Shown here: one piece after another, positions 1 through 59,385 of the stretch
How the letters are laid out: each line of letters opens with the position of its first letter
Position numbering within the stretch: position 1 is the stretch's first letter
Source of the DNA: Gallionellales bacterium RIFCSPLOWO2_02_FULL_57_47
Lineage (GTDB): Bacteria; Pseudomonadota; Gammaproteobacteria; Burkholderiales; Gallionellaceae
Direction of reading: 5' to 3'
Assembly: GCA_001801175.1 (NCBI GenBank)
Contig: MGWZ01000033.1
Location: forward strand, 31,429 to 90,813
Length of the DNA stretch: 59,385 nucleotides
Made by a program: the position numbers and the translations under genes
The notes under the pieces: model-generated
The model's input: only the letters and a program-made list of their open reading frames with translations
Told to the model about the DNA's origin: nothing
Databases searched by the model: none

Positions 1-49
1 CAGCAGCAAAGGACAGCCATTGCAAGGCGGCAAAGCGGGGCAGGGTCAT
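1..49 (-). CDS. Truncated N-terminus of a divergent gene
   Basis: An ATG at 49-47 on the minus strand opens a frame reading MTLPRFAALQWLSFAA that runs off the left edge. The hydrophobic residues would suit the first membrane segment of a transporter. In many Betaproteobacteria an AI-2E family permease is divergent from purM, so that is a possible identity by synteny only. No clear ribosome binding site is visible. Confidence 0.35.
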   Translation of the reverse strand, partial: MTLPRFAALQWLSFAA

Positions 50-110
50 TTGAGGTAAAATTCGCGGAAAATCGTGTGGCACTTTATCCCGAAGAAAGCG
101 AAAACTCAAC

Positions 111-1178
111 TTGAAAACACCCTCTGACACTCGTTCCTCCGCTAAAAGCGGAAACCTTACCTACCGCGATGCCGGTGTGGACATCGACGCGGGAGACCGC
201 CTTGTCGAGAACATCAAACCGTTCGCCAGGCGCACGATGCGTCCCGAGGTGCTCAACGGCATCGGCGGCTTCGGCGCGCTGGTGGAGATTTCCAAAAAAT
301 ATCGCGAGCCGGTGCTGGTATCCGGCACCGACGGCGTCGGCACCAAGCTCAAGCTTGCCTTCGAGCTGAACCGCCACGACACGGTCGGCATCGACCTCGT
401 CGGCATGAGCGTCAACGACATACTGGTGCAGGGCGCGGAACCGCTGTTCTTCCTCGATTATTTCGCCTGCGGCAAGCTCGACGTGGACGCCGCCACCGAG
501 GTCATCAAAGGCATCGCCTTCGGCTGCGAACAGGCGGGTTGCGCGCTGATCGGCGGCGAGACCGCCGAAATGCCCGGCATGTACCCGGCCGGCGAATACG
601 ACCTCGCCGGTTTCGCCGTCGGCGTCGTGGAAAAGGCCAGCATCATCAGCGGGCGAGACATCAAGGCGGGCGACGCGGTGATCGGCCTCGCGTCGAATGG
701 CGCGCATTCCAACGGCTACTCGCTGATACGCAAAATCATCGAACACTCCGCCTCGGATCTCAATGTGGAATTCGACGGGGAGCGCACGCTGGCCGACTGC
801 ATCATGGCGCCGACGCGCATCTACGTGAAGCCGCTGCTGGCGCTGATGCAGTCGCTCACCGTGAAGGGCATGGCGCACATTACCGGTGGCGGCCTGCTGG
901 AAAACGTGCCGCGCGTATTGCCGGAAAATGCCGTTGCGCAACTGGCCGGCAATGCCTGGCACACGCCCAAGCTGTTCGACTGGCTGCGCGAGATGGGCAA
1001 CGTCGCACCGCAGGAAATGTACCGCACCTTCAATTGCGGCATCGGCATGGTGGTGATCGTGGACAGGAGCGATGCGGATGCTGCGCTGGCGCAGCTCAAC
1101 GCCGCCGGAGAAACCGCCACCGTCATCGGCATGATACGCGCGCGCCAGGGCAATGAAGCCCAGACACAAGTCAGTTAG
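111..1178 (+). CDS. purM: Phosphoribosylformylglycinamidine cyclo-ligase
   Basis: AIR synthetase of cytosolic de novo purine synthesis; it closes FGAM to AIR using ATP. The 355 residues match the family length. The N-terminal [19 protein letters not shown] stretch, the [12 protein letters not shown] nucleotide-binding region (about residues 68-80) and the [11 protein letters not shown] loop are all present. The frame has no ATG near the start of the homology, so the TTG at 111 is taken as start, with a GAAGAAAG purine stretch about 12 bases upstream. Its TAG stop directly abuts the purN ATG, so the two are almost certainly cotranscribed. Confidence 0.96.
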
Positions 1179-1817
1179 ATGAAATCCATCGTCATCCTGA
1201 TTTCCGGTCGCGGCAGCAACATGCTGGCCCTGCTGGAAGCGAAGCTGCCCTGCCGGGTCGCTGCGGTAATCAGCAACCGTGCGAATGCCGGGGGGTTGGG
1301 CATCGCCAAAGCGCATGGCATTCCCACCGCCGTCATCGAACATCGCGACTACGCGGATCGCGAAAGCTTCGATGCAGCACTTGCCCGAACGATAGACACT
1401 TTTGATCCTGACTATGTGGTGCTTGCCGGATTCATGCGGATCCTCACCGCAGGCTTTGTCTCTCGTTACCACGGCCGGCTGGTCAATATTCATCCCTCGC
1501 TGTTGCCCGCCTACAGCGGCCTCAATACTCATGCACGCGCCTTGCACGACGGGGTGAAGATCCACGGCTGCACTGTGCATTTTGTCTCCTCCGATCTCGA
1601 CCATGGCCCGATCATCATTCAGGCTGCCTTGCCGGTACTGCCCGAGGACACCGAACAAACGCTGGCGGCGCGCGTGCTGCATGAAGAGCACCACATATAT
1701 CCGCAAGCGATCCGCTGGCTGTGCACAGGCAAAATAGAACTGAACGAACCGGGGCAAGTCGTCTTCCGGGGCAGCAAACAATCCAGTTTCACCTTGTTTT
1801 CACCAGCTTTGGAGTAG
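1179..1817 (+). CDS. purN: Phosphoribosylglycinamide formyltransferase
   Basis: GAR transformylase transfers a formyl group from 10-formyl-THF to GAR in purine synthesis. Visible motifs are SGRGSNM near the N-terminus (residues 9-15), NIHPSLLPAYSG with catalytic Asn103 and His105, and Asp141 in SSDLDHGP, equivalent to the N106/H108/D144 triad of the E. coli enzyme. Length (212 aa) is normal. It starts on the base after the purM stop. The following DUF3108 gene begins about 75 bp downstream across a repeat-rich stretch. Confidence 0.96.
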   Translation: MKSIVILISGRGSNMLALLEAKLPCRVAAVISNRANAGGLGIAKAHGIPTAVIEHRDYADRESFDAALARTIDTFDPDYVVLAGFMRILTAGFVSRYHGRLVNIHPSLLPAYSGLNTHARALHDGVKIHGCTVHFVSSDLDHGPIIIQAALPVLPEDTEQTLAARVLHEEHHIYPQAIRWLCTGKIELNEPGQVVFRGSKQSSFTLFSPALE

Positions 1818-1835
1818 AAGCAGATGACAGGTACC

Positions 1836-1951
1836 AGAGGACAGAATACAGAAGACAGAGGACAGGGGTGTTGTCGCGGCTTTGCCTCGGCTATGAACCC
1901 TATTCTATCCGCTGTCTTCTGTCTTCTGTCCTCCGTCTTCTGTCCGCCGTC
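1836..1951 (+). repeat. Imperfect inverted repeat of GTCTTCTGTC-type units
   Basis: The left arm (1836-1865) is built of AGAGGACAG/GAAGACAG units and the right arm (1912-1951) of CTGTCTTCTGTC/CTCCGTCTTCTG units, roughly reverse complementary, around a 46-base centre. The right arm encodes the hydrophobic core of the signal peptide of the next gene. It resembles the low-complexity dispersed repeats seen elsewhere in this window. Confidence 0.7.
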
Positions 1952-2609
1952 ATCCGCGTTTGCCGCCTCGCCGGGCAGCGTGCAGGCCGTTTATGACGTT
2001 TACAAGGGCGGCATCAAGATCGGCCAGGTCGAGGAAGTCTATACGCGCGACAATGACCACTACACGCTGTCCAGCACCACACGTGCAACAGGATTGCTGG
2101 CAATATTCAGGCCGGGAAAAATACTTATCAGCAGCAGCGGATTGGTCGGCTTGAAAGGTCTGCAACCTCTGCTGTTCAACGATCATCGCGAGGGCCATGA
2201 GAGCAGGAATCGTCGCGCCGAGTTCGATTGGGAGGCCAGGCAACTCACGCTGATCCAGCACAAGCAGCGCACCGTGGTGCCGCTGCCCGAGGGCACACAG
2301 GACCGCCTGAGCGCGATGTATCAATTCATGTTCCTGCCGCTGGAGTCCGCCACCACGCTGGACTTCCCGATGACCAATGGCGGCAAGCTGGACATCTACA
2401 ACTATCGCATCACCCCCGGCCAACACGTGACGGTTCCGCTCGGCACGTTCAAGGCCCTGTATGTGGCAAGCGTGCCGGAAAAGGACGCGAGCAAAACGGA
2501 AATCTGGCTGGCCGTCGACCACGCAAACTTTCCCTACAAAATGGTCATCACTGATGGCGACGGCGGCAAATTCTCGCAGGTGCTGACCAAATTTGATTTG
2601 GTGCCGTGA
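1893..2609 (+). CDS. DUF3108 family exported protein
   Basis: Periplasmic protein of unknown function, 238 residues if it starts at the ATG at 1893. The frame is open from an ATG at 1824, but that longer start would put 23 charged residues before the signal peptide. The N-terminus gives a hydrophobic segment ending SSAFAAS, a plausible signal peptidase I site. The body has the AVYDVYKGGIKIG start typical of DUF3108 and the QDRLSAMYQFMFLPLES segment, then a beta-rich C-terminal half. The neighbouring broken gene at 2606-3524 is a paralogue with the same landmarks. The signal peptide hydrophobic core is encoded by repeat DNA. Confidence 0.75.
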   Translation: MNPILSAVFCLLSSVFCPPSSAFAASPGSVQAVYDVYKGGIKIGQVEEVYTRDNDHYTLSSTTRATGLLAIFRPGKILISSSGLVGLKGLQPLLFNDHREGHESRNRRAEFDWEARQLTLIQHKQRTVVPLPEGTQDRLSAMYQFMFLPLESATTLDFPMTNGGKLDIYNYRITPGQHVTVPLGTFKALYVASVPEKDASKTEIWLAVDHANFPYKMVITDGDGGKFSQVLTKFDLVP

Positions 2610-3524
2610 GCGCCGTCATACGCACCCCGCTTCTCCGCGTCGCCCTGGCCATCGCGCTTTCCGCGCTGATACATGCCGCTGTCCTGTGGCTGCCGCAGCT
2701 GCAGTTTTCCCATGCAGCAGCGGAATTGCCGCCACTCACCGCAAGGCTCGAGCGCCTGCCCGAATCCGTGACACGATCCGCTGAAAACGCTAAGCCTGCA
2801 AAGCCGGCAACCGGGACTATGCAAGCAATGGATAAAACTGAAGAACCGGCTGCGCCCCGCCCGTTTCCCCAACACCTGCAGCTGACCTTCGCCGTTTACC
2901 ACCGCGAGGGTAAATTCAAGACTGGCGAAGTTCGGCAACAACTCGACATCGGCATGGACAGATACACCCCCTGAAAGCAATAAAGCGAACTGCCGGGCTG
3001 ACAAGCTTGCGCAATAGCGTCCAGCTCATCCAGACCAGCTCATCCAGACCAGCCGCGGCCGGATTGTTGCGCAGGGACTGCAGCCCGAAACTTTCATGCA
3101 GGAAGAATTTAGCGCAGACGGCAAGCAAACCCTGGAAACCACATTCAACTGGGCAGCACAGAAACTGCGTTTTTCACCCGGCAACGACACTGCGCTACCC
3201 GCAGATGCGCAGGACATGCTGAGCTTTATGTACCAGCTCTCGCAACTTCCGATGGAAGGCGAATACTTCCCGCTGCCCCTCAGCGATGGCTCGAAACTCG
3301 AAACCCATGAAATTGAAATTGGACAGAGAGAGGTCATCACCACGCCGATGGGCAAGTTGCGCGCACTGCGTCTGCGTAAAATGCATCGCCAGAGCGAGGC
3401 CTATTTTGAAATCTGGCTGGGGCTGGAATACCGCCTGTTGCCCGTCAGGATTCGACAGACTGGCCGCGACGGCCAGGTCGCCGTTGAGATGGTTGTTTCC
3501 GATATACGCGTGGCGGATGAATAA
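2606..3524 (+). pseudogene. Frameshifted second DUF3108 paralogue
   Basis: One reading unit is spread over three frames. Frame A (2606-2974) gives an N-terminal membrane or signal segment and the start of DUF3108, and stops just after a C5 run at 2967-2971. Frame B, entered at CTG 2971, continues the homology (LKAIKRTAGLTSLRNSVQLI). Frame C from about 3051 carries the rest, including GLQPETFMQEEF and the QDMLSFMYQLSQLP landmark shared with the upstream paralogue. The switch from B to C is explained by an exact 14-bp tandem duplication (3023-3036 and 3037-3050). The two lesions do not compensate, so a full protein is not expected unless the C-run change is a sequencing error. An ATG at 3096 could still yield a C-terminal fragment. 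Confidence 0.85.
3023..3050. repeat. 14-bp exact tandem duplication
   Basis: The unit AGCTCATCCAGACC occurs twice back to back, with period-14 identity extending over 3021-3053. Removing one unit restores the reading frame between the middle and last segments of the broken DUF3108 gene, so it looks like a recent slippage or duplication event. Confidence 0.95.
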
Positions 3525-3527
3525 CTC

Positions 3528-3953
3528 TCAACCGGGCTTGAAGTCATAGGGATAGGTTTGCAGCGCTGGTTTCATCAGCATGTCTTCCTGGAGGATATGC
3601 TCAATCATCCATTCGCTCAAAAAATACGAGTAATGCAACGCTGCACTTTCTGACCAAGAGCCATTCCCGGCCACCAGTTCTTCTCTCATGTGGCGAAGCT
3701 CATTTTGCACATATTGATGTTCCAGTTTGTTATGCGTGAAGTCAAAACCGATTGCCTGCGCAATCTGTTCCTCATCGGCAAAATGAACACCCACGCAATC
3801 CTCGAGCTGTTCCAGCAACCGTGGCAGGTTGGAGCTGTCCTTCGCCCTGATCGCGCTTTCCACTTCGTTGATCACTTTCAGCACATTTCTGTGTTCGGAA
3901 TCGATCGTTTCATTTCCGACACTCAACTGCTCTGACCATTCCAGTTCCATCAT
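3528..3953 (-). CDS. Bacteriohemerythrin
   Basis: Non-haem di-iron oxygen-binding protein of about 141 residues, cytosolic (no signal). The four-helix ligand pattern is visible: IDSEHRNV with the first His, VHFADEE with His and Glu, HNKLEHQYV with paired His, and EHILQED with the final His and Asp. Tandem ATGs lie at 3953 and 3950 behind a GCAGGGGGC Shine-Dalgarno; upstream in-frame starts lack one. It converges on the broken DUF3108 gene, with only 3 bp between stops. Possible roles are O2 sensing, delivery or scavenging, which would suit a microaerophile. Confidence 0.93.
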   Translation of the reverse strand: MMELEWSEQLSVGNETIDSEHRNVLKVINEVESAIRAKDSSNLPRLLEQLEDCVGVHFADEEQIAQAIGFDFTHNKLEHQYVQNELRHMREELVAGNGSWSESAALHYSYFLSEWMIEHILQEDMLMKPALQTYPYDFKPG

Positions 3954-4111
3954 GCCCCCTGCGAAATATTCGATCAAGGATTGCTGCGGTTCAATCGCAG
4001 ACCTTTTGCATCTTACCCTATCGGACAGGCGTCAGCATAGAGCCGGGTCAGAGGGTGCTGCACCGACAACCCTGCTAAACTGCGCGTCTGAATTTCAACA
4101 TTTAATTTACC

Positions 4112-5524
4112 ATGCTTATCACCGAATACCGTTTAGAACTTGCCATCCAGGCCCTGCGTGCCATCCTGCCGCTGGAGCATCCTGCCGACACCACACTGCG
4201 CTACTTTTTCAAGAACGAACGCATCGGATCCAACGAGCGGGAACTGGTCGCCGAGACCGTGTTCGGCGTATTGCGCCACCGCCTGTTGCTGGAACAATGC
4301 TGTGCCGGAAACACACCCCGCGACACGTTACCGGCGCAACCGGCCGCTTGCGGGAGCGGGTGTGAGGCGGCCATTGCTGAAACAACTAGCCATCCGACTA
4401 GGCTACCCAAAGACGGTAGCCAAGCCGCTGGTTATCCCGCCCCGGATGCTTCGCAACGCCGTGTCATGGCCGCCACTCCGCGCCGCATGGCGCTTGCCTG
4501 GCTGGTCAGGTTCGGCGGCTACAACCTGCGCGAACTCGAACCGGTATTGAAACGCGACGAGAAAGATTGGCTCGTCACCGTAAAGGGCGTGAAAGCCGGG
4601 GAGTTGCCGTTGCCGGTGCAGGCTGAACTGCCCGAATGGCTGGTGGAAAAAATGCGTGCGTCTTATTCCGATGCCGACATCCTTACCATCGGCCTGTCGA
4701 TGCAGCAAAGCGCGCCGCTGGATATCCGCGTCAACACCCTGCTCGCCAAGCGCGAGGATATATTGCAGCAACTGCGAGACAAAAATATTGAAGCCACTGC
4801 CACGCCGTACTCGCCCGTCGGCATCCGCCTCAAGGAAAAAATCCCGCTCAATCGCGATGCGCTGTTTACCGAAGGCAAGATTGAAGTACAGGACGAAGGC
4901 AGCCAGTTGCTCGGCTTTTTGCTTGCGCCCAGGCGCAACGACATGGTGGTGGATTTCTGCGCCGGGGCGGGCGGCAAGACGCTGATGCTGTCTGCGCTGA
5001 TGAATTCGCAAGGCCGATTGTACGCAATGGACGTATCGGAAAAACGGCTCGCCAACCTCAAGCCGCGGCTGAAACGTTCCGGCGCCAGCAACATACAGCC
5101 GATGCTGATTTCACACGAGAACGACCTCAAGGTAAAACGCCTGGCAGGCAAGATTGATCGCGTGCTGGTGGATGCGCCTTGCAGCGGCCTGGGCACGCTG
5201 CGCCGCAGCCCGGACCTGAAATTCCGCCAATCACCCGGCAGCATTGAAAAGTACACGCTACAACAAGCCGCCATCCTCGCCGCCACCAGCCGCCTGCTGA
5301 AAAAAGGCGGGCGACTGGTGTATGCGACTTGCAGCTTCCTGCCGGAAGAAAATCAGCACATCGTGCTAGCCTTCCTCGCCGCCCATCCGGACTTCGTGCT
5401 GCGCCCGGTCAGCGAAATATTGCAGCAGCAAAAAATCGCGCTGGATACGGGCGACTACCTGGAACTGCGCCCGCACCTGCATGGCACGGACGGATTTTTT
5501 GCGGCGGTACTGGAGCGGGTTTAG
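4112..5524 (+). CDS. rsmB: 16S rRNA (cytosine-967-C5)-methyltransferase
   Basis: Methylates C967 of 16S rRNA with SAM. The N-terminal NusB-like RNA-binding region is followed by the Rossmann methyltransferase domain with DFCAGAGGKTL (SAM binding) and the two cysteines of m5C enzymes in VDAPCSGLGTL and YATCSFLPEEN. At 470 residues it is about 40 longer than usual. The excess is an in-frame insertion at about residues 66-115, between VLRHRLLLEQ and ATPRRMALAWLVR, which contains a 57-bp hairpin repeat (4378-4434) inside further palindromic DNA. The enzyme probably tolerates it as a loop in the N-terminal domain. Confidence 0.95.
   Translation: MLITEYRLELAIQALRAILPLEHPADTTLRYFFKNERIGSNERELVAETVFGVLRHRLLLEQCCAGNTPRDTLPAQPAACGSGCEAAIAETTSHPTRLPKDGSQAAGYPAPDASQRRVMAATPRRMALAWLVRFGGYNLRELEPVLKRDEKDWLVTVKGVKAGELPLPVQAELPEWLVEKMRASYSDADILTIGLSMQQSAPLDIRVNTLLAKREDILQQLRDKNIEATATPYSPVGIRLKEKIPLNRDALFTEGKIEVQDEGSQLLGFLLAPRRNDMVVDFCAGAGGKTLMLSALMNSQGRLYAMDVSEKRLANLKPRLKRSGASNIQPMLISHENDLKVKRLAGKIDRVLVDAPCSGLGTLRRSPDLKFRQSPGSIEKYTLQQAAILAATSRLLKKGGRLVYATCSFLPEENQHIVLAFLAAHPDFVLRPVSEILQQQKIALDTGDYLELRPHLHGTDGFFAAVLERV
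4378..4434 (+). mobile_element. 57-bp hairpin element, copy 1 (inside rsmB)
   Basis: Starts TGAAACAACTAGCC and ends GCTGGTTA. The inner stem GACTAGGCTACC pairs with GGTAGCCAAGCC around CAAAGAC, with an A·A mismatch, and the outer stem AACTAGC pairs with GCTGGTT. The same architecture with different stem bases occurs at 47337-47396 and 51102-51158. It lies in frame in rsmB. The right flank TCCCGC is the same as for copy 2, and the wider region is bracketed by GGCGGCCAT and ATGGCCGCC. Confidence 0.8.
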
Positions 5525-5674
5525 TTACTCATTAAGACAGTGAAAATTTCATTTGATCCTGAAAAGCATTTGGCCACAGAGAGCACAGAGTAAAAACAAA
5601 AGGTTGACTCCTCTTTTGTGTAAGTCAAAGAAATACCTGATTAGCCACCAAGTTCAGTTGCACATTAAAAGATC

Positions 5675-5765
5675 CGTCATTGCGAGCGAAGCGCGGCAAT
5701 CCAGTTAATCAAAAATGCCTTTGTGAAAGAATCATCTGGATTGCCGCGCTTCGCTCGCAATGACG
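5675..5765. repeat. 30-bp perfect inverted repeat, dispersed type
   Basis: Arms at 5675-5704 and 5736-5765 are exact reverse complements (starting CGTCATTGCGAGCGAAGC) around a 31-bp spacer. This sequence type is a widespread intergenic palindrome in many bacterial genomes. It lies between convergent rsmB and the radical SAM gene and could act as a bidirectional RNA hairpin. Confidence 0.9.
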
Positions 5766-5793
5766 ATTTCTTCTGCGTTTCTTTGGTTGCCCG

Positions 5794-7020
5794 TCAGGGC
5801 ATGATCTCCACATACTCGTAGACTTCGCAATCGCGCAGGGTCTTGCGCACATCCAGCGGGGCTTTTGCGTACCAGGCGTGCGGATCGTGGCGGTCTATTT
5901 CCCTTCCCAGGAACCTTACCAGCTCGCAGATCGGATCGACGACTTTGCTGCGGTAGTCGCTGTCATTTTTCACGTAGGCGAGATAAAGATTTTTCAGGCA
6001 ATTTCCACGGCACCATGGCTGCGCTTCGCACTTGTCGCACGGCATATCGGGATGCGGCTGCAACGGGCTGGGCTTTAGCCAGTTTTCTATCAAGTCGCCT
6101 TGCAGCATTTCCGGCACGTACATCATGTCCGGGCAGGGATAAATCTTGCCGTCCGGCATCACGTTGAGGATATGCGTTGACACCCGGCATTGGGTTTTGC
6201 CCTGACAGAGCTCGGTTGCCCGCGTCGGCAGCACCTTGTTGCGCACGATCCCCATGATCGGGATGATGGGGTACAACTCGTCGCTGGAAAAGAATTTGTC
6301 CACCAGTTGTGCGATTACCGCTTTTTTCTTTTCCATCGCGGCGGAAGAATAAGTGCCCTCCCCGGCGACGAACTGGAAATACACATAGTCGAAAGTATTC
6401 GCCAGTTCGTCCAGTTCCTCGAATGAGGTTTCCTCGCTGCTCCAGGTCACGCGCGCCGTGAAGGTTCCCGCCATCCGGTCGCGAACCGCCCGGGTATTCC
6501 TGACTACCTGCCGGTACACGCCGCGCCCGCGGAAACCGTCGGTAATGGTCTCGCCGCCGTCTATCGAAAGCAGGATATTGGAAAGATTTGACAGAACCCT
6601 GTCCGGCAAACCGTCCAGCAGCGTGCCGTTGGTCTGAAGCTGGAAGCGGAAGGTTGGATAACGCTCCATGACTTCCTGGATGAATTTGAGATTCAGGGTC
6701 GGTTCGCCGCCGTAGAAAGTAACATAGATCTCGTGCCCGGCGAGATGCGTCGCAATAAAGGCATCCAGAGCATCCGTGGTGTAGGAAACCTTGCCCTGTG
6801 AGCCAACCATGTCACCCACGCCGAGCGAGCAATAAGTGCACTTCAGATTGCACGTCAAGGTGGTGAGCAGTTGCAGTTCCACGCGGTGGCCGACGATGGG
6901 GGAAGCTTTCATGACGTCTTCAACGACCTCCTGCGAACGAAGGGGGGCATACAACATTGGATTGGACATGGCAAAGTTTTGCATTGAATTGGAAGTATTT
7001 TTAAGACCGGGGGAAAACAA
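5794..7020 (-). CDS. Radical SAM/SPASM-domain protein
   Basis: Cytosolic radical SAM enzyme of up to 408 residues. The SAM-cluster motif is CNLKCTYC (C57, C61, C64), followed by the FYGGEPTLN glycine-rich motif. The C-terminal third carries SPASM-like cysteines (ELCQGKTQC, YPCPDM, CDKCEAQPWCRGNC) that would bind auxiliary Fe-S clusters. SPASM enzymes modify peptides or proteins or mature sulfatases; the substrate here is unknown. The start is uncertain: TTG at 7020 has AGGAA a few bases upstream, and internal ATGs exist at 6984 and 6966. The small gene upstream on the same strand (7206-7568) is a candidate partner. Confidence 0.88.
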   Translation of the reverse strand: MFSPGLKNTSNSMQNFAMSNPMLYAPLRSQEVVEDVMKASPIVGHRVELQLLTTLTCNLKCTYCSLGVGDMVGSQGKVSYTTDALDAFIATHLAGHEIYVTFYGGEPTLNLKFIQEVMERYPTFRFQLQTNGTLLDGLPDRVLSNLSNILLSIDGGETITDGFRGRGVYRQVVRNTRAVRDRMAGTFTARVTWSSEETSFEELDELANTFDYVYFQFVAGEGTYSSAAMEKKKAVIAQLVDKFFSSDELYPIIPIMGIVRNKVLPTRATELCQGKTQCRVSTHILNVMPDGKIYPCPDMMYVPEMLQGDLIENWLKPSPLQPHPDMPCDKCEAQPWCRGNCLKNLYLAYVKNDSDYRSKVVDPICELVRFLGREIDRHDPHAWYAKAPLDVRKTLRDCEVYEYVEIMP

Positions 7021-7205
7021 CAGGTTCCTGCAAGCGTACCGGGGGCGCCTTAGAAAAGGTGCTCACCATAATGTTTCACGATGCGCCTATGAAATCAGGC
7101 GGCAATTATCCACCGATTTTCAGGCCGATTCAACCGCGCCCGAAATATTGGATTACGTGTAGGCAAGCGGAATTATTTACCGGACAAGCCAAAAACAGCC
7201 GCGAA

Positions 7206-7568
7206 TCAAGGGCCGCTGCCTTTGCATTCCCGGTCATTGAATGTGCAGGTATTTTCTTGTATATGGCCTTTGTAATGCTCCTCAAACGAACGGCATATAT
7301 CCGGTTTGAAAAGCCACTGATGATCGGGCGTGGTAAAAAGCTTCACATCTATCGGAAGCTCCCGCTCCTGGTAAACCTCGATAATCTGCACTTCCTCAGG
7401 CTTTATACCGTTCTGGTGCAGATATTCCACCAGGCCGCAAATCGTGTCCGAAAAGTAGCAATTATATTCATCGCTCCCTTCAATAATGCGGATTCTGGCC
7501 TCGTAGGTATAGGGAATGCTCTTGTCGTATTTTGACTTTGGGCCAAGTATTTTTTCAATCAAACTCAT
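7206..7568 (-). CDS. Conserved-looking small protein of unknown function
   Basis: A 120-residue soluble protein that I do not recognise. The ATG at 7568 (MSLIEKILGPKSKYD) is preceded by CAGGGAGAA at good spacing, so the longer upstream extension is rejected. It has a mixed alpha/beta pattern, an acidic middle, and cysteines at CYFSDTICG, DICRSF and a C-terminal tail TCTFNDRECKGSGP. It lies about 190 bp upstream of the radical SAM/SPASM gene on the same strand, so it may be a partner or substrate of that enzyme; this is inference only. Confidence 0.7.
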   Translation of the reverse strand: MSLIEKILGPKSKYDKSIPYTYEARIRIIEGSDEYNCYFSDTICGLVEYLHQNGIKPEEVQIIEVYQERELPIDVKLFTTPDHQWLFKPDICRSFEEHYKGHIQENTCTFNDRECKGSGP

Positions 7569-7821
7569 AACCGTTCTCCCTGAAATGAAGGCTAGGCGTA
7601 GCATATGCCTGAAGTATATCGCCTGACCAAGCGAGTGTTTGAACCTCCCCATTGCCTGGCCAGCATACCGGTGGTTGCCTCATTAATCAACGCTGCTACG
7701 CCGTCCAAAAAATGCTTTCCCAAAATATCGCTTAAAAAGTTACAATTTGGGACATCATTGCTGCAAGCCATTGCATAACAAGCGCATAACTTTTTACTGA
7801 ACCGCTATCGAGGCTCCCACG

Positions 7822-8226
7822 ATGAACTGCCTTCGCGCCGCCCTGCTTGCACTGCTGTGTTGTTTTTTTCTTGCGGCATGCAACACCGTCAGCAGCGTCA
7901 ACGACAACAGTGTCAGGCCCGCGTGGATCGACAATCCCGGCAGCGGAGTTTCCGCTTCAGCGGGAATGCATGTTCGCGGCAAGGCAGCACAGGAAGAGCT
8001 GGCCATCCTTCGCGCGCGTGAAGAATACGCCAAGCGCTTCGGGGTGAAGATTGAAGCAGCGCAGACGATGACTACGACAGTGGCGGGCGGCCGGTCCAAT
8101 ACAGTGGGCGCACAAGTGTCACGCGAAGAGCTCAGGCAAGTCGATGTCAAGGCCGAGGTCAAAGCAAAATGGCGGGATCCGAATTCCGATGTATTGTGGG
8201 TGTGGTTAGTTCCAAGCACCCAATGA
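7822..8226 (+). CDS. Small outer-membrane-type lipoprotein
   Basis: A 134-residue protein with an N-terminal hydrophobic segment and the lipobox FLAACN, so it should be lipid-modified at Cys20. The remainder (AWIDNPGSGVSASAG, then an AQEELAILRAREEYAKRFG helix) resembles LPP20-like lipoproteins, but function is unknown. GAGGCTC lies just upstream of the start. It is followed 10 bp later by a transglutaminase-like gene, so the two are probably cotranscribed and act together in the envelope. Confidence 0.8.
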   Translation: MNCLRAALLALLCCFFLAACNTVSSVNDNSVRPAWIDNPGSGVSASAGMHVRGKAAQEELAILRAREEYAKRFGVKIEAAQTMTTTVAGGRSNTVGAQVSREELRQVDVKAEVKAKWRDPNSDVLWVWLVPSTQ

Positions 8227-8236
8227 GAGGCACGAG

Positions 8237-9814
8237 ATGAAGCCGTACCCTGCACCATCGTTTTTCAGACAGATGACCGTTGCATTCGTTTTCACATTTA
8301 CTGCCATAACACCGGCGTCTTTTGCAGCGTCCGATGATTTCGAGGCCTATCGGCTGCAACAGCAGCAAGGCGCGCAAAAGATCAAGGCAGAGTTTCAGGA
8401 GTACAAGGAAAATCAGGATCGCGAATTTTCCGGCTTTCTCAAGAGCCAGTGGCGCGAATTCGAAACTTTCCAGGGGAAGGTTCGCATCAAGGAGCCAAAG
8501 CCCAGACAGCTTCCGGTGGTCTTGCCCGCTGCACAGCCCGCCCCGGCGCAGCCTGTTCCGGCTCCGGAACCCATTGTTCCCAAGCCGGTACCCGATATCA
8601 AAGCCAAACCGTCACCCATAGCACCGGCGCCTGTCATCGCGCCTGTTGCAGTAGCGCCGGTCATCACACCGCCGCCACCGCCTCCCCAACCGAAACCGGT
8701 GCCGGTGGCTGCGGACAAGATTGAACTTTCTTTTTACGGCAATACGGTAAGTTTCCTCTTCGATCCACAGTGGAAGAAATACCGTTTACCCAACGGCGAC
8801 AAACCGGAGGCGATGAGCGCCTTCTGGACGATGATGAGCGGCAGCAAGTACGAACCTGCGCTCGAGTCGGTCAATGCGGCGCGGCGCGAACTCAAGCTGG
8901 ATGACTGGGGTTATGTGGCCCTGTGGCGCGATGCCGTGCAGGCGCTGCAGCCGGAGCGCAAGCCTGAACAAAACCTGTTGCTCTGGTATTTCCTCGTCAA
9001 GTCAGGCTACGACGTGCGTTTAGGCTACGCAGGACAGGATGTGCACCTGTTTGTTGCGGTCAAACAACAGGTGTTTTCGACCAAGTTCACCAGGGTTGGC
9101 CCACAGACTTATTATGCGGTGCTGGCCGCTGACCGCGGCGACAGCATCGGCTCCTTTTATACCTATGAAGCCAGTTATCCGGTCAAGCTCAAGCCGCTCG
9201 ACATAGCGTCTGCATCGACCAGCTTCACCAGGCCGGTGACAGCGCAGCGTGTACTGGCCTTCGAGTACAAGGGCGAGACGATCAGGTTAAACGTGCCTTA
9301 TGACCGGCGGCTGGTGCAATACATGGGCTCCTTCCCGCAATCCGAGTTCGCAATTTATTATGCGACAGACGGCAGCCAGCTGGTGCGCCAGTCCCTGCTC
9401 GCCGAGCTGAAAAAATACACCGCGATGATGAGCGAGGAAGAAGCCGTGAATTTTCTGCTCGCCTTTGTCCAGAAAGCCTTTGCCTACAAGACCGATGATG
9501 ACCAGTTCGGTTACGAAAAATATTTTTTCGTCGAAGAGTCGTTTTTCTTTCCCTATTCCGACTGCGAGGACCGCTCGGTGCTGTTCGCCTGGCTGGCGCA
9601 TGAGCTGGTCGGGGTGAAAATGATCGGCCTGCTCTACCCGGGGCACATGACGACTGCCGTGGCGCTCAGGCAAGTTAAGCCGGGTTTCTCCACGGTGGAT
9701 CATCAGGGCGCCCGTTTTGTCATTGCCGACCCGACGTATATCGGCGCATCGGTCGGCATGGCGATGCCTTTCTATGCGAAGTTAAAGCCCAATCGCGTGG
9801 TGGATATCCAGTAG
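8237..9814 (+). CDS. Exported transglutaminase-like protein
   Basis: A 525-residue protein with a signal peptide ending TPASFAA, a charged helical or coiled segment (about residues 35-85), a Pro/Ala-rich linker with a run of prolines (about 90-155), a beta-rich middle, and a C-terminal transglutaminase-like domain. The triad can be read as Cys in YSDCEDRSVLFAWL, His in LYPGHMTTAV and Asp in FVIADPTYIGA. The proline linker suggests a periplasmic domain reaching across the envelope. Substrate unknown. It follows the lipoprotein gene by 10 bp. Confidence 0.82.
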   Translation: MKPYPAPSFFRQMTVAFVFTFTAITPASFAASDDFEAYRLQQQQGAQKIKAEFQEYKENQDREFSGFLKSQWREFETFQGKVRIKEPKPRQLPVVLPAAQPAPAQPVPAPEPIVPKPVPDIKAKPSPIAPAPVIAPVAVAPVITPPPPPPQPKPVPVAADKIELSFYGNTVSFLFDPQWKKYRLPNGDKPEAMSAFWTMMSGSKYEPALESVNAARRELKLDDWGYVALWRDAVQALQPERKPEQNLLLWYFLVKSGYDVRLGYAGQDVHLFVAVKQQVFSTKFTRVGPQTYYAVLAADRGDSIGSFYTYEASYPVKLKPLDIASASTSFTRPVTAQRVLAFEYKGETIRLNVPYDRRLVQYMGSFPQSEFAIYYATDGSQLVRQSLLAELKKYTAMMSEEEAVNFLLAFVQKAFAYKTDDDQFGYEKYFFVEESFFFPYSDCEDRSVLFAWLAHELVGVKMIGLLYPGHMTTAVALRQVKPGFSTVDHQGARFVIADPTYIGASVGMAMPFYAKLKPNRVVDIQ

Positions 9815-9848
9815 AAATATCCGGGAATGGCTGTTTTCCAACAGGGTG

Positions 9849-12083
<2,235 letters not shown>

Positions 12084-12154
12084 AGGTAACGATTGTCGCA
12101 GAAATGCAAAAGCCACAGGAGATACCCGCGGCTTTTTTAACCTTTGAAGCATGT

Positions 12155-12211
12155 TGTAGGAACGGGCCATGCTCGCGACAAGAATATTCGCGGGCATGGC
12201 CCGCTCCTACA
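12155..12211. repeat. REP-like palindrome between hemE and priA
   Basis: TGTAGGAACGGGCCATGC and its inverted partner GCATGGCCCGCTCCTACA flank a short centre with further CGCGA/TCGCG pairing. It is of the TGTAGGAGCGGGC type well known as REP elements in pseudomonads. It fills the gap between the hemE stop and the priA start. Confidence 0.85.
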
Positions 12212-12229
12212 TCGGGTTAGGCAGACTTT

Positions 12230-13294
12230 TTAATGGTATTTGCGGCTCAGCTCATGCACCGCCGCAACCAGTGCCGCCACATGCTCCGGGTTGGTGTGCT
12301 GTGAAATGCCGTGGCCCAGGTTGAACACATGACCGCTGCCGTAGCCGTAGCTGCTGAGCACTTTTTCAACTTCGGCATGGATCGCCTCGGGTGAGGCGAA
12401 CAATACCGCCGGGTCGAGGTTGCCCTGCAGCGCGACCTTGTGGCCGACCTTCTGCCGCGCGATGCCGATGTCCATGGTCCAGTCCAGACCGATCGCATCG
12501 CAGCCGGTGTTGGCAATACTTTCGATCCACAGTCCGCCGCCCTTGGTGAACACGATGCTGGGGATGCGCACGCCGTCTTTTTCCTTGATCAGGCCATCCA
12601 CGATGCGATGCGTATAGGCCAGCGAGAATTCGTGGAATGCCGCATGCGACAATACCCCGCCCCAGGAATCGAAGATCATCACGGCCTGTGCGCCGGCTTC
12701 GATTTGCGCATTCAGGTAAGCGATTACCGCCTGGGTGGTCACCTCGAGAATGTGGTGCATCAGCTTCGGCTCGTTGTACATCAGGGTCTTCACCTTGGCG
12801 TAATCGTCGCTGCCGCCGCCCTCGACCATGTAGCAGGACAACGTGAACGGGCTGCCGGAGAAACCGATCAGCGGAATACGTCCATCCAGCGCCTTGCGAA
12901 TCTGCGTCACGGCATCGGTGACATAGCGCAAATCCTTGCCGATGTCCGGCACCCGCAGCGCCTTGATCGCCGCTTCGTCGCGCAACGGGCGCTCAAACTT
13001 CGGGCCTTCGCCATCGGAAAAATACAGTCCCAGGCCCATCGCATCCGGCACGGTAAGAATATCCGAGAACAGAATCGCCGCGTCCAGCGGGAAACGATCT
13101 ACCGGTTGCAGCGTCACTTCAGTGGCATAGTCCGGGCTCTTGCACAGCCCAAGGAAGCTGCCGGCGCGTTTGCGCGTCTCGCGATATTCCGGCAGGAAAC
13201 GACCGGCCTGGCGCATCATCCACATTGGCGTGTAATCGGTCGGCTGGCGCAGCAGCGCGCGCAGGAAAGTGTCGTTTTTCAGTTTGAAATTCAT
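12230..13294 (-). CDS. hemE: Uroporphyrinogen decarboxylase
   Basis: Decarboxylates the four acetate side chains of uroporphyrinogen III to give coproporphyrinogen III in haem synthesis. Length 354 aa is standard. The signature [16 protein letters not shown] lies near residue 25, the active-site Asp is in [13 protein letters not shown], and [19 protein letters not shown] is intact. It lies upstream of priA on the same strand, separated by a REP palindrome. Two other haem genes (hemB, hemL) lie near 36-39 kb, not in the same unit. Confidence 0.97.
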
Positions 13295-13332
13295 ATTCTC
13301 TCTTCGTTAAATACTAAATCCATCCTCAACTA

Positions 13333-13407
13333 AACCCCTCCCGGCCTCTCCTTGTCAGGGGAGGTAATCACAGTTCCTCCCCTGACAAGGGGAGGTTAGG
13401 AGGGGTT
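13333..13407. repeat. Long inverted repeat between hemE and gltD
   Basis: Arms at 13333-13364 and 13376-13407 (AACCCCTCC...CTTGTCAGGGGAGG and its complement) are nearly perfect around an 11-base loop TAATCACAGTT. It is a dispersed CCCCTCC/CTCCCCTTGTCAGGGG palindrome. It lies downstream of gltD and could form a stable RNA hairpin, but no U-run follows. Confidence 0.9.
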
Positions 13408-13411
13408 GGGT

Positions 13412-14865
13412 TTAGCGAGGCAAAACGGAACTACCCGTCAGAAACTCGTCCACTGCACGCGCGCACTGGCGGCCTTCGCGGATCGCCCACACCACCAGCG
13501 ACTGGCCGCGGCGCATATCGCCGGCGGCGAACACCTTGTCCCTGCTGGTGCGGTAGTTCTCGGTGTCGGCCTTGACGTTGCCGCGCGCATCCTTTTCCAC
13601 GCCGAACGCATCCAGCACCTGCTGCAACGGGTTGGTGAAGCCCATCGCCAGGAACACCAAGTCAGCCTTCAGTTCGAATTCGCTGCCGGCGATCTCGCTC
13701 ATCCTGCCGTCCTTCCACTCGACGCGCACCGTACGGATCTTCTCGACCCTGCCGTTCCTGCCGACGAACTCCCTGGTGGCGATTGCCCAGTCGCGCGTGC
13801 AACCTTCCTCGTGCGAACTCGAAGTACGCAGCTTATTTGGCCAGTACGGCCACACCAGCGGCTTGTCCTCTTTTTCGGGAGGGCGCGGCATCACTTCGAT
13901 CTGCGTGACCGAAGCGGCACCGTGGCGGTTCGACGTGCCGACGCAATCGGAGCCAGTGTCGCCGCCGCCGATTACGACCACATGCTTGCCCTTGGCGTTG
14001 ATCGGATTCTTGCCGTCGCCGGCCACTTCCCTGTTCTGCGGGATCAGGAATTCCAGCGCGTAATGCACGCCGTCCAGTTTGCGTCCCGGCACCGGCAGAT
14101 CGCGCGGCTGCTCGGAACCGCCCGCCAGGATCACGGCATCGAATTTCTTCAGCAACTCATCCGGCACGACGGTTTTCTGCGCATCGTTCGCTACACCTTT
14201 GCCCGGCGCTTCCTTGCCGACGAACACGCCGGTGCGGAACTCCACCCCTTCTGCATGCAACTGCGCCATGCGCCAGTCGATCAGCTTCTTGTCGAGCTTG
14301 AAGTCGGGTATTCCGTAGCGCAGCAGACCGCCGATGCGGTCGTTCTTTTCGAACACGGTGACTGCATGGCCGACGCGCGCCAGCTGCTGCGCCGCCGCCA
14401 GGCCTGCCGGGCCGGAACCGACCACGGCGACCTTCTTGCCGGTTTTCTTCGCCGCGGGCTGCGGCGCCACCCAGCCGTTCTCGCCGCCCTTGTCGATGAG
14501 GAAATGCTCGATGGACTTGATACCCACCGCATCGCTGTTGATGTTCAGCGTGCAGGCCGCCTCGCACGGCGCGGGGCAGACGCGCCCGGTGAATTCCGGG
14601 AAGTTGTTGGTGGAGTGCAGCACCTCCAGCGCCTCGCGCCAGTTGCCGTGGTACACCAGGTCGTTCCAGTCCGGGATGATGTTGTTGACCGGACAGCCGT
14701 TGGTGCAGAACGGCACGCCGCAATCCATGCAGCGCGCGCCCTGTATCGTGGCCTGCGCGTCGCTCAGGTGCAATATAAACTCGCGGTAATTTTTCAGCCG
14801 CTCCACGACCGGCAGGCTGGCCTCGCTCTGCCGCTGGTACTCCAGGAATCCGGTTGGCTTACCCA

Positions 14866-14866
<1 letters not shown>
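13412..14866 (-). CDS. gltD: Glutamate synthase small subunit
   Basis: NADPH-oxidising subunit of GOGAT; passes electrons to GltB for making glutamate from glutamine and 2-oxoglutarate. It has 484 residues from the ATG at 14866. Four N-terminal cysteines (C46, C49, C54, C58 in [13 protein letters not shown]) bind the Fe-S cluster, [13 protein letters not shown] is the FAD fold, and [13 protein letters not shown] the NADPH fold. The ATG shares one base with the gltB stop (TAATG), so it is translationally coupled to gltB. Confidence 0.97.
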
Positions 14867-19503
<4,637 letters not shown>

Positions 19504-19735
19504 GGCATTCCTTAATCAAAACACTAAGCAAACGATTACGGCGGGGTCTGGCGCGGATCCCTTCGCACCAACGCCTCGCCAAAAGTTTTTCCCAGGATAA
19601 AACAACTTTCCGATGATCTATCTGGCTATCCAAACACCCTGCAAAGGCGGGCACAACTTGCGAACCAATACAACAGGAATACGCACGGAAGCCGCAACCA
19701 TGGAGGACGGCAATTACCACTGATCCCCGATCAAA

Positions 19736-19810
19736 TTAGATCAGGCCTAGCGCCACCATCGACTTCGCCACCCTCGTGAATCCGGCGATATTCGCGCCGA
19801 CATCCATTAC
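19736..19810 (-). pseudogene. gdhA: 3'-terminal relic of NADP-glutamate dehydrogenase (gdhA)
   Basis: Reading minus-strand codons up to the TAA at 19738-19736 gives VGANIAGFTRVAKSMVALGL-I, which closely matches the conserved C-terminus of GdhA (GANIAGFxKVADAMxAxGxI). Upstream of about 19810 I cannot recognise GDH sequence, and a stop appears in the same frame before the open stretch reaches 50 codons. No intact gdhA is in the window. The rest of the 19504-19949 gap shows no other gene. Confidence 0.72.
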
Positions 19811-19949
19811 GCCACCGAAACATGAAACCTGCCCCGAATTCAGCCAGGAAATGCCCCCTGCCCAAAGGTCTCAGGGAAAAATAAGGGGGGGCATTGTAGC
19901 TGCAATGCACGCTTGCTACAAGTAAGCTCCGCGCCAAACGGCGAGGGCG

Positions 19950-21086
19950 CTAGAAACTGGCAGGTATTTCTTCCACCGCAAAAATGCGGCGGTGTTCGCG
20001 GATGGCATAACGGTCGGTCATCCCGGCGATATAGTCGGAAACGGCACGGGCGCGGTCACGCTCGTCCGCAAGGTGCTGGGATTGCGGCGGCAGCAGGCGG
20101 CTGTCCGCCATGAAAACGCCGAACAAGTCGCTGATAATGCGCTGCGCCTTGGCGCTCATGCGCAGCACGCGGTAATGGCGGTACAAATGGATGCGCAGAA
20201 AATTTTTCAGCTCGCGCTGCTGTTCATCCATCCCGGGACTGTAGGCAATCATCGCCGGTGCGCTGCGCACCTCTTCTATCGTGGCTGGCGCCTGCGCTGC
20301 GATGTTGCGCTCGCTCTGCCGTATCAGATCGGTCGCCAGCGTGTTGATCATGCGCCGTACGGTTTCATGCACGACGCGCCGCTCGGGCAAATCGGGATAT
20401 GCACGGCGCACTTCCTGCAATTGTGCAGCCACCAGCGGCACGGTAGCGAGCTGATCGAGTGTGATCAGGCCTGAACGCAGGCCATCGTCCACATCGTGAT
20501 TGTTGTAGGCGATTTCATCGGCAAAGTTGGCAATCTGAGCTTCCAGCGAGGGGCGGCGATTTTTCAGGAAGCGCTCGCCCAGCTCGCCGAGTTGCGCGGC
20601 GTTTCCCGCAGAGCAATGCTTGAGGATGCCTTCGCGCGTTTCAAAACAAAGATTCAGCCCGTCAAATTCGGCGTAGCGCTCTTCCAGCAAATCCACCACG
20701 CGCAGCGATTGCAGGTTGTGCTCGAAGCCGCCGTAATCCTTCATGCAGGCATTCAGCGCCTCCTGCCCGGCATGACCGAACGGCGTATGCCCGAGGTCAT
20801 GCGCCAGCGAAATCGCTTCGGCGAGGTCTTCGTTCAAATGCAGGCGGCGCGCGATGGAACGGGCGATTTGCGCGACTTCGATGCTGTGGGTAAGGCGGGT
20901 GCGGAACAGGTCGCCTTCGTGATTCACGAATACCTGGGTCTTGTATTCGAGGCGGCGAAACGCGCCGGAATGGATGATGCGGTCGCGGTCGCGCTGGAAT
21001 TCGCTGCGGGTATTCGGCGCTGCTTCCGTAATTTTTCGCCCGCGCGAGTTGGCCTCGGTGACGGCGTATGGCGCGAGCTCAGTCAT
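19950..21086 (-). CDS. dgt: Deoxyguanosinetriphosphate triphosphohydrolase-like protein
   Basis: HD-domain dNTP triphosphohydrolase, 378 residues from ATG 21086. HD motif residues are visible: [18 protein letters not shown] (His), then [18 protein letters not shown] (His-Asp plus downstream His), and a later Asp in [18 protein letters not shown]. The family controls dNTP pools. The ATG lies inside the end of aroB (8-bp overlap), so it is coupled to the aroK-aroB unit; this order is common in Betaproteobacteria. Confidence 0.93.
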
Positions 21087-22167
21087 ATTTAACGCAAGCC
21101 TGCAGTGTCTGCCGCAGCAATTCTTCAGGTACATCACTGCTCAGCACGGCATGGCCGATAGCCTTGAGCAGCACGAAACGCATCTTGCCGCCCTCCACTT
21201 TCTTGTCCAGTCCCATCAGTTCGAGATATTTTTCCACACCCAGAGCAGGGGCGACGGTGGGCAGCCCGGCGCGTTCGAACAGGCTGCGAACACGCGCCGC
21301 CTCCTGTGCGCCGATCCAGCCCAGGCGCTGCGACAAGTCCGCCGCCATGATGGTGCCCGCTGCCACGCCCTCGCCGTGCAGCCAGTTGCCATAGCCCATG
21401 CCAGACTCGATGGCATGCCCGAAGGTGTGCCCCAGATTCAGCAAGGCGCGCTCGCCGCTTTCGCGTTCATCCGCCGCGACGACTTCGGCCTTGTTCCGGC
21501 AACTGCGCGCAATCGCATATTGCAGCGCAGCGGTATCGCGCGCCAGCAGCCTGTCGATGTTCTGCTCCAGCCATTCGAGAAACGGCAGGTCGCGGATCAG
21601 GCCATACTTGATGACCTCGGCGATGCCCGCCGCTAGCTCGTTGTCCGGCAGGGTATTCAGCGTGTCGGTATCGGCCAGCACCAGTTGCGGCTGGTAAAAC
21701 GCACCGATCATGTTCTTGCCGAGCGGATGATTGATGCCGGTCTTGCCGCCCACCGAAGAATCCACCTGAGCGAGCAGCGTGGTGGGTATCTGAATGAACG
21801 GCACGCCGCGCAGATAGGTCGCGGCCGCATAGCCGGTCATGTCGCCGATCACGCCGCCGCCGAGCGCAATCAGCGGCGTGGTCCGTTCGCAGCGGTTGGC
21901 CAGCAGCGCGTCGTAAATCAAATTCAGCGTAGCGGAGTTTTTATATTCCTCTCCATCCGGCAGAATAATTGGCACGCTGTTGACGCCGATAGCCTGCAAG
22001 GTTTGCCGGAGTTTTTCCAGGTAGAGCGGCGCGACTGTCGTGTTGGTTACGACGGCTGCACGTTTGCGCGGCATGGCGCCCTGCAATAATTCCGCATGGC
22101 CGAGCAATCCGCTGCCGATGTGTATCGGATAACTGCGCTTGCCTAATCCTACTGTCAGTGTTTGCAT
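21079..22167 (-). CDS. aroB: 3-dehydroquinate synthase
   Basis: NAD- and metal-dependent cyclisation of DAHP to 3-dehydroquinate in the shikimate pathway. 362 residues from ATG 22167, chosen because AGGA sits at proper spacing; an ATG three bases upstream is also possible. [19 protein letters not shown] (NAD binding), [21 protein letters not shown] and the metal-ligand stretch [11 protein letters not shown] are intact. A REP pair separates it from aroK. Confidence 0.97.
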
Positions 22168-22184
22168 CATCTTCCTAAACAAGG

Positions 22185-22271
22185 GTAGGGCGGGTCACAC
22201 CCGCCATTCCCACATCATTCATCAAAATCAGTCGCGCAGTCTCGTGTAACGGCGGGTGTAACCCGCCCTAC
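22185..22271. repeat. REP pair (GTAGGGCGGGT...ACCCGCCCTAC)
   Basis: Two facing copies of GTAGGGCGGGTnnnACCCGCC separated by about 45 bp. Each begins with the GTAG tetranucleotide followed by a palindrome, as in REP elements moved by RAYT transposases; the pair resembles a BIME. Further copies are a single unit at 40976-40996 and a pair at 50049-50144. Confidence 0.88.
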
Positions 22272-22273
22272 GG

Positions 22274-22852
22274 TTATTTTTTTCCGAACGCATCTATTTC
22301 AGCCACCAGATGCAGCATCAACGAGTGGACGCTTTGCTTGCCGCTCTGCATGACGATATCCGCAACCTGCTGGTACAAGGGATCGCGCTGCTGGTACAAC
22401 TCTGTCAATTTCGCGTAAGGATCAGCGGTTTGCAGCAGCGGGCGGTTACGGTCACGCCGGGTGCGTTGCCATAAATCATGCACGCTCGCCTTAAGATAAA
22501 TAACGATTCCATTCTGCTGCAGCAGCTCGCGGCTCTGTTCCCCCAGCACCGCACCGCCGCCGGTTGCCAGAACCATGTGGTCGCGCCCGACCAGATCGCG
22601 AATGGCGGCTGCTTCGCGCTGGCGAAATCCCGCTTCGCCCTCGATATCGAATATGTGCGGGATCGTCACCCCGGTGCGCTTCTGAATTTCCTCGTCGCTG
22701 TCCACAAAGACTTTGCCCAGATGTCTGGCCAGTGCCCGCCCCATCGTGGTTTTGCCGGATCCCATCATGCCTACCAGAATCAGGTTGCCGGACTGGAGCT
22801 TACGGCGGCCATCCGGGCGGCTGTTGTCTTGAGCGCTTTGCATGTGGCGCAT
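22274..22852 (-). CDS. aroK: Shikimate kinase
   Basis: Phosphorylates shikimate with ATP. P-loop GMMGSGKTTMGR, the DSDEEIQKRTG shikimate-binding segment, FRQREAAAI and GGGAVL are all present. About 192 residues from the ATG at 22852; ATGs at 22870 and 22843 are alternatives. It has a slightly long N-terminus before the P-loop. It leads aroK-aroB-dgt and follows the pil operon and Ig-lipoprotein on the same strand. Confidence 0.95.
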   Translation of the reverse strand: MRHMQSAQDNSRPDGRRKLQSGNLILVGMMGSGKTTMGRALARHLGKVFVDSDEEIQKRTGVTIPHIFDIEGEAGFRQREAAAIRDLVGRDHMVLATGGGAVLGEQSRELLQQNGIVIYLKASVHDLWQRTRRDRNRPLLQTADPYAKLTELYQQRDPLYQQVADIVMQSGKQSVHSLMLHLVAEIDAFGKK

Positions 22853-22898
22853 TGTAAACGATAAAAACAATATGCCAATCGAGCTGGCGGCATACCCG

Positions 22899-22925
22899 AA
22901 AAAATCAGCCGCCCGAAGGCGGCTG
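22899..22925 (-). terminator. Rho-independent terminator of the Ig-like lipoprotein gene
   Basis: On the minus strand CAGCCGCC-TTCG-GGCGGCTG forms a strong stem with a UUCG-type tetraloop (22906-22925), followed by TGATTTTTTC. It begins 30 bp past the stop of the 22955-25288 gene and ends that transcript before aroK. Confidence 0.9.
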
Positions 22926-22954
22926 ACTGGTGTGGTGCTTGCGCGGCTTTGCCG

Positions 22955-25288
22955 TCAATATATTGCCGTATGCCCTACCGTACAGTTGTTGTCAAAACTG
23001 TCTGGTTCCGACATGGGAAGAATCAAGGTCGTTTTTGCCGAGCTTTCGGTACCCATGACCATCACTCGCGCAGTCACCTCATCCTTAATGAACCATGCGG
23101 CAGACTTCGGATACTGAAGATAAAAAGTAGCCGCGCCGTTTGCGTCCGTCGTCACCGTCATCGGAACGGTTCCCCCTGCGGCCTGCTCTGGAGAAATCCT
23201 ATTGTTACCGGGTATCGCCAGGGCGGCTCTAGCTGAGGCACTTATCGCAGTATCTTCTCCAGGATCGAGAATCCCGTTGAGATTCACATCTTCGGTGTTT
23301 GCATCGAGTACCCCGTTGCCATTGGTGTCTTCGTTGGTGACAACGTCGATAATCCCGTTGCCATTAAGATCTTCGCCAAGATCGAGAAATCCGTTGCCAT
23401 TGGAATCTTCGGTGGTGAAATCGAGAACCCCGTTGAGATTCGCATCTTCGTTGGGGGCCCAGGTATCGATAACCCCGTTGCCTACAGTATCTTCACCGGC
23501 ATCTAATAACCCGTTACGGTTGCTGTCCTCGTTGGCGGTAAATGACGAGTAGACATATGCTGGCGGCGTAGCCCAACCTGGCCAAGGGAGTGGGCCAGTC
23601 GTGTATGGCCCCTCACAACCCCAATCCCAGCCAATAGTGCTAGAACTCTGTGATTGTTCGGCAAAAATTTCCCCGTTTCTATATTCGACGGGAAAAACAG
23701 TCAGGGTCACGGTGGCACCCGCCACCGCACTGCCGTTGGAATTCACAACCAGAACGCTGCCCGGCAGCTTGTACTGGGTTGTGTTGGCGGTGTCCGTAAT
23801 TGTCGAGCCGAAACCAACCGTAACACTGACGGCAGAGGAAGAGACCATCAGCGGAGTCGAGTCGCACCTGGTATTGGTTTCAGCAACGAGAGGATCTGGT
23901 ACGAAGGTGCAAGCCTGACCCACCACACGAGCCTGGGCATGGATCGCAGCCAGCGTAGGCGCACTCCCCGCAGAGAAAGTGGTGGTTGCTATTCCGCGGC
24001 TGTCGGTAATGGCCACGGCAGGTGAAACGCTTTCGCCGCTGCCCGTGGTTCCGAGCAAGCCGAACATTACCGCCGCACCCCCGACCGCATTATTGCCGAC
24101 ATCACGGACGATAGCTTCAAGCGTCAATGTGCTGATATTGCCGCCGGAGCTGGGAACGACGGTCGACGCAGAAGCTGACAGCAAGAGCTTGGCCGCAGCC
24201 GTAGCAGGAGCGCTGATGACAAAGGTGCGCGTCAGGGTACCCAGGGTCGCGCCGCTCGCATCCAGTGCGTCCACCTGCACCGTCACCGAACCGGAGTTGC
24301 CCGGCGCCGTATAGGTCGCTGCTGCCGCGCCTGATGTTGGCGTTTGAAAGATCGAGGTGAGCGGGCCCGTTGCCGGAGAAGTTCCCGTCCAGGTTCCAGA
24401 TGTCGCGCTGATCCGAACATTGGCAACCGTGCCACCGGCGATCGTCGCGGGAACCGTGGCTGCAAGTAACTGCGTTGCCCCGGACGTCAAAGCGAACGGA
24501 TCGCTGGCCGGTATCGTGATTGCAAACGCGAGCCCGGTTGCCGCCGTCACGAAGATGTCCTTGGTTGCCGTCGCCGTCACCGCTCCAGCCGGATCCAGCC
24601 ACTCTGCGGTCAGCACCACGGTCCCTGATGCGGTCGGAGTGAATGTAAGTGTTGGCGTAACACCCGTGGCATCGGTGATCAGCGTCGCAGCGGAAAGCGT
24701 TGCCGCCCCGGTGCTGGTCGCTCCGATCGAGAAACGGATGGTCTGGTTAGACAGGCCAAGTGCGGCGGCATTCGTTGCGGTCGCAGTTGCGGCAAGCGTG
24801 CCGGTGCCAACCTGGATCGTGTTGCTGGGTGTCACGGCCAACGCCACTGTCGAGCCTTTGATCAGCACCGGGACGCTCGCCGATGCCACTCCCGCCACTG
24901 TTGCGGTGACGGTGGCCGTGCGATTGCTGAAATCGGCGAGGCCGCTTTTCAGCGTCACAGTCGCCTGGCCGGATGCATCGGTCGTTGCCGTGCTGGCGTT
25001 CAGGTTGCCGCTGTTGGTCGCGAAGGAAACGATTACCCCCGGCATGACGGCGTTGGACGTATCCACCAGGGTCGCCGTCAGAGTCGCCGCAGTCGAGTTG
25101 TCAGTCGGGATCCAGTTCGCGGATGTGCCCAAGGCAATGTCGGCTGGCACTGTAGCGATGGGGGTGTTCGTTGTTGCGACTGCGCTACTGGTGTTATCGC
25201 TGCAACCCGAAAGCGCGGCAATCGCTGCCGCCAACAGGAACGATGCCGGAAATCGGGTCAATGTTGTTTTAAAAAAATGGTCTCGCAC
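22955..25288 (-). CDS. Large Ig-like (Big_1/invasin-type) lipoprotein with Asp/Asn-rich repeats
   Basis: 777-residue surface or periplasmic protein. The N-terminus has a signal with lipobox ALSGC (Cys29). Residues about 45-560 are a string of beta-sandwich repeats rich in Thr/Ala/Val with phrases such as TDASGQATVTLKSG and TLTATLVDTSNAVMPGV, typical of bacterial Ig-like group 1 domains. About residues 585-680 hold a set of EDxNxNGxLDxGED repeats resembling EF-hand or dockerin-like calcium loops. The last Ig-type strand set (VTTDANGAATFYLQYP) follows, so the repeats appear to interrupt a domain. It follows pilQ on the same strand after a 540-bp repeat-filled gap and has its own terminator. Adhesion or pilus-related display is possible but unproven. 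Confidence 0.82.
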   Translation of the reverse strand: MRDHFFKTTLTRFPASFLLAAAIAALSGCSDNTSSAVATTNTPIATVPADIALGTSANWIPTDNSTAATLTATLVDTSNAVMPGVIVSFATNSGNLNASTATTDASGQATVTLKSGLADFSNRTATVTATVAGVASASVPVLIKGSTVALAVTPSNTIQVGTGTLAATATATNAAALGLSNQTIRFSIGATSTGAATLSAATLITDATGVTPTLTFTPTASGTVVLTAEWLDPAGAVTATATKDIFVTAATGLAFAITIPASDPFALTSGATQLLAATVPATIAGGTVANVRISATSGTWTGTSPATGPLTSIFQTPTSGAAAATYTAPGNSGSVTVQVDALDASGATLGTLTRTFVISAPATAAAKLLLSASASTVVPSSGGNISTLTLEAIVRDVGNNAVGGAAVMFGLLGTTGSGESVSPAVAITDSRGIATTTFSAGSAPTLAAIHAQARVVGQACTFVPDPLVAETNTRCDSTPLMVSSSAVSVTVGFGSTITDTANTTQYKLPGSVLVVNSNGSAVAGATVTLTVFPVEYRNGEIFAEQSQSSSTIGWDWGCEGPYTTGPLPWPGWATPPAYVYSSFTANEDSNRNGLLDAGEDTVGNGVIDTWAPNEDANLNGVLDFTTEDSNGNGFLDLGEDLNGNGIIDVVTNEDTNGNGVLDANTEDVNLNGILDPGEDTAISASARAALAIPGNNRISPEQAAGGTVPMTVTTDANGAATFYLQYPKSAAWFIKDEVTARVMVMGTESSAKTTLILPMSEPDSFDNNCTVGHTAIY

Positions 25289-25329
25289 TTGTTTCTCCCG
25301 TTCACGCTCTCGGCGTCATAGTTAAATTA

Positions 25330-25605
25330 CCTCCGGCAAAGCCGGAGGCTTATTGGGTGAGCGCCTCAAAGGCGCTGATAAAACCATGAGCCGCCCAAGG
25401 CGGCTGGTTTCCACTCCTTCCCCCTATCAGGGGGAAGGTTGGGATGGGGGTACAAACTTTTGACTGCATCCGTGCTTGAATTTCTACCCCCACCCTAACC
25501 CTCCCCCTGCAAGGGGGAGGGAATAATGTAGCCAAGTTTTAACGTTACTCGTTAATGACCACCGAAACGGTCAAACCTAACGGAGTCCCCCGGCAAAGCC
25601 GGGGG
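25330..25605. repeat. Cluster of short palindromes downstream of pilQ
   Basis: The 25289-25832 gap has no gene. It holds at least four small hairpins: CCTCCGGCAAAGCCGGAGG (25330-25348), AGCGCCTCAAAGGCGCT (25360-25376), AGCCGCCCAAGGCGGCT (25389-25405) and CCCCCGGCAAAGCCGGGGG (25587-25605), three of them with AAAG-like loops. Between them are two CCCCTCC/GGGGGAGG-type dispersed repeats at about 25414-25440 and 25485-25521. One may end the pil transcript, but none has a good U-run. Confidence 0.85.
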
Positions 25606-25832
25606 TTTACCTCACCGAATTACGCACTGCATGCAATAAGTTCGCTACTCACTATATATTTCATGAATAGATTGGCTCGCATGCAATGCACATACAATTC
25701 AAATCCGACAAACGGATAAATCAACCCTACTGGCGGCAGCACAAGAAAATAATTTTATAATTATTTTGCCATTTCGCAAAAACCACCGGTTGTTTTAGAG
25801 GCTGACATAATGTAAATTTGGGGTGCGTTCGC

Positions 25833-27935
25833 TTATCGCAGATTTAATGCTTCGCTCATGATTTTTGGTGTAATGAAAACCAGCAACTCGCTCTTGTTTT
25901 CCAGCTTGGAAGAGCTTCTGAACAGGTAGCCCAGCACCGGAATATCCCCAAGCAATGGCACCTTGTCCACACCGGTACTTTCCACCTGTGAATATACCCC
26001 GCCGATGACCACCGTACCGCCATTTTCCACCAGCACCTGCGTCTTTACTTTGTTGGTATCGATGCTGGGAACCCCTGCGTACAATGTGCCGACAGAGTCT
26101 TTATTTACGGCTATATCCATGATGATGTTGTCATCCGGGGTAATTTGCGGGGTGACAGTCAAACTCAGCGTCGCCTTTTTGAAAGACACATTCGTGGCAC
26201 CGCTGCTGGAAGCCTGTTGATACGGCACTTCGGTGCCGGTTTCAATCAGTGCTTGCGTCTTGTCGGATGTCACAACTCGCGGACTTGAGATAACCTTGCC
26301 CTTGCTGTCGGTTTCAAGCGCGGTCAGTTCAATCGATAGTATCTTGCTCAAAGAATTGTTGAACAGCAGCATGGAGAATGCACCAGCAGTACCCGCTGAT
26401 GGCAAATTAACATTGGGGATATTGGCAGGCATTGTCGTACCGGCTAATGGCCCGGCAGTTACAGTATTGGCGCCTATGTTGCCATTGAGTGTCGGCATGC
26501 CATTCACCTTGAAGGTATCACCTGACTGGTAGCCCAGCCGCACACCCAGATTTCTGCCAAACTTGTCCGACGCTTCAACCACACGCGCCTCGATCATCAC
26601 CTGCCGTACCGGCACGTCAATTTGCTTGATCAGCTTGCGCGCCTCTTCAAGATGCGCGGGTGTGTCCTGAACAAACAGAGTATTGGTGCGTGCATCTACA
26701 ACTGCGCTACCGCGCTTGGAGAGAATACGCTGCTTGTCGCTTGACAGGAGCGCGGCCAGCGCCTCGCCCTTCTGATAACTTATCTGGAAACTTTCCGTGC
26801 GTAGCTCTTCAAGTTCGGCGATTTCCTGGCGCGAGGTTAAATCGATTTTTTCCTTGGCTGCTATTTCATCGCGGGGTGCAACTTGAATCACGTTGCCGTT
26901 TTTGCGCATGTCCAGGCCGCGGCTCTGCAGGATAATGTCGAAAGCCTGGTCCCACGGCACATCTTTCAGTCGCAGGGTGATATTTCCGCGCACCGTATCG
27001 CTGATTACCATGTTCGTTTCGGTGAAATCGGCAATCACATTCAATGCTTCTCGAACATCAATCTGCTGGAAATTAAGCGTCAGTTTTTCACCCACATAAC
27101 CGGCTTTCCTGGCTTTGCCCGACTCGTCAACTTTCACAACGACCGGTTTCACCTCGACGATAAATTTGTTGTCGGTTTGATATGCGGCATGTTCCCATGA
27201 ACCCTTGGGTTCGATCACCATACGCACGTTGTCGCCCTGCACAAAGGTATCAATGCCCAGCACCGGGGTTGCAAAGTCGACCACATCCAGTTTGCGTTGC
27301 AAATTTCGCGGCAGATCGGTTTTGAGAAAATCGACCATCAGCGTAGTGCCTTGTTGCCGTATGTCTATGCCGACACCGGTATCGGAGAGATCGACCTGAA
27401 TGCGCCCCTCGCCGTTCTTGCCACGGCGAAAATCAATATCGCGCAGCGAGTGTTTTTGCGCATCCTTTTTGGCTTCTGCAAAACGTGAGGTGATGCTGGT
27501 GGCCGCCATATCCGCTGACTTACCCTGCAAGGTAATCAGCAGGTAACTGCCGTCAATCTTGGTCTCATAGGCCGCCATCTGATTGAGGTTGACCACCAGA
27601 CGTGTGCGGTTGCCAGCCTGAACGATATTGGCGCTGCGCAGGTTCCCCTCGGCAAAATCCTGTAGCGATTTGCCCAATCCGTTTGCAGTATTGGGGAAAT
27701 CAAACGCGATACGCGGCGGTGTATTGATGGTAAACGCCGCCGGCGGATTATCCAGCGGCTGTGCCAACTCAACCTTGATGATTGTCGCTCCGCCGCCGGT
27801 GCTGTTGACACTCAGCGCAGTAATACTGTTCAGCGCGTCAGCGTCAGCCTGTGCCTGGGCGCTTAATATGACGAATGCGGCGAATATACCCAGCAATCGA
27901 GCCATGCCTTTGACCACGTTAATAAGCTGTCTCAT
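25833..27935 (-). CDS. pilQ: Type IV pilus secretin
   Basis: Outer-membrane multimeric channel for the type IV pilus. 700 residues: signal peptide ending AQAQADA, AMIN domain(s) binding peptidoglycan (about 35-270), STN/N0-N1 modules (LTLNFQQIDVREALNVIADF and KRGSAVVDARTNTLFVQDTP), and the C-terminal secretin domain with VPLLGDIPVLGYLFRS and ELLVFITPKI. It is last in pilMNOPQ, 15 bp after pilP. Confidence 0.97.
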   Translation of the reverse strand: MRQLINVVKGMARLLGIFAAFVILSAQAQADADALNSITALSVNSTGGGATIIKVELAQPLDNPPAAFTINTPPRIAFDFPNTANGLGKSLQDFAEGNLRSANIVQAGNRTRLVVNLNQMAAYETKIDGSYLLITLQGKSADMAATSITSRFAEAKKDAQKHSLRDIDFRRGKNGEGRIQVDLSDTGVGIDIRQQGTTLMVDFLKTDLPRNLQRKLDVVDFATPVLGIDTFVQGDNVRMVIEPKGSWEHAAYQTDNKFIVEVKPVVVKVDESGKARKAGYVGEKLTLNFQQIDVREALNVIADFTETNMVISDTVRGNITLRLKDVPWDQAFDIILQSRGLDMRKNGNVIQVAPRDEIAAKEKIDLTSRQEIAELEELRTESFQISYQKGEALAALLSSDKQRILSKRGSAVVDARTNTLFVQDTPAHLEEARKLIKQIDVPVRQVMIEARVVEASDKFGRNLGVRLGYQSGDTFKVNGMPTLNGNIGANTVTAGPLAGTTMPANIPNVNLPSAGTAGAFSMLLFNNSLSKILSIELTALETDSKGKVISSPRVVTSDKTQALIETGTEVPYQQASSSGATNVSFKKATLSLTVTPQITPDDNIIMDIAVNKDSVGTLYAGVPSIDTNKVKTQVLVENGGTVVIGGVYSQVESTGVDKVPLLGDIPVLGYLFRSSSKLENKSELLVFITPKIMSEALNLR

Positions 27936-27950
27936 TATTTTGCTCCTAAA

Positions 27951-28460
27951 TCATTCAAGTAATTGCAGGCTGCTTATGCGCTCAGTCCAGTCACCCGTGC
28001 TGTCTTGCACCATTTCTTTGATTATCACTCCCGTCTCGTTCACTTCCTTTATCAAACCAAAGTTCAAGCCGACATGGTTACCGGCTTTAACCCGATGCAG
28101 CTTGCCATCGGGAGCGCGAACCACCGCATAGCCAATCTTATTTTGGTAAAGATAGCCCACCATTTTGAGGCCTTCGAGCGGGAAATCTTCCAGAGCCTCC
28201 TTGGGGCGGTCCCGGTCCGGCTGATTCATTCCCATTAAATCGCTGGAGCGTGATTCTTGTTTTCGCGGCTTGAACGGGTCGGGAAAACTTTTCTCATTGT
28301 TGTAGATAAAAGGCTCATACGGCTTCACCTCTGGAGGAGGCTCTATTTTGCCGCGCATATCCTTCCCTGAATTCTTGACGAAATCATGCAAATCCTGTAA
28401 TTCTTCGCCGCCACAACCAGTCAGCAGCACGGGAACAAGCGCAAAATAAATCATCCTCAT
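27951..28460 (-). CDS. pilP: Type IV pilus assembly lipoprotein
   Basis: Inner-membrane lipoprotein linking the PilNO alignment complex to PilQ. 169 residues with lipobox LLTGCG (Cys16), a disordered N-terminal third, and the C-terminal beta domain (LKMVGYLYQNKIGYAVV; HRVKAGNHVGLNFG). Its start overlaps pilO by 4 bp, so translation is coupled. Confidence 0.96.
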   Translation of the reverse strand: MRMIYFALVPVLLTGCGGEELQDLHDFVKNSGKDMRGKIEPPPEVKPYEPFIYNNEKSFPDPFKPRKQESRSSDLMGMNQPDRDRPKEALEDFPLEGLKMVGYLYQNKIGYAVVRAPDGKLHRVKAGNHVGLNFGLIKEVNETGVIIKEMVQDSTGDWTERISSLQLLE

Positions 28461-29107
28461 TTCTTCGCTCCCGCCGCCGGCTTGTCCTTCTTCTTTTGCG
28501 CCGCCGCCTCTTCAGTGTCCAGATAGCGGAAAGTTTTCGCTGTGGCATCCATAACCAAGGCACCGCCGCTAATATTTATCGAAATATCATTAAGCGTGAC
28601 TATGCGGGGCAACAATGCGATATCACTGGCAAATTTGCCGATATCATCGTAATTTCCCGATACTTTAATGGTAATCGGCAACTCGGCAAATGCACCCTTC
28701 ACCGTTTCAACGCCAGGCTTGAACAACTCGAACTGTAGCCCGCGACCCAACCCGGCCTGGTTAATATCCGTCAACAACGCATCCATTTCCGATTTGCTTG
28801 GCAGTTGCTTGAGCAACGCGCCAAAGGATTCCTGGGTTTCAGTAAGCTGTTTCTTGATCAGGTCCAGGTTGATCGCCTGTTTCTTTTTAACCAGAAAAGT
28901 TTCCTTCAGCGTCGCTTCCTCTTGTTTGATTCTGCTCAGTTCTTCCCACTGATCCATCCAGACAAACCACACTCCTGCTGCAACTACAACCGCAAACATC
29001 GCCACAAATGCGATGATTTTTACCGCCCAGGGCCACGCGCCGGGAGTTTTCGGGTTTAGATTTTTCAGTTCATCCAGACTCTTTTTCAGGGCATCCTGGT
29101 TCATCAT
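28457..29107 (-). CDS. pilO: Type IV pilus inner-membrane protein PilO
   Basis: 216 residues: cytosolic N-terminus, one membrane helix (AVKIIAFVAMFAVVVAAGVW), a coiled coil (about 65-110) and a ferredoxin-like periplasmic domain. Partners PilN and PilP. An Ala/Lys-rich C-terminal tail follows the fold. The start overlaps the pilN end by 4 bp. Confidence 0.96.
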   Translation of the reverse strand: MMNQDALKKSLDELKNLNPKTPGAWPWAVKIIAFVAMFAVVVAAGVWFVWMDQWEELSRIKQEEATLKETFLVKKKQAINLDLIKKQLTETQESFGALLKQLPSKSEMDALLTDINQAGLGRGLQFELFKPGVETVKGAFAELPITIKVSGNYDDIGKFASDIALLPRIVTLNDISINISGGALVMDATAKTFRYLDTEEAAAQKKKDKPAAGAKK

Positions 29108-29703
29108 GATACCTGACCCTTTGCGCCAACAGGTTTAGCGGGCGCCGTTTTGACCGCCTCCTGTTGCTTGGTCAAATTGAAGTTCAACGTAAACTCGCTG
29201 ATTCGGCCGCCGCCTGCTTTGGAGGAAGTTATTATCACCAGTGTGGCAGAATCAAGCCAGGGCGAATCATCAATCGCCCGCATTAATGTGGAAACACGCG
29301 CATTTGATTGCGCAAAACCAACCAGATTGATCTTGTTACCCGACTGCTTGAGCGTCTTGAGGTAGACACCGTCCGGCAGGATGCTCAACATTTGATCCAT
29401 CAGATGCACCACATCGGAGCGCGTGCTTTGCAGGTTTTCCACAACGTTCTTGCGTTCCAGCAATGCTTGCGTTTCCTCGCGCAGTTTTTTTATTTCTGCT
29501 ATTTGAGTGTCCAGTTTCGCTATTTCCTGCTTCAGGTATGTGTTGCGACTTTCCTGAAAGGATATCTGTGTGCTGTTAGCAACCTGCACGGCCCCAACCA
29601 ACAGTGCGCCCAGCAGCACTGAAATTGCACTTAACGCGATAAACTGAACCTGGCGGGCGCGCCGCTTTTCAGCACGATGCGGCAATAGGTTTATGCGCAT
29701 CAT
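29104..29703 (-). CDS. pilN: Type IV pilus inner-membrane protein PilN
   Basis: 199 residues. It opens with MMRINLLPHR, the conserved cytosolic peptide that docks into PilM, then a membrane helix (FIALSAISVLLGALLVGAV), a coiled coil and a periplasmic ferredoxin-like domain. It overlaps pilM by 4 bp. Confidence 0.97.
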   Translation of the reverse strand: MMRINLLPHRAEKRRARQVQFIALSAISVLLGALLVGAVQVANSTQISFQESRNTYLKQEIAKLDTQIAEIKKLREETQALLERKNVVENLQSTRSDVVHLMDQMLSILPDGVYLKTLKQSGNKINLVGFAQSNARVSTLMRAIDDSPWLDSATLVIITSSKAGGGRISEFTLNFNLTKQQEAVKTAPAKPVGAKGQVS

Positions 29704-30800
29704 GATGGGTCAAACCTCCGCATCGCCAGACCGCAAGCGATAATCAAAGATGGCGCATCAGTCTGCAATTGCCGCGGTTTAATGTGGCTCGACAGCTTCA
29801 TCAGGGAAAACGGGTTGGCCACCATGGTGCTCACCTGAGTCCGGGTTGCCACCGCATCATCCAGTCCGGGCAAAGTCGCGCAGCCACCCGCAAGCACGAT
29901 GAAATCAACCTCGTGGTATTGCGTCGAGGTGAAGAAAAACTGCAAAGCACGGGCAATCTCCGCAACCACGTTTTCGCGAAAAGGCGACAGCACATCGCTT
30001 TCGTAATTATCCGGTAGCCTTCCGCTACGCTTGGCTGACTCGGCCTCATCCGCAGACAAGCCAAACGCTGTCTGAATCTGCTCGGACAACTGGTTGCCAC
30101 CCACCTGCTGATCCCGCGAATACACCGATTGCCCATTGTGCAGCACATTGACATTCATTACGCTTGCGCCTATGTCGATCAGTGCCACACACTTGTCCAC
30201 CGCACCGTCAGGCAGCTGAATGCGAATCTGCTCAAACGCCATCTCGGCCGCGTAAGGCTCAACATCCATAACCACGGTTTTAAGCCCTGCCAACTGAGCA
30301 GCCGCAACACGATCATCGACGTTCGCCTTGCGGGAGGCCGCCAACAGCACCTCCAACTCCTCGGGATTGTCAGGCGCGGGGCCGATCACCTGAAAGTCGA
30401 GATTGACTTCTTCCAGCGCAAAAGGGATGTATTGATTGGCTTCGGATTCGACTTGGAACTCCAGGTCTTCTTCGCGCATGCCGGCGGGCAAAAGAATCTT
30501 TTTGGTGATTACTGCGGCTGCAGGCAATGCCATGCTTACGTTCCTGATACGTGTACCCATTCGCTTCCAGGCGCGTTGCATACTTTCCGAAACGGCATCG
30601 AGATTATTGATGTTGCCGTCAGTGATGGCATCTTTGGGAAGCAGCTCGATTGCATAGCGCTCGAAAATATAGCCATCTTTTTTGGGAGACTTGCTCAACT
30701 CGACCATCTTGATGGATGATGAACTGATATCCACTCCTATCAGGGGTGGTGCCGAAGCACTCAAAAAGTCCAGCGGAATATCAAAATTTACCTTAAGCAT
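29700..30800 (-). CDS. pilM: Type IV pilus ATPase-like protein PilM
   Basis: Actin-like cytosolic protein that binds the PilN N-terminus. 366 residues with PLIGVDISSSSIKMVELS (phosphate-1 region), ALIDIGASVMNVNVLHNG and VLAGGCATLPGLDDAV, all matching the FtsA-like fold. First gene of pilMNOPQ, divergent from the PBP gene. Confidence 0.97.
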   Translation of the reverse strand: MLKVNFDIPLDFLSASAPPLIGVDISSSSIKMVELSKSPKKDGYIFERYAIELLPKDAITDGNINNLDAVSESMQRAWKRMGTRIRNVSMALPAAAVITKKILLPAGMREEDLEFQVESEANQYIPFALEEVNLDFQVIGPAPDNPEELEVLLAASRKANVDDRVAAAQLAGLKTVVMDVEPYAAEMAFEQIRIQLPDGAVDKCVALIDIGASVMNVNVLHNGQSVYSRDQQVGGNQLSEQIQTAFGLSADEAESAKRSGRLPDNYESDVLSPFRENVVAEIARALQFFFTSTQYHEVDFIVLAGGCATLPGLDDAVATRTQVSTMVANPFSLMKLSSHIKPRQLQTDAPSLIIACGLAMRRFDPS

Positions 30801-30837
30801 AGGCCCTTTAGAGCTTTATTTGTACAAAGTGGTTTAA

Positions 30838-30866
30838 ATCCTAGCAATAACTATAAATCGTGTAAA
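30838..30866 (-). promoter_or_regulatory. Sigma-70-type promoter for pilMNOPQ
   Basis: On the minus strand TTTACA (30866-30861) and TAGGAT (30843-30838) are separated by exactly 17 bp, about 40 bp upstream of the pilM ATG. The match to -35/-10 consensus and the spacing support a housekeeping promoter. Confidence 0.6.
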
Positions 30867-30902
30867 GCTATTTTTGTGGGTTATTTATATCCATAGAGAC
30901 TA

Positions 30903-30908
30903 TATAAT
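30903..30908 (+). promoter_or_regulatory. -10 box (TATAAT) upstream of the PBP gene
   Basis: A consensus TATAAT lies 47 bp upstream of the ATG at 30955. The matching -35 region is weak (GTTATT at 17-bp spacing). The intergenic region serves two divergent promoters. Confidence 0.5.
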
Positions 30909-30954
30909 TTCACGCTCCATGTAACAATTCTTGAATAATCGGACTACTGTACAT

Positions 30955-33279
30955 ATGCATTCCCGTCGCTGGCTTCTCCCTGCACTTGCCGCTTTAACCT
31001 TGCTTTTGCTTCCGGCGATATTGCTGGGTTTGGCGGTTATTTTAGCTTACCCGAAACTGCCTTCTCTGGAAGTGCTTACCGACTATCGCCCAAAAATACC
31101 GCTGCGCATTTACAGCGCAGAAGGCGCCCTGCTCGGTGAATTCGGGGAAGAACGCCGCGCGCTGGTCACCATCGCTGAAGTACCCGAGGTTATGAAACAA
31201 GCCATTCTGGCTGCCGAAGACGACCGATTCTACGAACATGGAGGTGTTGATTACATGGGGGTAATACGTGCGGCTGTTTCCAATTTCACCTCAGGTGTCG
31301 TGAAGCAGGGGGCCAGTACTATCACCATGCAAGTGGCGCGCAATTTTTTTCTTTCCAAGGAAAAAACCATTACGCGCAAGTTTAACGAGGTACTGCTAAC
31401 TTTCAAAATCGAACACAGCTTAAGCAAAGACGACATTTTGCAGCTGTATATCAACCAGATTTACCTTGGCCAGCGAGCGTATGGCTTTGCTGCGGCCTCG
31501 CAAATTTACTTCGGCAAACCGCTCGGCCAGGTTACTGTTGCTGAAGCAGCCATGCTCGCAGGTTTACCCAAAGCACCCTCACTTTATAACCCGGTGGTCA
31601 ATCCACAACGTGCAAAACAGCGCCAACTTTACGTCCTGCGCCGTATGCATGAGCTGCATTTTGTCAATGACGAGCAACTTCAGCTTGCGCAGCAACAACC
31701 GATTGCAGCCAGGCGCGGCACTCAGGAGTTTGGCACAAAATCTGACTATTTATCGGAAATGGTTCGACAGGCTGTTTATGAGCAATACAAGGATGACGCT
31801 TACACGCAGGGCTTCAAGGTTTACACCACTATCCGGCAACAGGATCAGCTCGTTGCTTACCAGGCTGTTCGCGCCGGGGTGCTGGATTATGACCGTCGCC
31901 ATGGCTATCGCGGTCCGGAAGGTTTCATCGCTTTGCCCAAAGACAGCACCAGCGCGAATTACAGTGCCGAACAACTGGAGGAAGCCCTGCTGGATATTGC
32001 TGACAGCAATGATCTGATTCCTGCCGTGGTTCTGGCAGCATCACCCAAGTCAGTCCGTGCCTATTGCAAGGGCGGGGAAATTGCCGAAATCAGCGGCGAT
32101 GCTTTGCTATTCGTCCAGCCTGCCTTAACCAAGAAAGTGGCCCTGAACCAGCGCATTAACGTCGGCTCACTGATACGATTGCAGAAAGATAACGCTGGGA
32201 TTTGGCAGATAAGCCAGCTTCCGGAAGTCGAGGCCGCCTTTGTTTCCGGCAATCCGCGCGACGGCGCCATCTACTCACTGATCGGCGGCTTCGATTTCAA
32301 TCGCAACCAGTTCAATCATATCACCCAGGCATGGCGTCAACCGGGGTCGAGCTTCAAGCCTTTTGTGTATTCCGCCGCTCTGGAAAAAGGCTTCACCCCC
32401 GCTACCGTGATCAATGATGCGCCCCTGATCTTTGATGCCGAGCAAACAGGCAACGAGCCCTGGCAGCCTAAAAACTACGATGAAAAATTCGAGGGACCGA
32501 TGCGTATGCGCCAGGCATTGCTCAAATCAAAGAACCTGGTGTCGATCCGCATCCTGCAGTCCATCACTCCCCAATATGCGCGTGACTACGTCACCAAATT
32601 CGGCTTCGATGCCACCAGGTATCCAGCCTATCTGACGATGGCTCTGGGAGCCGGATCTGCGACACCCATGCAAATGTTGACTGGTTATTCGGTGTTTGCA
32701 AACGGCGGCTTTCATGTTGCCCCTTATTTCATCCAACGCATCGAGGACGCAAACGGCAATGTACTCAGAAAAACCAATCCGGTCGCGGCAGGTGAAGGCG
32801 CGGAGCAGGTTATTGATGTGCGCAATGCCTACACCATGGTCAGCATGCTGCAAGATGTGGTCAAACACGGCACCGCCTTTCGCGCCATGCAGCTCGGCCG
32901 GCAGGACCTGGCCGGCAAAACCGGAACCACCAACGACTCAGTGGATGCATGGTTCTGCGGCTTCCATCCATCCGTGGTCGGCATCTCCTGGATCGGCTAC
33001 GACCAGCCGCGCAGCCTGGGCGACAGGGAAACAGGCGGCGGTGCAGCCTTGCCGATCTGGATGAGTTATATGGAAAAAACACTCAAGGATGTGCCTTCTG
33101 CTGTTTACAAGATGCCGGAAAACATGGTTGCCGTGCCCATCAACGAGGATGGTTATCGCGATGACAATAGTTCGCGGATCGAATATTTCTATTTGGAAAA
33201 CGCGCCAGCGGAACAGGCCATGCCTGCACCCGGCGAAGAAACCAAGCCCGCAGACACCATCAAGGACCAGTTGCTCTGA
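30955..33279 (+). CDS. mrcA: Class A penicillin-binding protein 1a
   Basis: Bifunctional peptidoglycan synthase, 774 residues from ATG 30955; a TTG 24 bp upstream is also in frame. N-terminal membrane anchor (residues 5-30), glycosyltransferase domain with EDDRFYEHGGVDYMG, GASTITMQVARNFFLS and the RKFNEVLL segment, an OB-like insert, then the transpeptidase domain with catalytic Ser in PGSSFKPF, SKN, and KTGTTND. Divergent from pilMNOPQ, a classical proteobacterial arrangement (ponA-pilM). Confidence 0.97.
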   Translation: MHSRRWLLPALAALTLLLLPAILLGLAVILAYPKLPSLEVLTDYRPKIPLRIYSAEGALLGEFGEERRALVTIAEVPEVMKQAILAAEDDRFYEHGGVDYMGVIRAAVSNFTSGVVKQGASTITMQVARNFFLSKEKTITRKFNEVLLTFKIEHSLSKDDILQLYINQIYLGQRAYGFAAASQIYFGKPLGQVTVAEAAMLAGLPKAPSLYNPVVNPQRAKQRQLYVLRRMHELHFVNDEQLQLAQQQPIAARRGTQEFGTKSDYLSEMVRQAVYEQYKDDAYTQGFKVYTTIRQQDQLVAYQAVRAGVLDYDRRHGYRGPEGFIALPKDSTSANYSAEQLEEALLDIADSNDLIPAVVLAASPKSVRAYCKGGEIAEISGDALLFVQPALTKKVALNQRINVGSLIRLQKDNAGIWQISQLPEVEAAFVSGNPRDGAIYSLIGGFDFNRNQFNHITQAWRQPGSSFKPFVYSAALEKGFTPATVINDAPLIFDAEQTGNEPWQPKNYDEKFEGPMRMRQALLKSKNLVSIRILQSITPQYARDYVTKFGFDATRYPAYLTMALGAGSATPMQMLTGYSVFANGGFHVAPYFIQRIEDANGNVLRKTNPVAAGEGAEQVIDVRNAYTMVSMLQDVVKHGTAFRAMQLGRQDLAGKTGTTNDSVDAWFCGFHPSVVGISWIGYDQPRSLGDRETGGGAALPIWMSYMEKTLKDVPSAVYKMPENMVAVPINEDGYRDDNSSRIEYFYLENAPAEQAMPAPGEETKPADTIKDQLL

Positions 33280-33288
33280 TTGCCCATT

Positions 33289-33882
33289 ATGACTAAAGAA
33301 TACGCACAGAAGCGCGACCTGATGCGCGAACAACTGGCACACAAGGCCGCCAAGTTAATGGCCGAAGACGGCATCACCGATCACGCTTTCGCCAAACGCA
33401 AAGCTGCACGACAGCTCGGTGCAGCGGACACCCAGCACCTGCCCAGCAACCAGGAAGTGGATCACGCGCTGCACAGCTATCGCGCGCTCTACCAGCATGA
33501 CAGCCACCCCGGTATCCTGCGCCAGCTGCGCGAAGAAGCCCTTGCCACCATGCGTCTGCTGGCGGAGTTTCACCCTTACCTGACCGGCTCGGTATTGAGC
33601 GGCACAGCGGGGGCGCATTCGGACATCAACCTGATGCTGTTCTCCGACGATGCAAAAGCCGTTTTGCTGTTCCTGCTCAAGCACAACATCACTTTCGAAG
33701 ACGGTGAATGGAAGGTTCATTTCGCCGGGCGGGACGAGAAAGTGCCAAGCTACACGCTGACCGGCGAATCCGGCGTGCAGACACACATCATCGTCCTGCC
33801 GGAAAACGCCCGCCACAGCGGCAGCCGCCACCCGGAGACCCATGCGGACGTTGCCGCGGTGGGGGCGTTGCTGGCGGGTTGA
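33289..33882 (+). CDS. Nucleotidyltransferase-fold protein of unknown function
   Basis: 197 residues from ATG 33289, 9 bp after the PBP gene. The N-terminal half is helical and basic; then LTGSVLSGTAGAHSDINLML resembles the G-S-x(n)-D-x-D region of minimal nucleotidyltransferases, although only one clear Asp pair is seen. I know it as a conserved hypothetical in Betaproteobacteria, with no assigned substrate. Confidence 0.72.
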   Translation: MTKEYAQKRDLMREQLAHKAAKLMAEDGITDHAFAKRKAARQLGAADTQHLPSNQEVDHALHSYRALYQHDSHPGILRQLREEALATMRLLAEFHPYLTGSVLSGTAGAHSDINLMLFSDDAKAVLLFLLKHNITFEDGEWKVHFAGRDEKVPSYTLTGESGVQTHIIVLPENARHSGSRHPETHADVAAVGALLAG

Positions 33883-33888
33883 TTGAAC

Positions 33889-33960
33889 GTAGGTTGGGTG
33901 GAGCGTAGCGATACCCAACAATTGCAAACGATGGGTATCGCGTCGCTCAACCCATCCTAC
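33889..33960. repeat. REP pair of GTAGGTTGGGT type
   Basis: GTAGGTTGGGTGGAGCGTAG is followed by its inverted partner ending CAACCCATCCTAC, with internal ATACCCAAC/GATGGGTAT pairing. It begins with GTAG, as REP units do. It fills the gap to the pirin gene. Confidence 0.88.
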
Positions 33961-33976
33961 AAGATGGAGGTTTACC

Positions 33977-34675
33977 ATGATCACATTACGCAAGGCAGAC
34001 GCACGCGGACACGCGCACCACGGCTGGCTGGAAAGCTGGCACAGCTTCTCCTTCGCCGACTACCAGGACCCCGCACATGTGCGCTTCGGCACGTTGCGCG
34101 TCATCAACGAAGATATCGTGCAGCCCGAAGCGGGTTTCGACACGCACGACCACCGCGACATGGAGATCATCACCTACATCCTGTCCGGCAGGTTGCACCA
34201 CCGCGACAGCATGGGCAACGGCGAGGACATCCATACCGGTGAGATACAGGTGATGCGCGCGGGCAGCGGCGTTCAGCACAGCGAATTCAACCCGTCGTCC
34301 AGCGAAGCGGTGCACCTGCTGCAAATCTGGATCATGCCGGACGAGCAAGGGCTTGCGCCGGGTTACTGGCAGAAAATATTTCCGGAAGAAGCGAAGCGCG
34401 GGCGCTGGTGCCTGCTGGTGTCACCCGATGCGGCGGAGGGCTCGCTGCGCATCCATCAGGATGCAAAACTGTCGGCGGCGCTGCTGGATGGCGCGGAGAC
34501 GCTGGATTATCCCATCGCAGCCGGACGCAGGATTTATCTGCATGTCGCGCGCGGCAGCGTGCAGGCCAACGGGCATAAGCTGGCCGCGGGCGACGCACTG
34601 ATGTATGTCGGTGAGGAGAGGGTCAGCCTTGCGGCGGGAAGCAATGCAGAGGTGTTGCTGTTTGATTTGGCGTAG
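33977..34675 (+). CDS. Pirin family protein
   Basis: Bicupin of 232 residues. The first cupin has FDTHDHRDMEIITYILSG, giving the His ligands for a metal, then HQDAKLSAALLDG and a shorter C-terminal cupin-like domain. Length and HRDMEIITY motif fit the YhhW/quercetin 2,3-dioxygenase-type pirins, whose physiological substrate is unclear. It starts 16 bp after a REP pair, behind GGAGGTTTACC, a good Shine-Dalgarno. Confidence 0.93.
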   Translation: MITLRKADARGHAHHGWLESWHSFSFADYQDPAHVRFGTLRVINEDIVQPEAGFDTHDHRDMEIITYILSGRLHHRDSMGNGEDIHTGEIQVMRAGSGVQHSEFNPSSSEAVHLLQIWIMPDEQGLAPGYWQKIFPEEAKRGRWCLLVSPDAAEGSLRIHQDAKLSAALLDGAETLDYPIAAGRRIYLHVARGSVQANGHKLAAGDALMYVGEERVSLAAGSNAEVLLFDLA

Positions 34676-34700
34676 GGCGGAACCGCGGTGCGTTCCCTAA

Positions 34701-34737
34701 GGCCGTTCGTGCTGAGCTTGTCGAAGCATGAATGGCC
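34701..34737. repeat. GTTCGTGCTGAGCTTGTCGAAGC palindrome
   Basis: Arms GGCCGTTCGTGC and GCATGAATGGCC pair (two G·T-type differences) around TGAGCTTGTCGAA. Same family as the copies inside priA and at 51021-51054 and 51082-51169. Confidence 0.88.
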
Positions 34738-34743
34738 GCAATC

Positions 34744-35030
34744 AAAATCAACCTCGCCGGGGGTTGCCCGGCAGCAAGTTACCTTTCTTGTCTTGCCAAG
34801 AAAGGTAACCCAAAGAAGTCGCCCCCGGTTTGCCGCCGCTGCGCGGTCCCCTGCGTTGCTCGACTGGTCAGGCGGCTGCGGAACTCGCGCTACGCGCTCA
34901 GACAGTCCTCGCCGAAATCCCCTGACCAGCCTGCGCTACTCGGCGGCGCACAGGGGAATGAAAAAACCAAAGATGTAGCGTGCGCTGTGCGCACATTTTT
35001 TTGTTTTGTCGTGCGCGTAGCGCACGCTAC
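34744..35030. repeat. Repeat-filled gap between pirin and the orphan gene
   Basis: No gene is seen in 34676-35035. It contains a TTACCTTTCTTG/CAAGAAAGGTAA hairpin (about 34780-34810), a GC-rich stretch of the kind repeated in many beta-proteobacterial genomes (about 34820-34965), and a REP-like pair with GTAGCGTGCGC arms facing each other (34975-35030) around a T-rich centre. Confidence 0.8.
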
Positions 35031-35035
35031 GCTGG

Positions 35036-35569
35036 CTACACAAGTTGACGTGCCATAGCCACCATAACGTCAGCAAGATAGTCAGTTCGCTGATGTTTTT
35101 CATAGCGCAGGAGCGCCAACCCTTTCAACATCTGCTCTGGTGCATTTGTTAGTAGGTTTCTATGATGCAAAAGCCACCAACCTCGATACGCGTGTAATAC
35201 AGGTACATGCTCTTGCGTAAGCAAAGTATAGGCTTCGACAGCCTCCAGCAGCCAATATTCAGAAGCTTCTGGGTTGAACTCCAGAATTTCCTCTGGGTCA
35301 CGGTCTGCATGCTTAAAAAAATTCTCTGGCGCGCGAAATTTGTTTCTGACTTCTTGATGGTGTTCTGGACTAATGGCCTCATTAAGGAGGTTCTCGAAGA
35401 GAATTGGATGCTTCAGGTCACGATGCTCACATAAATTAACGAGCACATTACGCGCCGCAGCAGCAAGTGTATGGATGGATACAGCATCACCCCAATTAAA
35501 GTAGAGCCGAATTGCAGTCTCAAGCTGCCGCCTCGCCGCGTCCATCTTTGATAAACGCAAATCTGCCAT
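35036..35569 (-). CDS. Orphan alpha-helical protein, unknown function
   Basis: 177 residues, soluble and almost entirely helical, opening MADLRLSKMDAARRQLE with IRLYFNWGDAVSIHTLAAA. I know similar helical proteins only as hypotheticals scattered in proteobacteria; a HEPN-like fold is possible, but no RxxxxH motif is clear. It is visibly AT-richer than the genes around it and is flanked by a REP pair, which suggests acquisition by transfer. It has no operon partner apart from running with hemB upstream. Confidence 0.72.
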   Translation of the reverse strand: MADLRLSKMDAARRQLETAIRLYFNWGDAVSIHTLAAAARNVLVNLCEHRDLKHPILFENLLNEAISPEHHQEVRNKFRAPENFFKHADRDPEEILEFNPEASEYWLLEAVEAYTLLTQEHVPVLHAYRGWWLLHHRNLLTNAPEQMLKGLALLRYEKHQRTDYLADVMVAMARQLV

Positions 35570-35631
35570 AAAAGCCTAATGTGATTTAGCCTGCGTAGGG
35601 CGCAATAACCAACGGGCATTGCGCCGTATGT

Positions 35632-36669
<1,038 letters not shown>

Positions 36670-36737
36670 TCAGTAAATCCTTATCTTACTTGGCGAATGG
36701 CGTGAGTCATTCCACGTTTCTCCTCCCTGAACGTGTA

Positions 36738-36756
36738 TCTTAACGCTATGTTAAGA
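36738..36756. repeat. Perfect 7-bp-stem hairpin TCTTAAC-GCTAT-GTTAAGA
   Basis: It lies 5 bp before the strong terminator hairpin at 36761-36799 in the 273-bp gap between engB and hemB. It could be an operator or part of a structured RNA. Confidence 0.6.
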
Positions 36757-36760
36757 CTTC

Positions 36761-36799
36761 AGTCCCTAGTCTCAATCCCCTTGACTAGGGACTTTTTTT
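36761..36799 (+). terminator. Strong rho-independent terminator with no plus-strand gene
   Basis: An 11-bp perfect stem AGTCCCTAGTC/GACTAGGGACT with an 11-base loop is followed by seven T on the plus strand. The flanking genes hemB and engB are both on the minus strand, so either a short plus-strand RNA ends here or the structure acts otherwise in the hemB leader. No other feature is seen in 36634-36906. Confidence 0.75.
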
Positions 36800-36906
36800 G
36801 TCCACAAAATTCAAATCTCGTCGCCATACTGCGTTGCTCTCGAAAAATCTTGCTTGCATAATTTGTGTATGCGGCGCGGCGATTTTACTCGTGCGCCTTG
36901 TCTGGC

Positions 36907-37518
36907 TTAGAGCTTTGAATTTTGTTCTGCTGTAAACCAGCCGGAGATCACCCCTTCCGCCTCTTCCATGCCGATCTTTTTCAGGCTGGAGAACAACTGC
37001 ACGGTACACTGCGGAAAATGTTCGGCCAGATGTGATTTTATGCGATTCAGGGTCAGTGTGGCCTGCTGGCGGCTGAGTTTGTCCGATTTGGTCAGCAGGA
37101 TATGCACCGGCTTGCCGGTCGGTGCAAACCAGTCCAGCATGTTCTCGTCCATCCCGGTCAGCGGGTGACGGGAATCCATGATCATCACCAGCCCGGCCAG
37201 TTCCTCACGGGTTTGCAGATACTCGCCCAGCAGTTGTTCCCAGTGCCGCTGCACGTCCGGCGGCACCTTGGCGTAGCCGTAACCGGGCAAGTCCACCAGA
37301 AAATTGTTGTCGCCCAGCGAAAAATAGTTGAGGTGCTGGGTGCGTCCCGGCGTTTTGCTGGTGTAGGCCAACCTCACATGGTTGGCCAAAGTATTGATCG
37401 CGCTCGACTTGCCCGCGTTGGAACGCCCGACGAACGCCACTTCCCTGCCGCCGTGTTGCGGCAAATCTTTCAGGTGATTGACGGTGGTGTAGAACGCCGC
37501 CTGCGAAAAGAGTCCCAT
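36907..37518 (-). CDS. engB: Ribosome biogenesis GTPase
   Basis: YihA/YsxC GTPase for 50S assembly, 203 residues from ATG 37518 ([20 protein letters not shown]); the longer frame upstream lies in a REP palindrome. G1 [15 protein letters not shown]2 [14 protein letters not shown]3 LPGYGYAKV and G4 TKSDK are all intact. Confidence 0.96.
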
Positions 37519-37534
37519 TACTGACAATAACCAT

Positions 37535-37585
37535 GCAGAGTGCATTTCATGCACCAATAGCAATGTTGCATGAAATGCACCCTAC
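37535..37585. repeat. GTAGGGTGCATTTCATGCA inverted repeat
   Basis: GCAGAGTGCATTTCATGCA and its inverted partner TGCATGAAATGCACCCTAC lie around an ATAGCAATGT-like centre between hemL and engB. A REP-like palindrome with GTAG at one end. Confidence 0.85.
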
Positions 37586-37627
37586 GATATTTCACTTTTG
37601 ATTTAAAAATGGAATTAGAGGCTTCCA

Positions 37628-38897
<1,270 letters not shown>

Positions 38898-38911
<14 letters not shown>

Positions 38912-39566
38912 GTCTGTTTGCCTTGCTCAAATATAGATTGGAAAATTCTCTTGCCGCGCCTTCAATATCGGGCGCAGAAAAAACCGCCGAAATCACCGCC
39001 AGCGCATTTGCGCCCGATTCAAGCAACTGCACACCGTTCTGCGCGGTGATGCCGCCGATCGCCACCAGCGGCACCGCCAGTTCGCGGCGCGCCTGCCGCA
39101 ACAAATCCGGCGTGGCAACTACCGCATCAGGCTTCACTGTGGAAGTAAAGAAGCTGCCGAACGCCACGTAATCGGCGCCTTGCAGCACCGCCTCATGCGC
39201 CAGCGCAAGGCGATTATAGCAAGACACACCGATCAGCCTGCCGCTGCCCAACAGCGCGCGAGTCGTGCTCACACTGCCATCTTCGCCACCCAGATGCACG
39301 CCATCGGCATCTACTTGCTGCGCCAAGGTCGCGTCGTCATTGACGATCAGCGGCACGTCAAATTCGCGCGTCAGTTCGCGCAACGCTTCCGCCTGGAACA
39401 GGCGCAATGCCGCTTCTGCGGCCTTGTTGCGGTACTGTATCACCCGCGCCCCGCCCAGCAATGCCAGGCGCACCTTGCGCAGCAACTCCGCCGTATCGGC
39501 TTCGTCCGGCGTAATTGCATACAAGCCGCAAATTAAATTAATTCGGGCGTTCAGGTTGCTCTTCAT
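38898..39566 (-). CDS. thiE: Thiamine-phosphate synthase
   Basis: Joins HMP-PP and THZ-P to give thiamine phosphate. 222 residues from ATG 39566, which overlaps the thiD end by 29 bp. IQYRNK (equivalent of QxRxK), [21 protein letters not shown] and VAIGGI are visible. No separate TPP riboswitch is seen nearby. Confidence 0.95.
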
Positions 39567-40377
39567 CCTCTTCGCCGCGCGCCCAGAACAAACGGTCCGG
39601 AATGTGCTGCCCCATGCCGGGCCGGAAGCCTGCATTCAGGGTTTGCCAGGTGTACTCCTGCGCTTCCTTGACCGCCTCCGGCACGTCCACGCCCTGCGCC
39701 AGCAGCGCGGCAATCGCGGAGGCCAGCGTACAGCCCGAGCCGTGGTATATCCCGGGCAGGCGCGCCCAGCTATCGCTGCTGATCACGCCACGCTCGCTGT
39801 ACAACGTATTGATGACCTTGGGCGTTTGTTCGTGCGTGCCGGTAATCAGCACATACTCGCAACCCAGACTCAGTATCCGCATCGCGCACTCTTCAAGGGT
39901 AGGGTCGTCCTCCTCGTTGCTCTCATCCAGCGCGAGGCGACGCGCCTCCATGCTGTTCGGCGTTATGATAGTAGTTTGCGGAATCAGCAACTCACGCATC
40001 GCGTCCAGCATGTCGTCATTCGCCAGTTCGTCGCCGCGCCCCGAAGACAGCACCGGATCGAGCACCAGCGGAATGTCGGGATAGTCGGCCAGCACTTCAG
40101 CGATCGCCGCAATATTTTCCACGCTGCCGAGCAGGCCGATCTTGAACGCCGCCACCGGCACATCCTCCAGCATCGCGCGCGCCTGATCCACGACCCATTC
40201 CGGATCGATCGGCAACACATCGTCCACCCCGCTGGTGTCCTGCACGGTGATTGCCGTCACCACCGACAGCGGGTGACAGCCCATGCTGGCAATGGTCAAC
40301 AGGTCAGCCTGCAGACCGGCTCCGCCGCTGGGATCGGTTGCGGCGAAACTCATTACTAACGGGAAGGGTTCGGACAT
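39538..40377 (-). CDS. thiD: Hydroxymethylpyrimidine/phosphomethylpyrimidine kinase
   Basis: Two-step HMP kinase of thiamine synthesis, ribokinase fold. 279 residues with SFAATDPSGGAGLQADL at the N-terminus, DPVLSSGRGDEL, and the anion-hole/catalytic Asp region expected in GSGCTLASAIAALLA; here the usual GTGCT is GSGCT. The C-terminus ends in an acidic tail encoded in the thiE overlap. Divergent from gloA. Confidence 0.95.
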   Translation of the reverse strand: MSEPFPLVMSFAATDPSGGAGLQADLLTIASMGCHPLSVVTAITVQDTSGVDDVLPIDPEWVVDQARAMLEDVPVAAFKIGLLGSVENIAAIAEVLADYPDIPLVLDPVLSSGRGDELANDDMLDAMRELLIPQTTIITPNSMEARRLALDESNEEDDPTLEECAMRILSLGCEYVLITGTHEQTPKVINTLYSERGVISSDSWARLPGIYHGSGCTLASAIAALLAQGVDVPEAVKEAQEYTWQTLNAGFRPGMGQHIPDRLFWARGEEDEEQPERPN

Positions 40378-40389
40378 GATGTGGGCAAT

Positions 40390-40421
40390 GGTAAAATGCG
40401 TTTCCGGGCAGGCATTTTACC
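40390..40421. promoter_or_regulatory. 10-bp perfect inverted repeat between divergent thiD and gloA
   Basis: GGTAAAATGC (40390-40399) and GCATTTTACC (40412-40421) are exact complements around a 12-base centre, 13 bp upstream of the thiD ATG. It could be an operator or provide a -10-like TAAAAT on either strand. Confidence 0.45.
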
Positions 40422-40425
40422 CTAT

Positions 40426-40476
40426 ATGACCTCAACTGCCGAACCCAAAAACAATTTCGAAATGGTGGAACCCTGA
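40426..40476 (+). pseudogene. Possible rubredoxin 3' relic / 16-codon minicistron
   Basis: ATG 40426 opens a 16-codon frame ending NNFEMVEP-stop. Rubredoxins that sit divergent from thiD in Betaproteobacteria typically end in CGARKEDFEMVxx, so the last eight residues fit a rubredoxin tail; the CxxC parts are absent. Its TGA overlaps the gloA ATG (TGATG), so whatever its origin it may now act as a leader cistron for gloA. Confidence 0.5.
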
Positions 40477-40865
40477 TGCGTATCCTGCACACCATGCTGC
40501 GCGTAGCCGACCTGGAGAGATCGCTCGCCTTCTATACCGGGGTTCTCGGCATGAAATTGCTGCGCCGTACCGACTATCCCGAAGGAAAATTTACGCTGGC
40601 CTTTGTCGGCTTTGGCGACGAAGCCAGCAGCGCGGTGATCGAGCTTACCTATAACTGGGGTGTGGAAAAATATGAGCTCGGCAACGCTTTTGGCCACATC
40701 GCGATCGAAGTGGACGATGCATATGCCGCGTGTGAAAAAATAAAATTACTCGGCGGCAAGGTGGTGCGCGAAGCGGGGGCGATGAAACATGGCTCGACGG
40801 TGATTGCGTTTGTGGAAGACCCGGATGGGTACAAGATTGAACTGATTCAGAGGAAAGCGGGATAA
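40476..40865 (+). CDS. gloA: Lactoylglutathione lyase (glyoxalase I)
   Basis: Converts the methylglyoxal-glutathione hemithioacetal to S-lactoylglutathione. 129 residues. The first metal His is in [10 protein letters not shown], then [22 protein letters not shown] (Glu), [10 protein letters not shown] (His) and [12 protein letters not shown] (Glu). A full, normal-length, nickel/zinc-type enzyme. Confidence 0.96.
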
Positions 40866-40975
40866 GGCAGATTCGCCGTGAGCAGCCCGGCGCAGTTGCC
40901 TTTCCCCTTGTAATTCCATTGCTACTTTAAAAGTGCAACAATTCGCAGGTCGGGGTGTGCCCGGCAGCTTGATCC

Positions 40976-40996
40976 GGCGGGTGTAACCCGCCCTAC
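40976..40996. repeat. Single REP unit GGCGGGTGTAACCCGCCCTAC
   Basis: One unit of the GTAGGGCGGGT family (reverse orientation) between gloA and rsmA. Same family as 22185-22271 and 50049-50144. Confidence 0.88.
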
Positions 40997-41041
40997 AAAA
41001 TGCATGCTTAATCTGGAATTGGGATAAGACAAATACAGGTG

Positions 41042-41857
41042 CTACACCCTCTCATCCAGATAATTCGCCACCCTGGCAAACTCTGCCACGCCGAGATTCT
41101 CGGCGCGCAGCTGCGCATCAATCCCCAGTTTCTCAAAATCCGCTTCAGCCAAATAACCGCGCAGCGTGTTGCGCAATGTTTTGCGGCGTTGCCCGAACGC
41201 TGTCCTGACGATCGCGGCGAACAGCTTTTCGTTGCGCACGATAATTTTGCTGGCAGGCAACGGGGTCATGCGCACGATGGCGGAATCCACCTTGGGCGCT
41301 GGACGAAAGGATTCGGGCGGAACATCGAGCAGCTTTTCCATGAAAAATCGATACTGCAGCATCACCGACAACCGCCCGTATTCGGGCGTTGACGGTGCGG
41401 CGACCATGCGCTCGACCACTTCGTTTTGCAACATGAAGTGCATGTCTTTTATGCGCTCGGCATAGGCGGCGAAATGAAACAGCAACGGCGAGGAAATATT
41501 GTAGGGCAGGTTGCCGACGATGCGCAGCGACACCGGAAGCGTTGCGAAATCGAACTCCAGCGCGTCGCCGGCATGGATGGTCAATTTCGGCTTTGAATTG
41601 GCACCCCCCTTAAAATCTGGGTTGGGGGGATTGTCCTGCGGGTATTCATTCTTTAATCGCGCGATGATATCGCGGTCGATTTCCACCACGTGCAGGTGAT
41701 TTAACCGCTTCAACAGCGGTCTGGTCAGCGCACCCAGGCCGGGCCCGATCTCGACCATGTTATCGGCCGGTTCGGGATGAATCGCGCCGATGATATCTGC
41801 GATGATCTGCTCGTCGACCAGGAAATTCTGGCCGAATTTTTTCTTGGCTTTATGCAC
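41042..41857 (-). CDS. rsmA: 16S rRNA (adenine-1518/1519-N6)-dimethyltransferase
   Basis: KsgA, dimethylates A1518 and A1519. Motifs [21 protein letters not shown] and NLPYNIS are present. The GTG at 41857 ([10 protein letters not shown]), overlapping the pdxA stop as GTGCATAA, is the likely start (271 aa); an in-frame ATG at 41887 would add ten residues. About 15 residues ([17 protein letters not shown]) between the [11 protein letters not shown] and [11 protein letters not shown] segments are encoded by a CCCCCC/GGGGGG-type dispersed repeat (41601-41630), an in-frame insertion. Confidence 0.95.
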
Positions 41858-42926
41858 GATACATTTGTTCGTTGTACGCCAGCTCATATTTTGCCATTTG
41901 GGCCGCGAGCCTGATCGCCTCCAGCAGGCTGCCGCTATCGGCCTTTCCGGTTCCCGCCAGATCCAGCGCCGTGCCGTGATCCACCGAGGTGCGGATGATG
42001 GGCAGGCCCAGCGTGACGTTCACGCCATGACCAAAGCTGGCGTGCTTCAGCACCGGCAGACCCTGATCGTGATACATCGACAAGACGCAGTCGCACTGCG
42101 CCAGCCTGTGCGGCGTGAACAGCGTATCGGCAGGCAGCGGCGCGCTGACGTTGAAACCCTCGGCACGCAATTTGTCGAGCACCGGGATCATCACCTCGAT
42201 TTCCTCGCGCCCCAGATAGCCGCCTTCGCCTGCATGGGGATTCAATCCCGCCACCAGGATACGAGGCTGCGCGATACCGAAGCGATTTTGCAGATCGCGC
42301 CGGATGATGCGCAGCACGTTTTCCAATAATGAGGGTGTGATTGCGGCAGGCACCTCTTTCAAAGGAAGGTGAGTGGTGGCGAGAGCCACACGCATCCCGC
42401 CGCCGACCAGCATCATTACCACCAGTTTTGTATTCGTTTGTTCGGCGAGGAATTCGGTATGTCCGGTAAAGGGAATGCCCGCATCGTTGATGATACCTTT
42501 GTGTACCGGCGCGGTGACCATGGCGGAAAACTCGCCGCGTCCCTGTTCATTACCGATGCAACCTTGCACCGCGCGTCTCAGCGTCGCCAGAACATATTCG
42601 CTATTGGCGGCATCCAGCACGCCGGCATGGCAGGGAGCGGCGAGCGGGATATGGATTACTGGCAGTGAGTGGGGAGCGGGGAGTGTAAAGTGGGGAGAAG
42701 CAGGCACATATCCACTTCCCACTCCCCGCTTCCCGCTTCCCACATCGTGCACTTGCAGTGCTATGCCGAGTTGTCTGGCGCGTTGCAGCAGCAGATTTTT
42801 ATCGGCAACGACGACGAACGGAAAAACCGGCGGCGTAACCGCTAGCTGTACGCACAGGTCTGGTCCTATCCCCGCCGGTTCGCCGGCAGTAATAACCATG
42901 GGCGCCGCAAGCACAGCAGTGTTCAC
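41850..42926 (-). CDS. pdxA: 4-hydroxythreonine-4-phosphate dehydrogenase
   Basis: NAD-dependent step of PLP synthesis. 358 residues. [38 protein letters not shown] (metal His) and [13 protein letters not shown] are intact. Roughly 25 extra residues (about 63-88, [20 protein letters not shown] onward) come from a low-complexity GGGGAGTGGGAAG/CTTCCCACTCCCC inverted repeat at 42668-42745, inserted in frame. Overlaps surA by 4 bp. Confidence 0.95.
42668..42745. repeat. GGGGAGTGGGAAG inverted repeat inside pdxA
   Basis: GTGGGGAGCGGGGAGTG facing CACTCCCCGCTTCCCGC-type units, inside the pdxA reading frame; translates to a Gly/Ser/Pro-rich loop. Confidence 0.8.
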
Positions 42927-44350
42927 TGGCTGTCTTTTACGTCGAGGCGGTATTCCACAAACGCGCGGTCGCGCAACTGGCGCAACCAGTCCTGATACAA
43001 CTCGTCCGACTTGAACGTGCCTATGGATATACGCGCCTGCTGGCGCTTCTGTTGCTCGCTGACATCGGTGTTGCGCCGCTCCAGTACCTGTATCAAATGC
43101 CAGCCGAATTGCGTTTGTACCGCGCCCATCATGCCGGGTTGCAGCTTGTTCATTGTCCCTTCAAATTCCGACACTGTCTGCCCCGGTGACAGCCAATCCA
43201 GATCTCCACCCTGTTGTGCGCTGCCATCCTGCGAATAGCGCTTGGCTTGTTCGGCAAAATCCGCACCCGCCTCGATGCGCTCCTTGATCTCCATCAGACG
43301 CCTTTTGGCCTCGCTTTCCGAAACGATCTCGCTGGTCTTGATCAGGATATGCCGCGCATGGGTCTGGGAAATTACCACCGGCGCATTGCCGCTGCGTTTC
43401 TCAACCAGCTTGATAATGTGGAAACCGCTCGGGCTGCGTAACACGGCAGAAACCTGCCCCGGCTGTAATTCCTGCAATTCGTTCAGAAAAAGCGGCGGAA
43501 GGTTGTCACTGGGCCGCCAACCCAGATCGCCTCCTTTCAGCGCGTCCCTGGCATCGGAAACGCCAGCCGCGACCTGGGCGAAATCCGCACCGTTCTTCAA
43601 TTGTTTCAGCGCCTGTTCGGCTTTGTCGCGTGCAGCCTGTATTTTTTCCGCGCTGGCCTGTTCCGGCACCACCACCAGAATGTGCGCAAGATGGAACTCA
43701 TCTCCGGCGCCACCCATCTTGTCTTTGTTGGCCAGATAGTTGTCAACCTCGCTGTCGCTGATGATGAGCTTGCTGTCCACTTCACGCTCGCGCAGCCGCG
43801 TGGAAATAATCTCACTGCGAATTTCCTCGCGGAACTTCCTGAAGTCCACACCTTCCGCTTCCAGCTTGGCGCGAAATTCAGCCGATGTCGGAAACTTGTT
43901 TTGTTGTGCGATGCGTGTTATCGCCATATCCAGCTGCGTATCGTCCACGCGCATGCCGCTTTCATTCGCATACTGCGCCTGCAGCATGTCGTTGATCATG
44001 CGTTCGAGAATCTGCCGCTCCAGCACCTCGGCGTCAGGCAGCGGGGTGCGCTGTTTCTGCAGCTGGCGCACTACGGTACGCACCTGTTCATCCAGTTCGT
44101 AACGGGTAATCACATCATCGTTAACCACCGCAACCACTGCATCAAGAACCCCTGCTTGTTGTTGCGGATCGATGGGCGGCAGTACATTTTTAGCCGGCGA
44201 TGGTGTCAACTCCGCACCCCGGTCGCCGGGGGTTTGATTGCCTGGCTTCGTTACGGCCTTCCCGATCTTGGGCGAAGACGCATCGGCACCGTATGCCGAT
44301 TGCACCACGAGCAACGCACCACACATCAACAGTTTTTTTATTTGCATCAT
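42923..44350 (-). CDS. surA: Periplasmic chaperone / peptidyl-prolyl isomerase
   Basis: Escorts outer-membrane proteins. 475 residues with a signal peptide ending QSAYGAD, an N-terminal SurA chaperone domain, and two parvulin domains (first around FHLAHILVVVPEQA, second around THARHILIKTSE). Lies between lptD and pdxA, 12 bp after lptD; the classical lptD-surA-pdxA-rsmA order. Confidence 0.97.
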   Translation of the reverse strand: MMQIKKLLMCGALLVVQSAYGADASSPKIGKAVTKPGNQTPGDRGAELTPSPAKNVLPPIDPQQQAGVLDAVVAVVNDDVITRYELDEQVRTVVRQLQKQRTPLPDAEVLERQILERMINDMLQAQYANESGMRVDDTQLDMAITRIAQQNKFPTSAEFRAKLEAEGVDFRKFREEIRSEIISTRLREREVDSKLIISDSEVDNYLANKDKMGGAGDEFHLAHILVVVPEQASAEKIQAARDKAEQALKQLKNGADFAQVAAGVSDARDALKGGDLGWRPSDNLPPLFLNELQELQPGQVSAVLRSPSGFHIIKLVEKRSGNAPVVISQTHARHILIKTSEIVSESEAKRRLMEIKERIEAGADFAEQAKRYSQDGSAQQGGDLDWLSPGQTVSEFEGTMNKLQPGMMGAVQTQFGWHLIQVLERRNTDVSEQQKRQQARISIGTFKSDELYQDWLRQLRDRAFVEYRLDVKDSQ

Positions 44351-44362
44351 TTTCTTTCGTAA

Positions 44363-46579
44363 TCAGGGTAAAGGCTGCGTGGTTTTTTCGGCAGATTTGA
44401 CGTTCGTTTTTGCATAGCCTGGCACGCTTTGCTTGAGCAAACTCAAAGGATCAGCGCCTACCTTAATAAAATCGTTCAGCTCGAGTTGGACAAAGAATCC
44501 CGTATTGGATTGTTGCGTGGCGGTGGCAAAATGCTGTGCGACGAGACGCAGTGTCCAACAGCTCTGATTATACTCAAGCCCCGCAATCGCCTCCAAAGTC
44601 CGGTCATCCTGCAGCGAATAGTCCCAGCGGCCCACCGCATGCCAGCGTCCGGTAAGCGGCCATTGCGAGGAAACGTCGACCTGACGCAGTGCATTGCGCA
44701 TGAAGCGGTACCCCAAATTAAAGACCTTGCCGGCTTCCGGGCGGTAACGCGCCGCGATGTTATAACGTTGCGCATGCGACTGATTCGGGTCAAATTGAAA
44801 CTCGCTGTCCACCGACCAGGCATCGGTGATCCGCCCCGCAGCCGCCAGCAGAATATCCGACTTGTTGATTGTCGTTGTCGGCGTGATCAGATTCACCCGG
44901 GGCGTTTTGAAACTGAAACGCTCACCCACCGTCACCTTCAGGCGCTCCATGCCGTTTACGCGCTCAAGCAGGCGCGATGTCATCGCCAGTGTGACATGAT
45001 CGGCATCGCCGAAGCGATCACTGCCAAAAAAGCGATTCTCGGTGAACATCTGGGTAAAACTGAAATCGGCCTGCGCAGTGTCAAAGTTGGGCAGTAAGTC
45101 CTGATTTCGGTATGGCACATAGACATAAAAAACGCGCGGCTCGAAAGTTTGCAGATAATCTCCGCCAAACATGTTTGAGTCGCGCTCGAATGCTATTCCA
45201 CTGTCGATACTATAAACCGGCAACACGCGCGCAGCGTTCTGCAACGCCGTGACATTATTTGCCCCCATCACATATTTGGTGCCGTGCAACGCGACCTTGG
45301 GTGTGATGTAAACGGCTGAATCATCCAGCAGCGGATAACTTATGCTGGGGTATATCACCAGGCGCCTGCCGTTCACCGCAGTTGGATGACTGAAACTCAC
45401 GAATTCACCGGCAAGATTGAATGTCGCGGCGGAAACACTCTGCTGCGCGTCAAGCGTCACTTGCGGCAGACGCGCGTACGGCACGGCGATGGGCGCGGCA
45501 GGGTCCTGCAAAGTCTGATAGCGTTGCACTCGCGCAACCGCGTTCCATGAGCCCGAGTTGAATTTCAGGCCACCCTCCTGCAGCAGGTTGGCTTGGGAAG
45601 TGGCATTCACGGCATTTCCCAGATCGCGAAAATAGGCATCATCCGCAACACGGTTGTAATTAACGAAGCCGGCAAAGCCGTCCGCCAGCATCTGGTCATG
45701 CTTCAGAGCAAACCGCGCCCGATCGCGGTCTGCCACTTTATCGTTGGGCAGCACGTCGACATGCAGTTCGCCGCCATAATCGCGCCCCAAATAGCGGTAT
45801 TCGTTGTTCAGCATCAGGCCGCGCTTCAGCATGATGCGCGGTGCAAAGGTCGCGTCCTGATTCGCCGCAATATTCCAGTAATAGGGCAGTGTTACTTCCG
45901 TTCCGCCCTGGCTTGTGCCGCCAAAAACCGGCGCCAGAAAACCCGATTTGCGCTGGTCGTTAAGCGGAAAATCCATCCAGGGCGTGTACAGAATCGGCAC
46001 GCCCTTGAACTCAACCGTCGCATGACGCGCCACGCCGATCATCCGGTCCCGATCCAGCTCCAGCATGCCCATTTTCATCATCCAGTCATCATTCCCCGCG
46101 GGACAGGTGGTGTAGGTGGCATTGTCAAGGCTGAAGTGCTCGCGATCCTGGATGCGCAGCGCATCCGCAGAACCACGAGCCTCATTTGCTTCCAGATAAA
46201 ACTGCGGTTGTTCCATCCTGCCGGCGCTATTGCCCAGATTGAACAGGAGGTGCGGCCCGCTCATCGTATTGCCATCCTGTTTCAATATTACCGATCCCCG
46301 CGCATCCAGATCCTGCGAGCGTTGCTGATAGAGAAACCGGTCTGCACTGATAGACTGTCCGTTTTGTCGTAGAGTCGCATTGCCGGTCGCCTCGATTTGG
46401 TCATCCTTTTTCCCCGACAAGCTGTCTGCCTCAATGATGGCCGGCCCGTTCTGGTCAGCCTCGACGCTGCCTCTGGTGGCGGTATCAAGTCGAACCGCGG
46501 TCGTGCCCGTATCCGCACAAGAGTCATGCGCAAGGCAACACAGCGAGAAAATAACCAGGGAATTGAGACGAAACCGCAT
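44363..46579 (-). CDS. lptD: LPS-assembly protein
   Basis: Outer-membrane beta-barrel that inserts LPS with LptE. 738 residues: signal peptide, N-terminal OstA/beta-jellyroll (IEATGNATLRQNGQSISAD; LDARGSVILKQDGNTM), then a long barrel domain with alternating aromatic strands. The disulfide cysteine pattern is sparse (CPAGNDDW and C-terminal CWTLRLVAQ). First gene of its four-gene unit. Confidence 0.96.
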   Translation of the reverse strand: MRFRLNSLVIFSLCCLAHDSCADTGTTAVRLDTATRGSVEADQNGPAIIEADSLSGKKDDQIEATGNATLRQNGQSISADRFLYQQRSQDLDARGSVILKQDGNTMSGPHLLFNLGNSAGRMEQPQFYLEANEARGSADALRIQDREHFSLDNATYTTCPAGNDDWMMKMGMLELDRDRMIGVARHATVEFKGVPILYTPWMDFPLNDQRKSGFLAPVFGGTSQGGTEVTLPYYWNIAANQDATFAPRIMLKRGLMLNNEYRYLGRDYGGELHVDVLPNDKVADRDRARFALKHDQMLADGFAGFVNYNRVADDAYFRDLGNAVNATSQANLLQEGGLKFNSGSWNAVARVQRYQTLQDPAAPIAVPYARLPQVTLDAQQSVSAATFNLAGEFVSFSHPTAVNGRRLVIYPSISYPLLDDSAVYITPKVALHGTKYVMGANNVTALQNAARVLPVYSIDSGIAFERDSNMFGGDYLQTFEPRVFYVYVPYRNQDLLPNFDTAQADFSFTQMFTENRFFGSDRFGDADHVTLAMTSRLLERVNGMERLKVTVGERFSFKTPRVNLITPTTTINKSDILLAAAGRITDAWSVDSEFQFDPNQSHAQRYNIAARYRPEAGKVFNLGYRFMRNALRQVDVSSQWPLTGRWHAVGRWDYSLQDDRTLEAIAGLEYNQSCWTLRLVAQHFATATQQSNTGFFVQLELNDFIKVGADPLSLLKQSVPGYAKTNVKSAEKTTQPLP

Positions 46580-46647
46580 AACGCGCAGCGAGTAGTAAGA
46601 TGATAAACTTTCGCAAGTTTACCATTAACCCCGTTGAAAAGCCCTTT

Positions 46648-47886
46648 ATGCAACGCCTGCAACAACTCACCGAGTGGCTGCACAGCCAGTTCCCAAACGA
46701 AACCTTCACCCTTGCGCCGGCCTCCGCAGATGCCAGCTTCCGCCGCTATTTTCGCGCCACATATTCTGATCGCACCCTGATCGTGATGGATGCGCCACCA
46801 CAACAAGAAGATTGCCGCCCGTTTCTGCACATCGCCAGACTGTTCGAGGAAGCCGGAACGCATGTCCCGCATGTCTATGCGCAGGACTTGCAGCAGGGTT
46901 TCCTGCTGTTGTCCGACCTCGGCAGCACCACTTACCTGCAGGCACTGTGCGGAGGGGTCGCTGCGCAGCAGCGGTGCACCCACCGGCCTCCTCCTTGCGG
47001 GGAGGATGCCGGCACGGCGCGCGAGCTGTATGGCGCCGCCACCGACGCGCTGATCAAAATCCAGCTCGCGTCGCGCGAAAATGAGCTGCCCCCCTATGAC
47101 AAAGCCCTGCTGCTGCGCGAGATGCGCCTGTTTCCGGAGTGGTATATCGCGAAGCATCTCAATATCACCCTGACCGGCAAACAACACGCCAAACTGGAAG
47201 AGGTCTTTGCGCGCATCATCGCCAACAACCTCGCCCAACCGCGCGTATACGTGCACCGCGACTATCATTCGCGCAACCTGATGTATATCGAGCCCCCTCT
47301 CCTCAATCCTCTCCCGTTGCCCTCTCCTCAATCCTCTGATGGAACAACTAGCCATTCGACTAGGCCATCAAAGGACAATGGCCAAGTCGCTGGTTATCCC
47401 GCAAGCGGGCGAGGAAGCAAACGAAACCATCAATTGTTGATCCCTGCGGGAGAGGAGGCGAAAGAGAAGACCAATTTTCTGATCTCGCCCGGCATTCTCG
47501 ATTTTCAGGATGCCGTATACGGCCCGATCACCTACGACCTCGCATCGCTGTTCAAGGACGCCTATATCAAATGGGAAGAAGCGGAGATCATCGACTGGCT
47601 GATCCGCTACTGGGAAAAAGCACGCAAGGCCGGGTTGCCGGTAGCCGAAGATTTCTCCGTGTTCTACCGCGACTACGAATGGATGGGCGTGCAGCGGCAT
47701 ATCAAAGTGCTGGGCATTTTTGCGCGCCTGTACCACCGCGACGGCAAGGACGGCTACCTTAAAGACCTGCCACTGGTGATGGCGTATCTGCGCGCTGCCT
47801 GCACACGATATATCGACCTCAAGCCGCTGTTAAATCTGCTGGACGAACTGGAACCGCACGCGGCACAGACGGGGTACACCTTTTGA
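46648..47886 (+). CDS. amgK: N-acetylmuramate/N-acetylglucosamine kinase (APH fold)
   Basis: Anomeric sugar kinase of peptidoglycan recycling; works with MurU. About 412 residues from ATG 46648, well above the usual 330-350. APH-type catalytic loop VYVHRDYHSRNL and metal motif ILDFQDAVYGPITYDLA are present. Two in-frame insertions account for the excess: one at about 46947-47020 (Cys/Pro-rich, between YLQAL and ARELYGAATDAL), and one at about 47290-47480, between MYIEPP and ISPGILDFQDA, directly after the catalytic loop, which contains hairpin element copy 2. Function may be reduced, but the frame and all motifs survive. Confidence 0.9.
   Translation: MQRLQQLTEWLHSQFPNETFTLAPASADASFRRYFRATYSDRTLIVMDAPPQQEDCRPFLHIARLFEEAGTHVPHVYAQDLQQGFLLLSDLGSTTYLQALCGGVAAQQRCTHRPPPCGEDAGTARELYGAATDALIKIQLASRENELPPYDKALLLREMRLFPEWYIAKHLNITLTGKQHAKLEEVFARIIANNLAQPRVYVHRDYHSRNLMYIEPPLLNPLPLPSPQSSDGTTSHSTRPSKDNGQVAGYPASGRGSKRNHQLLIPAGEEAKEKTNFLISPGILDFQDAVYGPITYDLASLFKDAYIKWEEAEIIDWLIRYWEKARKAGLPVAEDFSVFYRDYEWMGVQRHIKVLGIFARLYHRDGKDGYLKDLPLVMAYLRAACTRYIDLKPLLNLLDELEPHAAQTGYTF
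46947..47020. repeat. CCTCCTCCTTGCGGGGAGGATGCC-type repeat inside amgK
   Basis: A GC-rich segment with GGTCGCTGCGCAGCAGCG and CCTCCTTGCGGGGAGG hairpins, in frame in amgK and absent from the APH fold as I know it. Confidence 0.65.
47337..47396 (+). mobile_element. 60-bp hairpin element, copy 2 (inside amgK)
   Basis: Starts TGATGGAACAACTAGCC and ends GCTGGTTA. Inner stem GACTAGGCCAT / ATGGCCAAGTC with a central A·A mismatch; outer stem AACTAGC / GCTGGTT. It splits a CCCTCTCC...CCCGCAAGCGGGCGAGG repeat: the 17 bp before and 18 bp after, joined, match the uninterrupted copy at 47902-47936 in 33 of 35 positions, with no target duplication. Confidence 0.85.
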
Positions 47887-47901
47887 CGATGCTGCGCATC
47901 T

Positions 47902-47936
47902 CCCTCTCCCCAACCCTCTCCCGCAAGCGGGCGAGG
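47902..47936. repeat. CCCTCTCCC...CCCGCAAGCGGG repeat (empty site)
   Basis: Intergenic copy of the repeat that elsewhere (47320-47414) is interrupted by the 60-bp element. The core CCCGCAAGCGGG is a perfect hairpin. Located between amgK and murU. Confidence 0.85.
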
Positions 47937-47961
47937 GGGCGAACGTGAAAGGCGTAAACCC

Positions 47962-48714
47962 ATGATAGCAATGCTTTTAGCAGCCGGTCGCGGCGAACGC
48001 ATGCGCCCGCTCACCGACCATACTCCCAAGCCGCTGCTGGAAGCCGGCGGCAAACCGCTGATCGTCTGGCACATCGAAAGACTGGCGCGCGCCGGCATCA
48101 CCGACTTGGTCATCAACCACGCCCACCTCGGCGCACAGATCGAAACCGCATTGGGTGGCGGCAGCCGCTACGGTGTCCGCATCCGCTATTCGGACGAAGG
48201 CACTGCCCTGGAAACCGCCGGCGGCATCGCCTATGCCCTGCCGTTACTACTCCCCTCGCCCGCTGGCGGGAGAGGGGGCGGGGGAGAGGGAGAACCCTTC
48301 GCGGTAATCAACAGCGACATCTACAGCGACTACGATTTTGCGCATTTGTTTGAACGCGCCGCCGCGCTGCAAGCCAGCGGCGATGCCGCCCACCTGGTGC
48401 TGGTCGACAACCCGCCCCACCATCCAAAAGGTGATTTTGGACTTACAGATGGTCGAGTGACAGACACCTTTTCCTCAATCCTGAACCCTCAATCCTCAAT
48501 CCTCACTTTCAGCGGCATCGGCATCTACCAGACATCGCTGTTCAAGGATATCCCGCGCGGCAGCATCGCGCCGCTCGCGCCGCTGCTGCGTGCACAGATC
48601 GCCCTCGGCAAGGTCAGCGGCGAGCACCACCGGGGCTTATGGGTGGATGTCGGCACACCGCAACGCCTCGTCGAACTCGACAAGCTGATTCGCTCGTCGC
48701 ACAATGCACCATGA
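47962..48714 (+). CDS. murU: N-acetylmuramate-1-phosphate uridylyltransferase
   Basis: Makes UDP-MurNAc from MurNAc-1-P, bypassing MurA in peptidoglycan recycling. 250 residues, above the usual 220-230. [20 protein letters not shown] is the nucleotidyltransferase signature; [11 protein letters not shown] carries the metal Asp. Two in-frame repeat insertions: [16 protein letters not shown] (48250-48292, a CGCCCGCTGGCGGG hairpin) just before the AVINSD motif, and [11 protein letters not shown] (48471-48507, CCTCAATCCT units). Confidence 0.93.
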
Positions 48715-50027
48715 CTATCGATTCAACCATCTATGCAATGCGGCGCAAACGCCTGCTGGAAACGATGCAGCGCGGCATCGCCATCGTCCCCACGGCGCCG
48801 GAAGTGGCGCGCAACGGCGACACCCGCTATGGATACCGCTTTGACAGCAACTTCTATTACCTGAGCGGCTTTGCCGAGCCGGAAGCGGTGCTGGTGCTGG
48901 TTGCCAGCCAGGACAAGAATAGCGAGACACAATCCATCCTGTTCTGCCGCGAAAAAAATCTGGAGCGCGAAGTCTGGGACGGTTACCGCACCGGCCCAGA
49001 TGCCGCAAAAGATGAATACGGTTTCGACGCGGCTTACCCGATCGCACAGCTGGATGAAAAGCTGGCCGAACTGATGGGCAACCAGCCTGCGCTGTTCTAT
49101 CCGGTGGGCCACGATACCGCATGGGACCAGCGCATCCTCAGGCTGCGCGGCGAGGTGCAGGCCAAGGCGCGCAGCGGCATCCGCGCCCCGAACGAAATAC
49201 ACGACGTACGCACGCTGCTCAACGAAATGCGCCTGTTCAAGGACGAACACGAGCTGATGATGATGCGCCACGCCGCCGAAATTTCCACGCATGCGCATCG
49301 CCGCGCGATGCGGTTCACCCGTCCCGGCCAGTTCGAATACCAGCTTGAAGCCGAATTGCTGCACGAATTCTGCCGCCATGGCGCGCGCTTCCCCGCCTAC
49401 CCTTCCATCGTCGCCGGCGGCGCGCATGCCTGCGTGCTGCATTACGTCGGCAACAATGCCAGGCTCAAGGACGGCGACCTGCTGCTGATCGACGCGGGCT
49501 GCGAACTGGACGGCTACGCCTCCGACATCACGCGCACCTTCCCGGTGAACGGGCGTTTCTCCGCCGCACAAAAAGACGTCTATGAACTCGTGCTCGCCGC
49601 GCAATCCGCCGCAATTGCCGTCGCCCGACCCGGCAAGACCTGGAATGCGCCGCATGACGCCGCGCTGAGCGTGCTGGCGCAGGGCTTCATCGACCTCAAG
49701 CTGTGCCAGGGCAGCGTGGATGCCGTGCTGGAAAGCGAAAGCTACAAGCGGTTTTACATGCACCGCACCGGCCACTGGCTGGGCATGGACGTGCACGATG
49801 TCGGCAATTACAAGACCGGTGACAACTGGCGCGCGCTGCAAACAAGCATGGTGTTCACCGTCGAGCCGGGCTGCTACATCCGTCCTGCCGATGACGTGCC
49901 GCAGGCGCTATGGAACATCGGCATCCGCATCGAAGACGATGTGGCGATCACCGAACTGGGCAATGAAGTGCTTACTGCTGCTGCGCCGAAAACGGTGGCG
50001 GAGATTGAGGAGTTGATGCGAACCTGA
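48711..50027 (+). CDS. pepP: Xaa-Pro aminopeptidase
   Basis: M24 metallopeptidase releasing N-terminal residues next to proline. 438 residues from ATG 48711, overlapping the murU stop (ATGA). N-terminal creatinase-like domain ([11 protein letters not shown]), then metal ligands in [20 protein letters not shown] (two Asp), [13 protein letters not shown] (His), VEPGCYI (Glu) and IRIEDDV (Glu). Confidence 0.97.
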
Positions 50028-50048
50028 AAAATCATGGATACAGCAAGC

Positions 50049-50144
50049 GTAGGGCGGGTCACACCCGCCGTAAAACGAAATCATGAAAAAATCGATTCAA
50101 AATTTGGAGAATGATTTTGAAAAGGCGGGTGTGACCCGCCCTAC
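50049..50144. repeat. REP pair GTAGGGCGGGT...ACCCGCCCTAC
   Basis: Facing units at each end of the 150-bp gap between convergent pepP and nrdG; same family as 22185-22271. Confidence 0.9.
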
Positions 50145-50179
50145 GCCGCTTATGCATAGCGGAGTCCCATTGATTCGGC

Positions 50180-50881
50180 TTATCCCCGGCGCACCGAAAA
50201 GCTATCGAACATCACCCCGATGCGGCTGCACAACACCTCATCCAGAAACTCCTGCACCGGGTAGGAGCTGACTTTCTCGTCGGCGCAACCCTGCGGGCGG
50301 AATTCCTGCAGCACGTAATTGCGCACACCCAAATCCCGCAACTCCTCTGCAAGCTGCAGCAATGAATCCTTGCTGTGATACAACGGATGCACGGTGGTGC
50401 GGAATTCACAGGGCACGCCGCTGGCCAGCAGCAGCCGGGCGCTTTCCCGTGCTTTCTCTCCACTCGCCGGAGTGCCGGTCACCTTGTCGTAATCGCTGAA
50501 AGCAGCCTTGATGTCCATGCCGACCCAGGAAAGCAGCGGCAACAGTTCGCCGAGGCGCGACGGGTAGGTGCCGCCGGTATGCAGACCAACCTTGAAGCCG
50601 AGGTTGCGCACTTCGTTGATGGCGGATGCGAGGCTGTCTTGCAGCGTCGGTTCGCCGCCGCTGAAAACGACCGCGTCCAGCAAGCCCTGGCGGCGGCGCA
50701 GAAAGCTGAGCACCGACGGCCAATCCAGTTGGGTATCGCTATTGCGGGGAATAAGATGGGGATTGTGGCAATAGCCGCAGCGCCACGGACAGCCCTGGCA
50801 GAACACCACGGCAGCCAGGCAGCCGGGAAAATCGGTGCTGGTTAGCGGCGTGAGACCGCCGATTTGCACACGATCTTTCAA
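50180..50881 (-). CDS. nrdG: Anaerobic ribonucleotide reductase activating protein
   Basis: Radical SAM activase that makes the glycyl radical of NrdD. 233 residues. Cluster motif CPWRCGYC (preceded by CQG), VFSGGEPTLQD, and VGMDIKAAFSDYDKVTG. No ATG is suitable: TTG at 50881 (or GTG at 50869) is the start. It is separated from the nrdD genes by a 317-bp stretch of repeats. Confidence 0.95.
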   Translation of the reverse strand: MKDRVQIGGLTPLTSTDFPGCLAAVVFCQGCPWRCGYCHNPHLIPRNSDTQLDWPSVLSFLRRRQGLLDAVVFSGGEPTLQDSLASAINEVRNLGFKVGLHTGGTYPSRLGELLPLLSWVGMDIKAAFSDYDKVTGTPASGEKARESARLLLASGVPCEFRTTVHPLYHSKDSLLQLAEELRDLGVRNYVLQEFRPQGCADEKVSSYPVQEFLDEVLCSRIGVMFDSFSVRRG

Positions 50882-51020
50882 GCCCGGTCTCCGGCGGGCT
50901 TGGAAAGTCGGCGTCCCGTTTCGTGTGTAATGTTTGGCAAAGAATTTCCAGTGGCGAAGGAAGCCAAGGCCGGGCTATTTGCGCTTTCTAAAGCATATAT
51001 TGGCGAAACGCTTGTTAAAC

Positions 51021-51054
51021 CCGTTCGCCCTGAGCCTGTCGAAGGGTGAATGAA
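51021..51054. repeat. CCGTTCGCCCTGAGCCTGTCGAAGGG palindrome
   Basis: Dispersed palindrome of the family also found in priA and at 34701-34737, between nrdG and the small nrdD gene. Confidence 0.85.
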
Positions 51055-51081
51055 TTAACGCAGTGATTCATCAGTCCCTCT

Positions 51082-51169
51082 GTTCATGGTTCGACAAGCT
51101 CTGATGGAACAACTAAGTATTGACTAAGCACGATACCCCTGTGCTAAGTCACTACTTAACCACGAACGG
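51082..51169. repeat. GTTCATGGTTCGACAAGCTC palindrome interrupted by a hairpin element
   Basis: Left half 51082-51101 and right half ACCACGAACGG 51159-51169 together make an ordinary copy of the TTCGACAAGCTC palindrome. The 57 bp between them is element copy 3. No other gene is seen in 50882-51198. Confidence 0.82.
51102..51158 (+). mobile_element. 57-bp hairpin element, copy 3 (intergenic)
   Basis: Starts TGATGGAACAACTAAG and ends ACTACTTA. Inner stem GACTAAGCAC / GTGCTAAGTC with the same A·A mismatch, loop GATACCCCT, outer stem TAAGTA / TACTTA. Stem bases differ from copies 1 and 2 while pairing is kept. Inserted between AAGCTC and ACCACG of another palindrome, with no target duplication. 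Confidence 0.82.
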
Positions 51170-51198
51170 ATGGACTTGATCAGCGCCTGCTCAGTCAC

Positions 51199-51393
51199 TC
51201 AGACTGCCAGCTGGGCGCGGCATTCCTGGAAGAACTGGCGCTCGCCATGCTCGCCTTTTTTGCCGATATTGAATGAAGCCACCGGGCGGTGGTAGCCCAT
51301 CACGCGGGTCCACACTTCGCAGGGCTGGCGTTCTGCGTCGGTCAAAACAATTTCGCTGGCTTTCAGGTTCGTCTGGTTGGAAAGGTCGGTCAT
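51199..51393 (-). CDS. Detached glycyl-radical domain of class III ribonucleotide reductase
   Basis: 64 residues. CEVWTRVMGYHRPVASFNIG matches the C-terminal glycyl-radical loop of NrdD proteins (RVxGYxRPVxxWNxGKxxE), with the radical Gly in RVMGY. The preceding large NrdD gene lacks this segment. The ATG has its own ribosome site (CAGGGAGAATAAA), so this is a designed separate cistron and not a simple stop mutation; it follows nrdD by 52 bp. Together they should form the working enzyme. Confidence 0.85.
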   Translation of the reverse strand: MTDLSNQTNLKASEIVLTDAERQPCEVWTRVMGYHRPVASFNIGKKGEHGERQFFQECRAQLAV

Positions 51394-51445
51394 TTTATTC
51401 TCCCTGTTATCGTTTTAATGAATGGCAATACTTAAATGGCGCAGG

Positions 51446-53515
51446 TCAGGCTGCCAGTTTCCTGCGTTTCTCGGCGAGAATTTCCTGGTCGCACTTCGGG
51501 CAGTATTTGTGCTCGCCCTCGATATATCCGTGTTGCGGGCAGATCGAGAATGTCGGCGTGATCGTGATGTAGGGCTGGCTGAAACGTTCCAGTGAACGGC
51601 GCACCAGCGACTTGCATGCTTCCGCGCTGGTGATGCGCTCGCTCATGTACAGGTGCAGCACGGTTCCGCCGGTGTATTTGCGCTGCAACTCTTCCTGCCG
51701 CTCCAGCGCCTCGAACGGATCGTCGGTAAAGCCGACCGGCAGTTGCGACGAGTTGGTGTAATAGGGCATTTCCTTGCTGCCCGCCTGGATGATGCCGGCG
51801 AAACGCTTGCGGTCTTCCTTGGCGAAGCGGTAGGTGGTGCCTTCCGCCGGGGTGGCTTCCAGGTTGAACATGTGTCCGGTTTCGTCCTGGAACGCGAGCA
51901 TCCTGGCACGCACATGGTCGAGCAGGCGCACCGCGAACTGGTGTCCCCACTCGCTGGTGATGTCGTGTTCGTCGTGGGTGAAGTTGCGCACCATTTCGTT
52001 GATGCCGTTGACACCCAGCGTGGAGAAGTGGTTGCGCAGCGTGCCGAGGTAGCGCCTGGTATAGGGGAACAGGCCCGCGTCCATGTGACGCTGGATCACC
52101 TTGCGCTTGATTTCCAGGCTGTTCTTGCCGATTTCCAGCAGCTCGTCGAGGCGGCTGAGCAACGCGTCTTCGTTGCCCTGATAGAGGTAACCAAGACGCG
52201 CGCAGTTGACCGTGACCACGCCCACCGAGCCGGTCTGCTCGGCGCTGCCGAACAGTCCGTTGCCGCGCTTCAGCAGTTCGCGCAGATCGAGCTGGAGACG
52301 GCAGCACATCGAGCGCACCATGTTGGGCTTGAGGTCGGAATTGATGAAGTTCTGGAAGTACGGCAGGCCGTACTTCGCCGTCATCTCGAACAGCAGGTTT
52401 GCGTTTTCTGACTCCCACGGGAAATCGGGCGTCATGTTGTAGGTCGGGATCGGGAAGGTGAACACCCTGCCCTTGGCATCGCCCTTGGTCATCACCTCGA
52501 TATAGGCGCGGTTGATCATGTCCATCTCAACCTGCAACTCGCCATAGGTGAACGGCATGCTCTCACCGCCGATGACCGGCACCTGCCCGCGCAAGTCTTC
52601 CGGGCATACCCAGTCGAAGGTCAGGTTGGTGAAGGGCGTCTGCGTGCCCCAGCGCGACGGCACGTTGAGGTTATAGACCATTTCCTGGATGGACTGCCTG
52701 ACGTCGTCATAGCGCAGGTTGTCCTTGCGGATGAACGGCGCCATGTAGGTATCGAAGGAGGAAAACGCCTGCGCCCCGGCCCATTCGTTCTGCAGCGTGC
52801 CGAGAAAATTGACGATCTGGCCGACCGCGGAGGACAGGTGTTTTGGAGGGCCGGCCTCGACCTTGCCCGGCACGCCGTTCAGCCCCTCGTTGAGCAGCGT
52901 GCGCAGCGACCAGCCGGCGCAGTAGCCGGCCAGCATGTCGAGGTCATGCACATGGATGTCGCCTTCGCGGTGCGCGACGCCGACTTCCGGCGGGTAGACG
53001 TGGCTGAGCCAGTAGTTGGCCACCACTTTCCCGGAAACGTTGAGGATCAGGCCGCCCAGGCTGTACCCCTGGTTGGCATTGGCGTTGACGCGCCAGTCCA
53101 TCTGGTCGAGGTATTCGTTGATCGAGCTTTCCACATCCACGACGGTCTTGCGGTCCTGGCGCAGCTTGGTGTGCTGCTCCCGGTAGACGATGTAGGCGCG
53201 GGCGGTCTTGAGGTGGTTGGCTGAGATCAGCACCTGCTCGACCGCGTCCTGGACCTTCTCGATATGCGGCGGTTCGGCGCGGAACTTGTGGATCAGTACC
53301 TTGACCACCTGGGCGGTGAGCAGGAATGCCTCGTTGGCATCGAGCTCGCCGGTGGCGGTGCCGGCCCGCTGGATGGCGGAACGTATTTTTTCCGAATCGA
53401 ACGGCGCCAGCGTGTTGTCGCGCTTGATGACACCCTTGGGGAGAGGAACCAGATTGGCCACATTGCCGCCCGGCTGGTTTTGCGAGTTGCCAACTGCGAG
53501 AACCGTACCTGCCAT
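51446..53515 (-). CDS. nrdD: Anaerobic ribonucleoside-triphosphate reductase, large chain
   Basis: Class III RNR reducing NTPs to dNTPs without oxygen. 689 residues: N-terminal ATP-cone (about 25-115, VIKRDNTLAPFDSEKIRSAI), ten-stranded barrel with VNCARLGYLYQG, and a C-terminal Zn-type segment SICPQHGYIEGEHKYCPKC, in which one of the usual four Cys is a His. The protein ends soon after, without RVxGY; that loop is on the next gene (51199-51393). AGGAGGAAGTC precedes the ATG. Two NrdR-like boxes lie upstream. Confidence 0.93.
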   Translation of the reverse strand: MAGTVLAVGNSQNQPGGNVANLVPLPKGVIKRDNTLAPFDSEKIRSAIQRAGTATGELDANEAFLLTAQVVKVLIHKFRAEPPHIEKVQDAVEQVLISANHLKTARAYIVYREQHTKLRQDRKTVVDVESSINEYLDQMDWRVNANANQGYSLGGLILNVSGKVVANYWLSHVYPPEVGVAHREGDIHVHDLDMLAGYCAGWSLRTLLNEGLNGVPGKVEAGPPKHLSSAVGQIVNFLGTLQNEWAGAQAFSSFDTYMAPFIRKDNLRYDDVRQSIQEMVYNLNVPSRWGTQTPFTNLTFDWVCPEDLRGQVPVIGGESMPFTYGELQVEMDMINRAYIEVMTKGDAKGRVFTFPIPTYNMTPDFPWESENANLLFEMTAKYGLPYFQNFINSDLKPNMVRSMCCRLQLDLRELLKRGNGLFGSAEQTGSVGVVTVNCARLGYLYQGNEDALLSRLDELLEIGKNSLEIKRKVIQRHMDAGLFPYTRRYLGTLRNHFSTLGVNGINEMVRNFTHDEHDITSEWGHQFAVRLLDHVRARMLAFQDETGHMFNLEATPAEGTTYRFAKEDRKRFAGIIQAGSKEMPYYTNSSQLPVGFTDDPFEALERQEELQRKYTGGTVLHLYMSERITSAEACKSLVRRSLERFSQPYITITPTFSICPQHGYIEGEHKYCPKCDQEILAEKRRKLAA

Positions 53516-53599
53516 GACTTCCTCCTGAATTATTATTTTTCTTGGATGAAATCACCCCGGATTCCTGCAATCCGGCAAGCCCGGTTCAATCATCGCAAA

Positions 53600-53647
53600 G
53601 CACTAGATGTTGTGTGTGCGGATGTAGAATTACACAACCTATTGTGG
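53600..53647 (-). promoter_or_regulatory. Tandem NrdR boxes upstream of nrdD
   Basis: On the minus strand CCACAATAGGTTGTGT (53647-53632) and ACACAACATCTAGTGC (53615-53600) both resemble the NrdR consensus ACACwATATATwGTGT. They are 16 bp apart, 32 bp centre to centre (three helical turns), the usual spacing for this dNTP-sensing repressor. They lie 85-132 bp before the nrdD start. Confidence 0.7.
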
Positions 53648-53694
53648 GGTGTCAAGAGGAAGCGCGCACCCCGATATTCGGGGCGGGCTTGAAA

Positions 53695-54174
53695 CTACTG
53701 GCTGGCGGCGTGCAGGCGTGAGGCAAATTTCTCAAGTACTTTTTCAGGGGTAAACTGCGACAGTTCAAACTTGGGCAAGTCTATCGAATCAAGCGTGTTC
53801 TTGGCGATCAATCCAAGCTCGGTTTCCCCCTCCACCACCAGACGGCGGCTGAAAAACAGCGTGTCCGGATCTTCCCGGCGCGTTGCCAGCAGGAAGAAAT
53901 CGTAAGCCGTGGCGCTGATCGCAAGGTCGGGGGTCTTGCCCGCCGCGCAGGCGACAAAACCGGTGCTGTCGATCGTGAAATAGAAGCTCAATCCGACATC
54001 GATCACGCGGATGCTGACCAGCTTGCCATGCAATGGCTCCAGCAGTTCTGGCTTGATGATGCGACCCAGCGCCAGATTAAGTCCTTGGCTGAACAGCAAC
54101 GAAGGCGGGTAAGACGGCAACATCGACAGCGCCATGCACAGTGGTTTGGGAAAGCTGAAAGCAGGCAGATTCAT
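53695..54174 (-). CDS. ubiT: SCP2-domain ubiquinone biosynthesis accessory factor
   Basis: Lipid-binding protein (SCP2 fold) needed for O2-independent ubiquinone synthesis. 159 residues, with the N-terminal PSYPPSLLFSQGLNLALG amphipathic/hydrophobic part and the beta-sheet ending in the LVVEGETELGLIAKNTLDSID signature. It lies 1 kb from ubiV-ubiU and next to anaerobic nrdDG, a context that supports the call. Confidence 0.9.
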   Translation of the reverse strand: MNLPAFSFPKPLCMALSMLPSYPPSLLFSQGLNLALGRIIKPELLEPLHGKLVSIRVIDVGLSFYFTIDSTGFVACAAGKTPDLAISATAYDFFLLATRREDPDTLFFSRRLVVEGETELGLIAKNTLDSIDLPKFELSQFTPEKVLEKFASRLHAASQ

Positions 54175-54275
54175 GGTTATTCCTTCGTCGGCTCGAATTT
54201 TGGAATCATTTTATCCTGTTTGCTGGTTGTGACCAATAACCCAACCGCAATTCAATGGTAGACCATGAGGTCTCT

Positions 54276-54304
54276 TTGACGGTTGTGAGTGGAGGCTGTA
54301 TAAA
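54276..54304 (+). promoter_or_regulatory. Sigma-70 promoter of the outer-membrane protein gene
   Basis: TTGACG (54276-54281) and TATAAA (54299-54304) with a 17-bp spacer, about 40 bp upstream of the ATG; AAGGGA forms the ribosome site. Near-consensus. Confidence 0.75.
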
Positions 54305-54345
54305 TTGGCAACTCTTTCTCACGAGCTAAACTATAAGGGACAGAA

Positions 54346-54966
54346 ATGAAGAAAATTACTTTGGCTTTAATGGCAATCGCCAGTTTGACTGGCGCAACAA
54401 CTGCATTTGCGAGTGACAATGGTTGGTATTTGTTTGGTGCAGTCGGGCAAACAACAGGCGGCGCTATTAAAGAATTAGTAGATCATCAACTGACGTATGC
54501 AGGAAAAAATGGATTTTCATCCAGCTTGAGTACACCAACCGTATATAATTTGTATGTTGGTTATCAAATAAACAGGAATTTGGCGTTAGAAGGTGGTTAC
54601 ATTGGTTCGACTAGTGTGACCTACACTGCCTCTGGTGGAAACCTGGCTGGCCCAGTTACCGCATCGGCGATGATCAGTGGTGGGACTTTCGCTGCGGTTG
54701 GCATGTTGCCTCTGGCTAGGCAATTCAGTTTATTGGGCAAAGTGGGTGTCGCCTATATTCTAACTACAGCCGGCATAACGGGGCTCGCTGGCACCTCTTA
54801 CCTTAGCGGAATAAGAAACGACATAACTTGTGGCGTTGGTGCGAAGTATGACTATTCCGATGCCTTTTCAATGCGATTTAATCTGGATAACTACAACATC
54901 GGCAGTTCTTATTTTTCTCCTGGTCGCAGCAACGTCTGGACGGTTGGTGTTGGCTACAAATATTGA
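54346..54966 (+). CDS. Small outer-membrane beta-barrel protein
   Basis: 206 residues with a signal peptide ending TTAFASD and eight-strand-like alternation ending in the barrel signature WTVGVGYKY (C-terminal aromatic). It resembles OmpA/OmpW-like porin families in NLYVGYQINRNLALEGGY. Visibly AT-richer than its neighbours and on the opposite strand, it separates ubiT from ubiVU, so it may be an insertion. Function unknown. Confidence 0.82.
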   Translation: MKKITLALMAIASLTGATTAFASDNGWYLFGAVGQTTGGAIKELVDHQLTYAGKNGFSSSLSTPTVYNLYVGYQINRNLALEGGYIGSTSVTYTASGGNLAGPVTASAMISGGTFAAVGMLPLARQFSLLGKVGVAYILTTAGITGLAGTSYLSGIRNDITCGVGAKYDYSDAFSMRFNLDNYNIGSSYFSPGRSNVWTVGVGYKY

Positions 54967-55104
54967 TCCTTAATTCAGGCTTATTGTCGTAGCACTTGGT
55001 CGATTTGAGTCTTCAACAACGATGCAACATGGTCTTGAATAACGACATCCAGTGTTTGCCTTAACCCGCTTGCGCCATCAACTCGGGCGCTTCACCATTC
55101 AGCA

Positions 55105-56025
55105 TCAGGCCGCATCCTCGGCGGCGTTTTGCCGCAAGTAGCTCTGCTCGATACCGGGCCTTCCATGCCAATAACCGTCGCAGGCCTGATCGGGCATCAA
55201 CGCGGCCAGCTTTTGCATGGCGGCATGGGCAGTGAGCCGGTTTTCCATGCATTCGTGAAACAGCCTGAGAACTTTGGCGGTATGGAATGCCTGCGGGCTG
55301 ACGCGCACCACGTCCACGCCGGTTTGACGCATCGAGTCGAGCTCGCCGATCAGGTTGTAGACGCTGGCGGATTGCGTCTGGATGCCGTTCAGCACGAGGA
55401 AGGGCTGGCCTTCGCGGGTCTTCAGCGTGAGTCCGTTGGCATAGTCGAGGCAGCGGAACTGGCAGTCGTCCTTGGGCAGGTTGTAATGGCGTGCGGTAAA
55501 GCAGCGCGCCGAAAAGGCCAGCGGCATCCGGCCATAGGCGAACACTTCGGTTTCCATGCCGGCCGGGCGGGTTGCCTGCATGTGCGACAGCGCCTCGCGC
55601 GACATTTCCAGCGGCATGACCCAGCGCTTCGCGCCGAGCTCGTTCATCAGAGCCAGCGTTTGCGGATTGTAGGTGTTGATGTGCGGGCCCGCGACAAACG
55701 GGATTTTCGCGGACGAAGCCAGGCGCACTGCGGCCATGTCGTTGGCTTCCAGTGCGAACCTGCCGTTTTCAACGACGCGGCGCAATCTTTTCAAATCGGA
55801 TTCGGATTCGATCAGGGCCAGCGTGGAGAGCACCGCTTCCTTGCCGGCATCGGCAAGCTTTTTCGCTATCTCCAGCCAGTCATCGAGCCGCACGATCTGG
55901 CGGCGCGAGCAGACGGCTTCGCCCAGGTAGACGATGTCCACCGGCGTGGCGGCAATTTCGTCATAGAAATTGAATACGGTATCGCGATCCCAGTAGTAGA
56001 GGATGGGGCCAAGTGACAATTTCAT
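55105..56025 (-). CDS. ubiV: O2-independent ubiquinone hydroxylase component UbiV
   Basis: U32 peptidase-like Fe-S protein that with UbiU hydroxylates ubiquinone precursors without oxygen. 306 residues from ATG 56025 ([20 protein letters not shown]). Cluster cysteines: AVCSRR near residue 39, then SARCFTARH and DDCQFRC. It follows ubiU by 30 bp. Confidence 0.93.
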
Positions 56026-56055
56026 GAATTGGATTCTCTGCAAAAACTCACGCGT

Positions 56056-57057
56056 TCATTTCCACGGACGGTTATACGCGCCCAGGGTGTGCTGCTGCCC
56101 CTCGGCGAGCTTGTTCAGTTGCGCCATCCACGCCGGGCTGACGGTGTAGCTCTGCGGCGCCCGTTCGGCGGCATCGATCGCCGCGCGCCACACCTTGGTG
56201 ACTTGCTCGACATAGGCGGGGCTGCGCTGGCGGCCTTCGATCTTGATCGCCGCGATGCCCATGGCTATCATCTCCGGCAGCATCTCCAGCGTATTGAGGC
56301 TGGTCGGTTCCTCGATGGCGTAGTAAGTCTCGTTGTTGACCTCGAAGCGCCCCTTGCACAGCGTCGGGTAGCCGGCATTTTCGTTATCGCCATAGCGGTC
56401 GAGCAGTACGCCGTTCAGGCGGGATTCCAGTCCCTGCGGCGTTTTTTCCCAGCGTACCGCCTTGGCCGGCGAACATACTCCGCAGGTGTTGGGCGATTCG
56501 CCGGTAGCATAGGATGACAGCGCGCAGCGCCCCTCGACCATGACGCACAGGCCGCCGAAGCCGAACAGCTCGATTTCCACCGGGGTATTTTTCACCACCT
56601 GCTCGACCTGCGCCAGCGACAGCACGCGCGGAATGACCGCGCGCTGGATACCGAAATGCTCATGGTAAAAGTTGATCGCCTCGTAGTTGGTGGCTGAGCC
56701 CTGCACCGACAGATGGAGGCGCAGTTTCGGATAGGTTCTCGATGCGTAACGCATCAGGCCGGGGTCGGCCAGGATGACGGCATCGACGCCCAGCTCCACG
56801 GCATTGTCCACGGCTCCCTGCCAGCGCTCCCACTTGTCGGACTGCGGGAAGGTATTGAGCGCAAGCAGCACCTTGGCGCCTTTGGCGTGGGCGTAACGCA
56901 CTCCTTCGCGGGCGCTGGCCTGATCGAAATTCAGCCCGGCGAAGGCGCGCGCATTGGTATTGTCCTTGAAACCCATGTAGACGCAGTCGGCACCGTTATC
57001 CACGGCGATTTTCAGCGCGGGAAGATTGCCCGCCGGACAAACCAGTTCAAGCGACAT
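56056..57057 (-). CDS. ubiU: O2-independent ubiquinone hydroxylase component UbiU
   Basis: Partner of UbiV. 333 residues from ATG 57057 (MSLELVCPAGNLPALKIAVD). [4Fe-4S] cysteines in GGLCVMVEGRC, CGVCSP and PTLCKGRF; U32 peptidase signature EIELFGFGGLCVMVEGRC. Its ATG lies inside the 3' end of yhcC (11-bp overlap), so yhcC-ubiU-ubiV form one unit. Confidence 0.95.
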   Translation of the reverse strand: MSLELVCPAGNLPALKIAVDNGADCVYMGFKDNTNARAFAGLNFDQASAREGVRYAHAKGAKVLLALNTFPQSDKWERWQGAVDNAVELGVDAVILADPGLMRYASRTYPKLRLHLSVQGSATNYEAINFYHEHFGIQRAVIPRVLSLAQVEQVVKNTPVEIELFGFGGLCVMVEGRCALSSYATGESPNTCGVCSPAKAVRWEKTPQGLESRLNGVLLDRYGDNENAGYPTLCKGRFEVNNETYYAIEEPTSLNTLEMLPEMIAMGIAAIKIEGRQRSPAYVEQVTKVWRAAIDAAERAPQSYTVSPAWMAQLNKLAEGQQHTLGAYNRPWK

Positions 57058-58099
57058 GACGAAGCTCCTTAAAGATAAGTGTGCTGCCTGCGAGGTGCCG
57101 CCTCCGGCACATTTCGGCAAAGGCACCGGGTGTGAGAGGAGGCTGCAGGCGACCACTCCCGCACCCATCGGCTCCGCCGCACCGTGTCGTGGCCGCCCCC
57201 TGGCGGCTGTCGCGCTGGCGCAGTTCGCGCTCAATCCCGTTCAAGATATTCCATTTCTGCGAACTCCATTCGGGCGCCAGCAAAATCTCCTTGGGTGAGG
57301 TACCGGTAACGCGATGGTAGACAATATGTTCCGGCGTGCGTTCAATCAGGTCGGCGGCTATGCGTATGTATTCCTCGCGGTCCAGCGGGGTGTATTTACC
57401 GCGCCGCCATTCCTGCGCGAGCAAGGTATGTTTTACAACGTGCAGCGGGTGCAGCTTGAGGCCATCCACGCCGATGTCGAGCACGGTATCGAGGGTGGCA
57501 TGGTAGTGCGCTTCGTCTTCGCCGGGCAGTCCGACAATCAGGTGGGCGCACACCGGAATCCCGCGCTGGCGCGCCGCAGTGGCCGTGGCAACATATTCCG
57601 CCAGGCCGTGACCGCGGTTGACGCGCCGCAAAGTTTCGTCGAAGGCCGACTGCAAGCCGAGTTCCAGCACCACCTCCAGACCGCGCGCGCGGAATTCATC
57701 GAGCAGATCGAGCACTTCAGATGGCACGCAATCCGGGCGCGTGCCGATGGAAAGGCCGATAACATCCGGCTCCTGCAACACCTCTTCATACATCGCCCGC
57801 AATTGCTCGACCTTGGCGTAAGTATTGGTGTATGCCTGAAAATAGGCGATGAATTTTGTGGCGCGGGTGCGCCGGCGTATCGCGCGCCTGCCCGACTCAA
57901 GCTGTTCATGCAAAGTGGGCGGCGTGCGCCCGTTGGGGCTGAACGAATCGTTGTTGCAGAAAGTACAGCCGCCGATCCCCTTGCTGCCATCGCGATTCGG
58001 GCAGGTCAGACCCGCGTCCAGGGCAATCTTGTGCACGCGCTCGCCATAGCGCCGCAACAGGTGCTGCCCATAGGTGTGAATGCGGTCGGAGAGAACCAT
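57047..58099 (-). CDS. yhcC: Radical SAM protein, TIGR01212/YhcC family
   Basis: 350 residues from ATG 58099 (MVLSDRIHTYGQHLLRRYG). The cluster cysteines are in CPNRDGSKGIGGCTFC, the unusual long spacing of this family; VELGLQSAFDETL and HLIVGLPGEDEAHY follow. The C-terminal 40 residues beyond the fold are basic and Gly-rich. Biochemical role unknown. First gene of the yhcC-ubiU-ubiV unit, which suggests an anaerobic role. Confidence 0.92.
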   Translation of the reverse strand: MVLSDRIHTYGQHLLRRYGERVHKIALDAGLTCPNRDGSKGIGGCTFCNNDSFSPNGRTPPTLHEQLESGRRAIRRRTRATKFIAYFQAYTNTYAKVEQLRAMYEEVLQEPDVIGLSIGTRPDCVPSEVLDLLDEFRARGLEVVLELGLQSAFDETLRRVNRGHGLAEYVATATAARQRGIPVCAHLIVGLPGEDEAHYHATLDTVLDIGVDGLKLHPLHVVKHTLLAQEWRRGKYTPLDREEYIRIAADLIERTPEHIVYHRVTGTSPKEILLAPEWSSQKWNILNGIERELRQRDSRQGAATTRCGGADGCGSGRLQPPLTPGAFAEMCRRRHLAGSTLIFKELRHVA

Positions 58100-58320
58100 C
58101 TGGATTACTTCGAACTGAGGATCGGCAATGCGGGACAGGCTAGCATGTTGCGCCCAATGCTTCAAGCCGAAGGGCAGCATGGGTATTTTTGGTCGCATAA
58201 CGCAATGCAGAAGGATCAGTAATTACGCCAGAACAACTGGTGATTTTAAACCGTTATCACTAATTCATTTCCCAACAACAGATGCAGACAGCTTTAACCG
58301 AAGCTATCTATATCTTTCTG

Positions 58321-58602
58321 CTACAGCTTTCTGGTACTGCGTGTTTTCTGCATCGTTGCTTGAGTGATTGCTGATTGGTAGCAGCCCACAAAGTCGATGA
58401 CATCAATGCCAAGAACATTCGCTAGTTCAATAAATTCAGGAAAGTCCAAGCGACGTTCTCCACGTTCGTATTTCGAAATAAAACTCTGCGGTTTACCTAA
58501 TCTCTCAGCAATCTGTACTTGCGTCAGTCCAGACTTTTCTCTTGCAGAGACAAGCAGGCTGCGAAAAATTTGGTAGTAATAGCTGTGTAAGGAGCTAGGC
58601 AT
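58321..58602 (-). CDS. Xre-type helix-turn-helix regulator
   Basis: 93 residues. HTH_3 domain with SAREKSGLTQVQIAERLG and SFISKYERGERRLDFPEF. Cytosolic DNA-binding repressor-type protein, target unknown. AT-rich and isolated, with no adjacent toxin-like gene. The ATG at 58602 is preceded by CTAGGCATAT; an exact ribosome site is not obvious. Confidence 0.88.
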   Translation of the reverse strand: MPSSLHSYYYQIFRSLLVSAREKSGLTQVQIAERLGKPQSFISKYERGERRLDFPEFIELANVLGIDVIDFVGCYQSAITQATMQKTRSTRKL

Positions 58603-58904
58603 ATGCCTAGCCTAATAACCCATTGTGGAATATCCCAAAACAGGTTATCGTTCATCCTGAAACTGCAACAACACCCATGCGGCAATCAGGGCCCTGATTG
58701 ATGCAAAAACCACCAACGTTATTTAGGGAGTGATAGCCAAAGTTGGTTTGTGGGCTTGGTTATTCATTCATTTTTTCTTTGGATAAATGGATTCCCCTTC
58801 ATGCCTCGCAAAGTGCGGAAAAACTAGGCGGATCAATAGCAAAAAATATTTTGCTTGATCAAACGAAAAACAATCCACAACAAATCAACTTCTGGTAATT
58901 CATT
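58603..58904. other. Intergenic region, no gene seen
   Basis: About 300 bp of AT-rich sequence between the Xre gene and the methyltransferase gene. It shows no convincing ORF, tRNA or long palindrome; the upstream control regions of both flanking genes must lie here. Confidence 0.6.
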
Positions 58905-59385
58905 ATGCTGCCAACAAACAAAGCAGAAAAACTCGCAACTGGGATGCTGGGAACAAACAGTGGTCTATCTTCTGTTACTCGCACAATTGTTCGCAATCGA
59001 AGTCTATTAAATAATCTACGTAAGAACTTTCTTTTGAAACCTGCCTTCAAGCTCTTCAAAAACAGAAGGGGATACCCAGCTTTTTGGACTATGCCATATG
59101 ATCCCATCTGCAGAGAGATTCTCTTCAATGGTTACTATGAAAAAGAATTGCTCATGGGCATGTGTAAATTGGTAGAAAACAAATCAGGCACGGTATTAGA
59201 TATTGGCGCCAATATAGGCAACCATACGGTCTTTTTCTCTAGAGAATTTGAAAATGTCATTTCTTTCGAACCTACACCAAGTAATTGCTGGGCGGTTTCA
59301 AGCACCAAGTGCAAAAAGTGCAGCGTGATGCTGCCTAAAATCAAATGCGTCTGGCGTGAACAACTGCGCAGGACATTTGAACCCG
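58905..59385 (+). CDS. FkbM-family methyltransferase, partial
   Basis: Open from ATG 58905 to the right edge. GTVLDIGANIGNHTVFFSRE (about residues 105-125) and VISFEPTPSN are the SAM-binding motifs of FkbM O-methyltransferases, often found with glycan genes. After about position 59287 the sequence becomes richer in GC and the translation (CWAVSSTKCKKC and on) no longer resembles an FkbM protein, so the gene may be interrupted or frameshifted there. Confidence 0.72.
   Translation, partial: MLPTNKAEKLATGMLGTNSGLSSVTRTIVRNRSLLNNLRKNFLLKPAFKLFKNRRGYPAFWTMPYDPICREILFNGYYEKELLMGMCKLVENKSGTVLDIGANIGNHTVFFSREFENVISFEPTPSNCWAVSSTKCKKCSVMLPKIKCVWREQLRRTFEP

Follow-up and report, generated by a model that had tools for sequence, protein, structure and literature searches.

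A dispersed leader-and-hairpin element of about 60 nt with exact empty sites in genomes apparently of the Gallionellaceae

The window, a stretch of 59,385 nt of contig MGWZ01000033.1 from Gallionellales bacterium RIFCSPLOWO2_02_FULL_57_47, holds three copies of a short hairpin that are members of a large family scattered through the genome. Members of this family are dispersed, have exact empty sites and a preferred insertion site, are under selection for pairing, are nested in each other and occur in frame within genes. The explanation that we consider probable as a whole is that the hairpin is a very short non-autonomous mobile element, consisting of a leader and a hairpin, which moves as a folded single strand and is mobilized in trans by an HUH/Y1-type enzyme. 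The three copies, their hosts and the related sites in the window are as follows.

4375 to 4434, forward strand: copy 1, 60 nt, with the leader at 4375-4386 and the hairpin at 4387-4434, reading TGCTGAAACAAC...GGTTA, placed by the covariance model.
47337 to 47396, forward strand: copy 2, 60 nt, with the leader at 47337-47348 and the hairpin at 47349-47396, placed by the covariance model.
51102 to 51158, forward strand: copy 3, 57 nt, with the leader at 51102-51113 and the hairpin at 51114-51158; outer stem TAAGTA/TACTTA.
4322 to 4465, forward strand: larger palindromic insert GACACG...CGTGTC, in frame in the RsmB/F-like gene and carrying copy 1; its ends were set by eye.
4112 to 5524, forward strand: RsmB/F-like 16S rRNA methyltransferase gene (PF01189, PF22458), open through the insert.
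47296 to 47484, forward strand: composite palindromic insert in the AmgK-like gene, in frame, 63 residues (233-295), carrying copy 2.
46600 to 47886, forward strand: AmgK-like phosphotransferase gene of the APH family (PF01636), open through the insert.
34703 to 34725, reverse strand: the host repeat of copy 3 without a hairpin (empty), with one mismatch.
47909 to 47931, forward strand: the host palindrome of copy 2 without a hairpin (empty).

All three copies reported in the first-pass annotation were present. The coordinates that it gave for copies 2 and 3 and for the end of copy 1 were correct, but the model places the first base of copy 1 at 4375 rather than 4378. An AlphaFold model of the AmgK-like protein had a mean pLDDT of 38.7 and was discarded.

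The search for more copies with a covariance model, as proposed in that annotation, yielded 78 matches in the window's genome, 42 of them full length and above 56 bits; exactly 3 of the 78 are in the window. Matches were also obtained in 104 of 120 genomes of the same family, apparently Gallionellaceae. The element comprises a 12-nt leader, TGATGRAACWAC, and a hairpin of about 48 nt with a TTA end. The leader is conserved as sequence and the hairpin largely as pairing. The lengths of 140 copies were 60 nt (86 copies), 59 (21), 54 (19), 61 (5), 57 (4) and 52 (2), with one copy each of 50, 62 and 66 nt. This set combined 42 copies from the window's genome, taken up without the two weak matches C72:7280 and C39:3319, with 98 of 104 matches from other stretches, the latter obtained by scanning 80 of at least 118 stretches. 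A length that is a multiple of three was considered as a rule and fitted 18 of the first 19 copies, but was refuted by the spread in the 140 copies. In a scan of the whole window against Rfam at the gathering score, no family matched the hairpins; the sole match was an anti-hemB RNA at 36711-36799. Copy 2, extended by 10 flanking bases at either end, had no match in plasmid and phage collections.

The covariation of the hairpin exceeds chance. Among 16 copies from the window's genome, changes on both sides occurred in 11 of 17 stem pairs; among 110 distinct alignment rows they occurred in 13 of 17, and 94.6% of cells were paired. In neither set did any of 500 shuffles match the both-sided changes, the fraction of cells paired or the covariation score, and structures slid along the alignment scored far below the real one. 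For one of the five measures, the number of further pair types, 231 of 500 shuffles were as high in the 16-copy set, and the 110-row set was above the shuffles. The outer stem takes the forms TAGCCA/TGGTTA, TAAGTA/TACTTA and TAAGC-/-GCTTA, all paired, while the leader, unpaired in the structure model, stays much the same. The conserved A.A mismatch in the stem and the maintenance of pairing through base changes, both described earlier, were confirmed, and selection for folding in a mobile hairpin family was supported. Folded as single-stranded DNA, the top strand had z-scores of -1.3 (copy 1), -3.2 (copy 2) and -4.5 (copy 3), and the bottom strand had -2.2, -3.5 and -5.0 in the same order. By these values copy 1 is weak when taken singly, and folding of the bottom strand is as good as that of the top or better. 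Besides two fixed columns, the top strand had 11 G.T and 23 A.C cells.

Empty sites showed that the inserts are exact (60, 60 and 57 nt for copies 1, 2 and 3) and that the target is neither duplicated nor lost. The absence of target duplication, previously assumed, thus holds for all three copies. For copies 1 and 2, orthologous sites with uninterrupted flanks, as anticipated, were found in relatives; for copy 3, which interrupts the repeat TTCGACAAGCTC|ACCACGAACGG (the bar marks the insertion point), the uninterrupted repeat was found elsewhere in the same genome, with GGCTC|ACCACG empty at one locus (L039) and filled at another (L007). The rsmB-like site reads GGCTCC|TCCCGC without a hairpin in G143, has GACTCC or GACCCC in G135, G146 and G147, and is filled in G074 as GGCTCC|element|TCCCGC. 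Among 11 aligned relatives, the larger insert at 4322..4465 was lacking in five, present without the hairpin in four and present with it in G074; G044 reads differently. The amgK site is empty as CCTC|TCCCGC in two relatives (L283 in G121 and L284 in G129), and in 18 of 29 relatives the AmgK alignment breaks at residues 228-232 and restarts at 292-296.

The insertion point was C|T in 102 of the 140 copies, against a CT background of 5.0%, and in 100 of the 124 copies with a standard TG/TT start. These shares are inflated by host repeats that are common to several copies. Position -1 was C in 91% of the 117 copies in the flank table. Eight of the 140 copies lie directly behind a second leader, and in six of these the older hairpin follows, indicating that the joint between leader and hairpin (AC|TA) is itself a target at which new copies enter old ones. 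Two identical copies in G108 have unrelated flanks. Identical copies occur in six genomes, and in five of these their flanks also resemble each other, indicating that larger repeats spread too.

Eight of ten proteins scanned from the window's genome carry the copies as in-frame palindromic inserts in conserved genes; these ten were drawn from 15 loci with a spanning frame, L049, L051, L061, L062 and L183 being left out. Copies persist in genes because they usually leave two of the three forward frames open and are most often 60 nt long, a length divisible by three. This persistence is tolerance filtered by selection rather than a demonstrated benefit.

In the explanation that we favor, the element inserts precisely in a single step, mostly at a C|T junction, with its target neither duplicated nor lost. 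It would most likely move as a folded single strand of DNA (we infer both the single-strand intermediate and the strand), and an enzyme acting in trans, presumably of the HUH/Y1 class, would recognize both the leader and the mismatched hairpin and do the cutting and joining, in the manner of TnpAREP and IS200/IS605 transposases. By this analogy a Y1 enzyme is plausible as the mover. The specific mobilization by IS200/IS605 or RAYT-like Y1 chemistry that had been put forward was not established. Across the 120 genomes, the numbers of Y1 genes (PF01797) and hairpins were uncorrelated (Spearman 0.10, p 0.28). Of the 62 genomes with at least 10 copies, 12 had no Y1 match at E 0.001, including the single-contig genomes G044 and G057; two single-contig genomes with 27 and 11 copies had no match at this threshold. 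Such absence varies with the cutoff: a match appeared at E 0.1 in 12 of 13 chosen genomes, including G027, and G044 still had none. A hairpin was nearby in 2 of 78 Y1 loci (250 kb, some overlapping), and 23 more loci added two clear cases, so that 4 of 101 loci had a clear model match nearby, one of them to a related form. Clear full-length copies were near Y1 genes only at L244, L415 and L403, and among the Y1 loci examined no Y1 gene was seen between the same ends, an arrangement that had been suggested as a check. No transposase was recognized, mostly by eye and with three proteins scanned, in the 14 largest gene clusters near copies. The mobilizing enzyme was not found in these Y1 and neighbor-gene searches.

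A rather unlikely alternative is that the family is an unusual branch of REP sequences moved by a resident RAYT (TnpAREP), with the leader in place of the GTAG tag. The insertion point equals the CT cut of TnpAREP (PMC8266576), and a stem mismatch is also found in group 2 REPs. Contig C11 carries three identical copies of a related hairpin whose leader differs (GCTTTGCA-like). They lie in repeats that end in or near CTAC, the complement of GTAG, and two of them are next to a RAYT-type gene. This gene was not supported as the mover, since its neighbors are the related hairpin with the other leader and the element is missing from most other Y1 loci. Against this branch stand the uncorrelated counts, the lack of hairpin enrichment at Y1 loci, the absence of GT[AG]G 5' of the hairpin, and G058 and G039, which have 13 and 8 Y1 genes and no hairpin at E 0.001. 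In 16 copies the leader ends in CNAC, mostly CAAC or CTAC, and the 5' side on the other strand is host DNA. A mover outside PF01797, such as a different HUH nuclease, a recombinase that works on folded single strands or a novel enzyme, is possible but doubtful. It would account for the copy-rich single-contig genomes without Y1 and for G044, but those genomes may carry relics that outlived a lost enzyme. A weak lead is the nuclease-like DUF559: three genes, the only ones in 118 hairpin loci, are 19, 19 and 40 nt from a hairpin, one between two copies, compared with 22% of random places within 300 nt of a hairpin; no DUF559 gene was present in 104 loci of the window's genome and 51 others. A bolder proposal, which we advance tentatively, is a minimal mobile unit in which the conserved 12-nt leader together with any suitably shaped hairpin would suffice for copying into C|T sites by an enzyme outside the known Y1/RAYT proteins, frame-sparing insertion letting nested in-frame inserts build up in conserved genes of free-living bacteria.

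It is improbable that the hairpin is itself immobile and a passenger of larger palindromic repeats. Many copies do lie within larger repeats, 20 of the 140 in a CCCTCTCC...CCCGCAAGCGGG palindrome, and identical copies mostly have flanks in common; however, at orthologous positions these larger repeats are present both with the hairpin and without it, and the hairpin is found with exact ends in several unrelated hosts. Slightly less probable still is that the empty sites are exact excisions rather than preinsertion states. IS200/IS605-type chemistry can excise an element and close the donor strand, but the empty state is seen in several relatives as well as at several host repeats in the window's genome, and the tandem leaders show older copies being inserted into. 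An integron attC site, with a similar layout of outer stem, unpaired spacer, inner stem and variable top, was also considered. The attC joint point is G|TT, and attC was rejected because the empty sites place the joints elsewhere.

The non-autonomous element that we favor resembles the REP/RAYT system in being a short hairpin, present in many copies, with a conserved mismatch in its stem and a conserved tract 5' of its foot. According to PMC8266576, the TnpAREP of Escherichia coli requires a single strand folded into a mismatched stem and cleaves at CT, which agrees with the C|T points read here from sequence. The element differs in having a 12-nt leader and no GT[AG]G tag, in the lack of a cognate RAYT flanked by full-length copies in the 101 Y1 loci, and in precise insertions of one hairpin each, which have empty sites and of which a fair proportion fall within genes. 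With IS200/IS605 it shares insertion without target duplication 3' of a short site and a hairpin with a tract 5' of the foot; it has a single hairpin instead of left and right ends, a two-base site preference and, as far as found, no Y1 gene between its ends. MITEs such as Correia/NEMIS, ERIC and RUP are likewise short, non-autonomous, dispersed and in some cases coding in frame (PMC2229807), whereas the hairpin element has neither inverted repeats at its outer ends nor target duplication. Rickettsia palindromic elements, as described in PMC2229807, also lie in frame in conserved protein genes, and their mover is unknown, as here. Compared by description, they are 105-146 nt, in contrast to 60 nt here, and the present family is in environmental genomes with exact insertion and empty sites.

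The family extends the range of in-frame palindromic inserts, known from Rickettsia and Wolbachia, to environmental relatives of iron oxidizers, where their stepwise build-up is visible. The spread of REP-like hairpins is described as unsolved in PMC8266576. In the present family, filled and empty sites can be compared base by base, insertion follows a simple rule (mostly C|T, no duplication), different states of one gene can be set against each other, and the leader is distinguishable from the hairpin.

Joined empty sites of 135 of the 140 copies, those with long enough flanks, folded slightly above the control (mean -17.4 versus -15.4 kcal/mol, p 0.0016), and at least 6 enclosing pairs were present in 99 of 135 empty sites versus 842 of 1276 controls. 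Relative to the replication fork in five single-contig genomes, considered for the lagging-strand template bias of IS200/IS605 and with the terminus assumed to lie opposite dnaA, the two orientations numbered 55 and 39 (p 0.12), and 50 and 31 when the terminus region was omitted (p 0.045).

The first-pass annotation described three copies of a hairpin element in the window. All three are present, with copy 1 beginning at 4375, three bases upstream of the start first assigned to it:

4375-4434, +, copy 1, 60 nt, in an RsmB/F-like gene
47337-47396, +, copy 2, 60 nt, in an AmgK-like gene
51102-51158, +, copy 3, 57 nt

The element opens with a 12-nt leader, TGATGRAACWAC, followed by an outer stem, a short unpaired spacer, an inner stem closed by a conserved A.A mismatch, a variable stem with its loop, and a final TTA. 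The folding of copies 2 and 3 was better than that of nearly all shuffles on both strands; copy 1 on its own was barely distinct. The covariation of the stems noted at first pass was confirmed, as 11 of 17 pairs showed two-sided changes in 16 copies of the same genome. In an alignment of 122 rows (110 distinct), which was fitted to the covariance model and is biased towards it, two-sided changes were found in 13 of 17 pairs and 94.6% of the cells were paired, a level reached by 0 of 500 shuffles. The outer stem of copy 3 is TAAGTA/TACTTA, and in another family of the order it is TAAGC-/-GCTTA with a leader that is much alike. The pairing of the outer stem is conserved and its letters are not.

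The 14-base start of the element, with up to two mismatches, occurred 54 times in the genome, versus 14 times for the reversed control. The genome search proposed at first pass, for which 16 copies served to build the covariance model, gave many further copies: 78 matches at E values up to 1, of which 42 were full-length and above 56 bits, and three lie within the window. Within the source genome's family, 104 of 120 genomes gave a match (E 0.001); so did 22 of 300 genomes of the order (E 1e-5), nine of them from that family, and 3 of 369 genomes of the class (E 1e-6), the source genome included. Among at least 118 stretches with the exact core in named public genomes, the 80 listed were mostly from Gallionella, Sideroxydans and other Nitrosomonadales. 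No match to copy 2 was found among plasmids or phages.

Comparison of filled and empty sites, also proposed at first pass, gave uninterrupted sites for all three copies. At the copy 1 site, 11 relatives were aligned. Four (G146, G143, G135, G147) have the palindromic insert without the hairpin, five (G144, G056, G132, G096, G062) have neither, G074 has both, and the sequence of G044 differs there. The absence of target duplication was upheld: GGCTCC/element/TCCCGC in G074 corresponds to GGCTCC/TCCCGC in G143, a gain of 60 nt with no loss or duplication. Among 10 relatives aligned at the copy 2 site, loci L283 and L284 carry the nested palindrome without the hairpin (CCTC/TCCCGC), L286-L288 a simpler palindrome, and L285, L290, L293 and L309 no palindrome. 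In L282, a hairpin lies at the corresponding point of the simpler palindrome, and this looks like an independent insertion. Copy 3 splits a repeat between TTCGACAAGCTC and ACCACGAACGG; this repeat is unbroken, with one mismatch, at 34703-34725 of the window, and elsewhere in the genome it is filled at L007 and empty at L039. The larger palindromic repeats holding copies 1 and 2 (4322-4465 and 47296-47484) are in-frame inserts themselves, whose stages across relatives are none, simple palindrome, nested palindrome, and palindrome with hairpin. They may be a separate mobile family.

The bases flanking 140 copies were C/T in 102, T/T in 26 and others in 12; the C/T count is inflated by shared host repeats, and unrelated hosts follow the same rule. 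Eight copies lie directly behind a second leader, and in six of these an older hairpin then follows, indicating that old copies are themselves targets at their leader/hairpin joint (AC/TA). Copies with equal scores were retrieved from eight genomes, and in six of them copies of 60 nt were identical. In five of the six the flanks are alike too, indicating that larger repeats spread as well; the pair in G108 alone lies in unrelated flanks.

Forward frame 2 is open through 123 of the 140 copies, frame 3 through 108 and frame 1 through one; of the reverse frames, one is open through 104. Frames of at least 120 codons open across the element hold 61 of the 140 copies (47 on the same strand), versus 2,169 of 2,800 random places. 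Hairpin copies are depleted in genes, yet present. A spanning frame was found at 15 loci of the genome, and 10 proteins were scanned. In eight, conserved gene sequence flanks the insert on both sides (AmgK-like, two RsmB-type, MutY, IspE, MoeA, a histidine kinase and a P-type ATPase; where a gene name goes further than its Pfam hit the reading is ours, as it is for the stretch of MutY upstream of the insert). TsaE and a QueE-like radical SAM protein have it close to the N-terminus, possibly upstream of the real start. The predicted AmgK-like protein has a 63-residue insert (233-295) between HRDYHSRN and the DFQD motif, and the alignments of 18 of the 29 relatives break off at 228-232 and restart at 292-296. 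A second short stretch, GGVAAQQRCTHRPPPCGE, at residues of about 115-134 of this protein in the source genome (G000), is nearly identical in L285 and absent from the other 11 aligned relatives; it is possibly another coded repeat.

In a related shorter form the hairpin is the same and the leader differs, being GCTTTGCA or near it; this form often lies within repeats ending CTAC (GTAG on the opposite strand). On contig C11 of the genome there are three identical copies of it, two of them adjoined by a RAYT-type Y1 gene. These hairpins, at locus L208 (C11:30934-36876), have the leader GCTCTGCA and lie in composite repeats CGGCGGGTT...AACCCGCC ending CTAC. In L198, L201, L212 and L215 of the same genome, full-length elements carry the GCTTTGCA-leader form in their loop, so that one hairpin is nested in another; in the first three the matches to the model are 96-117 nt long. 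One copy (L006, C63:58972-59056) is extended by CTGTCCTGAGTGAAGTCGAAGGA, a stretch similar to a further widespread dispersed repeat.

TnpAREP of E. coli, as described in PMC8266576, cleaves folded single-stranded REPs at CT and requires a stem irregularity, features that fit the element. The search proposed at first pass for a Y1 transposase gene flanked by the same ends gave few matches near Y1 genes: a model match lay in 2 of 78 Y1 loci, one being the related C11 form, and 23 further Y1 loci gave two clear matches. PF01797 matches occurred in 91 of 120 genomes and were uncorrelated with hairpin copy number (Spearman 0.10, P = 0.28; counts near 45 mean at least that many). Twelve of 62 copy-rich genomes had no PF01797 match, an absence that depends on the threshold, as at E 0.1 a match appeared in 12 of 13 chosen genomes, the exception being the single-contig G044. 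No transposase was recognised, mostly by eye, in the 14 largest gene clusters near copies. One cluster is DUF559 (PF04480), a nuclease-like family, with only three genes in 118 hairpin loci:

L089:5288-5641, DUF559 gene, 19 nt from hairpin
L120:145-513, DUF559 gene, 40 nt from hairpin, between two hairpin copies
L144:1359-1778, DUF559 gene, 19 nt from hairpin

Three genes are a small sample for this proximity, and of randomly chosen places in the loci 22% are no more than 300 nt from a hairpin. DUF559 was found in none of 92 Y1, 59 rsmB/amgK, 104 own or 51 other loci. Orientation to the replication fork showed no clear bias, and neither folding nor wobble pairs indicated the strand that is read. 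The proposed single-strand model is thus based on the form of the element and on how it inserts, rather than on an enzyme.

In its workings the element resembles a REP or the end of an IS200/IS605 element, and it shares its in-frame position within genes with Rickettsia palindromic elements (PMC2229807, PMC3733652); in-frame positions within genes are reported for some REPs as well (PMC6006769). It differs from REPs by lacking their tag and from MITEs by the absence of target duplication. A literature search gave no paper on palindromic, repetitive extragenic elements that names Gallionella, the 10 papers listed among 1,568 matches on transposable elements, repeats and MITEs do not name Gallionellaceae, and neither Gallionella nor Sideroxydans is mentioned in the main text of PMC3733652 or of PMC6006769. 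No hairpin copy in the window matched Rfam; the sole Rfam family in the window at gathering score was anti-hemB (RF02837), with 57 bits at 36711-36799 on the plus strand.
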